From: Amphiura filiformis
Taxonomy: Eukaryota; Echinodermata; Ophiuroidea; Amphilepidida; Amphiuridae
Assembly (NCBI RefSeq): GCF_039555335.1
Contig: NW_027305505.1
Location: forward strand, 332,501 to 396,500
DNA length: 64,000 bases
Direction of reading: 5' to 3'
Shown here one piece after another: positions 1 to 64,000 of this stretch. Each line of letters begins with the position of its first letter. Within the stretch, counting starts at the first letter, position 1. Under the pieces are notes generated by a model, which saw only the letters and a program-made list of their open reading frames with translations, was not told where the DNA came from and made no database searches. Made by a program: the position numbers and the translations under genes.

Positions 1-1735
1 CCGAGAATAGTGGTGAAAAAATCAAAGGAAATTAAGTTAAATAAACAAAATGGTGCTATTTTAAAGTCATTTGGCCCAAAATCACTTCGTCCACACGTAT
101 ATCAATGGGGTGTGTCAATTACCATCATCATTGCGTTCGGAACACGGACAATGTTGGTTAACACCATCCGCTTGTCATTCAAAAATGATAAATGTTTTAC
201 ATGCATGGATGAATTACAATCCCAGACTTTAGTACTCGTTAGTTATGCCAGATACAATATTGTACCCGAACTTTACTCACGTCATTGGCAAAGAATTATG
301 AAATTAACACAACAATCGCAATTTATTTTTGAATATGTTTTCATTAAATACCTGAAACAACCGGTGGTTTAAAGTCTTACGTGCAGTTGTTTAAAGCATT
401 AAAGCATTTTCTGGTTAGCCGTTAAGGCAATAATTGTATAAGGTTGACAACAGTAGCTGAGTTTAAGGCTTTTAACCAATTATTAGAAGAGAGGGCCACG
501 TAAACAGCGCGTGTTTAAGATTGGCTTAAGATTGGCTATCGGAAAAATAAGAGTGTAATGTGTTTACATATCAATGTATTAGTGTTGTTTTTGTTTGAAA
601 ACAACCAGAACTGGGCAACGAAATGTAGTGGGATCTTGTCTGCCCTGTAATGCTTGTTCCTTAACTTATTCATGATTTTCACTACTATCAAATTATACGC
701 ATATTAATGAAAATGATGTACATTTAATACCACACATAGGTTTACCTTTTTGAGTACTCGATTCAGGAATGAGTGGCGTATAGTATCTTTTGTTACCTAT
801 AAAAGAATAAACGGAAACAAATACATGTAGTAATAGATCAAGCTAAATCAATGTTTTACCAAAGGAAATAGTGCGCGAAGGACAACAACAACAAATTATG
901 CTTGCAAAACATATTTGTTTGGTTTGTCAACTAAATGAAATTGTTTATAAATTGTTTAAACGTGAAGGATTAGTCATTCAAAATGAAAAAAATGGCAGAA
1001 AACGAAGAAAACAACAGTCAGACGAAGTTAAAGCCCCATTCAAATACATGTAGCTAATTTATATACTGTCAGTATATAAATTACATATTTATATAAAATG
1101 CCTTATTTTGTCTTGAATACACGGCTTTCGGCTGAACCACCATCAGGCTATGTTAGCACATCTATGATAAAGACAAAGGTACCAACATCTGAATTTTGAT
1201 CATTTTTACGATGTCCGGATGAGCAAATCACTGAATGGGCCTTTAATACAATACGCTTAGCTCGTGTATTGAAATGTGTTGCCCGCTTTGTAACCACAAA
1301 AATTGATTTTTTTTAAAGAATCAAAACCATACTAATCGTATTGTTCTTCTATACTCGCGTGTCCATATCAATTATAGTTGTAAATGCTCATTTTTGTTTT
1401 AACAAATCGTGACATTCAATGCATCATGTATATCGTGACATTCGATAGTCAGGTTGACTAGTGTTTTTGGTATTTGCGGTATGTTTGTGACTGGTGCAAG
1501 TCATACAGAGTGAATGTTGTCGGTGTACTGGCTGATTCGCAAACTCTGAACTTCGGTCTCTCACAAGGCTCTCTAATCGGCCCACAGTCAGTATCTTTTT
1601 ACACTGATCCAATGCCATTATCATCAGTAGTCATTAGAATGTAAAAAGAAAAAAAAAATACTTCTATGCCGAATATATACAGCGTATATACATTCCATTC
1701 AGTACACGCAATACATTTGAACTAGACAATGTCAT
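1..1735. other. No recognisable gene
   Basis: AT-rich sequence. The longest open frames (10-372 plus, 871-1053 plus, 1424-1624 minus) show no motif or composition that I recognise and look like chance frames. The segment ends where the left inverted arm begins. Confidence 0.6.
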
Positions 1736-3395
1736 TTTGGGGGGTAGATTCTTGGCACCCATGTTCAAACACATAAAATATAATATCACTGATTAAGAAA
1801 AAAATGGGTGCCAGTTTTTCCATTAACATTTAGAGCCTCCATTTTCAATTTCAAAATGGCCGCCAATTTTTAAAAAATAATTTGCCAATTATCCATGACT
1901 ATTCATCCAAATGTCATACAATATTTACTATATTTGATCTAAACAATAAGAACACTAGACATACTCTAAATCAGCAAAAATCCAAGATGGTCGCCATGTT
2001 TCAGGCTGCGTAAAATGAACCAATGGACATAGGAAAATGCTTTTAATGACTAACCATATTTTTTGGCATATGAGGAACACATGACTGGAACACGATTTAA
2101 TAAGGCCAATTACTATAAATAATATGTATATAGTCCCCGCCCTCACCGATGTTTGGATATTTTCAAATATCTTGCTATGTTTCTTCTTTGCTCCCTTTCT
2201 ATGTTTCTAAAATTGTTGTAATAAAATGACATGTTAAGAAGTTCTTGGTTATCATTTATAAACTCATTGCAAATACTATCTTTAAGTTAGCGGTAGGGCT
2301 TTGGGGAAATAACACAAATATTAGGGGTTTTCCCGTTTTTTATGATGAGTTGACAAATACTTTGCAATTGAGTAATTGGTCCTAATTGATCCTAATTGCG
2401 TCAATGATCTTCTGGATATTGGCCAAACTTGACCGGAGCTGGAGCAACATGAGAAAGAACTGCCAGTAGCTTATTGTCTAGGTTTCGTCACCCCAAGGTC
2501 AGAGGGTCAAAACAAGTTGGTATCAATACCATATTCTGGCGCCAGATATTAGCCTGACATGGGCATGGCGTATAATGTTCAATCCATGCTCCTTAAGTGG
2601 TGGCAGTTTGTCAACTCCTTCTGAAAAAATATGTTTAGTATTATAATAACAAATTTAAAAATTATGTTTCCGTCGATCATGCTACTGTTTTTCCAAGTCC
2701 CTGTTCATTCTTGCTTGAACAAAAAAAAGCATGGTTGATTGCCCAATGTGGAGTACACTTGGAAAGAAACTCGTCATGAAAGTTGCAAAGCATCCCTTCT
2801 TTCCATTTCCTTGGATATGTCCTGTCGCATCACAGCCTGTGAGAGCATGTCAGTTGATCAAAGCTGCTGATTTCTCTGGGCCAAGCTTGTCATATATGGG
2901 CTGCAGGGAGACTTTGCGCCGTCTTTTGCTTAAGTTTATTCATGATAAGTGCGGAATAGTTGCCAAGTAGTGGTGTTCTACGTAGAGCCAAAGTAGCACA
3001 TCTGTGTATTGTGAATATATGAGTGGAAAGGTAGAGAGTTAGCGAATCCTTTGTGCTGTTGCTGACGAGAATATTAGACGAATGTACCCTATTCAGCGTT
3101 AGCTTTGGATATTTAATTATTTTCGTTTTTCCACCCGACTTACCCGGGTGAAAAATCAATAAAATAATTAAGTGTCCAACGCTAACGTTAAACAGGGAGC
3201 CTCCGCCTTATCCATATTGTCGTCTTTGATGCCTGTTGAGTCTTGATCAATATAGAATTTAGCTCCCTCATCTTGCCTTTCTGCTGTTATCTGATCTGTT
3301 CCTTCTGTGATGCTTTCTTTGTGTATTTATCAAATATAACTTACACTTGACAATATCCTTGAGCTTTTGGGTCAATGAGTAAATGAGGAAAGACG
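1736..3395. repeat. Left arm of a 1.66 kb imperfect inverted repeat
   Basis: Read on the minus strand this matches 20.6-23.29 kb on the plus strand in the same order, with gaps and many substitutions. The outer ends match (GGGGTAGATTCTTGGCACCC here, its reverse complement near 23,285). Further matched blocks are 1,960-2,060 with 22,940-23,030, 2,460-2,580 with 22,305-22,420, 2,955-3,030 with 20,975-21,045, and 3,225-3,395 with 20,600-20,770. The inner end abuts the truncated polymerase gene. The arms could be TIRs of a large composite element or two inverted copies of one transposon; the sequence alone does not decide this. Confidence 0.75.
2731..3393 (-). pseudogene. Decayed copy of a gene family with an 'LALRR.PLLG' motif
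   Basis: No intact frame remains. On the minus strand, short stretches in shifting frames resemble an uncharacterised animal protein family, often multicopy in cnidarian, mollusc and echinoderm genomes. Pieces seen in order are a 'VIFDKYTKKAS' stretch near 3,310, 'LALRRTPLLG' near 2,980, and a later stretch resembling the family's 'GCDTTG.I.GKGK' region near 2,800-2,850. The family recalls PIN/FEN-like folds because of its 'SPDTDVF' motif, which is not preserved here. The same gene lies in the right arm in opposite orientation. Function is unknown. Confidence 0.5.
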
Positions 3396-3945
3396 ATGGA
3401 GAATGTGCGGAATAATGTAAACGTAAGTTTATATCGCTGCCCGGATGAGAATAAGAAGCTGCTAAAAGCTATGGCAAAACCGTCATTCTCGAGAGCGAGA
3501 ATATTCAACCCGAGCCTAGCTGGAGTAGAACAGCACAAAAAAAAGTGTTGTTGAACAAGCCCATTTATGTTGGGATGGCGATTCTCGATCTGAGCAAGCA
3601 GCACATGTACGACTTCTACTACAATCATCTGATGAAGCGATACGGAGATAAGTGCGAGTTGTTGTACACCGACACCGATTCTCTGTTAGTTCACATCGAG
3701 ACTGATGACATGTATCGCGATATGGCTGAAGGGTGTCAAAAAATGCGTCGTGAAGAAAAACTTGACTCACGAGCTGTACAGAGAATCTTTGAATGATACA
3801 AAGATCTTTCGACATGGTATGAACGCTTTGAAAAGCACAAAATATATGGAATTAATTTGACGAAGATCACGCTCTCTCCCCTTGATACAAAGCGTTGGAT
3901 CTCGGAGGATGGAATTCGCACTTTGGCGTACGGTCACTACCTTTT
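3394..3945 (+). pseudogene. Family B DNA polymerase, C-terminal fragment (Polinton/adintovirus type)
   Basis: The frame opens at a MENVRNNV-like stretch, runs through 'NKPIYVGMAILDLSK' (about 3,552-3,600) and carries polymerase motif C, YTDTDSL, at about 3,665-3,690. After a stop at 3,794-3,796 another frame continues with the family's C-terminal end ('SPLDTKRWISEDG', about 3,880-3,915). Known protein-primed polymerases of this type are about 1,000 residues or more, so the exonuclease region and most of the palm are missing. The lost N-terminus coincides exactly with the inner end of the left inverted arm. The gene ends tail-to-tail with the integrase. It cannot be functional as it stands. 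Confidence 0.85.
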
Positions 3946-4946
3946 GAGAACTCCATCCGGAGGTAGTTGAGTGTTGGATGGTACGATCAACAGCTCTTCT
4001 CTAACGAAACCTCTTTTGGACCATCTTCCAAGTAGTACATCATAGGCTCTCCGGGTTTTGCGATGACACTCCCTATTTGATACAAATCCAAAGACCATAT
4101 CGGATCAGTCGCTCTTTTTCGTTCACCACCCTCTAGCTCTCCAGGTTGATACAAATACCTCACATCAACTCCCGAAGCCACCCGTTCTTCATTCGCGTTT
4201 TTAGTAGGTGCTGAAGGTTTAGCGACAACTTCTTTCTTTTTGATTGCATCAATCGGTTTCATTCCTATCAAACGAGTCTCCTCGTTGTTTATAGCCTTCA
4301 CAACTTCTGGCAATCTTGCCACCTATTCTGTAGACCTCGTACCGTTTTCCCCTCGAGCTTCTATCAAGATTTCTTGCGCGTATTGATGTCCAAACAACCT
4401 CTCGGCTAAAGTTCTATTAAATCTTTCTACGATTGCCTGAGCCATGTGCTGTCCAGCTTCTCCTCTTCGCACGCTCACGTTATGCTTTTTCATGAGTTCG
4501 TTTACTTTTCCCATGAACTCCTTTCCTGGATCGACTTGCAAAAGGTTTGGCCATTTAAGCGGGCCTCTTGAGTAAATTTTTTTCGAAAGCTTTGACAACC
4601 TCCCCAGACTCCAGCGAGCTCAGTGGTTCAGCCTCTGTGTACCTACTTGCAACATCCACCACAGTAAAAGCGTATTTGTAAAGCTTACGTCCTCTACCAG
4701 GCCTGTCGTGAGGTAAAAAAAGAAGGTCAGCCTGGTGAACCTCGTTGGGGGGTGCTCACGCTGAATTTTGCTCTAGGGATGTACTTTGGAGGTGGAAGGT
4801 AGATCTGCCAAATAGTCTGCTTTTTCAAAAAGTCCGCAGCTTTTTTCTTTTGTCGTCCCAGCTTCTTTCGCCAACTTGTCTATTGCTGAGACGCCTTTCC
4901 AGTATCCTTTTGGACTGTAATATATTTTTGAAAGTTTGGCGTCCAT
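3939..4946 (-). pseudogene. Polinton-type integrase (rve superfamily), broken
   Basis: This would have inserted the linear viral genome into the host. The start is taken at the ATG at 4,946, which begins 'MDAKLSKIYYSPKGYWKG', a stretch I recall from Polinton/adintovirus-like integrases. Downstream are the rve core pieces 'LLQVDPGKEFMG' (about 4,505-4,540) and 'QAIVERFNRTLAERLFGHQ' (about 4,380-4,437), then a chromodomain-like C-terminal region with 'GVDVRYLYQPGELEGG' (about 4,130-4,175). Breaks: frame loss between about 4,600 and 4,770, an in-frame TAG at 4,320-4,322, and a frameshift near 4,015 after which the C-terminus runs to a stop at 3,939-3,941. It follows the preceding minus-strand gene after only 11 bases. 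Confidence 0.85.
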
Positions 4947-4957
4947 TTTCTTTATTT

Positions 4958-5335
4958 TCACATCAATTCGTGAAATTTTTCTAGTAGTCCAAATTTCTCG
5001 GCGTATTCTTCCAGCGCGTTCATATCTCGCTGATCGACCGAGTTCTTCTGAAGAAAATCAACCGTCTTTTCGAGAATATGAATTTCTTCTGTCCGTTCAG
5101 GTATAATCCAAGGTGGTTTTAAGCACAGCCTCATTTTGTACCGATCCTTGTACCACGCGGCAAAGCACAGTAGCAAGGCGTGCGCTTGAAATCTCACCTT
5201 ACTTCCGTTGTACCCGCTCGCGGCAACAAACAGGTTTCCGAGACTTGTTCCGTTCCATGCGAAAAAATCTCCTTTGGGCGCATCCTGTAGCTGCTCGAAT
5301 ATTTCATCGTCAGCTAGCTCAAAATAAATTGACAT
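4958..5335 (-). CDS. Hypothetical virus-block protein, 125 aa
   Basis: Intact frame from the ATG at 5,335 (MSIYFELADDEIFEQL). It is acidic at the N-terminus, with a middle region rich in aromatic and small hydrophobic residues (about residues 25-65) and helical, charged residues at the end. I see no catalytic motif. Its position directly upstream of the integrase in the same direction, and the compact spacing, indicate that it belongs to the virus-like element. A Penelope insertion sits 4 bases upstream of the ATG and must have replaced its promoter. Function unknown. Confidence 0.6.
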   Translation of the reverse strand: MSIYFELADDEIFEQLQDAPKGDFFAWNGTSLGNLFVAASGYNGSKVRFQAHALLLCFAAWYKDRYKMRLCLKPPWIIPERTEEIHILEKTVDFLQKNSVDQRDMNALEEYAEKFGLLEKFHELM

Positions 5336-5339
5336 TTTG

Positions 5340-5552
5340 TAGTTGACTAAATTATAATTCTATTCAACTGGACTTACTATTTGTGATGGCTACGGTATCA
5401 CGTCATATCCATGACGCATCATCAGGCCGACTGGTCTTGAATTGGCTCTGTATTCTTGACCTGTGACGTCACGATGGTAGAAGTGACGTCACACGAGAGT
5501 CGTCGAGGGATCTTCCTGATGGTCGGTTCGTAACTCTTGGACAAGTTGTGGC
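5340..5552 (+). repeat. Penelope element, left inverted arm
   Basis: 213 bp, the reverse complement of 7,188-7,400. Begins TAGTTGACTAAATTATAATT and contains several TGACGTCA-type palindromes (near 5,464 and 5,484). Confidence 0.92.
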
Positions 5553-7187
5553 GTAGTCCCCCTCCGCGATTCAAAGTTGGCTCCTCCCTGCGAACATATA
5601 TAGCTTCCTTCACCCCTCTTTCATACCACCTATGTTCTTTATCAAGCACAATAACGTCCTTGTCCTCAAAGTTGTGTTTGGCTGCTTTGAGGTGCGTGTA
5701 TACCGCCGAGTCGTTGAGCCCTGTTGAACTGGGTCGACGATGTTGATACATGCGCTTGTGGAGCGGTTGTTTTGTCTCCCCTATGTAGTAGTTCTCACAA
5801 TCCGAATCCTGGCAGTTAATCGCATAAACAATGTTGCTTTGTTTGCGTTGCGGGATCTCGTCCTTCGGATGGACTAACTTTTGTCTCAGAGTGTTGCAAG
5901 GTTTTAATGAGACAGGGATCTGGTGCTGTCCGAAGATCCTCTTTAACTTCTCAGAAACATCTGAGACATAAGGGAGAGTGATACCGAACTTGCGGGTGCT
6001 CGAAGCGGTGGTAGAAGATTGTTTGGACGATGTTTGGTCCTTTTGCGGTTTCAAAGCTTTATGGAACGTCCAGTCCTTGTACCCACAGGTACCCAAGGCC
6101 GACTTCAGATGTTCGCGTTCACCAGCTTTAGCTTCGTCCGTTGACGGGATGGTCTCCGCGCGGTGAAAGAGCGTTTTGATCACACCGAGTTTGTGGATAA
6201 GTGGATGATGGGAATCAAACTGTAAATATTGGTCCGTATGTGTGGCTTTCCTGTATACTGATGTTGAGAGAGTGCCGTCTGACTGAATTTTGACCAAACA
6301 ATCCAAAAAGGGTAACTCGTTATTGGTCGCACCTTCCTGGGTGAACTTGATATTGCTGTCAACAGAGTTAATGTGGTCAAAAACGGATCTAGTTCGCTCT
6401 TTTTGATCTTAACGAGAGTGTCATCGACATATCGGAACCAATGCGACGATGAAATACCACTGTAAGAGTCTAGTGCAGTCTGTTCAAAGCGTTCCATGTA
6501 AAGGTTCGCGACAATTGGGGAAACGGGGGACCCCATCGCACATCCATGATTTTGTTTGTAACATTTCCCTTCAAACACGAAATAAGTTGAATTGAGGCAC
6601 AATTCCAAAAGCGAACAAATTTGGTCCACGTTCAAGTTGGTTCGTTGACCTAGGGTATTGTCAGCGTGTTAAGCTTCCTTGACTGCGTTTACAGCGCCCT
6701 CCGGTGGGACACTAGTGAACAAGGCCGAAACGTCGTATGAGGTGATAGTTTCGTCAGATTCAACCTTAATGTCCTTTAATTTGTCCACAAGATCGGTAGA
6801 GTTGACAACATGATGACAAGATTTGCCAACTAAGGGCCCAATAATACCAGCCAAATGCTTTGCGAGATTTTAAGTCACTGATGAAATACAACTGACAATT
6901 GGTCTCAAAGGCACATTTTGTTTATGAATTGTTGGTAGGCCGTAGAAACGAGGCACTGACTCAGATGGGCTGAGTTTGTAATACAACGCACGATCGATGG
7001 CCTCAGATTCTTCCAAAGCTTTGAGGGAATCACTAACTTTCTTCTTGTAACCAGAAGTAGGATCCCTCTTGAGAGGTTGGTAAACTTTTGTATCACTCAA
7101 AAGATCGTTGGCTTTGTTTACATAGTCAGATTTGTCAATAACTACTGTGCATCTACCTTTATCAGCCGGTAGCACTAAGATGTCAGA
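5422..7187 (-). pseudogene. Penelope-like RT / GIY-YIG endonuclease ORF
   Basis: Read right to left: 'LPADKGRCTVVID' (about 7,135-7,175) opens the RT; 'GLPTIHK..VPLRPIVSC' (about 6,890-6,945) and 'SYDVSALFTSVP' (about 6,705-6,740) follow, then 'GCAMGSPVSPIVANLYM' (about 6,500-6,550) and the catalytic 'RYVDDTLV' (about 6,415-6,440). The GIY-YIG domain comes next ('IVYAINC...CENYYIGET', about 5,780-5,845). Frame changes near 6,870, 6,660 and 6,250-6,350 break the ORF. The RT N-terminus is missing where the right arm begins. GIY-YIG nicking plus RT is the usual Penelope insertion machinery. Confidence 0.9.
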
Positions 7188-7400
7188 GCCACAACTTGTC
7201 CAAGAGTTACGAACCGACCATCAGGAAGATCCCTCGACGACTCTCGTGTGACGTCACTTCTACCATCGTGACGTCACAGGTCAAGAATACAGAGCCAATT
7301 CAAGACCAGTCGGCCTGATGATGCGTCATGGATATGACGTGATACCGTAGCCATCACAAATAGTAAGTCCAGTTGAATAGAATTATAATTTAGTCAACTA
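7188..7400 (-). repeat. Penelope element, right inverted arm
   Basis: 213 bp, the reverse complement of 5,340-5,552, with no mismatch seen by eye. Confidence 0.92.
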
Positions 7401-7649
7401 TTTGATCTACCTGGATGATTGATAATATTCATAAATAAATTGACATCTTGTTGGTTTTATTTAATAAACGGCAATGTTAGTTACATTTTGGTTATGCGCA
7501 TCGTGTCTTTTGGACACCCCAGAAAGAAGGATGAGGATGGAAGTCAGACGCATGACTGAGGCGCTGGAAAAGTACAACCTAGCCCGCGAGGCGGAAAAAA
7601 AATTTGGTTTATGAAATTGCGAATTGAAAGCAAAAATAAAAGCGAAAAA

Positions 7650-8186
7650 ATGAATCCTGAACAATTCAAAAAACTGGTCGAGGAGCAAAAGTCGACTATC
7701 CTGAAATGGCGAGACTTGAAACAAGGCGAAATTTTTGAAATCAGGGACTTCAGATACATTAAAACCGAGTTCAGCGAGGCAGCGTGTGTTATTGAGCTCG
7801 CGGATGGTCGTGAAGTTTGGGCACCGTATACGCTGAGCAAACAACTTAAGGAAAGAGAGGAAGATTTTCAACATTTGTGTTGCTATGTGATGCCAAAGGG
7901 ACTTGTTCCCTCAAAAAGCAACCCAAAACGAGATTATTATTCATTTGACATTGTCTGGGAGTCTAAAGAAGAATCTGAAAAAATAGAGCTGATTTTGGGT
8001 CTGAAGAAGAAGATGTTTGAAAAGCCGAATTTTCGCAGGTGCGCTTGCGAAATTTGCGAGAAGAGAAAAAACAGAGCCAAAAACAGAGCTGCCACCTGTT
8101 TGAGAGTCCAGCTTGGAATGGAATTCGACGTTTGTTTGAAGAACTGTCAACAAAAAGCCCCTCGAGTGTCGAGGGTATTTTTTTGA
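7650..8186 (+). CDS. Virus-block protein, possible OB/ssDNA-binding-like
   Basis: The ATG at 7,650 (MNPEQFKKLV) fits better than the upstream ATG at 7,611 because it follows an A-rich leader and begins a helix-like stretch. The middle has the pattern 'LKQGEIFEIRDFRYIKTEF' followed by a hydrophobic strand and 'DGREVWAP'. I associate this beta-rich pattern with small proteins common in Polinton-like and adintovirus-like elements, and an OB-like fold is an inference. A cysteine cluster (CACEICEKRK, about residues 131-140) follows. The frame reads into a terminator-like hairpin at 8,159-8,184, so the true C-terminus may be shorter. It is the first plus-strand gene right of the Penelope insertion. 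Confidence 0.6.
   Translation: MNPEQFKKLVEEQKSTILKWRDLKQGEIFEIRDFRYIKTEFSEAACVIELADGREVWAPYTLSKQLKEREEDFQHLCCYVMPKGLVPSKSNPKRDYYSFDIVWESKEESEKIELILGLKKKMFEKPNFRRCACEICEKRKNRAKNRAATCLRVQLGMEFDVCLKNCQQKAPRVSRVFF
8159..8184 (+). terminator. Hairpin plus T-run
   Basis: A perfect 7-bp stem (CCCTCGA, loop GTG, TCGAGGG) is followed by TA and seven T. It sits at the end of the 7,650-8,186 gene. Stem-plus-T-run terminators recur in this block and are unusual for animal genes. Confidence 0.55.
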
Positions 8187-8201
8187 CGTAAAACCGCCAT
8201 T

Positions 8202-8545
8202 ATGTGCAAGTTTTGCGTTTGTGGGAGTCGAAATGATTGTTCGCTTTGTCGTAAATTGCAAATCGTGACCCTTCGTTTTGCGATGTTGAAGAGAGTTGGA
8301 GCGCCTTTGGCAAAATTTTACAAACTTGCGTACGAATATTTGAGCTCGGAAAAATACCACCGGCTTCTGTTCACTCCTCCGAGCCCACTAAAAGTTTGCA
8401 AAGACTGTGCTAGCTCGAGCATTCTTGTTGATGACCTGCCTACATGCTTGGACTGTCGCGTTATTCAATCGGAATTATATTTTATGAACGAGTTTAATGT
8501 TGGAGCAAGGTTGCATCCCCGACCACAGCAAAAAAAAAAAAATAG
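8202..8545 (+). pseudogene. Cysteine-rich zinc-ribbon-like protein
   Basis: Starts at ATG 8,202 (MCKFCVCGSRNDCSLC), with four closely spaced cysteines, then a helical middle and a second cluster 'VCKDCASSSILVDDLPTCLDC' split over about 8,392-8,455. Pairs of CxxC suggest two zinc sites and a nucleic-acid or protein adaptor role (inference). The frame as given stays open to 8,747, through a hairpin and into the next gene. One extra A in the A-run at 8,529-8,542 would bring the TAG at 8,543-8,545 into frame, which I take as the original end. The family is not recognised beyond this. Confidence 0.55.
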
Positions 8546-8566
8546 TGGGAAGGGTACCCCAGGCGC

Positions 8567-8613
8567 AAAAAAATTCTGGAGGTTCAAAAAAGGATCTCCA
8601 GAATTTTTTTTTT
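8567..8613. terminator. Hairpin flanked by A-run and T-run, bidirectional
   Basis: A 10-bp perfect stem (AATTCTGGAG at 8,572-8,581 with CTCCAGAATT at 8,596-8,605) is extended by an A-run on the left and a T-run on the right. It lies exactly between two convergent genes (8,202-8,545 plus and 8,645-9,049 minus), so it could end transcription from both sides. Confidence 0.65.
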
Positions 8614-8644
8614 GCACCAGTTGTGGGTTGCTGGGCTTTTCCCA

Positions 8645-9049
8645 TCAGACAAAGTTATATACGAGAACTCCAGTCGCGACCATACCCATTCCGACCAAGG
8701 CCAGTTTTCCATTTTTGATAGACTCAGTTTGCTCCTCATCGAGATAATTGTATAAACGTATAAGTGCCCCAGTAAGATTGTAATATTGTCGCATCGCGTC
8801 GTCGAAGTCCTCGAAAGTTTTTTTTTTTTTTTCCGCGTGGCCCTGCCGTTTTAGCTGCTGGTTGATATAATCAATTCTCTGAAGACGAGCCTGGTTCCAA
8901 GAATCGCGATCGTGTTGGAGTTTTTCTAAAGCGAGGTCGTGTCTCTTCCTTTCTGCCGAACTAGACAGAATGCTAAAAAGATAATTTGAACCGCTGAATG
9001 CGAGAGCGTTCACCAAAGCTCCTCCAGCCATCATGAGTATTGAAGCCAT
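8645..9049 (-). CDS. Small membrane protein with central coiled coil, 134 aa
   Basis: Intact. An N-terminal hydrophobic segment (about residues 3-30, MASILMMAGGALVNALAFSG) is followed by a charged helical middle (residues 33-100, with EKLQHDRDSW and QQLKRQGHAEKKKK) and a C-terminal hydrophobic segment (residues 115-134). This two-membrane-segment arrangement resembles a family I recall as multicopy 'uncharacterised' genes in cnidarian and other invertebrate genomes, which fits a virus-derived origin. A role in a virion membrane or host membrane is inference. It converges on the 8,202 gene across the bidirectional hairpin. Confidence 0.7.
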   Translation of the reverse strand: MASILMMAGGALVNALAFSGSNYLFSILSSSAERKRHDLALEKLQHDRDSWNQARLQRIDYINQQLKRQGHAEKKKKTFEDFDDAMRQYYNLTGALIRLYNYLDEEQTESIKNGKLALVGMGMVATGVLVYNFV

Positions 9050-9075
9050 TTTCCTTTTATTTTGTGCAATTCCTT

Positions 9076-9618
9076 TTATTTTGTGTGATTTTTTACTCTA
9101 ATTTTTTTTAATTTGTACCAAAGGCCATCTACTTTTGACTGGGCTGACTTTAGTCCAATTTTTTTATTAACAATTGCTGAAATATTTCCATGATTAATGT
9201 CAAGAGCTCTTCCTGTAGCACACATACTTTTGAAGTTTCTTTTTTTACCTGTTTCAACACAAATTGCTACGATTGGAATAGGAGTTTTATTATTGTTTCC
9301 TCTTCGTCCGGCTGGAGCTTTTTGGCAGTTTTTTAAACGTGTAAGAAGCTGAAGATTGTCGATGTGATTGTTTATTCTACTACCATCGATGTGATCTACA
9401 TCAAGATTGGATAGGATTTCCCCTTTGAAGCACTCGTAGACAAATCTGTGTACTTGGTACATTTTTTGTTTGCCATTCAGATAAGCGGCAAAACGTAAAT
9501 AGCCACTGTTGATTGTCGTTGGGTTCAATTTTCGAAATTTTTGCAAGTTCAAAATCTCACCATTTTCCCTGACGCCGTAATTTTTGTAAATTGGATGTTG
9601 AGCGATACAACCCGGCAT
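9076..9618 (-). CDS. HNH endonuclease, homing type (HNH plus NUMOD-like)
   Basis: Intact, ATG at 9,618. The N-terminus has a NUMOD4-like stretch (YGVRENGEILNLQKFRKL). The HNH core follows: 'QVHRFVYECFKG' then 'LDVDHIDGSRINNHIDNLQ' (about residues 75-95), containing the D-H, N and H/N positions expected of HNH_3 nucleases. The C-terminal third has a NUMOD1-like helix-turn-helix pattern (MCATGRALDINHGNISAIVN). Such free-standing nucleases are common in phages and giant viruses and cut DNA lacking them, spreading by repair. Here it lies between structural-type genes on the same strand. It probably entered the element as a selfish gene; this is inferred from family behaviour. Confidence 0.85.
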   Translation of the reverse strand: MPGCIAQHPIYKNYGVRENGEILNLQKFRKLNPTTINSGYLRFAAYLNGKQKMYQVHRFVYECFKGEILSNLDVDHIDGSRINNHIDNLQLLTRLKNCQKAPAGRRGNNNKTPIPIVAICVETGKKRNFKSMCATGRALDINHGNISAIVNKKIGLKSAQSKVDGLWYKLKKIRVKNHTK

Positions 9619-9673
9619 TTTTGACTTAATTATACAAATTTTCCTTTGTACTTTACTTTCTGTAAATCATTTG

Positions 9674-9919
9674 TTATCCCGTGATGATATCTTCGGGGAT
9701 TAAACCTTGCTTGACTAAAAAGTCTCTCGTGTAGGTTGCCACTCCAACTGAGAGTGTGAGCTTTCCAATATCCTCCGCGTCGAGCTGTCCCAGATTCGCG
9801 GGTTTGAATGTGAAGAATTTCTTCGCAGTCCAACAGTTTACTGCCATGAGTGCGCTTATCGTCAGCGCGTGATAAGCGCTGTTGACGAGCATGTTAACGT
9901 TTGGATTTTCGCTTGCCAT
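9674..9919 (-). CDS. Small membrane protein, 81 aa
   Basis: I chose the ATG at 9,919 (MASENPNVNMLVNSAYHAL) rather than 9,946, because the upstream gene stops at 9,927-9,929 and 9,919 gives a short gap. A hydrophobic stretch (HALTISALMAVNCWTAKK) follows the N-terminus, and a second moderately hydrophobic segment (IGKLTLSVGVATYTRDFLV) lies near the C-terminus. The pattern 'NVNMLVNSAYHALTISAL' is one I recall from repeated uncharacterised invertebrate genes. Function unknown; it lies in a run of minus-strand membrane protein genes. Confidence 0.65.
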   Translation of the reverse strand: MASENPNVNMLVNSAYHALTISALMAVNCWTAKKFFTFKPANLGQLDAEDIGKLTLSVGVATYTRDFLVKQGLIPEDIITG

Positions 9920-9926
9920 TTTATTA

Positions 9927-10407
9927 CTATTCAAATTCATCGACATATTTTTCTTTTTTTGAAGTGGGTGACGCTGGTGTCTGGGGGGTGGAGACCACCA
10001 TCGATGCAGGTGATGGTGCCTGGGGGATGGACCCCCATGACAAATTGTTTGTGCCTACCCAGTACGCTACGACCCCCAAGAGAATAGCCCCTTCTCCTCC
10101 GACAACGATAATTGGCCAGCTAGATTGTGATTGCTGCGCTTGTGGAGCTGCCTGCGCTGTCTTCTCGGGTTGTGGGAGGGACGCTTGTTGTTCTTCAAAC
10201 GCTTTTAATTTTGCCCTTTTTTCTTCGTTTATCTTCGCCAGTTTTTTTCCGGCGGCAACCTTTTTTGGGTCTTTAGCCCGCGCGCGAGGAGCCGTAACGA
10301 TTTTTGGCTCTTTAGGCTGTGCGTGAGTAGCCGTAACGATTTTTGGCTCTTCGGTGAGCCCTGCGCCAGCAACGATTTCTGACTCTTCGAGTTTTTTTTT
10401 CTTCCAT
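9927..10407 (-). pseudogene. Basic/proline-rich protein with one membrane segment, frameshifted
   Basis: From the ATG at 10,407 the frame fails after five codons at an A-run (10,392-10,400 on the plus strand). One A fewer restores 159 codons, ending at TAG 9,927-9,929. The body has two degenerate 'PKIVTATHAQPKE'-type repeats, then 'DPKKVAAGKKLAKINEEKR', a basic helix. A glutamine/proline-rich linker precedes a hydrophobic segment (WPIIVVGGEGAILLGVVAYWV), and a polar tail follows. The 'DPKKVAAGK' signature plus single membrane segment recurs in the invertebrate families mentioned for the neighbours. One base in a homopolymer is the only defect, so a sequencing error is possible. Confidence 0.65.
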
Positions 10408-10597
10408 TTTATTTATAGATCTTCAGCAGCAGCTCAGTTATTTAGAACAACATAAAAAAATCCTTTGTATTGATCCATTTTTTTAAACTACCTTTGCTCA
10501 GCGACCTGAGCATCATTCTGAGCATCATGCTCAGATCTTGCACTTGCTCAGCACGTCTTCAGCACTTGCTCAACAACTTTGCCTTAATCGATCTCAT
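10408..10597. other. Short spacer with TGCTCAG-type repeats
   Basis: Between two minus-strand genes. It contains repeated GCTCAG/GAGCA words (10,495-10,575) in direct and inverted order. No frame seen. Confidence 0.4.
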
Positions 10598-10948
10598 CTA
10601 CTCCGGGTTTAGCAGTAGCTCCAGCAGCTGGGGTTCTTTAGGCACGACCGGGTTTTTTTGGATGTGATTACCCGTCAGCAACACAGCCTCGAGCGGGCCT
10701 AGCATGTGCCCAAAACGGTGGTACATCCCGCACGTCCACTTTGACAGAGCTATGTCTATGAACGGTCCTTCATTCAACGAGACTTCCAGGCCATCAGGGT
10801 CGGTAATTACCAAGCTTTTTGGAAGCAACCATCCTACAAGTTTTGTGTATGCCACAAGTTTTTCAAGAGTATGTCGAGAATCAAATGCAAAAATTCTCTC
10901 TCGACGATGTTGCGAGAGAAGGGGATACGTTTCGCAAGGGCACAACAT
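10598..10948 (-). CDS. Virus-block protein with 'YHRFGHMLGPLEA' motif
   Basis: Open frame of 116 codons from ATG 10,948. The informative part starts near residue 35 (KLVGWLLPKSLVITDPDGLE) and contains 'IDIALSKWTCGMYHRFGHML' and 'GPLEAVLLTGNHIQ'. I recall this sequence style from multicopy uncharacterised invertebrate proteins. The first 33 residues overlap the opposite-strand gene starting at 10,849, so the true start may be internal or lost. Two short pieces matching 'IDIALSKW.C' recur at 20,265-20,385. Function unknown; hydrophobic character is moderate rather than clearly transmembrane. Confidence 0.55.
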   Translation of the reverse strand: MLCPCETYPLLSQHRRERIFAFDSRHTLEKLVAYTKLVGWLLPKSLVITDPDGLEVSLNEGPFIDIALSKWTCGMYHRFGHMLGPLEAVLLTGNHIQKNPVVPKEPQLLELLLNPE

Positions 10949-12085
10949 GGTCGTTCGAGCGCGATACTATTTTTGTCGAATACAACAGCAAAAAAACAAG
11001 ACTCACCGTAGAAGGAAATCCGCGAAAATGTCTAGCTCTTAACACTATTAAAGGAAACTAAGGACAGGGAGCTTCTTCATTTTTACGGGAGACGCTGGGA
11101 GTTTCAAAAGCACTAAGAAAACACAACAACAAGCAAAAAGGGCGTCGACGAGTGTGAGAAGAGTTTTGAGGAGAACTCCAACAGGGAGACCAGGCGCAGC
11201 TCGAGTGATGCAAAGGCTTCAAATGGCAAACAATGACATGGAGGGGCTGGGAGTAGACCTTGCGAGTGATCCCGTTGCTAACCAAGAGGAAGTAAAGAAT
11301 TTTTTGGATGCGCAGGGACGTCTCAAGAGACTGTCCGACGTTTAGGAGCACTTGGTAAAAAGGAGAGACGAAAAAGCGGAAGAGCTAGCAAATCTGAAAT
11401 CCCAAGGTCGCAGTTCTGTTAGCTTCGTTAACCTAACCAACGAAGGTGACGAAGGAGAACCCCTTTTGCCCGTAAGCGAAGACGATGCTGAGAAATCTAG
11501 AGAACTGGAAGAGGAGATCAAAACATTTGACCGGGCCATAGCCGATCAAGATGCCAAAGTCAGAAATTCTCTCGAGCGTTTGCGGCAATCTATCGAAAAT
11601 TTCATCGAAAGCGACGATAGTTTGCGCGATCGAATTAGCATGTTGTTTCGACGAGAGGGAGTTACTATTGCTTCGATCATAACCGCAATCGGCATGACAA
11701 TATCGACGATTGTCGCATGGATAGTTGCGGCGACCAAATTGACGGTTTCTACCGTCACTCCTGCACCAAAGCCCGTGCCGCCAAAGCCAAAGCCGAAGCC
11801 AGACCCCGGTCCACAACCTAAGCCCGACCCGCCGACTCCACCAAAGCCAAAAACTTTGACGGATTTGCTCAAGGCTCAGTTACAAAAAATCGCGAATCTT
11901 CTTGCAAAACTCGGAGACAAAGCTTTGGCCGCGTTTCCGGCAATTATTGGAGCTGTGGTCAATTTCGTGCTCAAATCCGTTTCATCCGTAGCTGGATTTT
12001 TAGCCGAGAATCTTTGGGTATTTGCCTTAGCAGTTGGTGGAATTTTGTACACTTCTGCGAAGGAAATTTACGATAAAAAAAATAA
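10849..12085 (+). pseudogene. Long coiled-coil protein with proline linker and C-terminal membrane segments
   Basis: ATG at 10,849 (MPQVFQEYVENQMQKFSL). The conserved beginning includes 'GDTFRKGTTWSFERDTIFV' and 'KKTRLTVEGNP'. The frame shifts by one base near 11,052-11,058, continues with 'SFFIFTGDAGSFKSTKK', meets an in-frame TAG at 11,343-11,345, and resumes with acidic, heptad-like sequence (11,360-11,640). A hydrophobic segment (TIASIITAIGMTISTIVAWI, about 11,665-11,724) is followed by a proline/lysine linker (about 11,760-11,850). At least one more membrane region lies at 11,935-12,060 (AFPAIIGAVVNFVLKSVSS and NLWVFALAVGGILY). A lost A near 12,075-12,082 would restore a stop at 12,083-12,085. 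The head overlaps the opposite-strand gene by 100 bases. Looks like a membrane-anchored structural protein (inference). Confidence 0.65.
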
Positions 12086-12112
12086 ACCCACAGCAATCTG
12101 CCGCGGGTGCAA
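12086..12112. terminator. Weak hairpin with A/T flanks
   Basis: ACCCACAGC and GCCGCGGGT pair with two mismatches around a 5-base loop, between the end of the plus-strand gene and the convergent ankyrin gene. Less convincing than the other hairpins. Confidence 0.3.
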
Positions 12113-12174
12113 AAAATATTTGGTCTACTATTCAAAATCACTTTGCAGAGTTTCACGATGTTTTCGCGCCCTGC

Positions 12175-12642
12175 TCAAGCAGCCCATTCCATTGCCCAAT
12201 CAAAATCAGTAGCGCCGCAGTCTTTGCAAAGTTTCACGATGTCTTCGTGTCCTTCTACAGCAGCCCATGCCATCGCACTGTCAAAATCAGTGGCACCCCA
12301 GTATTTGCAAAGTTTCACGATGTTCTCGTGCCCTTCTCGAGCAGCACATTCCATAGCCACGTCAAAATCAGTGGCGCCCCAGTCTTTGCAAAGTTTCACG
12401 ATGTCTTCATGCCCTCCTTTAGCAGCCCATTCCATCGCCACGTCAAAATCAGTGGCGCCCCAGTCTTTGCAAAGTTTCACGATGTCTTCATGCCCTGTTA
12501 TAGCGGCACATTTCATCGCTCTGTCAAAATCAGTGGCATCCCAATATACCACACCTAGTTGTCGACGAAAATTAGGCGAAATTTTTCGAATCTCATATCT
12601 TATCTCGGATTCAAAATTTGCAATACCTGTTAATTTTTCCAT
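12175..12642 (-). CDS. Ankyrin-repeat protein, 155 aa
   Basis: Intact, ATG at 12,642 (MEKLTGIANFESEIRYEIRK). After about 35 residues come four near-identical repeats of about 29 residues with core 'AAxxGHEDIVKLCKDWGATD' followed by 'FDxAM', and a partial fifth at the C-terminus. This 'GHEDIVKLCK.WGA.DFD' ankyrin variant is the style of nucleocytoplasmic large DNA viruses rather than typical animal ankyrins. Near identity between repeats indicates recent internal duplication. A host-interaction role is usual for viral ankyrin proteins but not shown here. It converges on the coiled-coil gene. Confidence 0.85.
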   Translation of the reverse strand: MEKLTGIANFESEIRYEIRKISPNFRRQLGVVYWDATDFDRAMKCAAITGHEDIVKLCKDWGATDFDVAMEWAAKGGHEDIVKLCKDWGATDFDVAMECAAREGHENIVKLCKYWGATDFDSAMAWAAVEGHEDIVKLCKDCGATDFDWAMEWAA

Positions 12643-12690
12643 TTTTCCTTTCTTTTTTCTTTTTTTTAAACCGGTTCAAAAAATTGCTCC

Positions 12691-12895
12691 TACTTCAACC
12701 ACCAAAGTTTTGCCGCGAGACAAGTCATCCACACAAAAGTGAACACGAGCTCGACTCCCGCATTGTGCGCGGCTTTTTCTCTCTCTTTTTCGAGCCTCTC
12801 CCTTTAACTCGCAGCTATTTCAGCATTGTACGCGACTTTTTCTCTCTCTTTTGTGAGCTCTTCTTTGAGTTTGTTTCGCTCACATATAGTTCATC
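12691..12895 (-). pseudogene. Small coiled-coil/membrane protein, interrupted
   Basis: A minus-strand frame ending at TAG 12,691-12,693 contains two related units, 'KEREKVAYNAEIAAS' and 'KEREKAAHNAGVEL', followed by a hydrophobic C-terminus (LVFTFVWMTCLAAKLWW). A TAA separates the two units near 12,800. No clear ATG is seen; a start would lie near 12,890. Probably a degenerate member of the block's small membrane proteins. Confidence 0.4.
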
Positions 12896-12944
12896 ACTGC
12901 ATTTGAAGGGTTTCCCCTTGATTTCTTTTCATCAGCAATTTATA

Positions 12945-14958
12945 TTAACGAAAATATACGATGGCTGTTCCAATTAACGCCGCTCCCAAGGTCAATGAAA
13001 GTTTTTTCTCGTCATGCGTCAGGGGGTCTGCGCCCCCAGACCACCAGGGGGCTGCGTCCCCATACCCCCTGGCTGCGTCCTCAACAAGCGGCTCTGTATT
13101 TTCTGGTGGTTCTTCTTCCTCTTCCTGTAGCGGGTCGGGTTGAAAGTCGTCCGGCTCGGATTGCTGGCTTTTAATCACACTTTGTTGGTCATTTACTTCC
13201 GAGTTATATCCAAGGGACAGATCGTCCGACGCGATCTGAATAAAATTGTTGTAGCCGTTCAACGTTCCAAGTTCGACCTCCATGTTGCTCGGAAGCATGT
13301 ACAATCCGTGTCCAACGACAAAGTCGAGCTTGTTCCTAGCGTACTGGAGAGTTCTCTGATACCGGTCGATCGAATCGGGAAGGTCTACCTCTGAATTCGT
13401 CGTCCGTATTCCATAGTGGCGTATAGTGGGGCGCCGCGAATAAACAACTTTTCGAGAAAATCGGGTTTGAAGAAATGCCAATTTAAAATCGAGTTGTGTA
13501 AATCAGACATTCATTATATTTTGTAAATGATGTGAAATTTCTGTAGTAAACTAAATAGATTTTATTGTTATATATTTTCAAAAGAAATAAATACATACTA
13601 TTGCTGGCAAACTGACAATAAAACTATACGTCACTATGGAAAACGAACAAAACGCAATACCCTAACCTTACGTTAACCGTACGCCACCTCGGTCGCCGTG
13701 TAATCCCTATGGCGTTACTTTTCGTCGTTCGTATTCCATAGTGGCGTATGGGTCCGATACGCGTACGCCACTATGACATACGATGTTTTTCATTTTTGCC
13801 GATATTTCATAATTATAAAATGTGTATAAAAAGTGGCGTATGGTCGATACGCCACTATGGAATACGAAAAATGCCACTTTGTGACTATACGCCACATTTA
13901 ATTAATTACTTACTAATTAATTACCTAATTATGACTGATGAGACTTAGAAAAATGAAAGAGAACATCATTAAAAACATATGTGCCAATTTTCAAAAAATG
14001 ACCAAAAATCACTATACGCCACTATGGAATACAGCCGACGAATTGATAGCGTCTTCGACGTTCGCCAAAAATTGCTTTTGAGCGTCAAACGCACTCCCAT
14101 CCCCAAGAATGCTTGATCTTGCTTGGGCTTGCGCTCCGAGGATAGCCCAAACCAAAGTTCGAACGCTGTCGTTAATTCTTGAAACACCAGCCCTGGTGAA
14201 TCCGTTCGAGTGATCCAGAACAAAAGATCCTATCACAGCCATGGCATCACCCCTTCGAATTGACACGTCGGTTATGTCGGGATCGTGATCGAACATTTGG
14301 TCCATCCAGATCGGGTAAGTAGCGTCCCTGCTGTTGCCCAAAAAGTTGACGTGCCCGGTGACGAAGATCTCAAACTTTTTTGTATCGGGGTTTTTGGTAA
14401 TTTCGACTTTGTCCGAGGTCTTCAAACTAAAATCTTTGTGGTAAGTCCGGGTAAATTTTGCTGTGCCCATTCCGTTCCAACGGTCGAACTTTTGCCTCCA
14501 ATTGGCGTGAGTGGAGATCCCGAATTCGGCGCAGATTATTTCGCAGGCATTTGGTCTACGCCGTTCTGGAGAGGATTCCACGAATCTTCAACGGGTAAGG
14601 GACAGCTCATTTGGGACAAAATTTCCCTAGTCTGGTAGTACGCGTGAAAACGCCATACGGATCTGACAAAAGGATCCTGGTGGGTAAGATGCTCCTTCGA
14701 TACTCCGCATCCGCTCGTGGCCGCCCAAACGGCGAAGTTTAACTGCATTTGCCAGAAAACCATCTGATCCGCGAGCCAATTTTCATAATGCTCTGGGTCC
14801 TTGATTCTCGGAAGTTTGTAGCCGCTCCAGACGTTCGGAAATCTCGCAACGAAGCTCGATTTTTTATTGACCCTGATTTCTTGGTTTACTAGACTCCATC
14901 CATGGGTAGACTCGAACACTCCCCCGGTTCGTGGTTGAAAATCTTGATTGTAATCCAT
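12945..14958 (-). pseudogene. Conserved virion-like protein, split by a MITE and a frameshift
   Basis: ATG at 14,958 (MDYNQDFQPRTGGVFESTHG). The conserved N-terminal region contains 'HYENWLADQMVFWQMQLNFA' and 'WAATSGCGVSKEH', features I recall from a multicopy uncharacterised family in cnidarians and other invertebrates. A one-base frameshift occurs in the overlap of the two frames (14,536-14,581). The middle domain (FVTGHVNFLGNSRDATYPIW) runs to 14,045, where a 643-bp MITE interrupts. The remainder (13,393-12,945) continues in register once the MITE and one 4-bp target copy are discounted, with 'YQRTLQYARNKLDFVVG' and a C-terminal membrane segment (LSLTLGAALIGTAIVYF). It starts 19 bases from the divergent 14,978 gene. 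A capsid-associated role is inference. Confidence 0.7.
13398..14040. mobile_element. 643-bp MITE with AATT target duplication
   Basis: Terminal inverted repeats of about 31 bp (13,398-13,428 and 14,010-14,040) contain a perfect 23-bp core, GTATTCCATAGTGGCGTATAGTG, with two differences in the outermost eight bases. AATT flanks both ends (13,394-13,397 and 14,041-14,044). Further copies of the terminal motif lie inside (13,723-13,749 and 13,851-13,873), suggesting a nested or rearranged relative. No transposase frame. Superfamily not assigned. The host gene reads in register across the two flanks, which supports the boundaries. Confidence 0.85.
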
Positions 14959-14977
14959 TTATTGTAAAATAAAGAAA

Positions 14978-15679
14978 ATGAGTTTTATAACAATTACCGG
15001 CACCGGCAAAGGAAAACCTTATCGTCTGTTGCAAAGTATAGACAATAAATCCAAAAACTTGAAAATTGGAATCAAAAGGATCTCGGGCCGAGTAGGATGG
15101 TTCAACGTCGAAGAAGAACTCGAATGGAGGTACGCTCAAGAAGGGCATGGACCTTCAACAGCGATAAAAATAATCCCGGGGCTGTATAATTTTGACCAGC
15201 TCGTAAAAGAATTCACGAGTCGGATCGATGGACTCGAATTCAAATTCGACGAACGCAATGGACAACTCGACATGACAATTCCCGCGCAGTATGAGATTTG
15301 GTTTCCAGACCGCGTTCGAGGAATGTTCGGATTGGACGACGAAGGGTGGTTATCGGCTGGTGAATACATGGGAGATCGAGCGATAGAATTTTCACCTCGA
15401 AGAATTCTAGTGTACCTGAATCAGCTGTCAACCACGGGTAATCTCGTAAAGAACAATGACGATGTTCTGCAGGAAGGTCGAGTTCTTGGGTGGATAGATC
15501 TCTCAAACGCCGCGTTCGGAGAATACTTCGTCACTAACTATGAGAAACCGAGTTTCAAAAAACTGCAAAATGGAACCATCCACGAGCTAGACTTCGACTT
15601 CAAAGTAGAGCGGAAAAATTCTTCGAGAAAGCTCGATAATCATGGTCAACCGCTGGATTTGGAATTGGAAATACGATAG
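14978..15679 (+). CDS. Virus-block protein, beta-rich, 233 aa
   Basis: Intact, ATG at 14,978 (MSFITITGTGKGKPYRLLQS). The sequence alternates hydrophobic strands with turns throughout ('KIGIKRISGRVGWFNVEEEL', 'AIKIIPGLYNFDQLVKEF', 'RILVYLNQLSTTGNLV', 'IHELDFDFKVE'), with no membrane segment or catalytic motif. The pattern suits a beta-sandwich. A penton-like or minor capsid jelly roll is a reasonable hypothesis given the fibre gene immediately downstream, but that is inference. Only 19 bases separate its ATG from the divergent start at 14,958, so the two genes must share a very short promoter. Confidence 0.65.
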   Translation: MSFITITGTGKGKPYRLLQSIDNKSKNLKIGIKRISGRVGWFNVEEELEWRYAQEGHGPSTAIKIIPGLYNFDQLVKEFTSRIDGLEFKFDERNGQLDMTIPAQYEIWFPDRVRGMFGLDDEGWLSAGEYMGDRAIEFSPRRILVYLNQLSTTGNLVKNNDDVLQEGRVLGWIDLSNAAFGEYFVTNYEKPSFKKLQNGTIHELDFDFKVERKNSSRKLDNHGQPLDLELEIR

Positions 15680-15692
15680 AATAAAAGAAAGA

Positions 15693-16760
15693 ATGTCTAT
15701 CTGGGGACCGACAATCGAAACGGAATCGACGCCAACAGCTGGCGAAGATCTGGATCTTTCAGCGTACGTCAAAAAAAAAACTGGTACGAGAATGACCGGA
15801 AGGATTTACATGGGAGGCAAAAAAGAAACGGGTCTAGCTAATCCAACCGAGCCACAAGATACAGCTACTGCGCAGTACGTTGCAAATTACGTGACACATC
15901 TCAACGATATCAAACTAAATACATCCGGGGGAACATTGACGGGCGAGCTCGCGATGAGTGAGCACAGAATCACGGCTCTTGGAGGTCCTGCCGAAAACAA
16001 AGATGCCACGTCAAAAGAATACGTGGACGCTCAGGTGCAGCTGTTAAAAGAGTACGTGGACGTTCTGGTGCAGCACGAACACGATATAGCCGTGCACAAT
16101 GTGGGAAGGTACATCGCATTACCCAACGAAGAAGACGGAACGGTAACATATTTTTTCCGTGAGGGCTAAGAAAAATGTAGATCTAGATTTAGACAAGCCG
16201 GTGGAGATCAAAAACGGGCAAGCCTTCAACGCTGACTCGAAACAAATAATTATTAATGGCATTCCTACTGCGACTCTGCCTAACGAAGGAAAAGATCTCG
16301 AAATCATGCAACTCAGTCGAGAATTAGAAATTGTCTTCAATTTAAACCTCGCGATACGTCAACCGTGGAATCTTAGCTTTGTAGCCAAACCTGGAGATCA
16401 AAGCCCTCACGCGAACAATGCCATTTCGTTGACGTTTCAACCTAATCTAAGAACTTTTGCGTATTTGAACATCACCTGGAATGACGATGGAATAAGCTAC
16501 GTTGTACTAAACAATGCGAGAAAGGTGGATCACGCAGATTCATTGGAATTGGACGTGAGCCAGATGAATCACATCTCGATCGAGTACGTTCAAAACAAGT
16601 TGTGCTTTTGGATAAACGGTCATCAAAGACAAAATATGTACAGAACTCAAAGTTTCTACAGTAGAGTTTCTACGATAGAAACCTAGGTAAGCCGGAGATC
16701 GTTCAGCACTTCATCGACAATTACGTTTTGAATTTTACGAACGATGTAGTTTTGGTATAA
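15693..16760 (+). pseudogene. Fibre-like protein with phage-tail-type repeats, frameshifted
   Basis: ATG at 15,693 (MSIWGPTIETESTPTAGEDL), 13 bases after the preceding stop. Two repeat blocks follow, each with 'TLTGELAMSEHRITALGG'-like or 'GRIYMGGKKETGLANPTEP' strands ending in 'DTATAQYV' or 'DATSKEYVD'. This 'M.G..I..L..P....DA....YVD' pattern is typical of phage tail fibres and trimeric beta-helical spikes. A T-run at 16,151-16,156 carries one base too many. The next frame adds a globular C-terminal domain (about 16,160-16,680, with 'NNAISLTFQPNLRTFAYLNI'). Another shift near 16,680 leads to the stop at 16,758-16,760. It probably encoded a receptor-binding or surface spike. Confidence 0.75.
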
Positions 16761-16766
16761 ATAAAG

Positions 16767-17444
16767 ATGAAGAATCCAAGCGCACCACAAATGTATCCCG
16801 ATCTTCCCGATAATCGACAGCCAGCGACCGGAGGGCAATTGGAGAGCGAGCAAGGAGTCCAATTCCGAATGAGATTTCCAAGATCAGAGATTTCCTGGAA
16901 AATGAGGTCAACCAAAGAAACCAGCTCAGACGAACGTATAAAACTTTTTGGAACGTCTTTTATAACACCGCTCAAGTTTCCGGGCTCATCGCGGTTGGAT
17001 CTGGAACGGGGGCTGTGGGGACGCTGGCTACGGGAGTAGGGGCCTTCGTAAGCATTCCCCTAGGAGGAATCGCAATCGCTGGTGGTGTAGTCAGCGGAGT
17101 TTGCGTGGCCCTCGGAAAAGTGACCATGAAAAAAATTCAAAAACATGAATGTGTCAAACGTACCGCTGAAAGTAGTCTGAACACTATAAATGATCTTGTT
17201 TCAAACGCCCTCCGAAACGGACAAGTGAGCAACGAAGAATTCCACCATATCCTGAAGAGATGGAGAATTACCGGAGTCACAAGGCCAAAATTAAGCACCA
17301 GACCCGCGGAGCCCTGATCGCATTGACGGCTGACAGAGAGAGAGAAACTCGCGCGGAAGCCGAAAAGGTCGGGGAGGAACGCGAAAAAAAGCTCTGGCGG
17401 ATCTCCTCAATACCGCTGGGTTGAAGAGCGAGGCAAAAAATTAG
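16767..17444 (+). pseudogene. Membrane protein with glycine-rich hydrophobic core, frameshifted
   Basis: ATG at 16,767 (MKNPSAPQMYPDLPDNRQP), six bases after the fibre gene ends. A frame change at about 16,830-16,850 leads to a charged helix, then a long glycine/alanine hydrophobic region (GTGAVGTLATGVGAFVSIPL and GGIAIAGGVVSGVCVALGKV, about 16,995-17,115). A helical C-terminal part follows ('SSLNTINDLVSNALRNGQVS', then a basic stretch after a shift near 17,265). A last shift near 17,390 gives a stop at 17,442-17,444. The 'TGVGA...GIAIAGGV' core with a coiled tail recalls an uncharacterised multicopy invertebrate family. It looks like a pore- or membrane-interacting virion protein (inference). 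Confidence 0.6.
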
Positions 17445-17475
17445 AATTTAATTTTGTTGTGTGGAAATAAAGGTA

Positions 17476-17803
17476 ATGGCGAATAAAAATCAAAAATCAG
17501 ACAAAGATCTGAAAATGCAAAACCGAAATCTGGCCGAGGTAGAAAGTAGGTTAAAACATGCTCTGGAAGCACTCCAAGAAGACTTTTTCGATTCCGAAAC
17601 TGATCTGAAAGCCCTCCCAAGAAGACTTTACCAAAATGAATAATGATCTGGAGGTCCTCCAAGATAACTTTATCAAAATGGAAAATGATCTAGAAGGGCA
17701 TGAGCAAGAAATTAGTACTCTTTTTTGGATTGTTAATACAATGGGCTTTGTCTTGGGTTTCACAATAGGTGTCAAAATTCTAGGTATCAAAATTCTATTC
17801 TAA
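17476..17803 (+). pseudogene. Coiled-coil protein with membrane segment, frameshifted
   Basis: ATG at 17,476 (MANKNQKSDKDLKMQNRNLA). Leucine-spaced helix with internal repeats of the type 'DLKALPRRLYQNE' / 'DLEVLQDNFIKMEN' spans about 17,560-17,690. The first frame stops at 17,641-17,643, and the second (from about 17,638) continues the repeat into a hydrophobic segment (TLFWIVNTMGFVLGFTIGV), ending at TAA 17,801-17,803. A third stretch of similar coiled-coil character (ALEELADLRCTKELVLKK) continues to about 17,930 in another frame. Function unknown. Confidence 0.5.
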
Positions 17804-17934
17804 ATGCTCTGGAAGAGCTAGCTGACCTAAGGTGTACAAAAGAGTTAGTTTTAAAAAAGTGTAAAGAAGAACTTTCCGAAACAATAGCGGTGCAAAAAAA
17901 AATCGATAAACTGCCTCCAAGCTCACGAGCCAAT

Positions 17935-17971
17935 AAAAAAAGTCTTATGGATCACCATAGGACTTTTTTTA
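17935..17971. terminator. Hairpin flanked by A-run and T-run
   Basis: Seven A, then GTCTTATGG, loop ATCA, CCATAGGAC (one G-T pair), then seven T. It lies between the coiled-coil gene (plus) and the YwqK-like gene (minus), which converge. Third clear example of this arrangement in the block. Confidence 0.65.
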
Positions 17972-17991
17972 ATGTTCAATTTGTTGAAGAT

Positions 17992-18342
17992 TTAACCAAC
18001 AAATAAATCTTCAAATGTTGTAATCGTATAGACTGTCCACGGACCTCTTGGGTTATAATCTTTGTATCGACCTTCGGCTTTCTTACATCCATTTTTATAC
18101 CAACATGTAAAATATACCGGATACCCCTCTTCTTTAAATTCTAATTCAGCCTCTTTTTGCCCGTTATCATAGTACCATTTCCATCTACCGCTCGGGTTAC
18201 CATTTTTCCACGTTTCTTTTCGAAAATGCCCTCTTTTTCTCAATTCTTCTATAAAGTCATCATACGTATCATTGCCACCCCAGTGCCAACCTGGCAGATC
18301 TGGTGGATCTATTTCTTCGTTACCGCTTGGTCTAGAACCCAT
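17992..18342 (-). CDS. YwqK/MORN-like repeat protein, 116 aa
   Basis: Intact, ATG at 18,342 (MGSRPSGNEEIDPPDLPGWH). The core holds two or three repeats of the type 'G.W.WYYDNGQKEAELEF' and 'YKNGCKKAEGRYKD' (about residues 45-100), the pattern of the YwqK/MORN_2 family found in bacteria and giant viruses. Each repeat forms a beta-hairpin. Its biochemical role in viruses is unknown. It converges on the coiled-coil gene across a terminator-like hairpin. A tandem repeat lies upstream, where its promoter would be. Confidence 0.75.
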   Translation of the reverse strand: MGSRPSGNEEIDPPDLPGWHWGGNDTYDDFIEELRKRGHFRKETWKNGNPSGRWKWYYDNGQKEAELEFKEEGYPVYFTCWYKNGCKKAEGRYKDYNPRGPWTVYTITTFEDLFVG

Positions 18343-18377
18343 TTTTTTTTATTTGTACACCGTAAATTTAAATTGAA

Positions 18378-18785
18378 AAAAAAGTTCGTTGACCTTTTGA
18401 CCTTTTGACCTCATAAAAATAATTCTCGATATTAATCTAGCACACAGTCCAAGTTTGGGTGTGATACCTCTTACAAAACACCAGATACAGCAATTTTCGA
18501 TATTTCCTAGTCAAAATTTAAAAAAAAAAGTTCGTTGACCTTTTGACCTCATAAAAATAATTCTCGATATTAATCTAGCACACAGTCCAAGTTTGGGTGT
18601 GATACCTCTTACAAAACACCAGATACAGCAATTTTTGATATTTCCTAGTCAAAATTTAAAAAAAAGTTCGTTGACCTTTTTGACCTCATAAAAATAATTC
18701 TCGATATTAATCTAGCACACAGTCCACGTTTGGTTGTGATACCTCTTACAAAACGTCAGATACAGCAATTTAACTAACAAATTTA
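18378..18785. repeat. Three tandem copies of a ~140-bp unit
   Basis: Units begin near 18,384, 18,530 and 18,667 with GTTCGTTGACCTTTTGACC and contain 'ATTAATCTAGCACACAGTCC'. The first two are nearly identical over 130 bp; the third is more diverged. Confidence 0.85.
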
Positions 18786-19417
18786 GGCAAAATTTTTTTT
18801 TTGAATTTTAAAAATCCCCAAAAATTTTCTAGATACACCGATCCTAATCCGAAAAAATTAATCCCCTAAATTTTCAATATGAACTCTTTAGCACCTTCCC
18901 CGGTCAAAATAACCCCATTTACCCATTTTATGCTAAAAAGTAGCACCCCGAGCTGTTCCAATCCGACCCCTAAAAATCGCATTCCAATGCGTGACAAACA
19001 TTCCGATCCGACCCAATTTTTTTTTTTTTTTGTTGTTTTTTCAACGGAAATAATTTGTGAAAAATTTGGGTCGGATCGGAATGTTTGTCACGCATCGGAA
19101 TGCAATACAAAATGACGGCGCTATCACTGTTTTTTTTTTTTGTTTAGTCAATAGAGGGCTCTGTTCTAATTGATTATAGATAGCAGGCGGCATAGGACAC
19201 GCAACACGGACGTACGAGGCTGGCGAAGATACAGGGCTGACAGCCCCATTCACAATACACGGTTAGCGATTATAAATGGACAATTAACATACTTGCAGTG
19301 GGGTACTTTGCAGAACCCCAACGGTTTTAGAGTAAGATAATTTTGCTTTGACACCACATAACAAATTTAGAATTGTTTGTGAAGATTTCATGATTATGTG
19401 TTAATCCAATGGCGACG
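18786..19417. other. Non-coding spacer with a long inverted repeat
   Basis: AT-rich. Apart from the inverted repeat at 18,979-19,103, no gene is seen. Confidence 0.45.
18979..19103. repeat. 38-bp inverted repeat with T-rich loop
   Basis: GCATTCCAATGCGTGACAAA and following bases (18,979-19,016) pair with 19,066-19,103 with one mismatch. The loop begins with a run of about 16 T. It could be a strong hairpin terminator or a small foldback element. Confidence 0.8.
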
Positions 19418-20139
19418 TCAAAATAGCGATATCGCATCCACCATCATCTGATAGATAGCAGGCGGTGATGGAAGCGATATCACCAATTTTTTTGCGTATT
19501 TTTCTTTTAATTGACACAAAATTTTCTGTTTGTTCTCTTGGTAATATTTACAAAAATATTCCTTTGAACAATGCTGTTTTGTATCCAAACCCAACTCGTG
19601 ACAAAACTTAAAGCCGTGCTTGGATTGCAAAGACGAAGCGGCGTAAAATTTCTTATTCTTCTTTTGAGTCAATGGAATCCATTTTTCGTCGAAGTACACA
19701 AGCAATCGATGTCCTTCAGTTTTTGACTCAAGAAAAATTTCATTCGCAATTTTGTGAAATTTTTGAATTCATCCATCCTTTCCTCTTGAATTTGCTCTTG
19801 CGCCATGTTTTCACTACATCGGGGAGCTGGTATTGGTCTTTTGGTTCGGGGAGCTGGTATTGGTCTTTGGGTTCGGGGAGCTGGTATTGGTCTTTGAGAT
19901 CGGGGAGCTGGTCTTGGTCTTTGGGTCCGGGAAGCTGGTGTTGGTCTTTGGGTTCGGGGAGCTGGTATTGGTCTTTGAGATCGAGGGGCTGTAATGGTCT
20001 TTGAGATTGGGGGGTGTTGAGGTATCAGTAGATTGTCAGTTTCTTGCAACAAATTCGTCAAATCCTCTTTATTCAAACGGTAATAGCCCCTCAAGCCAGC
20101 ATCTTTGGCTATGGATCGTAATTCTTTTACGGTCGGCAT
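19418..20139 (-). pseudogene. SAP-type DNA-binding protein with proline-rich repeats
   Basis: ATG at 20,139. The N-terminus (MPTVKELRSIAKDAGLRGYY) plus 'RLNKEDLTNLL' matches the SAP/Rho-N helix-extended-helix fold that binds DNA. Eight repeats of 'PAPRTQRPI' type follow (about residues 50-107), all nearly identical. A charged helical region then leads to the break at 19,669-19,705, where the frame shifts. The remaining C-terminus (FDEKWIPLTQKKNKKFY to about 19,418) is basic with several cysteines. I recall SAP plus 'PAPRTK' repeats from adintovirus-like invertebrate elements. It may be a genome-binding or packaging protein (inference). Confidence 0.7.
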
Positions 20140-20449
20140 ACTTTTATTATATATTTCTTTTTTTTTAATGATTTTTTTTTTCTATTGGGCTGGCCATAAG
20201 CCAATTTTTTTTTGCTCAAAAATTTCACGAATTTTGTGATTTTTTTTGTTTGCTCAATGAAGTACCGTTCATAGACATAGCTCTGTCAAAGTGGATGTGC
20301 AAAATTCACGAATTCACGAATTTGTCCATGACCCCAATGAATGACATTCATAGACATAGCTCTGTCAAAGTGGATGTGCAGAAAAAATGCGCGCATGTGC
20401 GCGCATGGTTTTGAACCCCTAGTAATCATCTACTGTTCTGGAAGATCTG
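20140..20449. other. Right end of virus-like block, gene-free
   Basis: Contains a hairpin flanked by T-runs (20,183-20,212, TTGGGCT...AGCCAA), two direct repeats related to the 10.6 kb gene, and a near-palindrome ATGCGCGCATGTGCGCGCAT (20,388-20,407). No open frame of note. No Polinton-type TIR partner was found at the left end of the block, which is truncated. Confidence 0.5.
20265..20385 (+). repeat. Two direct copies of a gene fragment
   Basis: TTCATAGACATAGCTCTGTC and following bases occur at about 20,270 and 20,347. Each is about 35 bp and matches the coding strand of 10,720-10,760 (residues IDIALSKW of the 10,598-10,948 gene). These are stray copies of part of another gene of the block. 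Confidence 0.75.
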
Positions 20450-21270
20450 GTGGCAAATGACACAGCTCAAGCTTCGGCACAGCCTACTGAGTTTGACGAG
20501 GGATCGGAGACGTGTCGTGTAGTTGATGGAATGAGAGTAGTACAGGATTTGATTTCAATCACGGATTTCAAAACTTGCAAAGAGCTTGCATCATCTTCGT
20601 CAAACTCATTGACTCAAAGTATCAAGAAAATTGTCACGTGCGAGTTATATTTGACAGCTACACAAAGAAGGCATCACTGCAGGAATGAACTAGATAATGA
20701 TGGAAAAGGCGAGGTGAGGGAACTAAATCCTACATCGTTCAATACTCAACAGGTATCGAAGGCAAAAAGATGTTTCTCGCCAACAGCAGCACAAGCAAAA
20801 GGATTCGCTATACATTTCCCATCAGCTCATCCATTACACTAACGACAAGGTTATGACTGCAACATGACAGGAGGTCATGACGAAATATGAATGAGAAACA
20901 ATGACCACAGTGTCCGCACACAGGTGGAAGAGGCGGACACGCTTACGATTTATTATTAATCATGCTGTATGTCAACATACATTCACAAGACACGGGTGCA
21001 CTACTTTTGGTTCTACGAAGAACACCACTACTTGGCAGCCAAAAAGGACATTTCCTAAAGGCAAGCACCATAAAGCACTGGCTGATCTTGGCGAAGGAGA
21101 TGAACCATCCGATGAAGTTCTACTTGAATGTGAAGAGTTTGTTTGCTATCTTTTCTGTTCAAGTGGAGTCCGCATTGGGTAAGCAAAGTTGCTCAGATGA
21201 TTTTTGTTCAAGCATCTCAAAGATGAACAAGGAGTTGTCAAACTGCCTCCGACTCAGGGACCATGGATTG
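20450..21270 (+). pseudogene. Decayed copy of the 'LVLRRTPLLG' gene family
   Basis: Plus-strand counterpart of the gene relic in the left arm, somewhat better preserved. In shifting frames: 'GMRVVQDLISI' (20,529 on), 'VIFDSYTKKASLQERTR' (near 20,645), 'LVLRRTPLLG' (near 21,008), 'ALADLGEGDEPSDEVLLECE' (21,076-21,135) and 'LKDEQGVVKLPPT' (near 21,215). The order agrees with an uncharacterised animal family whose full-length members carry 'SPDTDVFVLALRR'. Several stops and frameshifts. The 3' end is cut by a MITE. Confidence 0.6.
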
Positions 21271-21276
21271 AACATA

Positions 21277-22300
21277 CAGGGTGTTCCAGAAAAAAATTAC
21301 CGAGTGAATAAAATTGAACGTAAGTCGAGAAATAGACAACAGAATCAAAAAATTAAAAATATAGCGAATAGCTTATTTTATGCATTACATAGGAACATGT
21401 TATTTGATTCAGTTGACTGGTTGCGAAGAAATTAACGATTACATAATGCATACATCAATGCAGTTCAATCCAAGTTTGATCAACAGGCACTTTTTTCATA
21501 CTCACTCAGTGCTTCCTAAAGTTTGTGTATCTCATTAAATTTAGTCCACATTATCTATTTTATTATCCGACTGTGTTATGTTATTCATGCGTTCACTCAA
21601 GATAAATTCTTAGGTTGTGCAAATAATAAATTAAATGTTTTGAACTTTCCAAAGAACATTCGAGCCAAGAATGACAATGATCAAGTGCTTACAGCTTAAC
21701 GTGTGATTTTTGATACCATGCAAAATTAATGTTGGAGTTTTTTGAAATATTTAAACTTTGCATTACAATTTTTTATTGGAAATATTCCAAATGTATGTGA
21801 GAATTCTTTTAAGTCTGCTGGAATTCTTTATGTAAATGTATGCAATAATTTTTATACAACATTTATATCAACATTAACGAAAAAAGATATTTACAAGTAC
21901 CGAGCATCATCTTTGTACATGGAAGCTTTTATTTGTTCAACATCATGCAGGTTTTCAAATTTGAACAAAACCTAATTAAATGTTTTGCAAGAAACAGATT
22001 GTCTAGAAAAAATGAAAAGGATTTCATCGAACAAAAATATGAAGCCCATTGAGTGTGTTAACCACTAGTGCGCATTGTGTTGAATGGTCTTTCTTTCAAA
22101 CTTGGAATGAAGTGAATTGACGCATGCGTTACGTAATCGCTCATTTCTTTGCAATTAGCCAACCGATTCCAGTAAAATTAGCGTATAAGATGTACAATAA
22201 GATGGGCTACACGTTGATATTTAGATTTTTGGATTCTAATGTCTATTTCTTGACTTAGGTCCAAATTTATTCGCCCGGTATTTTTTTCTGGGACACCCTG
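21277..22300. mobile_element. Mariner-like non-autonomous element, 1,024 bp
   Basis: Terminal inverted repeats of about 75 bp begin CAGGGTGTTCCAG on the left and CAGGGTGTCCCAG on the right, and continue through '...AAGTCGAGAAATAGACA' with scattered differences. TA flanks both ends (21,275-21,276 and 22,301-22,302), the mark of Tc1/mariner insertion. No transposase frame inside. Confidence 0.85.
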
Positions 22301-23324
22301 TATATACGCCGTGCCCGTGGCCATGCTAATATTTGGCGCCGGGATATGTTTATGGTATTAAACCCAACTTGTCTAGACCCTCTGACCTTAGGGGTGGAGA
22401 AACCTAGGCAACAAGCTACTGGCGATTCTTTCTTAGGTTTCTCCATCTCCTGTTTCATTGCTGCTTTTCGTCAGGTGTAACTGTGAGAAATCAAAGTGTT
22501 TGATAAGCTGCTCATGCAGAGGAAACAATGTGGTATGTACCGAACTTTGCAAATGTGTTGGGAACAGCAACAGCTGTCTGAACATAATTACACCACCAAT
22601 GCTTGGTAAAGATCTAGAAGACCATTGAAGCAATGACAAATAGGAAAAATTAAGCAGTAACGTTGCCACAGCCCTGATGCATACATTACATTACAGTACA
22701 TTACATAGCATTTAAAATATACGCTTTTTATATTTCTCAGGAATTGCAAAGCGAGTACAAAACATAATAAATACAATTGAAAGAACAAGATAATATAAAT
22801 GGAGAGCAAATAATGGCATTCAAATGAATAGTTATGGTTATTGGCAATTAAAAAAATGGCGGCCATTTTAAAATTCATAGTGTTCCAGTTATAAATGGAC
22901 TATTATTTTTGGAATCCTCATATGCAAAAAGATATGGTTAGTCATTAACAAAGCATCTTCCTATGTCCATTGGTTCAAAAGTTATGGCACTTTACGCACA
23001 AAGCCTAAAATATGGCGGCCATCTTGGATTTTAAAGTATTTCTAGTGTTCTTATTGTGTTTACTATGAATCGTTGACCCTTTTATATGAGTTTAGATCAA
23101 ATATAATAAATATTGTATGACATTTGGATGAATAGCTATGGATAATTGCCAATTTATTTTTCTAAATTGGCGGCCATTTTGAAATTCAAAATGGGGATCT
23201 AAATGTTAATAGAAAAACTAGCACCTACTTTTTTCTTAATCAGTTTTAGATGTGTTTAAACATGGGTGCCAAGAATCTACCCCAACATTTGCTTTTTTAA
23301 ACAAGCCAACAGACTATCAGTTAA

Positions 23325-23640
23325 AAGAAAAAAAACTGAGTTCTTGCTCATAACGAGCCCACGATTCGAAAACTCTATATATCAGAGGTGAGGCTGAACA
23401 TTGAATCTGACATTATTGTTCCATCTCCTACCATAAAGAACCTTGGTGTTGTATTTGACAAAACGCTATCAATGTCAAACCAGGTTTTGTTCACATTGAG
23501 TTCAATAAGTGTCCACCTCCGCAGCTTATCGCGTATCAGAATGGTTCTGGACGAATCTGCAGTCCAACCCATTACAACATCTAGGCTTGATTATGCCAAC
23601 TCTCTACCAAGCTCATGTTCAAGGCAACGAAATACGTGCA
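23325..23640 (+). pseudogene. CR1/L2-type LINE reverse transcriptase fragment
   Basis: 'TEFLLITSPRF' then 'TIKNLGVVFDKTLSM' (about 23,430-23,475) and 'SRLDYANSL' (about 23,578-23,605) match the C-terminal RT region of CR1/L2/Jockey-type LINEs. No start, several defects; 5'-truncated. Confidence 0.75.
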
Positions 23641-24165
23641 AATGGCAACCATTTCTAATATTTCAAGGTCAAGTGATGAGACATTGAATTACTCCTTTTG
23701 TATATTTTGCTGATGCATTTTAGGTGAAAATGGTGGCATTTACTTCACATAAAGATGTCAAGACATTGTTTTTTCAACGATTGCTAACCTGTACTATGCA
23801 ACGGTAGCCATTTAGAATATTTTAAGGTCCAGTGATGGGACATTGACTGAAGTTTATCTTTTTGTATATTTTGCTTATGCGTTTTAGGCGAAAATGGTGG
23901 CATTTGCATCACATAAAGATGTCAAAACATTGTTTTTAAACGATTTTTAACATGTAATATACAAATGGTAGCCATTTTGAATATTTTAAGGTCAGGTGAT
24001 GAGACATTGACTGAAGTTAATCTGTTTGTATATTTTGCTTATTCGTTTTAGTCGAGAATGGTGGCATGTGCTTTTCATGTACAGTTCAAATGGCAACCAT
24101 TTTGAATATTTCAAGTGATGATACATTGGCTGAAATTAATCAGTTTGAATATTTGGCTTAGATCT
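23640..24165. repeat. Degenerate tandem repeat, ~170-bp unit
   Basis: Three to four diverging units with 'ATGGTAGCCATTTTGAATAT', 'AAGGTCAAGTGATGAGACAT' and 'TGTATATTTTGCTTATGCGT'. Confidence 0.7.
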
Positions 24166-25027
24166 GTTCTGTTCATAAATACCTAAAAAATAAATGTGTA
24201 TTAGTGTGATAGCTATTAGTATTTTCCAGGTCTGGAATTGAATATTATATACTGCGCCAAAAAGTATCCTTACACTTTGAAGAAAAATCCTAATTTTAAA
24301 ACTAAACCATAATCGGGTAAATTGATTTATTTATTTATTTATCTAATCCGGCACATTATGACACCCCATTGAATCCAATGTGACTTCAAGAAGCAAAGTT
24401 ACGAGCATTTGATTAGACGAAGGTCAAGTTTTAAAAGTGACAAACTAGCCTATTCAAAACTCCACGGACTAGACATCTGGTTTGATAGTAGCCTTGTTCA
24501 AGGCCTTCTAAGATTTGCTCCCATCCCTCATGACCATTTTTGGGCTCGCCAAGTCAGTGAGGGCCACAGATTACGGCTACTAATGACCGTGCGTACGTTG
24601 AAAAATCGAGCTCGGACTGAGTTTACGAACCGCCAAAACGAAGGCCTTGTCCATACTGCCAAAAATCCGTTGCAATTCCAACGGATTCTTCGCGTGGGTA
24701 TATTTTCAGTATATAGCAACTTATAAATATTAAACATTTATGATTACAGATGACGTAATTGATACCCCAGATCTGATCAGCTGTTTCAGAGAGTTACGCG
24801 ATGTCGATGTTGTTGAGATCAATTAATATAAACTATTGAATTTTAAATTGTAATTTTATTATTAAAAGCAAGTATGGCATTTCCCCACCATTATTCGTCT
24901 GTCGAAGGTAGATGCTTGCTTTCGGCTGCCGAACTTGGCATTGCAGATTTTCGTCCCCAACAACGTACTGCAATCCCTGCAATTGAAGCTTACCTGCTTG
25001 GACCAGAGATGTAATAAATTATTTATA

Positions 25028-25107
25028 AAAAAAAAAAAAAAAAAGCGCAGTGATTTATAGTGCGCTACGCACAGGCACAACGCATAGACGTTGATCCACG
25101 AGCCTCG
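25028..25107 (-). repeat. SINE 3' fragment
   Basis: Minus strand: 'GAGGCTCGTGGATCAACGTC', 'GTTGTGCCTGTGCGTAGCGC' then a T-run. Matches the 3' end of the SINE at 38.87 kb. The tRNA head is absent. Confidence 0.75.
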
Positions 25108-25368
25108 GCACACTTATTACATCTTCTCTGCTTGGACACGATGTGTTTGTGAACTTGCACACCGTGTACGGAAAATCTGTTATTTTCCAAGCTGCCCCTT
25201 TCTGTTGGGATTTTCTTAGACGGGGGAGTATTCCCAGGGGAAAATTGTTGTTGTCATTTGTCCCCTGACCGGGGGGGGGGGGGCACTTCAATATGAAATG
25301 GAGTATTATTGTAGGGTTTACACTTTCGCAGTAAGGGGCATTCGCTGAGAACACCGTTCGGACCAGTA

Positions 25369-25760
25369 CTCATGGACTGGGACCAGTACCCGTACTCATG
25401 GCCTGGGACCCGTATTTGTCATACTTGTAGTATTGGGACCCGCCATGAGTATGGGTACGGGTACGGGTCCCGGACCATGAGTACGGGTACGGGTACAGGT
25501 ACGGGTCCCAAGCCACGGGTACGGGTCCCAGGTCATGGGTACGGGTACGCGTCCAAGGCCATGAGTACGGGTACGGGTCCAAAGTCAAAATAGGGTATGA
25601 GTACGATTACGGGTCCGGGTCCGAAGCCACGGACGAGTATGGGTACGGGTATGGAAATTGGGACTCGAGTACGGGTATGGGTACGGCTCCCAGTATGGGA
25701 ACGGGCCATTGGTACGGGTATTGAAATTTGGACTTATTTGGGTCCAATTATGGTTATGAT
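25369..25760. repeat. ACGGGT / GGGTCC satellite
   Basis: Degenerate array of ACGGGTACGGGTCCCA-type units with ATGAGT or CATGGGT variants. Open frames across it on both strands only reflect the 6-bp periodicity. Confidence 0.9.
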
Positions 25761-26814
25761 TATAAATAAACAAATTACCGGGAATTAAACAAGTACAAAA
25801 CGAGATTAAATAGTGGTCATGGTGAATCTAGCCTAAATGTGGCATATTTTGGGATGCAAGTGAAAAAAACTATGTCCATGTATGGATACTCAGACTGTGC
25901 AATACTAATTTCAACATTACTTTAGTATATTTAGCAGTCTGGACTCGGACTCGGCTCGGAATTGAACATTAAAAGGCTCAGCTCAGCTCGGTCAAAGTCG
26001 ACCCCAGTCCGATTTCAGTCCAATCGATCCATGTACAATGTGGAAAAAATTATTTATCTTTAAATATCAATTGGAATTAAATTAATTGTCAATTTTCCAA
26101 GTACATTCAGATCATGCACATCTACACAATGCACATCCAACAGATTATCCATTAGCTTAATCATTATAAATATTATCATTAAATATGCACATCTGGAAAA
26201 ATTATATCCATGTTTTATTAATATTTTAAAACTCCTTTAAATCTCTTATAAAATCCGAAATTTCTCTATTCATTTGACTCAGATGCATTAGCCCAAGCCT
26301 GGCACAAGAAGTCACACAGTACACCATGGACAAAAATGACGGAAGTAAGAGACATGTCATCTTACTTCTATGAGTTCACTGCGAGCTCATGTGGCTGGCG
26401 GAAAATCTCACACCATGTCACATTATCATTAGTTCTACATGTGTGCAAAAGCTAAAATAATGATATTTTAACATGATAAAAAACTAGTTTTTTCCCAGTT
26501 TGCTGGGTCTTTTTCTGTATTGATCAGTCATTGTGTGAATGAGACATATACATGTACATGTCATGGGTGGCAGCAGAGCTGGGGTGGCAGTGTGCACAAG
26601 CTGTTATCTTTATCTGGATTTATCTTTTTCAGGGCCCTGGACCAGGCTAAAATAAATTTGAGGGCACTTGCTATAGCTTTCCATTTACTCCCCACCAACC
26701 CCATCCATGATGTAACCTATTTGTTTTAATTATGAATTTATGATCAGAGGACTCACAGTGGAATTCATGAGTGGAGTTAACATGCAACTGGGAAGTGAGA
26801 GTATTCCTTTCGCA

Positions 26815-27277
26815 CTTTCCTGCATTTGTGTAATCATGGTACCCGTACCCATGGGTCCCTGACCATGAGTACGGGTACGGGTCCCATGCCACATGTACGG
26901 GTCCCAAACCACGGGTACGGGTCCCAGGCCACGGGTACGGGTCCCAGGCCACGGGTACGGGCAGGGGCGTAGCCAGCTTTCTTGGTCGGGGGGGGGGTGG
27001 GGCAAATAATAATTCAGGGCACAGCTAAAAAAATAGCAGTTGCAACATGAAATGTTAGTTTTTAGAGAGACTGTACATGTTTTCCAGCTTCCAAAAAGGG
27101 TTTATTGGGGCAATTGAATTTGACACTATTTTTGCCCCTGCCCGTACCCGTGGCCTGGGACCCGTACCCGTGGTTTGGGACCCGTACATGTGGCATGGGA
27201 CCCGTACCCGTACCCGTACTCATGGTCGGGGACCCATGGGTACGGGTACCATGATTACACAAATGCAGGAATTGCTT
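26815..27277. repeat. ~146-bp inverted repeat of the same satellite
   Basis: 26,817-26,962 and 27,133-27,277 are near-perfect reverse complements, including the non-satellite edge TTCCTGCATTTGTGTAATCA. The spacer contains a G-run and unrelated sequence. Confidence 0.9.
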
Positions 27278-27479
27278 TATTGTGACAATGTGCGCGTATT
27301 TTTACACTATTTTGGCCCATGATCGGGGTGATTTTTGATGAAAAAGGGCTCCTTGCCCTTTTTCTTTTCCTTTTATTCGGGCTCTCATTCAAGCGCGGAT
27401 GGGAAATAGTGTTCACTTTATGTTTGATACGGCTTCTAGACTGCAATTTTGAGTAGAACACGCTCACGTAGTCCACTTT

Positions 27480-29860
27480 AATTAAAATTGTGCCCAAAGT
27501 GCTTCTTCCGGGGGTGCCCATACAATGGGGGTCAAAATTACTAAAAATGTATTCTAAGGCAAATGGTGGTGATTTTGGTGTCTAAATATATGTTTATGGA
27601 CAAGAAAACGTCATTTAGACAGTTTACGAAATCCAAAATGGCTTCCTTATGTTCCAAAATTCCAAAAATGGCGAAACTTATTTGAACGACTTTTTCAGGC
27701 CGATGGTGGTGATTTGAGTTTCTATGAATATGTCTGTGGACATGAAAAAGTTATTGACATAGTTTATTAAAATCCAAAATGGCTGCCTTATACAAAAAAA
27801 TTCAAAATGGCCGCCAAAATGCCGAAAATTATTCGAACTTATTCGGCCCGATGGTCGTAATATGGGTGGAGGTATATGGTTGCGGACATGAAACAGTCAT
27901 TTATATTGCTTATAAAAAAATCCAAAATGGCTACCCAATGCCCAAAAATTCAAAATGGCGGTCAAAATGTCGAATATTAGTCTATATCACTTGAACGGCA
28001 TTCTCAGGCCGATGGTGGTGATTTTGGTGTCCAGTTATATGTTTGGGGACATGACAAAGTCTTTCAGCTAGTTTACAAAATCCAAACAAGTTGCCCTATG
28101 GTTCAAAATTCAAAATGGGGGCTAAAATAGTGAATTTTAGTAAAAATTTCTTGAAACATATTCTTAGGCCGATGATAGTGATATTGGTGTCTAGGTATAT
28201 GTTTCTGATTATAGGCCCCTATAGTGTACATGACCAAGTCATTTAGATAGTTGATGAAATCTAGAATGGCTGCAATATGCAAAAAAAAAATAAATCAAGA
28301 GGTGGCCAAAATTGCACATTTTATATTGATTTTATCTAGTTATCATATAGACACCCCAGCTCTTGGGACTTAATTTTTGTTTTAAATCTAAAGTCGCCGT
28401 GTCACAATATAATAAATGGAACATAGATGCCCAAAATATTCAAAATGGCGTCATTAACCAAATCTTAATACTAACTAACACTATAAGGATCACATTGATG
28501 TCCATTGATCTATTATGATTTAAAAAGGTAGTCCAAAAGACGATTGAAAATGTTGCATATCCGTAAAATGTAAACTAGTTATATCTCTAAACCTGGGCAC
28601 TTGAAGACCTTGGCGGCCAGAATATGAAACATCATATGATAATCATTATAACGCAATAAGTAAAGTGATAAACCCTAGAACTAAGCAGGGGGCGGGTGTA
28701 CCACTCCAAAGGTTTTTCATCCGCCATAAAAAAAACACACGCGTATTTACGTCCAAACGAGTTAAGCCAATCGTAGATCCATCCATTGCGCTCATTTTGT
28801 GATAAAATGTTTGCCCAAGCACCTTACCCGGGGGTAGGACCGACCATCAAAGATGGTCATGGGGTGGGGAGGTGAGGCCCATAATGATTTTCATTTCACT
28901 CTTGTAAAATTATTCCAAGATATATTGACTTTTTACTTGCTAATTAGGTTGAAATAGTCATTTCCTTTTATATTTATGAGAAAATTCGGTGAAAATCGCA
29001 CTTTAGATTTAACATCGTAGATTTTTTTGGCCGAATCTATTTTGCCTATACTTTTGTAGAAAGCCAAAATTTCCCAATTTAACAAGGGTGTGCTCACATT
29101 ATTACGTCATAGCGATATCATGACTGTGAGGAATGTGGCCTTTTTTGGAATCACGGGAGAGAGTAGACCTATAGCTATACTTTGGTTTCCAAATATAACG
29201 ACATATGACGTTTGTAATTGAAAATTAAGGGGGCGGGGTTGCAACACCCCTCCCCTTTGTAGTCCGTGTTACAAAATATGGCTCAGTAGTTAGTTAGTGA
29301 TATAGACTAATATTCGACATTTTGACCGCCATTTTGAATTTTTGGACATACGGCAGCCATTTTGTATTTTATAAGCAATATAAATGACTGTTTCATGTCC
29401 GCAAACATATACCTACACCCAAATCACGACCATCGGGCCGAGAGCGCCGTTCAAATAAGTTATAATAATTTTCGGCATTTTGGCGGTCATTTTGAATTGT
29501 TTTTTGTATAAGGCAGCCATTTTGGATTTTGATAAACTATGTAAATAACTTTTTCATGTCCACAGACATATTCATAGAAACTCAAATCACCACCATCGGC
29601 CTGAAAAAGCCGTTCAAATAAGTTTGGCTAAAATTCACCATTTTGGCCGCCATTTTGAATTTTGGAACATAAGGAAGCCATTTTGGATTTCGTAAACTGC
29701 CTAAATGACTTTCTCATGTCCATTAACATATATTTAGACACCAAAATTACCACCATTGGCCTTAGAATACATTTTTAGTAATTTGGACCCCCATTGTAGG
29801 GGCACCCCCCCCCCCGGAAAAAAGCACTTTGGGCACATATTTAATTAAAGTTACTGACAA
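27480..29860. repeat. Large palindrome built of ~125-bp tandem repeats
   Basis: Left arm 27,480-28,330 contains at least five units with 'CCGATGGTGGTGATTT', 'TCCAAAATGGCTGCCTTAT' and 'TTCAAAATGGCCGCC'. The right arm 29,300-29,860 carries the reverse complements in mirrored order. The outermost parts (27,490-27,660 and 29,650-29,830) match closely. The centre (28,330-29,300) is AT-rich without a gene. Confidence 0.85.
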
Positions 29861-30194
29861 ATAAAATGAAAGTTATGAAAAATACAGAGAAGTGAAAACT
29901 CAAATAAAAACTGCTTTAAATAAAGCTTCATTGAAGACACTGTGTTTTCTCTTTGTTGCGCTTGTTCGAATCGTTTTGCGCCTTGTATTGGCAAGTTCGT
30001 CACTTTTAAAACTGGACCTTCGTCTATTCAATTGCTTGTAGCCTTACTTCTTGAGGTCACATTGGATTCAATGTGGTGTCATAATACTTTGGATTAGATA
30101 GTGCATCTATTAAAATAATAACTTTATTCCGACATGGTTCAGTTTTGGACTTGTGATTATTTTTCGAAGTGTAAGGATACTTTCTTTGGCGCAG

Positions 30195-30555
30195 TATATA
30201 TAAATGTTATGTTCATTAATAAATGATCACATCAAAACATATGGTGAAAATATTCATCACGCCCTCTACGGCGGTCCCTGCTTCCAACAAATAGAAACAG
30301 TCTGTGGTGATGAGTTGCCAGTCTGATAGTGTAGTGATGAAACGTCAGTAAAATGTTCAAAGATTCATGAAGCAACTTCTAAGAAAATTTTATATTTCAC
30401 TTTGGTCATTTAAAGATCCTATACTTATTATCACTCAACATTACTATTAGGATTAGAAAAAAAAAATGATGGGCGGTAAATACCAGGTCGGTAAACATGA
30501 TAAATACTGGTATGTACCCATTTTGACTCAGGGGATTTTGACTGAAGTGAAAGAT
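30195..30555. other. Spacer, nothing recognised
   Basis: Between the TIR element and the telomere-like foldback. No frame or repeat seen. Confidence 0.5.
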
Positions 30556-31047
30556 CACCCAGTATACACATATGTACACGTAACACATTGTGTCCATACG
30601 TGTCATATGGGCACGGTGAATGCCGTTCTGGGATGGATTTTATGTATTACAGTGATAGCGCCCTCTGTTGGATAAAAATCACTTTAATACGTATTATTTT
30701 TATTAATTAAAAATCGAAGTGAGGTATGGGGCTGGCTAGGGGTGGCTACGGGACGTTAAAAAGAACCACTAACCACGAAATGTGGATATCCATCTAGTTT
30801 CCCCGCAGGGCTACAAAGAAGTGCTAACGGCGAAATATTGATATCCAACAAGCTTAAACTATAAATTAGCCCCCGAAAGAGGGCAGGGCTTGAAGAATGA
30901 GGGACATTATGGGGTAAAAAGTAAAAGAAATGAGGGATATGGTTAGGGTTAGGGTTAGGGTTTAGGGTTATGGTTAGGGATTAGGGTTAGGGTTAGGGTT
31001 AGGGTTAGGGTTAGGGTTAGGGTTAGGGTTAGGGTTAGGGTTCAGGG

Positions 31048-31080
<33 letters not shown>

Positions 31081-31312
31081 TAGGGTTAGGGTTTAGTGTT
31101 AGGGGTTTAGGGTTAGGGTTAGGGTTAAGGTAAGGGTTATTAATTAATTATGTTACAAATTTAAAATACGTACTACGTATTTTAACAACGGGGTACAACG
31201 TGCCCTTACGTATGCTGTAATACAGTATATCCATCCCAGCACGGCATTTACCGTGCCCATACGACCCGTATGGACACAATGTGTTACGTGTGCATATGTG
31301 TGTATCGGGTGG
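30556..31312. repeat. Foldback with telomere-like array at its centre
   Basis: Arms of about 97 bp (30,556-30,652 and 31,216-31,312) are reverse complements with few differences and contain 'ACACATATGTACACGTAACA' and 'GGGCACGGTGAATGCCGTTC'. Between them lie about 280 bp of unique sequence and the TTAGGG array. Confidence 0.85.
30940..31138 (+). repeat. Interstitial telomere-like (TTAGGG)n array
   Basis: About 30 units of GGTTAG/TTAGGG with occasional TTTAGGG and TTATGG variants. TTAGGG is the usual metazoan telomere unit. The array is internal, not a chromosome end. Confidence 0.95.
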
Positions 31313-31384
31313 AAAGATTGGGAAATACTCTCGGGAAATGCTAGGAAATGCAAATACAACTACATTTCAAACGATTAATAATTT

Positions 31385-31870
31385 ACTTAGATAACATAGT
31401 TCATCTTCACCTCTTTTAAATTCATTACACTGGCTTCCAATAGGCAAGAGAATTTGCTTCAAAGTGCTACTTTACATTTACAAGACATTGAACGATCTGG
31501 CACCACCCTACCTCTCTGATTGTCTGACCATCCGTGTTCCAACTAGGGAAGGTCTTCGTTCTAATCAAGATCTTACGCGCCTTATAATTCCTAAGACAAA
31601 CAGACTGATATGCGATGGATCGTTCAGTGTCTTTGGACCCAGAATCTGGAACAATCTTCCTTCATCCATTAGGTCATCTCCCACAGTTACTACTTTCAAA
31701 CGTAGCCTGAAAACCCATCTTTTTAACCATTGCTAATTTTATGTTGTTTATTTTGCATATTTTTGTTTACTTGTAGTCTTTAGTAGTAGGGGAAGTTTTT
31801 CTGTAAAGTGCAATGATCATTTCTTTGAAATTGCGCTATATAAATGCCGTTGTATGTATGTATGTATGTA
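31385..31870 (+). pseudogene. L2/CR1-type LINE 3' end
   Basis: 'LNSLHWLPIGKRICFKVLLY' followed by 'LNDLAPPYLSDCL', 'FSVFGPRIWNNLPSSIRSSP' and 'FKRSLKTHLF' is the conserved C-terminus of this LINE group. A 3' UTR ends 'GCTATATAAATGCCGTTGTA' and a (TGTA)n tail (31,848-31,869). The ORF is intact from 31,464 to 31,736 but is only the 3' end of the LINE. Confidence 0.9.
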
Positions 31871-32998
31871 AAACAAATAAAGCAATAAAATCATCCTTGG
31901 AAGAAAGGAATTGTTTATATTTTTATTTAGGAATGTGAAATAATGTTTTGATCATATACTGTGTAACTTCTTTTCACAGACACATCACTCACAGAGTAGA
32001 GATATATACATTTAATTAGCTGGGTGGCACTTTCTGGAATAATGAAAATAATTGCTAAATAACAAACGCTATTTTTTTGTCACAATGTTTTTGGCTTACT
32101 GAGTGGTACTAAATCTCTATATATACTAATAATATAAATAATGATCGAAGTGCTTCTGTGTTTCCACATCGACGCATCGATCCGATATTTCGGATATAGA
32201 TTTGTACCGGGCGCCGGCGTGGTTTTAATGGGCAAAGGTCAAATGTAAACATTTTAAACTTTGCCCAATAGGGCTCAAACTTGGTGGGTGGTATCTTTGA
32301 TATAAGATGAACATGTAAAACATAAAAATCGAGGTCATCCGAGGTCCAAGGTCATCACTGGGTCACATTTTAAGGCATATTGACGGGGTGGTGTTTTAAT
32401 GGTCATCTGAAGTCAAAGGTCAACATTGTAAACTTCGCCCGATTGGGCTTAAACTTGGTGAAAGTAATTGTCTATATCAAACAGAGGTCACTCGATATCA
32501 AGAGCCATAATAGGGTCAAACTTTTAAGTATACCCGATTGGGCTTAAACGTGGTAAAAAGAATATTCGATATAACGGGAACATGTCAAGAAGTCAAGAAG
32601 GTCATTAGGCGTCAAACGAAGTAAAATTCTTCATGCCTGAAACTTAAAAAATGCAGTTTTATTCTACTGTAATTTTATTTGCTGATATCAACAGAAAAAT
32701 CATCGATCCGCTTGTTGAGTGATAATAACTAAACTGACATGTTTTCCATGAAATAATAATGTGAATCTGACGACCTTTAACTTGTTTTCGTTGTTGAAAG
32801 GGATTTAATCATGTCTCACCTATGTTTACCACCGTTTAACAACTCGCGCCCGTCGCGTCTGCTTAGCGCTTCCGTTATCTTGTGTTCGCGTATACGCTGC
32901 TACAAAATTAACACTGGTTGGCTCCTGTACAAAGGTAAAGGAAGAGATGCTGTATATTACATTAAAGGTGGATTCCGGACTAATGTTTTGATATTTAC
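31871..32998. other. Intergenic/intronic DNA with GGTCA-rich repeats
   Basis: 32,210-32,600 holds two or three degenerate units with 'AAACTTTGCCC.AT.GGGCT.AAACTTGGTG' and 'AGGTCATC.GAGGTC'. The rest is featureless. It is downstream of the last TRPM exon seen, probably intron. Confidence 0.5.
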
Positions 32999-33177
32999 CT
33001 TATTGTAGAGGTAAGAGAGCTTCTTATTGGTAAGGAATTTCTTAAGATCCAGTCCACCTTCAAGAAAGTATCGTACGCACACCACATAATTCTTTACTAG
33101 GGCATCTGTCATTAGAGCATCTCTTTTGTCACCTTTGAGGAAGTTACTCAATTGGTCACATTTCCCGCCACTGCTAC
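32999..33177 (-). CDS. TRPM-like channel, fourth visible exon
   Basis: 179 bp, acceptor after 'GCTTACACAG' and donor GTAAAT. It begins in phase 1, completing the glycine codon left open by the 36,978-37,174 exon, and ends in phase 0. The encoded peptide 'ALVKNYVVCVRYFLEGGLDL' followed by 'KKFLTNKKLSYLYN' fits the TRPM family pattern '.AL..dr.dFV..FLe.GvdlkkFLT...L..LYN' in the region after the SLOG-like domain. The next downstream exon was not found in the window. Confidence 0.85.
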
Positions 33178-34794
33178 CTGTGTAAGCAACCAATGCATAC
33201 TTATCATCTCATTTGACATGAGGGCAGATGAAATGGTAATGGCTTGACGCTCAGTCATATCTTAAAATGGAATAACGTCAGTACTTGTCAAGTAAATACT
33301 CTTTAGTCTCTTTTTTTTCAGACTTCAAGAGTAGATTGTAGACATGCCTTACAAATATGAGATGTCTCAAATGAAAATTCACTTGGTTGTGTGCACAATT
33401 ATTGAAATATTGTCCACATTTAATCATTTCAGAGACCAAAATTTTTCTGTTTGCTAGCTCGCTTTCATTCGATTTTGGCTAAAAACCGTCGATGGAAAAG
33501 ATATCCCAGAAACTTGAAATAATTATGTTGTTCAGCTCACGTGATGATTTAAAACTTCGGGGTACGTGTTATACCCGAAATCGGTCGCGGGAATGTACCT
33601 ATAGTATACTTTTTTAATCTCGCAGCTCCGAAAGACCCCATATATTTGACCAAAATACACCTCTGAAAGACCCTTGATTTTGATGTCTGTTTTTTAAGGC
33701 GATTTTCAATCAGAAAGCCAAAAAAAAAACCCTTGATTTTGAAACGCCGTGTTTTTTTTTTCAAATTGTGTGTGTCATCTATAAACAATGTTGTACAACA
33801 TTTGATCCGCTACCAATCGTTTCAATCATCCTCCTTTTAAAGCTCACAGACCAACCAAGTTAAAGCTTGTCAAAGTCGCAAATCTTACACTACATGACTA
33901 AATTTCACGTCTAAAAATAACACAAGGATTTGAAGAAAAAGATACAGTATCAACCATCATTGTTTGTTTTTTCAGACATTTATTGAAAAAAGGAATATTA
34001 TCGCTTTTTATTTGGCCGAGAAAACTAATTCTAAAGTGAAAAGGTGTAACTATAAATTTTGCTCATTTCAACAGCGAATTCACTCGGTTCCATGTGCCTA
34101 ATTAAGGATATAACGAGTGACTAGCGTTCATAATAATAAATGATCTATACCGAAAAAAGGTTAGTTAGGGATGAATAGCATTGCTATTGGTATATTATTG
34201 TAAATTATAAGTTTTGACAAAACAAGTTATTCAAAAAAGTTATGCGGGTATTGTTATTGTATCATGTTTTTATTGTATCCTGTTATTATATATCATGTTA
34301 TGAAGATAATTATTGAGCTGTGCGAGTTTCATCATTTAAAATTCCGACAGAGATTCATTTGTCAAGAAAGTAAACTTCTCAAAAAAGTTTGGAAATTTTA
34401 AATAACGGCTGTATATCAGAATTTTTTGAAATATATCTCCATATTGTTTCATATCAGTAAACATATTGTTGTCTCCTGTCTCATTTGTGACGATAACCTA
34501 TTCCACGTCTGAGTAACTTTCTTTGAAAGACAGAGATGTCTAAAAAATGTACCAAACTGACCATTATATACGTTCATCTCATTAATTTGAATGAATGAAA
34601 TAGTGGGTTAATCAGCCGGTTAATGCATGAATAAAAGAATGAATGAAAAGTTGTTTGCAGGATGTCATTTTGAATGAACAATGCTAGGATGGGAGCAACA
34701 GATCTACAGGTGAATCAAATGGATCAACGCAAGTCAATGTCTCTTGCTGGTCACTTCTTCATAATGGTCATTTACAGGAAAGTTATAATTAACC
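33178..34794. other. TRPM intron, nothing recognised
   Basis: AT-rich sequence with no gene-like frame or clear repeat, up to the Tc1 relic. Confidence 0.5.
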
Positions 34795-35760
34795 ATTGTC
34801 CGATTATCAGATCTGGATAAGGCTCGAGCTATTGGTCAGCTTGAAGGCTAGCATACCTCCAGTGAATCAAGCTGCGGCAACTTTTGGAGTTTCCCGCGGA
34901 GATGTCAATGCCAAGTAGTCAATGAAAATCTAAATGCAATCAAATATCGAGATGACATCCTTCAGCCAGTCGCAGTCCCATTTCTTTAACGAGACTTCTC
35001 TCCAGGGTCGCTAGTCCGAAGGTTCTTTAGTCCAAAGGGTCGCTAGTCCGAAAACCAAATTTAGTTCTCTATTCCGAATATAGAATAAAGGTTAGAGTAA
35101 GGGTTATGGTTATGGTTATGGTTATGGTTATGGTTATGGTTATGGTTATGGTTAGAGTTAGGGTTCAGTTTTAGGGTTAGTGTTAGGGTTTAGAGTTAGG
35201 TTTAGGGTTAGGGTTAGGGTTAGCGATCCGTATTCTATATTCGGACTAGAGAACCTTATTTATTATTCGGACTAGCGAACCCTCGGACTAGATCACCCGA
35301 TATTCGGACTAGCAAACTTTTTTTTTTTCAGAATTCGGACTAGCAAATGGTAAATTACATGTTCGGACTAGAGAACCTTTGGAATAAGGAACCTTTGGAC
35401 TAGGGAGTTTTAGGACTAGAGAGTCGCTGCCTTCTGGAAAACCTTGGACCGAACGCTGCTCTACAGAATGATAACACTCGACCCCTCCGGATAAGAGTTG
35501 TTAATGACTTCCTGCACAAGAAGGAATTCAACGAATAGAGTGTGCAGCCAATAACCCGATCTTAAATCCTATAGAACATCTCTGGGACCAACTTAGTCGG
35601 CCTGTGTGAACTAGAGTGACAGTTCAAACCACCTTGTCTGGTTTAAGACAGATCTTGCTTGAAGAGTGGAATGACATCCCTCAGGAGCGTGTGGTTAATA
35701 AGACGCATGAGAAGGAGATACAATGCTGTTGTGAACGCATGTGGGCTCTCTACTCGTTAC
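34795..35760 (+). pseudogene. Tc1-like transposase relic, split
   Basis: N-terminal paired-type HTH remains 'LDKARAIGQLEG' (about 34,815-34,850). The mid-region 'RDDILQPVAVPF' follows (about 34,950-34,985). After an inserted foldback, the catalytic end 'RVVNDFLHKKEF' (about 35,488-35,525), 'NPIEHLWDQL'-like codons (about 35,565-35,595) and 'EEWNDIPQERVVN' (about 35,660-35,700) match Tc1 DD34E transposases. Frameshifts throughout. It lies within a TRPM intron, antisense to the gene. Confidence 0.85.
34995..35425. repeat. Second foldback with telomere-like core
   Basis: Left arm 35,008-35,090 and right arm 35,225-35,420 share 'GGTTCTCTAGTCCGAATATA'-type sequence in inverse order (TCGGACTAGAGAACC repeated several times). 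The core 35,091-35,222 is (GGTTAT)n passing into (TTAGGG)n. It interrupts the Tc1 relic between its middle and catalytic end. Confidence 0.8.
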
Positions 35761-35924
35761 TGAATTTAGGCAAGTGGCGATTGTTTTAATGAAAGAGTGG
35801 GATATTCCTTACTCATATACTGGTGTAAATGGTGCAGACAATGTCAGATTTGGCACATTTTGTTTGAGACCTCCTTGTCTTTCAAAGACAGTTACTCAAC
35901 CGAACCGTGTATCTAAAATTAACC

Positions 35925-36170
35925 TGGAAAGATGTAGTAAGTATACTTTACGTCCAATATAGTGTATACGTGACCAAATAAAATGAAAACACGTGCGTTG
36001 CATTAGTTCCATAATTTGCTGTGCATGTCACGTCACCATGAATAATCATCTATGCATCCATGTCATGTGTGTAAGCTTAAGTCAAGACGTTTCATTTTAT
36101 GTTTTGACGTTGTGGTCTAGCTTTTGAAATACACTATAGTGAACGTAAAGTATATTTACTACATCTTTTT
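35925..36170. repeat. Small inverted-repeat element
   Basis: GATGTAGTAAGTATACTTTA with following bases (35,928-35,966) pairs with 36,127-36,166 with few differences, enclosing about 160 bp. MITE-like; no transposase. Confidence 0.6.
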
Positions 36171-36599
36171 TTCAGGTTATTTTAGATACATACCTGCAAA
36201 AACTGGGATACGATGTGTCACCTTGCAACGCGTGAACCTCAGGATTGACCTCATTGGCCGATGTTTACCCGCTTTCCGCGTAATATCAGCCCAAGTTCCG
36301 TGTATTAATCGACGAAGCCGAACAAATAATACATTTCGATGGGTAATACTTAGGCAAAGGTTTTACCACATGAATTTTTTACAGTTTACTAAATTTGGGG
36401 TAAAAACGTGCACAGTTTCTTACTCCATTAAGTATACACCTTTTTGCTATGTACATCAGGGTAAATTAAATTTGCAGCAAGGTTTGCTTGGCAAAGTTAT
36501 ATCCTCTGTAACAATGATATAGTTGGGTAAAAAATGTGGTAAATATCACATAAAAAGTACGTTTTTTTTCAACCGAAATATCTTAATTCATATTGAAAA

Positions 36600-37945
36600 T
36601 TATTACCTAATACCATATCAAGAATTTTAGCGTTTTAATCTCCACATCTGTGCTAAACGTGGTGTATTTCCAATAGAAGAATGTATAATATCTCCAACGC
36701 TTTACACAGTACGGCTGGAATATGGTAATACATAATCAGTATACGATGAGACTTTTGTGCTACAAATTACACACATCCGGTTTTCGTCCCTTGTATCCAT
36801 AATAGCAATGTCATGCCAAAACGAATCAAGCTATTTCATTGAACGTAACTGAATAAATAGTTAATATGTTTGCCATAGATACACTGTTGATTATATATTT
36901 TTAACATTTGTTTTAAACATATAGATCATTCTTGGAAACTCTGTATATATACAAGACGCTATATTTTAAGGACAAACCTTCAATAAGTGCATTGGTAATG
37001 AAACTAGATATATCAAGCTCGGTCTCTTTTTTCGTATAAACGTTGAGTAGGTGAGGTTTTCGTAGGCACTCTTCTATTTCTCTGCACACTTGTTTAACGT
37101 CACATTCCTTCTTCAACTTTTTCAACATTTCGCAAATTTTTCGTTGTGTTTTGTTGTCCACCTTAAGAGTTGTGCTGCAGAGAATTGAAGAAAAAAGCAT
37201 GCACTTTAGTGTTACTCTCCGGAAAGCAGCGTAGTTAATCTTTATTATTTATTCCAGGAAACCTGTATGCACCTAAATGTATGTGGTGTGGATTATGTTG
37301 TGATATAATAAGGGAAACGCTCAAACAAACATCTTCATTCGATACAGTGCATCCCTCAAAATTGAGTATTTCATGCAAAGGTTTGTTCACAATGACATTT
37401 AAGGGTACTCCCTGGAACATGCTGAGAATCCCCAGATCAATCAGTGCATGATATAATGGAAATACACAGGTATGACTGAGGTTGCTAATATTAGAAAGGT
37501 AATGAACCCCTTGGCGTTTAATATAAAAGTTGTAGAAATGTAATTCCAGCTATATAGGTGCTCTCAAAGAAGAGCACTTGAATGCGGAAAATAGAAAATT
37601 GTATCGCACCAGGCTCCCACTGAAATTCTGGGTTTGATGTTACAAAATGTGCTAAGAGTGTGGCAGAATTGCAAGAAGTAAATTGAAGAAAAAAATCACT
37701 TAATTCTAAATCAAGAATTATTCAGCGGTTTTAGCTCTACATATGTGCCAAAGTTGTAGTATTTCATAAGAATGAACGATTTCTTCAATATATTACACAG
37801 TACGGCTTGAAGATGGCAATAAAGCATCCATGTGTTATGAGGCCCTATACATTATACACATCCAGGTTTCGTCCATTTTCAATAATGACAAGGTCACACC
37901 AATACGAATCAAGCAATTTTAATGAAGGTAAATGAATAAGTAGGT
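36600..37945 (+). repeat. Pair of ~255-bp direct repeats
   Basis: 36,600-36,860 and 37,690-37,945 are diverged copies sharing 'TCAAGAATT', 'ACACAGTACGGCT.GAA', 'TACACACATCC.GGTTTCGTCC' and 'CGAATCAAGC'. They lie in the introns just downstream of the two adjacent TRPM exons. Confidence 0.75.
36978..37174 (-). CDS. TRPM-like channel, third visible exon
   Basis: 197 bp. Acceptor 'TTCTCTGCAG', donor GTTTGT. It starts with the last base of a codon opened by the preceding exon and ends with one base of the next codon. Peptide: 'KTQRKICEMLKKLKKECDVK' then 'EIEECLRKPHLLNVYTKKE' and 'DISSFITNALIEG'. This corresponds to the TRPM segment after the SLOG-like fold, whose pattern is '..C....LItIf........DiD.AIl.ALl.g'. 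Confidence 0.8.
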
Positions 37946-37953
37946 GTCATGAC

Positions 37954-38056
<103 letters not shown>

Positions 38057-38259
38057 GGGGGATTGAGAAGTTGATCGAGAAATATTCCTTTTAAATCAAG
38101 ATCGAGAAGTTTTTGGGTCTGGATCAATTTAAATATTTAGCGAGATACCAGACTGATATCTGTGTACCAATAGAGGAGTGAACAAGTTATGATTGAGTCA
38201 AACAAACAATTTTTATGCCTACGAACTATTGTTTTTGTCGTCAGAAAATGTGGACTTAC

Positions 38260-38455
38260 TTTCTGCCTAGATCACGATCATTCTGCTTGACATCTGATGT
38301 AACCGATCGGGCATTCCCACGAGCAAACGCCAGCACATCTGCGGCGCCACCAGAACCATCGATTACGACGATTGGTATGTCATTTTCCACAGCTGCGTGG
38401 GCTTTGCTGATGGTGTTGATATCACCCTTAATAACAACATGCAGCATAAGTACAT
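38260..38455 (-). CDS. TRPM-like channel, second visible exon (SLOG-like domain)
   Basis: 196 bp. Polypyrimidine acceptor TTTTTCTTTTAG and strong donor GTAAGT. Phase fits the previous exon (one base carried over, giving an aspartate) and the next. The peptide 'VLMLHVVIKGDINTISKAH' followed by 'IPIVVIDGSGGAADVLAFA' is the ligand-sensing SLOG-like (LSDAT) region of TRPM channels, where the usual motif is 'dGSGRaADiLAya'. Here the arginine position is glycine. A plus-strand frame over the same bases is a shadow. Confidence 0.88.
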
Positions 38456-38859
38456 CTAAAAGAAAAACACAAGATGTAGCCAAACCTTAATTAAAAATAT
38501 AAAAATGGATAAATAAATAATTCAAACAATCATATTGTTGAAATTAACTTCAACATAAGATTCTTTCCGCAAACGATATCCTTCTTTCAGTACTAGAAAC
38601 AATAAACTAGTAAAGTCGTATTGATTATTTCTTTAACATAACTATCGAGTCTATCATTCGTTTTCCTTTCTGTGAACATTTCCATCGGATTCGCTTTCAA
38701 CGTGTTTTTTTATACCATACGCTAACCAATCCAAAGTTTTGTCATAGCTTTATCGTTAACGAAGAAAAATTGAAGACATTCAGGCATATTTTAAGCCAAA
38801 TGTAAGCTGCATAATGTCGGGCACCCATGGCTGTGGCTGTAAAAAATGTCGGTTGAATA

Positions 38860-39255
38860 AAAAAAAAAGAGAAAAAAAAAAACGCAGTGTGAATAGTGCG
38901 CCGATCACAGGCACAACGCCTAGACGTTGATCCACAAGCCTCAGCACACTTTACAGGTTGTCGCTGACCACTATGGCCCATATCATTCCATAAACCATTT
39001 AACAACAATTCAGGGACTTTTGCTGCTAAAAGAGCGCACACCCTAGACATTCCACAAATAACCTTCACAACCAGGATCAGCTCCCCGAGTTTCGTACGGG
39101 TTATAACAAGACAATTAGCAGTAAGTTTCTTGTCCAGGTAAATTTCAAGCTAACTCAATTTTTCTACGAGAGCGTACTTGACGCCGCCATGGTTCGAACC
39201 CGCAACCTCTCGCACCATAGTCGAACGCCTTATCGATTGAGCTAACTTTAATAGC
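38860..39255 (-). repeat. tRNA-derived SINE
   Basis: On the minus strand a tRNA-like head (39,255 down to about 39,170) has an A box (TAGCTCAATCGATAAGG) and B box (GGGTTCGAACC). A body of about 300 bp leads to the tail 'GCTTGTGGATCAACGTCTAG', 'GCGTTGTGCCTGTGATCGGC', ending in T-rich sequence (38,858-38,885). I recall this 3' end from echinoderm-type SINEs. It lies in a TRPM intron in the same orientation as the gene. Confidence 0.75.
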
Positions 39256-40200
39256 ACGTACAACGCATACACAAAAATGTTTTAAAGGGTTTGAACGTGT
39301 TTTGGATTGGTCAAAACGTTGTAATAACATTTACATTTTGGGTTCTTAAGGTCATGAAAACGTTTTTTAAAATGTTTAATTTGAAAAAAACCCTACAACA
39401 ACATTTAAAAAATGTTGTCTAAAAAGTATTGTACAATATTTGAAAACGCTTTGTGTTTGCTGGGTAGTAAATTACATATTACTGCTGCCAAAAATTTATT
39501 AGGTATGCAATAACCTTTTATTTCATGCATATATATTTGAATCCGGTAATGGAAAAAATGAATAAACGAAAGTATCCTTAAAGAGTTCAGAAATTTTTAA
39601 AACAATCAAAACCTTAAAAATACGCACAGAACGAACGTATTTAAAAAAATAACATCTTAACCCCCCTACTTTAAATATAATCATCCCCAATACATTGGCA
39701 TATAACACACCACATTCCTGCTTACATTATACCAAACAATAACACTTTCCAGCATCCGGTAAAGGCAGTGGCGTACCCATGCCGCTTCTATTCGGGGTGG
39801 AGCAAAGGTGCATTTTGCCGCCCTTCAACAGCACGATAAAGTTCAACCAAGATACACACATTTCAAATTCCCAAGGCATCAACTTACCACTTCATCAATA
39901 ACGCTTTTGACCTGTAATTTGAGTCACTAAATGGCTCAACCGATGCTGCAGTATTATTAATGATATAAGACATGTAAACATCTACCAAAAATTACTCAAA
40001 ATATATACATCAAAATTGACAACGGAAATGGCAATAGGAAACCCAGTTTTGTTTTGCAAATTTTGATGCCTCATTTGTCTTAATAGCCTAATAACCCAAA
40101 GTTTGTTGCCATGGTGACCCTTTGAATGAAAGGAAAGCCTATTCACAAGTTGCACCTAAATCCATTGCAAACGATGCTTTTGGTGCTAGAGTGCTTACCG
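39256..40200. other. TRPM intron, nothing recognised
   Basis: AT-rich with A-runs; no frame or repeat that I can name. Confidence 0.5.
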
Positions 40201-40221
40201 CGGATCATCCTTCTTGTAAGT

Positions 40222-41775
40222 TCATTCCGTTTGTTCAAATGGTTTATGAATAATGAAGTACTTTTCTTCTAAACAAAGCCGACATAATTTACTAGATGTT
40301 AAGTAAGGCTTTGCTTTGCTTATGATTTTCCACTTGACAGACTGTTGTACATGTTGGTCCTTTAGTTTCCATACATATTCACTTAATGTTGTGGCATTCC
40401 TGTGCTTTTCAAGTTTGAAGTTGGACATGTGACATAAGTTTCCTCATTCATGTTGCCATGACGGGTGACCATAGCTTGGTAAATCACGCCAGTGGTGAGG
40501 CATTTGCCATCTAGTGGGCACTGCCGATTAGCTCTGCAATTGCAACCATCATCTTTACTATTTTTGCCAGTTTGTTTGATTTCACAGTTTGAAAGTATAT
40601 ATTTATTATGAGCAGATATTATGTTTTGAATGTTGGGCATGCAGCTGTAACTTAGTTTTATGGTATTCCTGTTTAGAAGTTTATGTAGTTGGTGTCCCGG
40701 GGAAAGCATGTATCCAAGAGGTTAAAGAATTTATTTCCGATATTGGTAGCTACGTTGTCGCTATAGGGGGGTTAAACCAAGTTATATTACGTCGCCGTGA
40801 TCTTGTGTGTTGTTCCTGATGTTTCCGAGGGTGTATTTGAGATTATGGGTATACCCGCTTTTGTATAGAGCTTCATGATACGGGGGTGATGATTCCTTGA
40901 AAGTCGCTTCATTTGAAGAGATATTTGAGAGTCTTTTGTTTATACTTTCTGGTATATTGTTTATGATTGATGGTGGGTGGTTTGAGTCTTTGTGGACATA
41001 TAACGGTGTGTTATTTGGCTTCATATTATGGTTTGTATGATCCAGTTGTCAAATTCAAAGTAACATCAAGGAAGTCCACTGATTTTTTGTTCTCTTCCAT
41101 GGTGATGCTCAAATTATTATTTGCGAATATCCGGCATATCTCTTTTATGGTCAGTTCAATTTGTCTAGGTGATGTTTTATGGCAGATTGCTAGCCCGTCG
41201 TCCCTGTATAAACCGACGTTTATGCCGAGGTGTTGCAACTGGGATAGAAGGAATAGACAGATCAACTCATACGTTTCAGCACCATCAAAACTTTCCATGG
41301 TTACATCAAAGTTTGGGTTTTGGGGCTTACATCATGGGGTTTCTTTGTTGTATAGCGTGGACTTTTTTGCATGAAGAATGGTATGCTTTTCATCCTATGA
41401 GATATTATCATACTTGGATGCGAAGGTAAAAGCTTTGTTAAGTAATTCCTCAGTGATTTACGGATAAAATTCACACACATCGAAGGCGATAAATGAACTT
41501 CTGTGTTTATCATTTACATTATTATACCAGCGTTATACTTCATCAGTATTCTTCCATTGATTGAGATTTGTGGATTTGATGATTTTTGCATTGATTCTCT
41601 CGAGTGTCTGTTTACTAATTTTCCAGATTTCGGATTTGCAAAGGTTGATGAGGGGGCATGATGGATTATTGTTAAAGTTCGGTTTGTGGTCTTTCAGCGT
41701 AATAAATGACTGTTTTTGTATATATATAATTATGTTATCGCCAATACTACCGTAACACCTACAAAGCAACTAAGT
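40222..41775 (-). pseudogene. YRDD-type, Penelope-related retroelement
   Basis: Read right to left: 'FITLKDHKPNFNNNPSCPLI' (about 41,630-41,690), 'ISKQTLERINAKI', then after shifts 'GAETYELICLFLLSQL', the catalytic 'GLYRDDGLAI' (about 41,185-41,215), '[18 protein letters not shown]', '[18 protein letters not shown]', and a C-terminal 'CNCRANRQCPLDGKCLTTGV' (about 40,490-40,550) that begins a GIY-YIG-like 'IYQAMV' region. The arrangement RT then Cys-rich GIY-YIG-like domain fits the Penelope-like lineage. It is broken in at least five places, with part of the RT core missing. Confidence 0.8.
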
Positions 41776-42123
41776 TACAGTGCTCCTGCAGCACTGTATG
41801 TTGACGATACATCAATTAATATATAGACATATCCGTTTTATTGACCGCGAACATGTATTGTCGAGACTGTTTTACTTTTTATACAATCGTCCTTCCAAAT
41901 AATGTTCAAACTATGTATGGTTTCAATATTATGATAACCCCGACCAATTCAAACAATTGACCATTTGTGCTTGCAACTAGCGCGTTATGCTAGCTTGTGT
42001 GCATACAAATGGTTGTTGCGACTAAGCATGAGCAAGTACATGTTTTTTTGCAAGCACGTATGAGCTTTTCCGCACGTTCCTTTCGTACGTACAGAATTTA
42101 CAATACTGGCTAAATAGTCGTAC

Positions 42124-42286
42124 CTTCTGATAGCTCCTTCTCAAACCTGCTTCGTAGCTTATCATTCGCACCTAACTTGATGGATCCATCGTCAACCAGC
42201 AGGAAATGAGTGTGGTTGGAGTCCAGGCGAATACTACTTTTATCTGTGTCTTGGTTGTGCACAAGCTTTACTGGGTGTCGATCGTC
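42124..42286 (-). CDS. TRPM-like channel, first visible exon (SLOG-like domain)
   Basis: 163 bp. Acceptor 'TTTCCAG', donor GTACGA. Starts in phase 0, ends one base into a codon. The peptide 'LDSNHTHFLLVDDGSIKLGA' then 'LRSRFEKELSE' is the hallmark TRPM stretch ('Ld.nHSHFiLVDdG....yG.e..LR..lE..is'). TRPM proteins are tetrameric cation channels of plasma and organelle membranes; this part is cytoplasmic. Exons for the N-terminus should lie further right but were not identified. Confidence 0.9.
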
Positions 42287-44800
42287 CTGGAAATATCCAA
42301 ACAGTAAAAACACAAATATTTATAAGATTGAACTCGTCCGATCCGTTTATTTATTTGTGTCTGTTTTTTTCAAAAATAGACACGGTTCTGTTGGCTTTCA
42401 TGTTTTTTTTTTTTGTTTTTTTTTAATGTTTAATGTTCTAAAACTTTATAATAGTAGGTATGTCACAGTGGCTGCACAATAATTCTGCTACACTGTGCAT
42501 GCAAGCATAACAGTGAATTGAAAAGGGCGCGCTTCAAATTTGGCCAATTTTAGAAAACATCCATGTCGATAAATGAATTTCTTCATATGCTTCATTTATC
42601 CAAATTGTTTGAATTTTTAATATATGGTGTGTGAAGCCTTCCCGAGGCTACCATCGGGTCCCCCAAAATTAAAAATTGTTTTGTTTAAAAACTACTGCCT
42701 GTTTTTATGGATTTTTGAAGATCGCTCATAAATCAGTAAATATAGGCCTACTGAAGTAAAGGAACTACCACCATTTAGCTGAAATACTAATCTTTCTTAG
42801 CATGTAAATTAATTCCGTCGACAACAAATGAAACACTTTCCTAAAACCAGTTGAAGCAAAATAATCAATGTTTTTTTAGGGAGTAATTTTCCAAACCACA
42901 ATAGCTCTAAGCCATTGTGTGTGTCCAAGGCCATACTATTTTTGTATACGCGGTACAGTAAAATTGCTGTTCATTTTACCGATTATCCTCCCATGTTAAT
43001 CCAGATGACAAAATGTTAATTTAAAGTCTCATTGCAACTGAATTTTAATTTTTACTTTTCGGACTTGGCTTTGAGTAATGGTGACACATACCATGTTTAC
43101 AGTAAAAATGAAAATTATATTCCAGACACCGTCAAAATGTCAAACTTTTAATTTTTTTGTATTGTTTTTAAATAATTAACTTCAGTTCATTTATTCAACC
43201 TCATAACAGGATCATACTTAAAAGATTTATGATGAATGAACAGACGTTCATTAAATATTGAAAAAAAAACCCAAAATTACTCATGCCTAATTTGCATAAT
43301 AATATTAATACATAATTAGCTGTAATTACCTAATTTGCATAATTAATTACTTTTTGTGTATTTTTTGTCAACAATTGAAAGAACTTTGTATACATATGTG
43401 TGCAAAAAAACCCGCACCTTTATATCATGTACGGTTTTCTATTGGCATCAATTTTGCATATTAATAAGCTGACTTAGTCATTTTTTGAGATTTAATTTGT
43501 CTGCAGATTGGCCGAAATGGCTAAAATAGTATATTTGATTAATTTATTATAATTATTCAATGATGGATTTTTAAATTTTGTTTTCTGTAACGAAGTCAGG
43601 AAAGATAGGCATTTAACATGTGCTATTTAAATTAACGCTGTTTTTCCAAGCAAGCGTCCAAACAAACCTTCAAAATCTCGAAATGTGCCAATTTTGTCAT
43701 TACAGCCATTTGTGGCAGGATTTCATTCCATCTACGAGCATCTTTAAATTGACATTACATCACAATGCATTGACCGATTTCAATTCTGTTTTTTGATTTT
43801 GATGCTTTAATAAAGCTTAATAATGTAGGAACATTAAATAACGCGTTTCTGCTGCGATTATTTTTGAGGTGATATACCTAATAATAGTGGCATGTTCAGC
43901 TTCTTTGGAAGAATGTTGTGCAAAAGTGTGTTCTGCCCTAATGTCCGGCTTACCCTGAGCACGTCATCACTAGAATAAGAGTGCCATCTGTTATTGCTTT
44001 TAGGGTTACCTGATTTGAATAACATAAAGGCATACAAGCTTTAAAATTCTCCCGGCATTTTGCCTTTGTTGTGGAGAAGACAGACCGACCATGTAACAAC
44101 CGGGATCACAACTTAGATATAGAGTCCAACGTGTATGGAAAAGCCTAGACGAGAATAAGTGCCATTGTGTCATTAGTGGCCATGATTTTAAAACCACCAA
44201 TGAGACTTAAAATAATGTTTTTATACACTCCTAAATAGTGAGGACCATTTAGAGTTAACGTTAGTAAATTACTAGCGGTGCATAAATATTATATAATTGC
44301 ACGGGCGCACACTCCGCGTAGTACGCGCAGTGCTTTCGGACGCGTTCATTTTTTCTTGCGAGTTGATGCATATATATTTGCTTGCATTTTCCATCATTTT
44401 TAGTGACACATTTGTTATAAAAATAACAAAAACCACAGGATTTTTTCTCTTGTGTGAAATAGGTTAATAATGCGTATCACTTGTTGCTCGAGAAAGTTTT
44501 CAAAATAATGCACTCCTACTGAAATGTTGTTTTTTTTTTTTCCATTTTTATTCACCTGTACCTGTACAAGTGATAAGCATATATTAACCCATAATTAAGT
44601 GACATCCCTGCTAATTAAAAAAAATAAAAATAGCGAATAGCCTTAAATACATTGTGTTTTAAACACATTATGAATACTGTGATTTTATAAGGGGGAGAAA
44701 CGAACATATTGCACACGGAAAATGTCGCTTTTTTATTATTTAGTGTATTAATATTTTATTTTATATTCTATTAGCTATTGTGCACTATTAGCTATTGTGC
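42287..44800. other. Probable TRPM intron or intergenic DNA
   Basis: AT-rich, with 'TAATTTGCATAAT' words repeated near 43,290-43,345. No exon recognised. The frame at 44,006-44,200 minus looks accidental. Confidence 0.45.
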
Positions 44801-44967
44801 ACTTTTTGTAGACGTTAGCTGGGACTTACTAACCCCCATGCACAGCCTCCCCGCTCTACCCGGATGCAGTTTAAAGTCATACCCAGGACGACTCATCTTG
44901 TATCCTGCCCGAGTGACAAAGCAGCCCAGCCCACGGGACAGCACTGCTTTCCCCGGAAGGGGAGGGG

Positions 44968-47900
44968 ATGATAAAAGGATTCCTAAAAAAAGCTCATTCC
45001 ACTTGTAATCTGCTCGTTCACCGTGGCGAGCTGATTATCCAATTTAGCGGTAGAGCAAGAATTAGAATCAAACGTAAACAACGTAAAGGAAAGACAAATA
45101 TCAATATTGCAGCATGGAATGTCCGGACCCTTCAGGACAACCCAAACAACCTTGAACGCAGAACAGCTGTAGTAGCAAAAGCACTGAAGCGTTATAACAT
45201 TGATATAGCAGCGCTCTCTGAAACTCGTCTCCCAGACACTTCACAACTTGAAGAACATGGATGTGGCTATACATTCTTTTGGAGTGGCAAGCCAGCCAGT
45301 GAAGCCAGACAATCAGGAGTTGGGTTCGCCATACGGAACCAACATCTTAAACTCCTTGACAAGCTCCCACAGGGTATTAGTGACAGACTTGCTATCATGC
45401 GGCTGAAAGTGAATAGTGGCTTCGTTACCTTCATCAGCGCTTATGCCCCAACAATGGCATACTCAGACCAGGCCAAGGAAGAATTCTATGAGGAGCTGGA
45501 CCATATCATTCAATCAGTACCACGTTCTGACAAGTTGTTTCTACTTGGTGACTTCAATGCTCGTGTTGGATCAGATCATGCAGCATGGCAGAAAGTCCTT
45601 GGTCATCATGGAGTTGGAAAGGAAAATTCAAATGGCACCCTTTTCACTATGAAATTTTGACAATGAAAATCACACTGATATTTACCTCAACTCTGAAAAC
45701 ATGCTGAAAAGAAATTCAGTGTGAAAAATCACACTGAAAACAAACCCTTTGTTATGCAGTTATGCAAATGAGAATAATGCTCATTTTCACTGAAATATCT
45801 CTGAAAACTTGAACCTGGGGCAAATCACACTGAAAATCTACTGAAAAGAATTGACCTCTTGGTAAATCACAATGAAATTGTTCACAACCGTGGCAGTGGT
45901 GATTCTTTAATCCCACTGAAATTGATTTAATCACACTGAAATGAGCTGGCCAGTGCTATTGTTATGTAAATTTATCCTCTGAATCATTGCTCATTATAGC
46001 AAGTATCAAAATACTGAAAATACACTGAAATACTTCTGAAACACAATTTCAGAGTTGACTTTCTTTTGTTCTGGTCATTTCAGTGTTGAGGTTTGCTTTT
46101 CAGTGCTTTTTTCATTGACAAAATTTCATAGTGTTTGCTGACCTTGTGTGCTGAGAAGCAGTTGGTCATTACCAACACACTGTACACCCAGAAAGACAGC
46201 TTCAAGACAACTTGGCGACATCCACGCTCTGGTCACTGGCACCAAATTGACTTCATCATCATTAGGCAGAGAGACTGGCATGATGTCAAACTTACTCGTG
46301 CAGCCAAAGCATCAACGTGTCACTCGGACCATGCCCTCCTGAAAAGCAAAGTGTCCATCCGCTTCGAACTGAGCCGACAGCATCAACGTGTCCAACGAAC
46401 CAAGAAATTAAATGTTACCAAGCTTGCAACCAGTGAGGCACAAGCCACTCTCAGGGACAACATTGCATCTGCCCTCGTAGACCTCGTAGACACCGAGTAC
46501 AGTGATGCAGCTAGCCACTGGGAAGAGCTCCGCAAGAAAATTTATCAGGCATCAGCTGACTCCCTGGGTTATGTAAAGAAGAAGCATAAAGACTGGTTTG
46601 ATGAAAATGATGTCTCGGTGAACGCTCTGCTTGATGAACTGCACTCTCTTCACATCGAGTATGCCAACAACGAAGACTCTCAGGCAAGGAAAGATCGCTA
46701 CAACCATGTGAAGCAAAAGGCTCAAGCGAAGCTACGTGAGATGAAGGACAACTGGTGGCGTGACAGGACACATGAATTACAGGAAGCTGCTGACACAAAG
46801 AATATCAAGAAATTCTTTAGCGAGCTCAAGGCGGTCTATGGACCTTCTTCCAGAGGAACCAGCCCACTACTTGACTTTGATGGACATACTGTGATCAAGG
46901 AACCGTCACTCATCACAGAGAGATGGGCTCAGCACTTCAACCAGCTGCTCAACCGCCAGTCAACAATCTCTGAGGAGGCAATTGCAGAAATACCAGAAAG
47001 CCCAGTAATTGAAGAGCTCGACCAACCACCTACTGTTGAAGAAACAGTAAAGGCGATCAAACAGCTTTCTAGTGGCAAAGCTCCCAGAAGTTTACAAATT
47101 TGGTGGAGATAAGCTTGTGTCTGAGCTAACGCGGCTCTTCAAAGAACTCTGGGCAGAAGGTGAGGTTCCACAGGATTTCAAGGATGCTCTGATAATACAC
47201 CTCTACAAGAACAAAGGGGATAGACGCATTTGTGACAACCATCGTGGTATATCGCTGTTAAGCATTGCTGGTAAGATCTTCGCCAGAGTGATCATCAATC
47301 GTCTTACTACCCATCTTGATAGCACCTTTCCAGAGAGTCAATGTGGCTTTAGAGCAGGCAGAGGCACAACAGACATGCTATTTGCAGCTAGACAAGTCCA
47401 GGAGAAATGCAGGGAACACAATCTAGACCTGTATATGGTGTTTGTTGATCTCACCAAAGCCTTCGACTCTGTCAGTCGTGAAGGCCTGTGGAGGTTACTA
47501 CTGAAGATAGGATGCCCACCAAGAGTAGTTAAGATAATCTGCTCATTTCATGATGGCATGATGGCCCGCATATCTGACCTAGGGACAACATCGGAAGCAT
47601 TTCCAGTGTCAAATGGTACCAAGCAGGGATGTGTTATGGCCCCTTTATTGTTTAGCATCATCTTCTCTGCAATGCTTCAAGATGTCTTCAAGGACTGTAA
47701 CGAAGGAGTCATGATCAGGTTTAGAAGCGATGGTGGAATCTTCAACCTTCAACGCCTGAAAGCCAAGACAAAGGTGTCTCTATCACTTCTGCGTGAGCTA
47801 CTATTTGCTGATGATTGCGCCCTGATTGCCTATACCGAAGAGAATCTACAGAGCATTCTCAACGACTTTGCTGGAGCAGCCACACGCTATGGTCTTACCA

Positions 47901-48763
47901 TAAGCATTAAGAAAACAGAAGTGATGTTCCAGCCAAAGCCAGGCAGCCCACCTATAGACCCAGTCATCAAGATCGGCGACGATCAACTGAAGGTTGTGCA
48001 GAAGTTCTGCTATCTAGGTGGCTTCCTCTCACAGAATGCCTGCATTGATGACGAGATCACTTCACGAATTAGCAAAGCAAGTGCCAGTTTCGGACGGTTG
48101 CAGCACAGACTCTGGTCTGATCATGGCATCCGACTCAGTACTAAGCTCGGTGTATATAGAACAGTTGTGCTATCCACCCTCCTTTATGGAAGTGTCTCTT
48201 GGACCTGGTATCGCCGGCATGTGAGGAAACTTGACCAATTCCATCTAAGGTGCCTTCGTAAAATCTGTGGTATCTCATGGAAGGACAAAGTACCAAACAC
48301 CTCAGTACTTGAACGCTGTGAATCGGAAGGTATCGAGGCAATCCTCATCAAAGGTCAACCCCAGTGGGCTGGACATCTTGTTCGCATGGATGATAGCATA
48401 ATACCAAAGGCCCTGTTTTATGGCGAGCTAGTCAATGGTCAGCGTTCACGAGGAGGTCAACACAAGAGATTCAAAGATGTCCTTAAATCCAGTCTGAAAG
48501 CTTGTGACATACCTACTGCATATTGGGAGAGTCAGGCTCTCACCCGTCCAGAGTGGCGATCTGCTTGTCGTGCTGGTGTTAGCAAATTCGAGCAGCGACG
48601 TATCAAGATGCTCCAGGAAGCCCGCTCAGCCCGCCATGCTACACAAAGCCAAATTCCACCAAGCAATACTGATTATGTCTGCCCTGACTGTCAACGACAC
48701 TGCCGTTCCCGCGCAGGATTGGTCAGCCACCGCAGAAAACATCGAACCCTCAACCAGCTTTGA
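44968..48763 (+). pseudogene. RTE-like ORF: EEP endonuclease, RT, zinc finger
   Basis: APE-type endonuclease: 'NIAAWNVRTLQ' (about 45,100), 'SETRLPD' (about 45,220), 'LLGDFNARVG' (about 45,543) and, after the MITE, 'IDFIIIRQRDW' and 'SDHALL' (about 46,323). The RT follows a small deletion and frame change near 47,090: 'RGISLLSIAGKIFARVI', 'FVDLTKAFDSVSREGLW' (about 47,440-47,490), 'GTKQGCVMAPLLFSI' and the catalytic 'FADDCALIAY' (about 47,806). The C-terminus contains a CxxC-H-H zinc finger (about 48,680-48,745). Without the MITE the reading frame resumes at the insertion site. The ORF from 47,072 to 48,763 is otherwise open, so the copy is fairly young. Confidence 0.9.
45645..46133. mobile_element. 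CACTA-type MITE, 489 bp
   Basis: Both ends carry CACTATGAAATTTTG (second half with one difference between the two) followed by CAATGAAAA. TTT flanks both sides (45,642-45,644 and 46,134-46,136), the 3-bp duplication of EnSpm/CACTA elements. The interior is full of short subterminal motifs 'CACTGAAA' in both orientations, which in this superfamily serve as transposase-binding sites. No ORF. The LINE gene reads through when it is removed. Confidence 0.85.
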
Positions 48764-48828
48764 GAGAAAGGAGATCTGTCGGATACGACGGCTCACACCA
48801 TCATCATCATCATCATCATCATCATCAT

Positions 48829-51800
48829 TTTATTTAAGGGCTCGTATAAATAAGCCCTGAAAAATACGATAATGATAGAATGTGCCTTTTGTGGTTTTTT
48901 GACGATGATGGTAAATTCTGTACTGTAGATGTCAACGTAAGACTGAAAAGCAATGTTATTTTTCTCTCTGATGTAACCTTTTTTAATCGGCAATCCGACA
49001 TAGGTCGATAGTTTTATTGCAAACAACAAATGTTTAAAAAAAACGTCATTACCAAAAAATCAATGTAGTTGGTTAAAATAAAATCGAGGAAAATAAAATT
49101 GTAATGTAAAAAGTAATGAACGCACGTAACTAACAGACGCTAAAACTGGTTCATATGTTTTTATGCTGTGTGTTTGGTGATGGTCGTGGTTGGAATGATT
49201 TGTGTTTGTAAATTGTAGGCCACATGATGAATACAGTTTCTTGTAACATGTAGCTTGTACATGTAGTACGCAGACAAAGTTTCTCAGGGAGGTCAGATGT
49301 TATCAATAATACATTCCCTCATTTCAAATCTTTAGTTTTGGTTTATCTTTTGTTCAGAAACCAAAAATCAAGGGATTAAAAAGTAGAGCAGATCTGGTCT
49401 GCAATCATAACGCTATTATGCTGGGAGGACACAGTATAGGGTATATAACCAGAAGTATACAATAGCCTATTGTGCTAACATAATTATTATCATGATTGAT
49501 ATCGGAAATCTCTCCCGCGGACGACAGTTGATGCTCTCTGTCGCGAAGGTGGCATATTACACTCAGTTCTAGGCCTAGAAATTATATACATGAGCGTATA
49601 TTGAAGGATGGGGTGGGTGGGGGCTTTGTTTGTATGAAACATAAACGATGCATGGAGATGATTTGATTATGCATTAGTTTATTATCCCCGGGAAGCACAA
49701 CCCACACCTTTTTAAGAGGGGGCTCCCCTTCCTATATAACCACTTCTTCCCTAAGTGACTCCTTCTCCCCCTCCTCCTCCCCTACATTCGATATCTTCAT
49801 CTCGAGCTCTCCTCCCCTTCTCTTTCACTTCCAATGCTCTCTCCCATCTGTTTCTCTTTTTCCCGGCCCATACCCCCTTGCCCCCCCCCCCCACACACAC
49901 ACACAGACACCACACACAATCTCTTCTCCCCTCTATCTTCTACTTTTTGCAGTAAAAGTCATTAGGTTATTAATGGTCATATGGGCCTTCCATCGATTCT
50001 GGTACATGGGATTAAGGACACGAATCGATTTTGTTTATAGCGCCTATACAATTACAATAGTGGCCCCTTTTGTAATGTCGAATGCCAATATTTCGATGGT
50101 CTATATTTTTTCACAGGTGAAATAGCCTAGGCTTATTCGATTTTGTAAACCACGTCTTTTAATGTAGATTACCATGCTCGATTTCTCTCCTCGTGAATAT
50201 TGCACTGCGAAATTTAAACATTTCTTTTGTATACTTTGAGTATGTTACTTCAAACTAAATATTTTTTTCTTCACACCACTTATAAGAAACTGAAACCAAA
50301 ACCGAAACTGACTGACACAAATGTTCAGTTTTTAACAAAAGGTATAAAGAATGAGTTCGATATCTTATGATTCAAGTGGTTAGGCAGGACAATAGGAAAC
50401 CACGTGACCAAAACCAAAACCAAAACTAAAACTAAACATTTGAAATGAGGCATTGTTACGAGTCGTATTTGACTCAAGGCCAAAATTACCTTTTACCCGA
50501 ACTCACACGAATGCACAACACAAATACACTGTTTGATTAAGCTAACAAAAACTAAGTCTTTAATTGAAAGCAAGTTATGATTGGTACAATATATGACAAC
50601 AAATTATGCACATACACAATAATCAAATATAATCACTCTTTAACTATTTAGTACTTAGCCAGCATTCTTCTTCTTGGTGATCATAAAGAGTTTTTGCAAT
50701 GTTCTGGACGGCTGATGTATATCCTTATTCTCTTGTCCTGCGAAAATCAGCGAAGTCCTTTGTACACTTGCATTGATAAATATCCTTGCGAATAAAATCC
50801 TCACACAAAGATGGCGTTGCTTTCTCCAAGTCGTTATCTCCTTGCGCTGCTTTCTCCAAACTTATCTCCTTGCGCTGCTTTCTCCAAACTTAACTCATTG
50901 CTTTGCTTTCTCTCAGAATGGTGCTATTTCCACCTTTCACCATAATTTTGATGTTGGCTAATTCAATATAAGTTATACAATTTTGCATGCGCTTAAGCTG
51001 TCGCATAGAAAAATGGCGGAAATTGGTGTTCAATGTAATACCTATACTTCCACACATTCTTAAACATGCCGTAATCAATCCCATTATTAAGAAACAATAT
51101 CTTGATCCTAATGAGCTAAAGCTAAAAATATCGTTGTGTTGCTAACATTCCATTCTTGTCCAAACTGACTGAGGCATTTTGTTGAGCAGTTTTGAAATGC
51201 ATCTACAGATCACAAACTTTATTATTTTAGACTAAAACTTGCAGGAGTAAGTTTATACTCAATGTTCTTTTTTACAGCTATAAATTAACACCTTGTCACT
51301 TATTGATTTCCTATAACCAATATTCAATAACTTGCACCTGAGTATCTCTTCCACTGTAACCATTGGTAAGATTGGAACACATTGATTTTTCTCAATATAG
51401 AATGGCAATTTAAGTTAGGAAGTAAATTTATATAAATTACTCACATGAAAAGAGTCCGCACTTATTTAACCCGTACTACACCAAAACCTGATTTTGTTAT
51501 GCCAATTTGATTGATAAGGCCGTGTGCAGGATTAGCTCCAACTCGTGATCGATTCACTAACAGCATTGAATCTAGCACTGAATATACTGATTTCATTCAT
51601 AAACAGAGAGGCATAATACAGGAATGCCCCAACACCGTTGTTAAGTATGAGCAAGGTGTTGATGTGTGGTTAAGATGGATGATGGGATGCAATATTATTG
51701 TTTCCTAACCCTGTTCAGGGTTATGTTAATGATATTAGAGAGATTGCGAAATTTACGTGAAACGCGATACGGGAACGCCAACGGCAAACTACATCAGTCA

Positions 51801-53840
51801 AAAAATAGGTTAGTGTGCCCTCTAGAGGGTGAAATCTATTGTGAATTGGTCAATCGTGGAATTACCGTAAGGCGATTACGTTGCGGTTGGTAGCAAAAAA
51901 TGACGTTCCAAAATGACAAAAAAACGCATTATAAAATGCAGAAAAATGTTATGTTTGTGTTGTTATGAAGCGAATCAAAGTATCATAATAGAGCAAGTAG
52001 AGTCCGACATGTAATAAAATCCATTTTGGGGGTTACAATTTGACCTAGTATAGACCAGAAGAAGTGAATAAATTTCGATTTTTTCCGACGCGAATTCGAA
52101 CGGGAAAATTACCTATTCATTTGTGTGTGGAAAATGCCGTCCAAAAATCATCTTGCGAAGAGGCGTTTTAGGCAAGATCGAGTCGTGTTACGGCAAATTT
52201 GCCGTTGAATTTTATGTTTTGGAAGGGGGACAGAAGTTCATACAACGCCATTTTTCGCCTTGCTTTTTCATTGTTTTAAACATGATAAACAGCTGTCAAA
52301 GTGTTTTGCTTATGGGATTGAGATTTGGCTATAGCCGGAGCCTATAGGGTAAGCACAGATTTGAGGTCAAAGGTCATTAAGGGTGTAATTCCAGTACATA
52401 ACAAAGAGCTCCGAAATGCTTCTTTTCCTGCAGATTACATGGTATACAGAGGTGCGACTGACACATAAGCATTGACATTAGCTGGTGTCTATATTGTAAC
52501 AGATTTTGAGTTCAAGTTCGATCATGTAGGGGTCAAACATAGTTTATTACTGAAAACAACTTTGAAATTCCCTTTTGCTGATTATTAAGTGCTGTGATTA
52601 TCAGAACAATGGCGTCATGTGCATAGGGTTATAATTACAGTTGGCTTAAACATGGGAGGGGTCTGTTTTGGGGGAAATTCTAAAAGTTTATCCAATTTGA
52701 ATGAAATTAGTATTATGTGATGTTGATATGATTCAAAACACGATGGAGGTCATTTTAAGGTCATGAGAGGTCAAGTCAAGATCAAATTGTTTTTATTGTC
52801 ATTAAACTTAGTGCCTATATTTTTTTTTTTAGACAATTTTGACCAAAGCCATTTCAAGGTCATCGGAGGTCATTTCAAGGTCACGACTGGACTTCGCGGT
52901 CTTACAAGACCGCAACATATCTATCTCTAAGTCTTTCTTTTCGATCAGTGTTCCGGGGGAATTCGTTGTGACGACGAGTCATAATCGATGCATGATGCAC
53001 GAAGCAGTAAGCGAGCATGAAAAAGAGCAATGAGCGTGTTTATAGTGGTGTACGGTATTTATACGGTATCATTATACGCATATGGGATTAGAATGGAATG
53101 TGACTTATCCGTTATCTCGGCTGTTTATAGTGGCAATCAATAGCGCTATTCTGAATCCGAGGTGGTTGAACTCAGCGTGTTCGAGGTTACCCCAATGCAA
53201 TGTGGGAGACACAAATATGGTGCCAGTTTCAAATAGTTTGCCGCCGAAACGATACCGACCATTTATAAAAACATTATTGCTACAGTGCCGTACCATATCT
53301 GTAGGTAATGTGTTATTACAGTGACAAATTTGAGCTCGGAGAGTTATATTACCCTGCTCAACTTCCTTGAATAACGGTACCGTTAATCCCTGTCTGTTTA
53401 TAGTGGCCGTATACGGAAAGAATATACTGCAATATCCATCGATATCGAAGGATATCAGTTCCGTATAATATATGCGGCAAATAGCGCTATTGGTCTGTTT
53501 ATAGTGGCGACCAATACCGTATACAGTTAGGACGCGGGACTACCAATTCTTTAGAAATGCATAGTCGCGCTAAAGTCGATCGATACATGTTAAAATCAGC
53601 ACAATTCAGAGATACACCTTTTGCTATGAAATTTATTTTCTCGGTCAAATATAAAGCAATATTTTTTTTCTTCAGTAATGTCAGTTAAAGACATAGTGCT
53701 TGGATATACATTTTTTTTAATCCTGGTGTTAAAATTCAAGCATCATATTTTGTCTTTTAGTGTGATATTTTTGATTTTTATAGGCCTTTAGTTCGCCCGC
53801 GAGCTTTTTACGGAATTCATTTTTAGCGTCCCAAACTAAT
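48829..53840. other. 5 kb without recognised genes
   Basis: Holds a CT-rich stretch with a C-run and CA repeat (49,760-49,915), a short tandem repeat 'TTGCGCTGCTTTCTCCAAAC' (50,810-50,910), GGTCA-rich degenerate repeats (52,350-52,900) and four copies of TGTTTATAGTGGC (53,040-53,510). Open frames here show no family motif. Confidence 0.5.
53040..53530. repeat. Region with repeated TGTTTATAGTGGC motif
   Basis: The 13-mer (one variant) occurs near 53,038, 53,122, 53,395 and 53,496, often followed by bases related to CCAATACCGTATAC. Possibly the remains of a small transposon; boundaries not found. Confidence 0.4.
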
Positions 53841-53844
53841 ATAG

Positions 53845-56620
53845 TGTGGCGAGACCGGAGACTGGTACTGACTACTGGTTTAGTTTTATCACCACCACGG
53901 GTTCGTTGGTGTGTCAGAACACACCGTGTGGACTAGTAGACTTGACACCAACCTTAGAGATTAAAGCACATTTCACACAAGTATTTCTCTTATTATAATT
54001 GGTAGCTTTATTTGCTCTCTTTTCTCGTAACAACTCGTAACAACCAATAATATCGCAATGTAATACTAGACTGTGGGCCTACAGAATACCCCCGAAAATT
54101 TGCATGAGAATACCGAAACCTCTGCGGAAATAAAACATAGAGAAAAATATAAATAGTACCTTGTAAAAAATGACAAAACATGATAAATTTTAAATAAACA
54201 TGACTAACCGAGACTTCTGTATCAGCTGCACAACAATACATGGCAATTTTGCAGGCCTATACTAATTCAATATCGTTTTGAGTTTATTGTGACAAACACA
54301 AACTCCGCTCGCTTGCACAGTTTTGATATTGAATTCATAATAGGCCTATGTTCACATCCAGGGATCATCATTCCTTCAAAATAACCACATAGGTTAATAA
54401 ATCAACACACACAGATCCCGTCGCTTTTTAATATATCAACCCATGATATACACTCGTCATCATCAATTAATAATCACACAGTTTTCTATAATCATTTAAT
54501 ATTATCAAGCTCAGACCTGCACACAGCTAGATCACCTGACAAGTTTTCTTCGAATATATACTCTCATCGTTATCAATTAATCATCACACATAGTTTTCTA
54601 TTACGATTATTATCAAGTTCAGGCTTATCACACAGATCACCTGAGAAGTTTTCTTCCAATTGTTACGTAACGCATCACACAGCGAAAACCGTTACTAATC
54701 ACACAGCTTTTATCAATATTAACACTGACCATGGAAGAAGAGCATTGCCACATAAAAAAAATAGAAGTCTCAGTATCATGTTTTAAGCATGTAATGAAGA
54801 AAACACATAAAAACACATAATAACATACACTTACCAATACCAATCATCCATAATAAATAAACATAAGTCCTAGATACTAGGTGGCAAGTACTGAGTGTTT
54901 TGAATAAACACACTAATCTTTGGCAGGAATGAATACTGAGGCAGTTTGTTGTGATATAAAAGATATGTCCAGAATACAAAAAATAGTTTCTATAAAAAGG
55001 CACAATTTGGCATGTGAAAGCACACGTTTCTGAGCTGCAAGAATATCTGCTTGGTCAACAAGATCAATAATACTGAGTTTTTGTCATAAATCAAACAATT
55101 TACGATGTCAAAAGATCCTATCCAAACTTGACCAAGATTTCACTTTGGTTCAAATAAATTAACAAAAAAAAATAATACTGCTTTTGTTTATCAAATGGAA
55201 TGCCTCATGTCTGAATACAAAAAAATATCAAATATGGAAATAAATATAAACTATGTACTATTAACAACTCTGACAGACCTTGCAAAACCTGAGTTTGAAA
55301 TGTCCCTGCATACAAATGCAAAGCCTTTAAGTGTGTTTGTGAATCCAAAAGTTGTATAAACACACAAGTATTTTAGGCATTTAAATAGAAATTATGTACA
55401 AAACATCTTAGCATGAGCGGAGTTCCCAATCATCCCAAAAATACTAATGAAGAAACAAACCAAATGACAGACAACCCAATTTCACATGATCACCTCCCTA
55501 TAAATTTAACAGCAAAAGTCATTCATTCCCTCCCGTGCATAACCAATGCTAAATATCCCGAATAAATTTATAATTGAACTCCAATCATACTAAGATACTA
55601 GACCTGAAGAATAAAATCTCATAAACCACTTCGAATTATAAAACACCAAGGCCTGGTACATGTAAGTTTCATCTGACTAAGGCACAATACTTTAAAGTCT
55701 AAACATGAGATGAAATCAACTAAGTAAAATCACAAAGGCCGAAAAGTATTTTGTTACCAAATATTTCATTTCACCATCAAAAAATCCACACGTTGTTTTT
55801 ATAAAAACACACTTTGAGATAAATAGAACTCCAGCTGTGCAATCAATGCAATGTATGCTTTTGGTAATTAGGCCGAAAAGAACAAAGGAATTGACATGCA
55901 TGACTCATGGCTTATGTCAACACACACAGATCTGTTGCGTCACAGCAAAACTTTCATCACACAGCAAAATACAAGAAAAGGTATAACTTAAACACGCTTG
56001 ATTTCAGCCAAATTAATTCGTATACGTGCTGGAATTGCACCAAACTTCTCTGAAACTATCATATATTGGCATGGTAGCCATGAATTTTAATGACAAAATG
56101 AAAAGAAGCAATTTTGGAAGTTTTAAATCATCATCTCAATGGCAAGGAAATTGTGCACTAAGACCATACACTGAAACTACTGCACTCATGCTTTTAGGCA
56201 AAAGTTTTATAACATGGCCTAATTTTGGAGATCTATAATATTATAATACAGAATTTAAAAGACTCACCAGTATTGTCCAAGGGCACAAATATATAATATC
56301 TCCTTTCCAGCACACATCACCTCCCACAGTTCCAAATTATAACTTTTTACTCACACAGAGTCCACACAGTATAAGTAACTTTTCGCTCACATAGAGTCCA
56401 CACAGTATAAGTAACTTTTTGCTCACATAGAGTCCACACAGTATAAGTAAATTTTTGCCCACACAGAGCTCACACAGAATGACTTCTTGGACTGTGCACT
56501 GGGTTTTTAACAGGGCCTAATTTGCATAATTGGGGCAGTATAATTGGGGTGTTTCTAATAATTGGTAGACAGGGGTTTTTCTTTATGCATTAAAGAGATA
56601 CCTTTCAATATACCATTACA
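53845..56620 (-). repeat. 3' LTR, 2,776 bp
   Basis: Matches 60,592-63,122 throughout. It contains 245 bp (about 56,365-56,610) absent from the other LTR, including the tandem repeats at 56,345-56,480. Small frames inside (e.g. 54,637-54,843) are shared by both LTRs but look non-coding. Confidence 0.95.
56345..56480 (+). repeat. ~37-bp tandem repeat inside the 3' LTR
   Basis: Three to four units of 'GAGTCCACACAGTATAAGTA' plus 'ACTTTTTGCTCACA'. Present in this LTR only. Confidence 0.85.
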
Positions 56621-56621
56621 C

Positions 56622-56634
56622 AGCCCCCCTCCCA
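56622..56634 (-). promoter_or_regulatory. Polypurine tract
   Basis: Read on the minus strand, GGGAGGGGGGCTG lies directly before the 3' LTR (TGTAATGG). This is the expected place for the plus-strand primer of reverse transcription. Confidence 0.8.
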
Positions 56635-56787
56635 GAGTGTGACGTCCTCGGCACACACACATCGTCACAACTGGGAGGCCAGACTAATGGGTATTGAAAA
56701 GTACCTTATTCTCCAGGCCTAGATTACCTTAAAACACTACTCATATAAAAAAACATTTTTATGCAAGTGAAACATATAAAACACAGT

Positions 56788-57335
56788 TCTATTCTTTCCG
56801 GATGATGGTCCACTCTGTAATGTTCTTTATCTCCTCGAACTCCAATACCTTCTGACGACTATCCCGGGTTCATGATTAGACTAGTACGATTAATATCAAA
56901 CTCACCACTAGAGAACACATCTTGATTTTCAATAACCAATTTCACCAATTCACTAATCTCGTTCTCATTTAAGTCTTTAGTACACCGCTCTATCATATCA
57001 CACAGATATTCTGGCAAGTCACTTTTTATATCATTAACATGTTCCTCTGCTGCATGCATAACTTGAACATCATTATCATGTACATAATACATTCTGGCCA
57101 ACACCGTACCTGCTTTAATAACATACTCATCCTGCCACACATTCATTACTTTCACTGGTACTAAACTGGACTCAGTTTCAACTAGACTGCGAGCAACCAG
57201 GATTCCGTTCTCTAATAACATTCCGCTATCTATGAACTCGACAATACCAAACTTTGCACGACCACAATCACCACTCGCATGACAAGGAATGATCAACTCA
57301 TGCTCACCAGGTACTATGATATCACTATCCGTCAT
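56788..57335 (-). pseudogene. Gypsy pol remnant
   Basis: A frame from 57,335 (MTDSDIIVPGEHELIIPCHA) is the spacer between protease and RT, with 'NENEISELVKLVIENQDVFS' just before where RT should start. It ends at 56,859. A short frame after it ('QKVLEFEEIKNITEW', to 56,788) may be the C-terminus of the lost polyprotein. About 3 kb of RT, RNase H and integrase coding sequence must have been deleted between the two. Confidence 0.75.
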
Positions 57336-57397
57336 TATTCTTGAATATAAGGGCCTGTCATCACGAGTCCGACAATCAATTCTCTCCTCTCCAATAA

Positions 57398-57817
57398 CTA
57401 ACTGGGTTTGTCAAAATCAATTTGCGCACAAGCTTTACGCAAGAAATTAAGGCCTAATAAATTGTCACTCACAGGTGCTACATATACTGGAATTTGCAAT
57501 CTACAATGTCCAACCTGTATATTCATATTAGCCACACCATCAATTTGTACCTTAGTACCATCAGCTTGTTTTAACACAACATTCCTTGACATTAATTTGG
57601 GCCGTCTACTTTCAGGAATACCCAAATACTGTTCGGATTTCAAAATCACTCGTGACGCACCACTGTCCAAACAAAACATTATTTTCTCACCCTGCACATT
57701 AGCCGAGACCCACAATTCATTGATTTCAGAATACTCCTCAATCACATCTTTTGTATCAAAATACTCAGACCCAATTAATCTGACAAACTCGTCACTCTCA
57801 TCCTCTACATTATTCAC
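57398..57817 (-). CDS. Gypsy aspartic protease
   Basis: Retropepsin with the active-site motif 'CLDSGAS' (about 57,655-57,675) and the C-terminal 'DNLLGLNFL' (about 57,440-57,465). About 140 residues, normal for the family. It normally cleaves the Gag-Pol precursor as a dimer. A frame change separates it from gag (57,835), consistent either with programmed frameshifting or with decay. Confidence 0.88.
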   Translation of the reverse strand: MNNVEDESDEFVRLIGSEYFDTKDVIEEYSEINELWVSANVQGEKIMFCLDSGASRVILKSEQYLGIPESRRPKLMSRNVVLKQADGTKVQIDGVANMNIQVGHCRLQIPVYVAPVSDNLLGLNFLRKACAQIDFDKPS

Positions 57818-57834
57818 ACTCTCCGATTCTCTAT

Positions 57835-60208
57835 TTACTGTGTCAGTGGTGCCTGATACTGATTGATTGGCTGTCTCTGGCCCTCTCTCATTGTCTGGGG
57901 CCTCCCCTTGGGCCAGTGGTTTAGCCTCCCCTCGTTTCCCGACTTGGGACAGTTTCGTGAACGGTGCCCCTCTTCATGGCTTACGAAACACAATGGTGGA
58001 TATCCACATTCACGCCATCCGTGACCAGGGCTATTACAATTCATACATAGCACCTTGGGCCTACTATCTTTTCCTGATTTATACGGACAATTCGGTCTCA
58101 CATGCCCAGGTTCACCACACTGATAACACAACACTTGCCCAGTCTGAGGTTTTCTATTTTCATTTCCACCTCCTGATCTAAAAGGACAATTTGGTCTCAC
58201 ATGCCCAGGTTCGCCACAGTGATAACATGTCACTGACCCAGTCTGAGGTATTCTAATTTCATTTACATGAAACTGTGAGGGCCTAACATAAGAGCCTGTA
58301 GACCTACTCGCTACAGCTGGAATTTCATACACATCTCGGGCTGACTCAATCGGTGTGCACACCTTAATATCACTAAGCACTTTTTGTACAATTCTTTCTT
58401 CCAACTCCTCACATTCAGTTTCGGACAACTTTTCGTCTACCTGTTCCACACCAGATTTCCTTACAAACGACACATGTTTTTCACGTCTTCTCACAGGCGC
58501 ATGTTCAATTTCTTCGTCCCTCTTATGATATGACTCTAAAAACTCTGCCTTATCAATAGCTTGTTTTAGGCTAGCAGACTCCGCACCAAACACAACATCT
58601 CTGATATCTTTATTATGTAAGGCTAAGGTAAAGCTATTCAAGCTCATCTCTTCTCTTGTTGCCTTGCTATTTGTATCTTTACCTCTAAAGGCTAACGATG
58701 CCAACTTCTTGATTCTATTGCCTAACTCACGTGCACTTTCCCCCGGTTTTTGCTTTACTTGATTTAACTCCATTATGTAACTACTCTTACACTCTCTCGG
58801 GCCAAACTCTCTTTCTAGCACCTCTACAAGATCTACATATGTACAAGTACGGGGTGTCACATCATCAGTTGTTAACCTGTTCAGTGCATCATCCTGACAG
58901 CATGAAAACAACTGAAATGCAGCCTCTTTATCAGACCATCTATTGTACTCCCGGCATGCTTCAAACTGGGACAGAAAATCTGCCAACACACCCTTGCCAT
59001 CATATTTCTGAGGCCTCATTCGAGCACTTGTAGGCCTACTCACTTTCTCACTTTCACTCATACTAGTACAGTCAGATTGTTTCATTTGAACTTCCCGCTT
59101 CTTACGCCCTTTCATTTGTTTCTTTCGTGGACTCGATTTCTTTCCGACACCTTTACCTTTACCGTCTACCTCACTTTCACTCGTACTAGTATACTTGTCA
59201 GATTTCTTTGTCTGAACATCTTGCTCACACAGCTTTCCCTCACTCAATCGAGATTCTGATCTTTTCAGGCCACTATAAGTCTTTTCACTTGCTTCACTGC
59301 AAGATTCACTAATTGTACTACTTCCCCGTTTTTCTTGTAACCGCTTCTCAAGCAATGCAAGATTTGAGTCAAAGTCACTGTCTTCTTTCTCAAATTGCCT
59401 CATTCTCTCTTTCCTTGCAAGTTCCTCTCTCTGACGAAACTCTCTAAACCTCAACTTTGCCTTTCTTTGCATCGTCTTCTCCCACTCTTTTGTCTGCTCC
59501 TCTTCCTTACTTTCATATTCTATTCGCTCTTGTTGAGTCTTTTTGATACTATGGATACACTCTTCCAACTCCCATTCAACTGTTTGTTTCTCTTTTTGAA
59601 CATCTTTCAATTCCGCCTTCATTCCCTTCACTCTTCCCAACAACTGTACTCTTTCCTGTTCCGCTTCTCTAACAACAGACCTCAACTCTTCTACAGTACT
59701 ATGAATATGTCTAACCAATGCATTTTGTTCGTCTATCTCTGACGTCTTAGCTCTAGCCTCCCTATCAAGTCTCATAGCTTCCTCTTCCAGCACATCATTT
59801 AATCTTCTCAGGTCCCTCTTCTCCTTCTCAAGTTCATCATTTTGTCTTTCCAACATCTCTCTCACTCACAAGCCTTTGTCTTGATTGCTTACTTGCACGC
59901 AACTCATGCCTTTCTCTATCTATCACGCTTTCTTCTCCATCACTGTGACTATTTGCCTTAGACTTTCTTACATATGTCTCTTCTCTACTTCTAGTTGACC
60001 TCAGGTTATAACGACTAAATCTCTCCTTTGATCTCTTACTCTCCGAATCACTCTCTTTAGAACTCCCTCCTTCAGAGTCATTGTGCGCAATGGTCTCGGA
60101 GGCCTTACTATCCACTGCACCCAACTCTGCGCCTCTAACCTCCATTTCATCATGCACAGAACCCTCCTTTTCCATTATTCCAGTCTCACTCTCTTTATCT
60201 GCACTCAT
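57835..60208 (-). pseudogene. Gypsy Gag, frameshifted once
   Basis: ATG at 60,208 (MSADKESETGIMEKEGSVHD), an acidic/serine-rich head. A one-base shift near 59,860 breaks the frame. A long coiled coil follows (about 59,860-59,330), then the retrotransposon Gag domain ('FLSQFEACREYNRWSDKEAA', about 58,925-58,985, to about 58,550). Three CCHC zinc knuckles complete it: 'CYHCGEPGHVRPNC' near 58,190-58,231, 'CYQCGEPGHVRPNC' near 58,085-58,130 and 'CMNCNSPGHGWREC' near 58,005-58,050. About 790 residues in total, large for a Gag because of the coiled coil. Forms the particle and binds RNA in its family. Confidence 0.92.
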
Positions 60209-60571
60209 GGCTAACAGAGTCCATTAAACTTCAGACTCTCACACCAGGGGTTCTTTTGTTCTCACAAAGTATAATACCACACACCTGTGTACACTAAGTT
60301 AATTAATTCTCTTGTTTTAAATATCTTCTATGTTTAAAACAACATTTGGTTTGACCAGTACTCTCAGTTCACTTAGTTTCCACACACCCCCATGCACAAA
60401 GCAATTATTTTCTCTCATCCACTGAGTTTACACACAGATGCATGCACAAAGCAACTATTTTCCCTCATCCACTGAGTTAACACACAGATAACACACAGTT
60501 TTTCTCATCATGGAATTTACACACAGTTACTTGATCTTTATCTCTAAGGTTGTGTCTACAAATTTAACACG

Positions 60572-60589
60572 ATCCCACCGCTGCCACCA
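60572..60589 (-). promoter_or_regulatory. Primer binding site, tRNA-Leu
   Basis: Two bases inside the 5' LTR, the minus strand reads TGGTGGCAGCGGTGGGAT. This is complementary to a tRNA 3' end ATCCCACCGCTGCCACCA, as I recall for animal tRNA-Leu (AAG/TAG type). Confidence 0.85.
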
Positions 60590-60591
60590 TT

Positions 60592-63122
60592 TGTGGCGGG
60601 ACCGGAGACTGGTACTGACTACTGGTTTAGTTTTATCACCACCACGGGTTCGTTGGTGTGGCAAAACAGACCGTGTGGACTAGTAGACTTGACACCAACC
60701 TTAGAGATTAAAGCACATTTCACACAAGTATTTCTCTTATTATAATTGGTAGCTTTATTTGCTCTCTTTTCTCGTAACAACTCTTAACAACCAATAATAT
60801 CGCAATGTAATACTAAACTGTGGGCCTACAGAATACCCCCGAAAATGTGCATGAGAATACCGAAACCTCTGCGGAAATAAAAACATAGAGAAAAATATAA
60901 ATAGTACCTTGTAAAAATGACAAAACATGATAAATTTTAAATAAACATGACTAACCGAGACTTCTGTATCAGCTGCACAACAATACATGGCAATTTTGCA
61001 GGCCTATACTAATTCAATATCGTTTTGAGTTTATTGTGACAAACACAAACTCCGCTCGCTTGCACAGTTTTGATATTGAATTCATAATAGGCCTATGTTC
61101 ACATCCAGGGATCATCATTCCTTCAAATTAACCACATAGGGTAATAAACCAACACACACAGATCCCGTCGCTTTTTAATATATCAACCCATGATATACAC
61201 TCGTCATCATCAATTAATAATCACACAGTTTTCTATAATCATTTAATATTATCAAGCTCAGACCTGCACACAGCTAGATCACCTGACAAGTTTTCTTCGA
61301 ATATATACTCTCATCATTATCAATTAATCATCACACACAGTTTTCTATTACGATTATTATCAAGTTCAGGCTTATCACACAGATCACCTGAGAAGTTTTC
61401 TTCCAATTGTTACGTAACGCATCACACAGCGAAAACCGTTACTAATCACACAGCTTTTATCAATATTAACACTGACCATGGAAGAAGAGCATTGCCAAAT
61501 AAAAAAAAAAATAGAAGTCTCAGTATCATGTTTTAAGCATGTAATGAAGAAAACACATAAAACACATAATAACATACACTTACCAATACCAATCATCCAT
61601 AATAAATAAACATAAGTCCTAGATACTAGGTGGCAAGTACTGAGTGTTTTGAATAAACACACTAATCTTTGGCAGGAATGAATACTGAGGCAGTTTGTTG
61701 TAATATAAAAGATATGTCCAGAATACAAAAAATAGTTTCTATAAAAAGGCACGATTTGGCATGTGAAAGCACACGTTTCTGAGCTGCAAGAATATCTGCT
61801 TGGTCAACAAGATCAATAATACTGAGTTTTTGTCACAAATCAAACAATTTATGATGTCAAAAGATCCTATCCAAACTTGACCAAGATTTCACTTTGGTTC
61901 AAATAAATTAACAAAAAAAATGATACTGCTTTTGTTTATCAAATGGAATGCCTCATGTCTGAATACAAAAAAATATCAAATATGGAAATAAATATAAACT
62001 ATGTACTATTAACAACTCTGACAGACCTTGCAAAACCTGAGTTTGAAATGTCCCTGCATACTAATGCAAAGCCTTTAAGTGTGTTTGTGAATCCAAAAGT
62101 TGTATACACACACAAGTATTTTAGGCATTTAAATAGAAATTATGTACAAAACATCTTAGCATGAGCGGAGTTCCCAATCATCCCAAAAATACTACTGGAG
62201 AAACAAACCAAATGAAAGACAACCCAATTTCTCATGATCACCTCCCTATAAATTTAACAGCAAAAGTCATTCATTCCCTCCGTGCATAACCAATGCTAAA
62301 TATCCCGAATAAATTTATAATTGAACTCCAATCATACTAAGATACTAGACCTGAAGAATAAAATCTCATAAACCACTTCGAATTATAAAACACCAAGGCC
62401 TGGTACATGTAAGTTTCATCTGACTAAGGCACAATATTTTAAAGTCTAAACATGAGTTGAAATCAACTAAGTAAAATCACAAAGGCCGAAAAGTATTTTG
62501 TTACCAAATATTTCATTTCATCATCAAAAAATCCACAAGTTGTTTTTATAAAAACACACTTTGAGATAAATAGAACTCCAGCTGTGCAATCAATGCAATG
62601 TATGCTTTTGGTAATTAGGCCGAAAAGAACAAAGGAATTGACATGTATGACTCATGGCTTATGTCAACACACACAGATCTGTTGCGTCACAGCAAAACTT
62701 TCATCACACAGCAAAATACAAGAAAAGGTATAACTTAAACACGCTTGATTTCAGCCAAATTAATTCGTATACGTGCTGGAATTGCACCAAACTTCTCTGA
62801 AACTATCATATATTGGCATGGTAGCCATGAATTTTAATGACAAAATGAAAAGAAGCAATTTTGGAAGTTTTAAATCATCATCTCAATGGCAAGGAAATTG
62901 TGCACTAAGACCATACACTGAAACTACTGCACTCATGCTTTTAGGCAAAAGTTTTATAACATGGCCTAATTTTGGAGATCTATAATATTAAAATACAGAA
63001 TTTAAAAGACTCACCAGTATTGTCCAAGGGCACAAATATATAATATCTCCTTTCCAGCACACATCTCCTCCCACAGTTCCAAATTATGACTTTTTACTAA
63101 TACCTTTCAATATCACATTACA
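60592..63122 (-). repeat. 5' LTR, 2,531 bp
   Basis: Direct repeat of 53,845-56,620 with a few substitutions and small indels, lacking the 245-bp segment near its plus-strand right end. Confidence 0.95.
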
Positions 63123-63126
63123 ATAG

Positions 63127-64000
63127 TTTGCTAAAGAAAGATATTTCCCACCTCTGTAAAGCACATCGTGTGGGTCTATATATTATAGATTTGTCAGAAT
63201 TTCCGTTTTTATTTTACCCTTTTTCCCTTCATGCTCCGAAAATGTCAAACTCAGTACTTTATCTCGAGAAGAACCAGCAGAAATAATCGATATTTCAATT
63301 GTTGTCAACCAGGTCCCTTTTCCATTGAAAACCAGGATTGCCTGTCCAGCGATTTGGTAGCCCAAATCCCCAATTCTGGTAAATGAGGTGAATTTTGGAA
63401 ATTTGCTCCCGTGATAGCCTGCAATTTCAATTTATAGGGGCTATGGATTCCATGAATATGAAAACCATTCTGTCTGTTTGTTTGTTTGTTTATTTACCTA
63501 GGATGAGGTCCTTGGGAAAATCCACTGTCCAAACCTAGAAAAATTCGCGTGTTATTAGAGGGGATTTTCATTTTCTGTCCCTCCTATCTCCAGGTGAATT
63601 TTGAATGACCCCCCATCGCGGGTTGGCATTTTCATGACACCCTTCAGACTTGCGTTCGGGTTTGTGTAGGCCTATTTGTCATAATTTAGCGCTATAGGAC
63701 CTACTTTCTAAATGTAGGCTATAGCTATAGCCGTGCTATATAAATATTATAAGGTACCGGTATGTAATATTATGTAGGCCTATGGGGGTGGGGTGGGTAC
63801 TCAACACATTTTAACCATGACTTACAATGCAAGGCTCATTGTTGCCATAAATGATTTTTCCTTTAGGTCATTATAATAGGTTGTTATAAACTTCCATGTT
63901 TAACCTTGTATAGTTTTGGCTGCTTCATTATGACTTTCGGTGGGTTTAACCAGTTTCAAACAAACACAAACAAAAGGCACTATACCCAGTCACCTTCATG
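63127..64000. other. Flanking DNA, nothing recognised
   Basis: Contains a short (GTTT)n run (63,475-63,492) and the word TAGGCCTAT twice. No gene. Confidence 0.5.

What the first reader, a model, noticed from the sequence alone, without database searches (positions are those of the whole stretch)
3394..20440. A compact virus-like gene block without a recognisable capsid/packaging set
Seen: polymerase B and integrase of Polinton/adintovirus type beside about 15 short, tightly packed genes with short spacers, including fibre-like, membrane, coiled-coil and conserved beta-rich proteins. Known: Polintons and adintoviruses normally carry double-jelly-roll and penton capsid genes, an FtsK-like ATPase and an adenain-like protease; I recognise none. 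Inference: either those genes were on the lost left part, or this is a lineage with a different, possibly undescribed virion. Several families here recur as 'uncharacterised' proteins in invertebrate genomes, so the lineage may be widespread.
Basis: partly seen in the sequence, partly recalled or inferred. Interest (0 to 1): 0.88.

Follow-up and report, generated by a model that had tools for sequence, protein, structure and literature searches.

The report
Decayed Polinton-like element with penton
This stretch of an animal-like genome holds the decayed remains of a DNA virus-like element that does carry a likely capsid vertex protein, next to a widespread helical, membrane-anchored protein whose predicted shape matched nothing in the libraries searched.

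Summary
The compact gene block is real: 14 ATG-started ORFs of 120 aa or more in three insert-free stretches, against 1.0 on average in shuffles. The claim that no capsid gene is recognisable is wrong on one point. A phage-tail-fibre-like gene overlaps its end. The large product at 12.9-15.0 kb is one protein family, broken here by a frame change and a 0.6-kb insert. Relatives are abundant (639 hits; the 120 listed are 324-511 aa). The model of a full-length relative is helical, ends in a likely membrane anchor, and has no significant match in BFVD or PDB. [quoted passage not shown] But the polymerase survives only as a fragment, so those genes may have been lost. Best reading: a broken Polinton-like endogenous element with a penton-fibre vertex and an undescribed tail-anchored, probably virion-associated protein. 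A wholly new capsid is possible, not shown.

The parts
14978..15679 (+). Penton-like single jelly-roll capsid vertex protein, 233 aa, open ORF
14536..14958 (-). First stretch of the broken helical tail-anchored protein (N-terminal 140 aa)
   Evidence: 90% identical to residues 1-136 of full-length relative P0169
14012..14581 (-). Second stretch of the same protein, in another frame
   Evidence: 88% identical to residues 137-307 of P0169; 167 homologs
12945..13481 (-). Third stretch: C-terminal part with acidic linker and hydrophobic end
   Evidence: 81% identical to residues 306-446 of P0169; helix 424-445 in the P0169 model
13389..14049 (.). Inserted short repeat with inverted ends, splitting the gene above (limits approximate)
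   Evidence: arms 13389-13428 and 14010-14049, 90% complementary
15642..16169 (+). Fibre-like protein, shaft part; overlaps the penton gene end
   Evidence: PHROG head decoration E 5.6e-8 and tail fibre E 1.6e-6 over about 35 residues each; tail fibre gp9 E 0.011 in PDB
16159..17317 (+). Probable continuation of the fibre gene in broken frames: a middle part, then a hydrophobic end (inferred)
   Evidence: ORFs and stop-to-stop stretches; hydrophobic stretches; no Pfam or PDB match for 16159-16683
3455..3793 (+). Fragment of a type-B DNA polymerase
   Evidence: PF00136 E 0.037-0.055, below cut-off, at the YTDTDSL motif
3987..4755 (-). Retrovirus-type (rve) integrase, broken in several frames; may extend to 5057 (inferred)
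   Evidence: PF00665 E 1.5e-6 on 4558-4755; RSV integrase chains E 0.5-0.7 on 4326-4619
4958..5335 (-). ORF of unknown function, 125 aa, beside the integrase
   Evidence: ORF; no convincing Pfam match
7611..8186 (+). Basic protein of 191 aa, unknown function
   Evidence: ORF; no convincing Pfam match
8202..8747 (+). Cysteine-rich basic protein of 181 aa
   Evidence: ORF; weak PLATZ match E 0.0049 below cut-off
8645..9049 (-). Small membrane protein with charged middle and hydrophobic ends
   Evidence: hydropathy peaks at residues 1-19 and 116-134
9076..9618 (-). HNH endonuclease
   Evidence: PF13392 E 4.6e-12
9674..9946 (-). Small protein of 90 aa, unknown function
   Evidence: ORF; no Pfam match; no hydropathy peak
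9930..10412 (-). Membrane protein, 161 aa stop-to-stop stretch
   Evidence: hydropathy peak
11052..12212 (+). Basic, then coiled-coil and proline-rich, then membrane protein; one frame with an in-frame stop
   Evidence: stop-to-stop stretches 11052-11342 (pI 11.4) and 11346-12209 with hydrophobic stretches; coiled coil by eye
12175..12642 (-). Ankyrin-repeat protein
   Evidence: PF00023 E 6.1e-9; 81-nt tandem units
17992..18342 (-). MORN-repeat-like protein
   Evidence: PF07661 E 2.5e-4, below cut-off
19669..20139 (-). Basic protein with a Rho_N/SAP-like start and proline-rich repeats
   Evidence: PF07498 E 5.4e-5, just below cut-off
5340..7400 (-). Penelope-like retroelement inserted in the block (not part of the virus-like set)
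   Evidence: 213-nt inverted arms, 100%; RVT_1 E 3.6e-8, GIY-YIG E 4.2e-4
1741..3398 (.). Left inverted arm, possible terminal repeat
   Evidence: five collinear inverted blocks with 23283-20589, 642 of 759 ungapped columns identical
20589..23283 (.). Right inverted arm, possible terminal repeat
   Evidence: as above; best of 100 shuffles 34 bits against 261 observed

Best explanation
The block is the broken genome of an endogenous Polinton-like DNA virus or self-synthesising transposon. It integrated by an rve integrase and replicated with a type-B polymerase (inferred from fragments). Its capsid vertices would be built from the penton at 14978-15679, carrying the fibre encoded directly downstream (penton by predicted structure; fibre by sequence similarity; the joint vertex is inferred from gene order). 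The neighbouring protein, 446 aa in its closest full-length relative, is encoded on the other strand with its start codon 19 bases from the penton's. It is a predicted helical, tail-anchored protein. I think it most likely sits in or under a virion membrane and links it to the capsid, with its variable middle insert exposed (inferred). The several other small hydrophobic products fit a virion with a membrane. The double-jelly-roll major capsid protein, the packaging ATPase and the protease were most likely lost together with most of the polymerase gene, or are supplied by other copies.
Against: The penton fit is modest (TMq 0.34-0.56 for the 23 best viral-library matches; rmsd 6-8 and one 16 in the eight rows); only the mavirus rows are named penton in that listing, the chain identities of the others are recalled. 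The linkage test rests on equal contig lengths, not names; over all 48 penton rows chance gives 2 or more in 6.6% of trials (0.2% among the 29 rows of 4 kb or more). The polymerase assignment is below Pfam's cut-off, and the rve match is too (28.8 against 32.6 bits). A virion role for the tail-anchored protein is not shown. The element's true ends are not proven: the inverted arms differ at about 15% of ungapped columns and by large gaps while many ORFs are still open, which fits badly with arms that were identical at insertion.
Confidence: 0.6

Rival explanations
1. Ordinary Polinton/adintovirus-type element whose double-jelly-roll capsid protein, ATPase and protease were lost from this copy; the tail-anchored protein is an accessory or host-interaction membrane protein, not a structural one.
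For: The polymerase keeps only a fragment beside the left arm; a penton is present and pentons go with double-jelly-roll capsids in the cases described by Krupovic 2014 (part of the Findings read); a Hydra Polinton with such a capsid protein is in print, and cnidarian capsid genes are noted as lying outside the main Maverick-Polinton group in PMC10120064 (passages).
Against: In Polintons the penton gene is typically beside or one gene away from the capsid gene. Here both neighbours are known (tail-anchored protein, fibre) and neither looks like a double jelly roll by the evidence here.
Confidence: 0.35
2. A lineage whose capsid shell is built by the tail-anchored helical protein together with the penton, that is a virion of a new design.
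For: The largest conserved product, with many relatives; adjacent to the penton; well-scored helical core without significant match in BFVD or PDB; no other open stretch of the block reaches 300 aa.
Against: Pentons are known only beside jelly-roll shells (recalled); a C-terminal membrane anchor is unusual for a shell protein (recalled); the block is incomplete; a missing match does not prove a new fold.
Confidence: 0.15
3. A composite of two or more broken elements brought together by rearrangement between inverted copies, so that the gene set is not that of any one virus.
For: The polymerase fragment reads inward at the left edge while the Rho_N/SAP-like ORF reads inward at the right edge; a 45-nt piece of the 10.7 kb region recurs inverted and duplicated at 20.26-20.38 kb.
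Confidence: 0.2
4. The conserved products are host proteins, the virus-like impression being accidental.
For: Some relatives lie on contigs of several megabases.
Against: Penton fold, rve integrase, fibre-like repeats and gene density.
Confidence: 0.03

Closest known systems
Polintons/Mavericks (Polintoviruses), Krupovic et al. 2014, PMC4028283 (abstract, first part of the Findings and the list of supplements read)
   Same: rve integrase, type-B polymerase fragment, penton, tightly packed genes over about 15-20 kb
   Different: no double-jelly-roll capsid gene, ATPase or protease found here; the penton's neighbours are a tail-anchored helical protein and a fibre
Adintoviruses and other meldviruses, Buck et al. 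2024, PMC11071296 (abstract, passages and one section read)
   Same: polymerase and integrase with adenovirus-like penton; the paper also reports genomes uniting adintovirus-like replication genes with unlike virion genes
   Different: no hexon recognised; the polymerase start, where the OTU-like domain would lie, was not found; no chromodomain found in the integrase pieces
Mavirus and Sputnik virophage vertex proteins
   Different: 233 aa against 301 and 362; 12 and 10% identity; different neighbours
Phage head-decoration and tail-fibre families (PHROG 2647, 26630, 2710)
   Same: short repeat motif in 15642-16169
   Different: each match covers about 31-35 residues; the gene sits behind a penton

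Membership tests
[quoted passage not shown]
   only a 113-aa stretch, PF00136 E 0.037-0.055 below cut-off
Polinton/Maverick | rve-type integrase | tested here: met
   PF00665 E 1.5e-6, 28.8 bits (curated cut-off 32.6) on one 66-aa piece of a broken gene; a D and an E with 34 residues between them in 4326-4619
Polinton/Maverick | penton (single jelly-roll minor capsid protein) | tested here: met
   predicted structure
Polinton/Maverick | double-jelly-roll major capsid protein | tested here: inconclusive
   no Pfam capsid match among 40 stretches scanned, several overlapping and four from the arms; the only large conserved product models as helical; the block is truncated
Polinton/Maverick | FtsK-like packaging ATPase | tested here: inconclusive
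   no G....GK[ST] motif in any of 360 open stretches of 30 aa or more over 2901-21000; block truncated
Polinton/Maverick | adenain-like protease | tested here: inconclusive
   no Pfam match to such a protease among the 40 stretches; block truncated
Polinton/Maverick | long terminal inverted repeats with short target duplication | tested here: inconclusive
   inverted arms, 84.6% identical over 759 ungapped columns; no target duplication abutting both ends
Adintovirus | hexon recognisable by BLASTp | not tested
   no adintovirus hexon sequence was compared; absence of a Pfam match only
Adintovirus | polymerase with N-terminal OTU-like domain | not testable with these tools
   polymerase N-terminus not found as such in this copy
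Adintovirus | integrase with C-terminal chromodomain | tested here: inconclusive
   no Pfam chromodomain match in the integrase pieces; the gene is broken

The most novel reading that the evidence does not exclude
A widespread lineage of Polinton-like animal viruses builds its particle from a jelly-roll penton and fibre at the vertices and a tail-anchored, helical shell or membrane-scaffold protein of a fold not matched in BFVD or PDB, in place of the double-jelly-roll capsid protein.
Probability: 0.15. Interest if true: 0.9.

Novelty: new variant of a known kind. Interest (0 to 1): 0.5.

Why it matters
It turns an unexplained set of 'uncharacterised' proteins into a testable virion module: a penton and fibre at the vertex, and beside them an abundant protein family with no structural match found. 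If intact copies lack a double-jelly-roll gene, the link between jelly-roll vertices and double-jelly-roll shells would be broken for the first time known to me. If they have one, a new tail-anchored virion-membrane protein of Polinton-like viruses is still gained.

Tried and rejected
Relatives in other collections: no relatives were confirmed in the viral contigs for the middle piece, A1, A2, the polymerase fragment, 8648-9049 and 7611-8183, nor in the prokaryote genome contigs for A2 and A1. These scans use short exact patterns, so they do not exclude distant relatives. No whole genome is held for the window, so copy number and host were not tested; that the host is a cnidarian or similar is only a guess.

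TIR idea: the arms look like terminal repeats, but they are more diverged than the open genes suggest (84.6% over ungapped columns), and they carry remnants of a shared outward-reading ORF. They may be an older flanking repeat instead. I keep this as unresolved.

The idea that the Rho_N/SAP-like ORF at the right edge is the start of the polymerase is recalled knowledge only and was not tested.

Literature: the searches showed, in the titles and abstract starts listed, no paper on such a penton plus tail-anchored protein pair in Polinton-like elements. One search listed 15 of 449 papers, 13 of 14, one fewer than found. Most subscription papers are not held. Four papers were opened (PMC11071296, PMC10120064, PMC6431247, PMC4028283), passages or sections, none whole.
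Full report
What was claimed.

The block is real. With the three insert-free stretches 3399-5339, 7401-13388 and 14051-20588 counted apart, there are 14 ATG-started ORFs of 120 aa or more on the two strands together, against a mean of 1.0 (at most 5) in 300 shuffles and 0 and 1 in two overlapping control stretches of 14.4 kb further along the window. The integrase is supported in pieces (rve, E 1.5e-6 but below Pfam's own cut-off, on 4558-4755; the neighbouring piece matches RSV integrase chains weakly, E 0.5-0.7). The polymerase is only a short fragment with a sub-threshold match. An HNH endonuclease (E 4.6e-12) and an ankyrin protein (E 6.1e-9) are also there.

Intruders and edges. A Penelope-like retroelement with 213-nt identical inverted arms lies at 5340-7400 (RVT_1 E 3.6e-8 and GIY-YIG E 4.2e-4). 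A short repeat with inverted ends lies at about 13389-14049. The whole block lies between inverted arms 1741-3398 and 23283-20589: six matching blocks, five of them collinear (best 261 bits; best of 100 shuffles 34 bits). Over the five, 642 of 759 ungapped columns agree (84.6%), with many gaps. Arms identical at insertion would hardly have diverged so far while many genes stayed open, so the arms may be an older flanking repeat (inference). No target duplication abuts both ends.

A fibre follows. ORF 15642-16169 starts inside the end of the penton gene and matches phage head-decoration and tail-fibre families over about 35 residues (E 5.6e-8 and 1.6e-6; tail fibre gp9 E 0.011). It probably continues in broken frames to about 17317, through a part without Pfam or PDB match to a hydrophobic end.

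Association. A penton hit and a tail-anchored-protein hit share the contig lengths 5129 and 14964: 2 shared values between 48 penton rows and 236 of the 237 distinct rows listed for the other family (one was left out in typing). Jittered lengths give 2 or more in 6.6% of trials over all 48 rows and 0.2% over the 29 rows of 4 kb or more. This suggests physical linkage elsewhere; it is not proof.

What was not found. No P-loop motif occurs in 360 open stretches of 30 aa or more over 2901-21000, and no capsid, packaging-ATPase or adenain-like protease family matched the 40 stretches given to Pfam, several overlapping and four from the arms. Since the polymerase is mostly missing, genes may have gone with it.

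Comparison with print. Krupovic et al. (PMC4028283, abstract, first part of the Findings, list of supplements) find whole or split capsid genes in more than 80%, the ATPase in 83% and the protease in 74% of 72 Polintons, and place the penton gene beside or one gene from the capsid gene. Bellas et al. (PMC10120064, passages) note that cnidarian capsid genes fall outside the main Maverick-Polinton group. Buck et al. (PMC11071296, abstract, passages and one section) describe genomes with adintovirus-like replication genes and unlike virion genes. PMC6431247 was seen in passages. None of what I read describes the tail-anchored family.

Verdict. A broken Polinton-like element with a penton-fibre vertex module and an undescribed, widespread, tail-anchored protein beside it. 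It is a new variant of a known kind; the bolder reading, a shell of new design, is kept at 0.15.

Noticed in passing
53845-63098: Two direct copies of 2.5 kb (98.4% identical) flank a gag-like ORF with zinc knuckles and an aspartic protease ORF; none of the ORFs of 130 aa or more between them is a reverse transcriptase, so it looks like a non-autonomous LTR element with very long LTRs.
   Followed up: partly
44968-48763: A LINE-type retroelement: endonuclease (E 6.1e-12) and reverse transcriptase (E 2e-35) ORFs.
   Followed up: partly
5340-7400: Penelope-like element with perfectly matching 213-nt inverted arms, probably a recent insertion into the block.
   Followed up: yes
14958-14978: The start codons of the penton and of the tail-anchored protein lie on opposite strands with 19 bases between them, so any promoter must be tiny or lie inside a gene (sequence).
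   Followed up: no
10730-10774 and 20256-20383: A 45-nt coding piece recurs inverted and twice near the right edge (96 and 91% identical), unexplained.
   Followed up: no
12142-12546: The ankyrin gene is built of 81-nt tandem units 82-86% identical, unusually uniform.
   Followed up: no
18397-18802: Tandem repeat with a period of about 137 bp, copies 99 and 76% identical to the first.
   Followed up: no
1741-3398 and 20589-23283: Inverted arms carry remnants of the same outward-reading ORF.
   Followed up: partly
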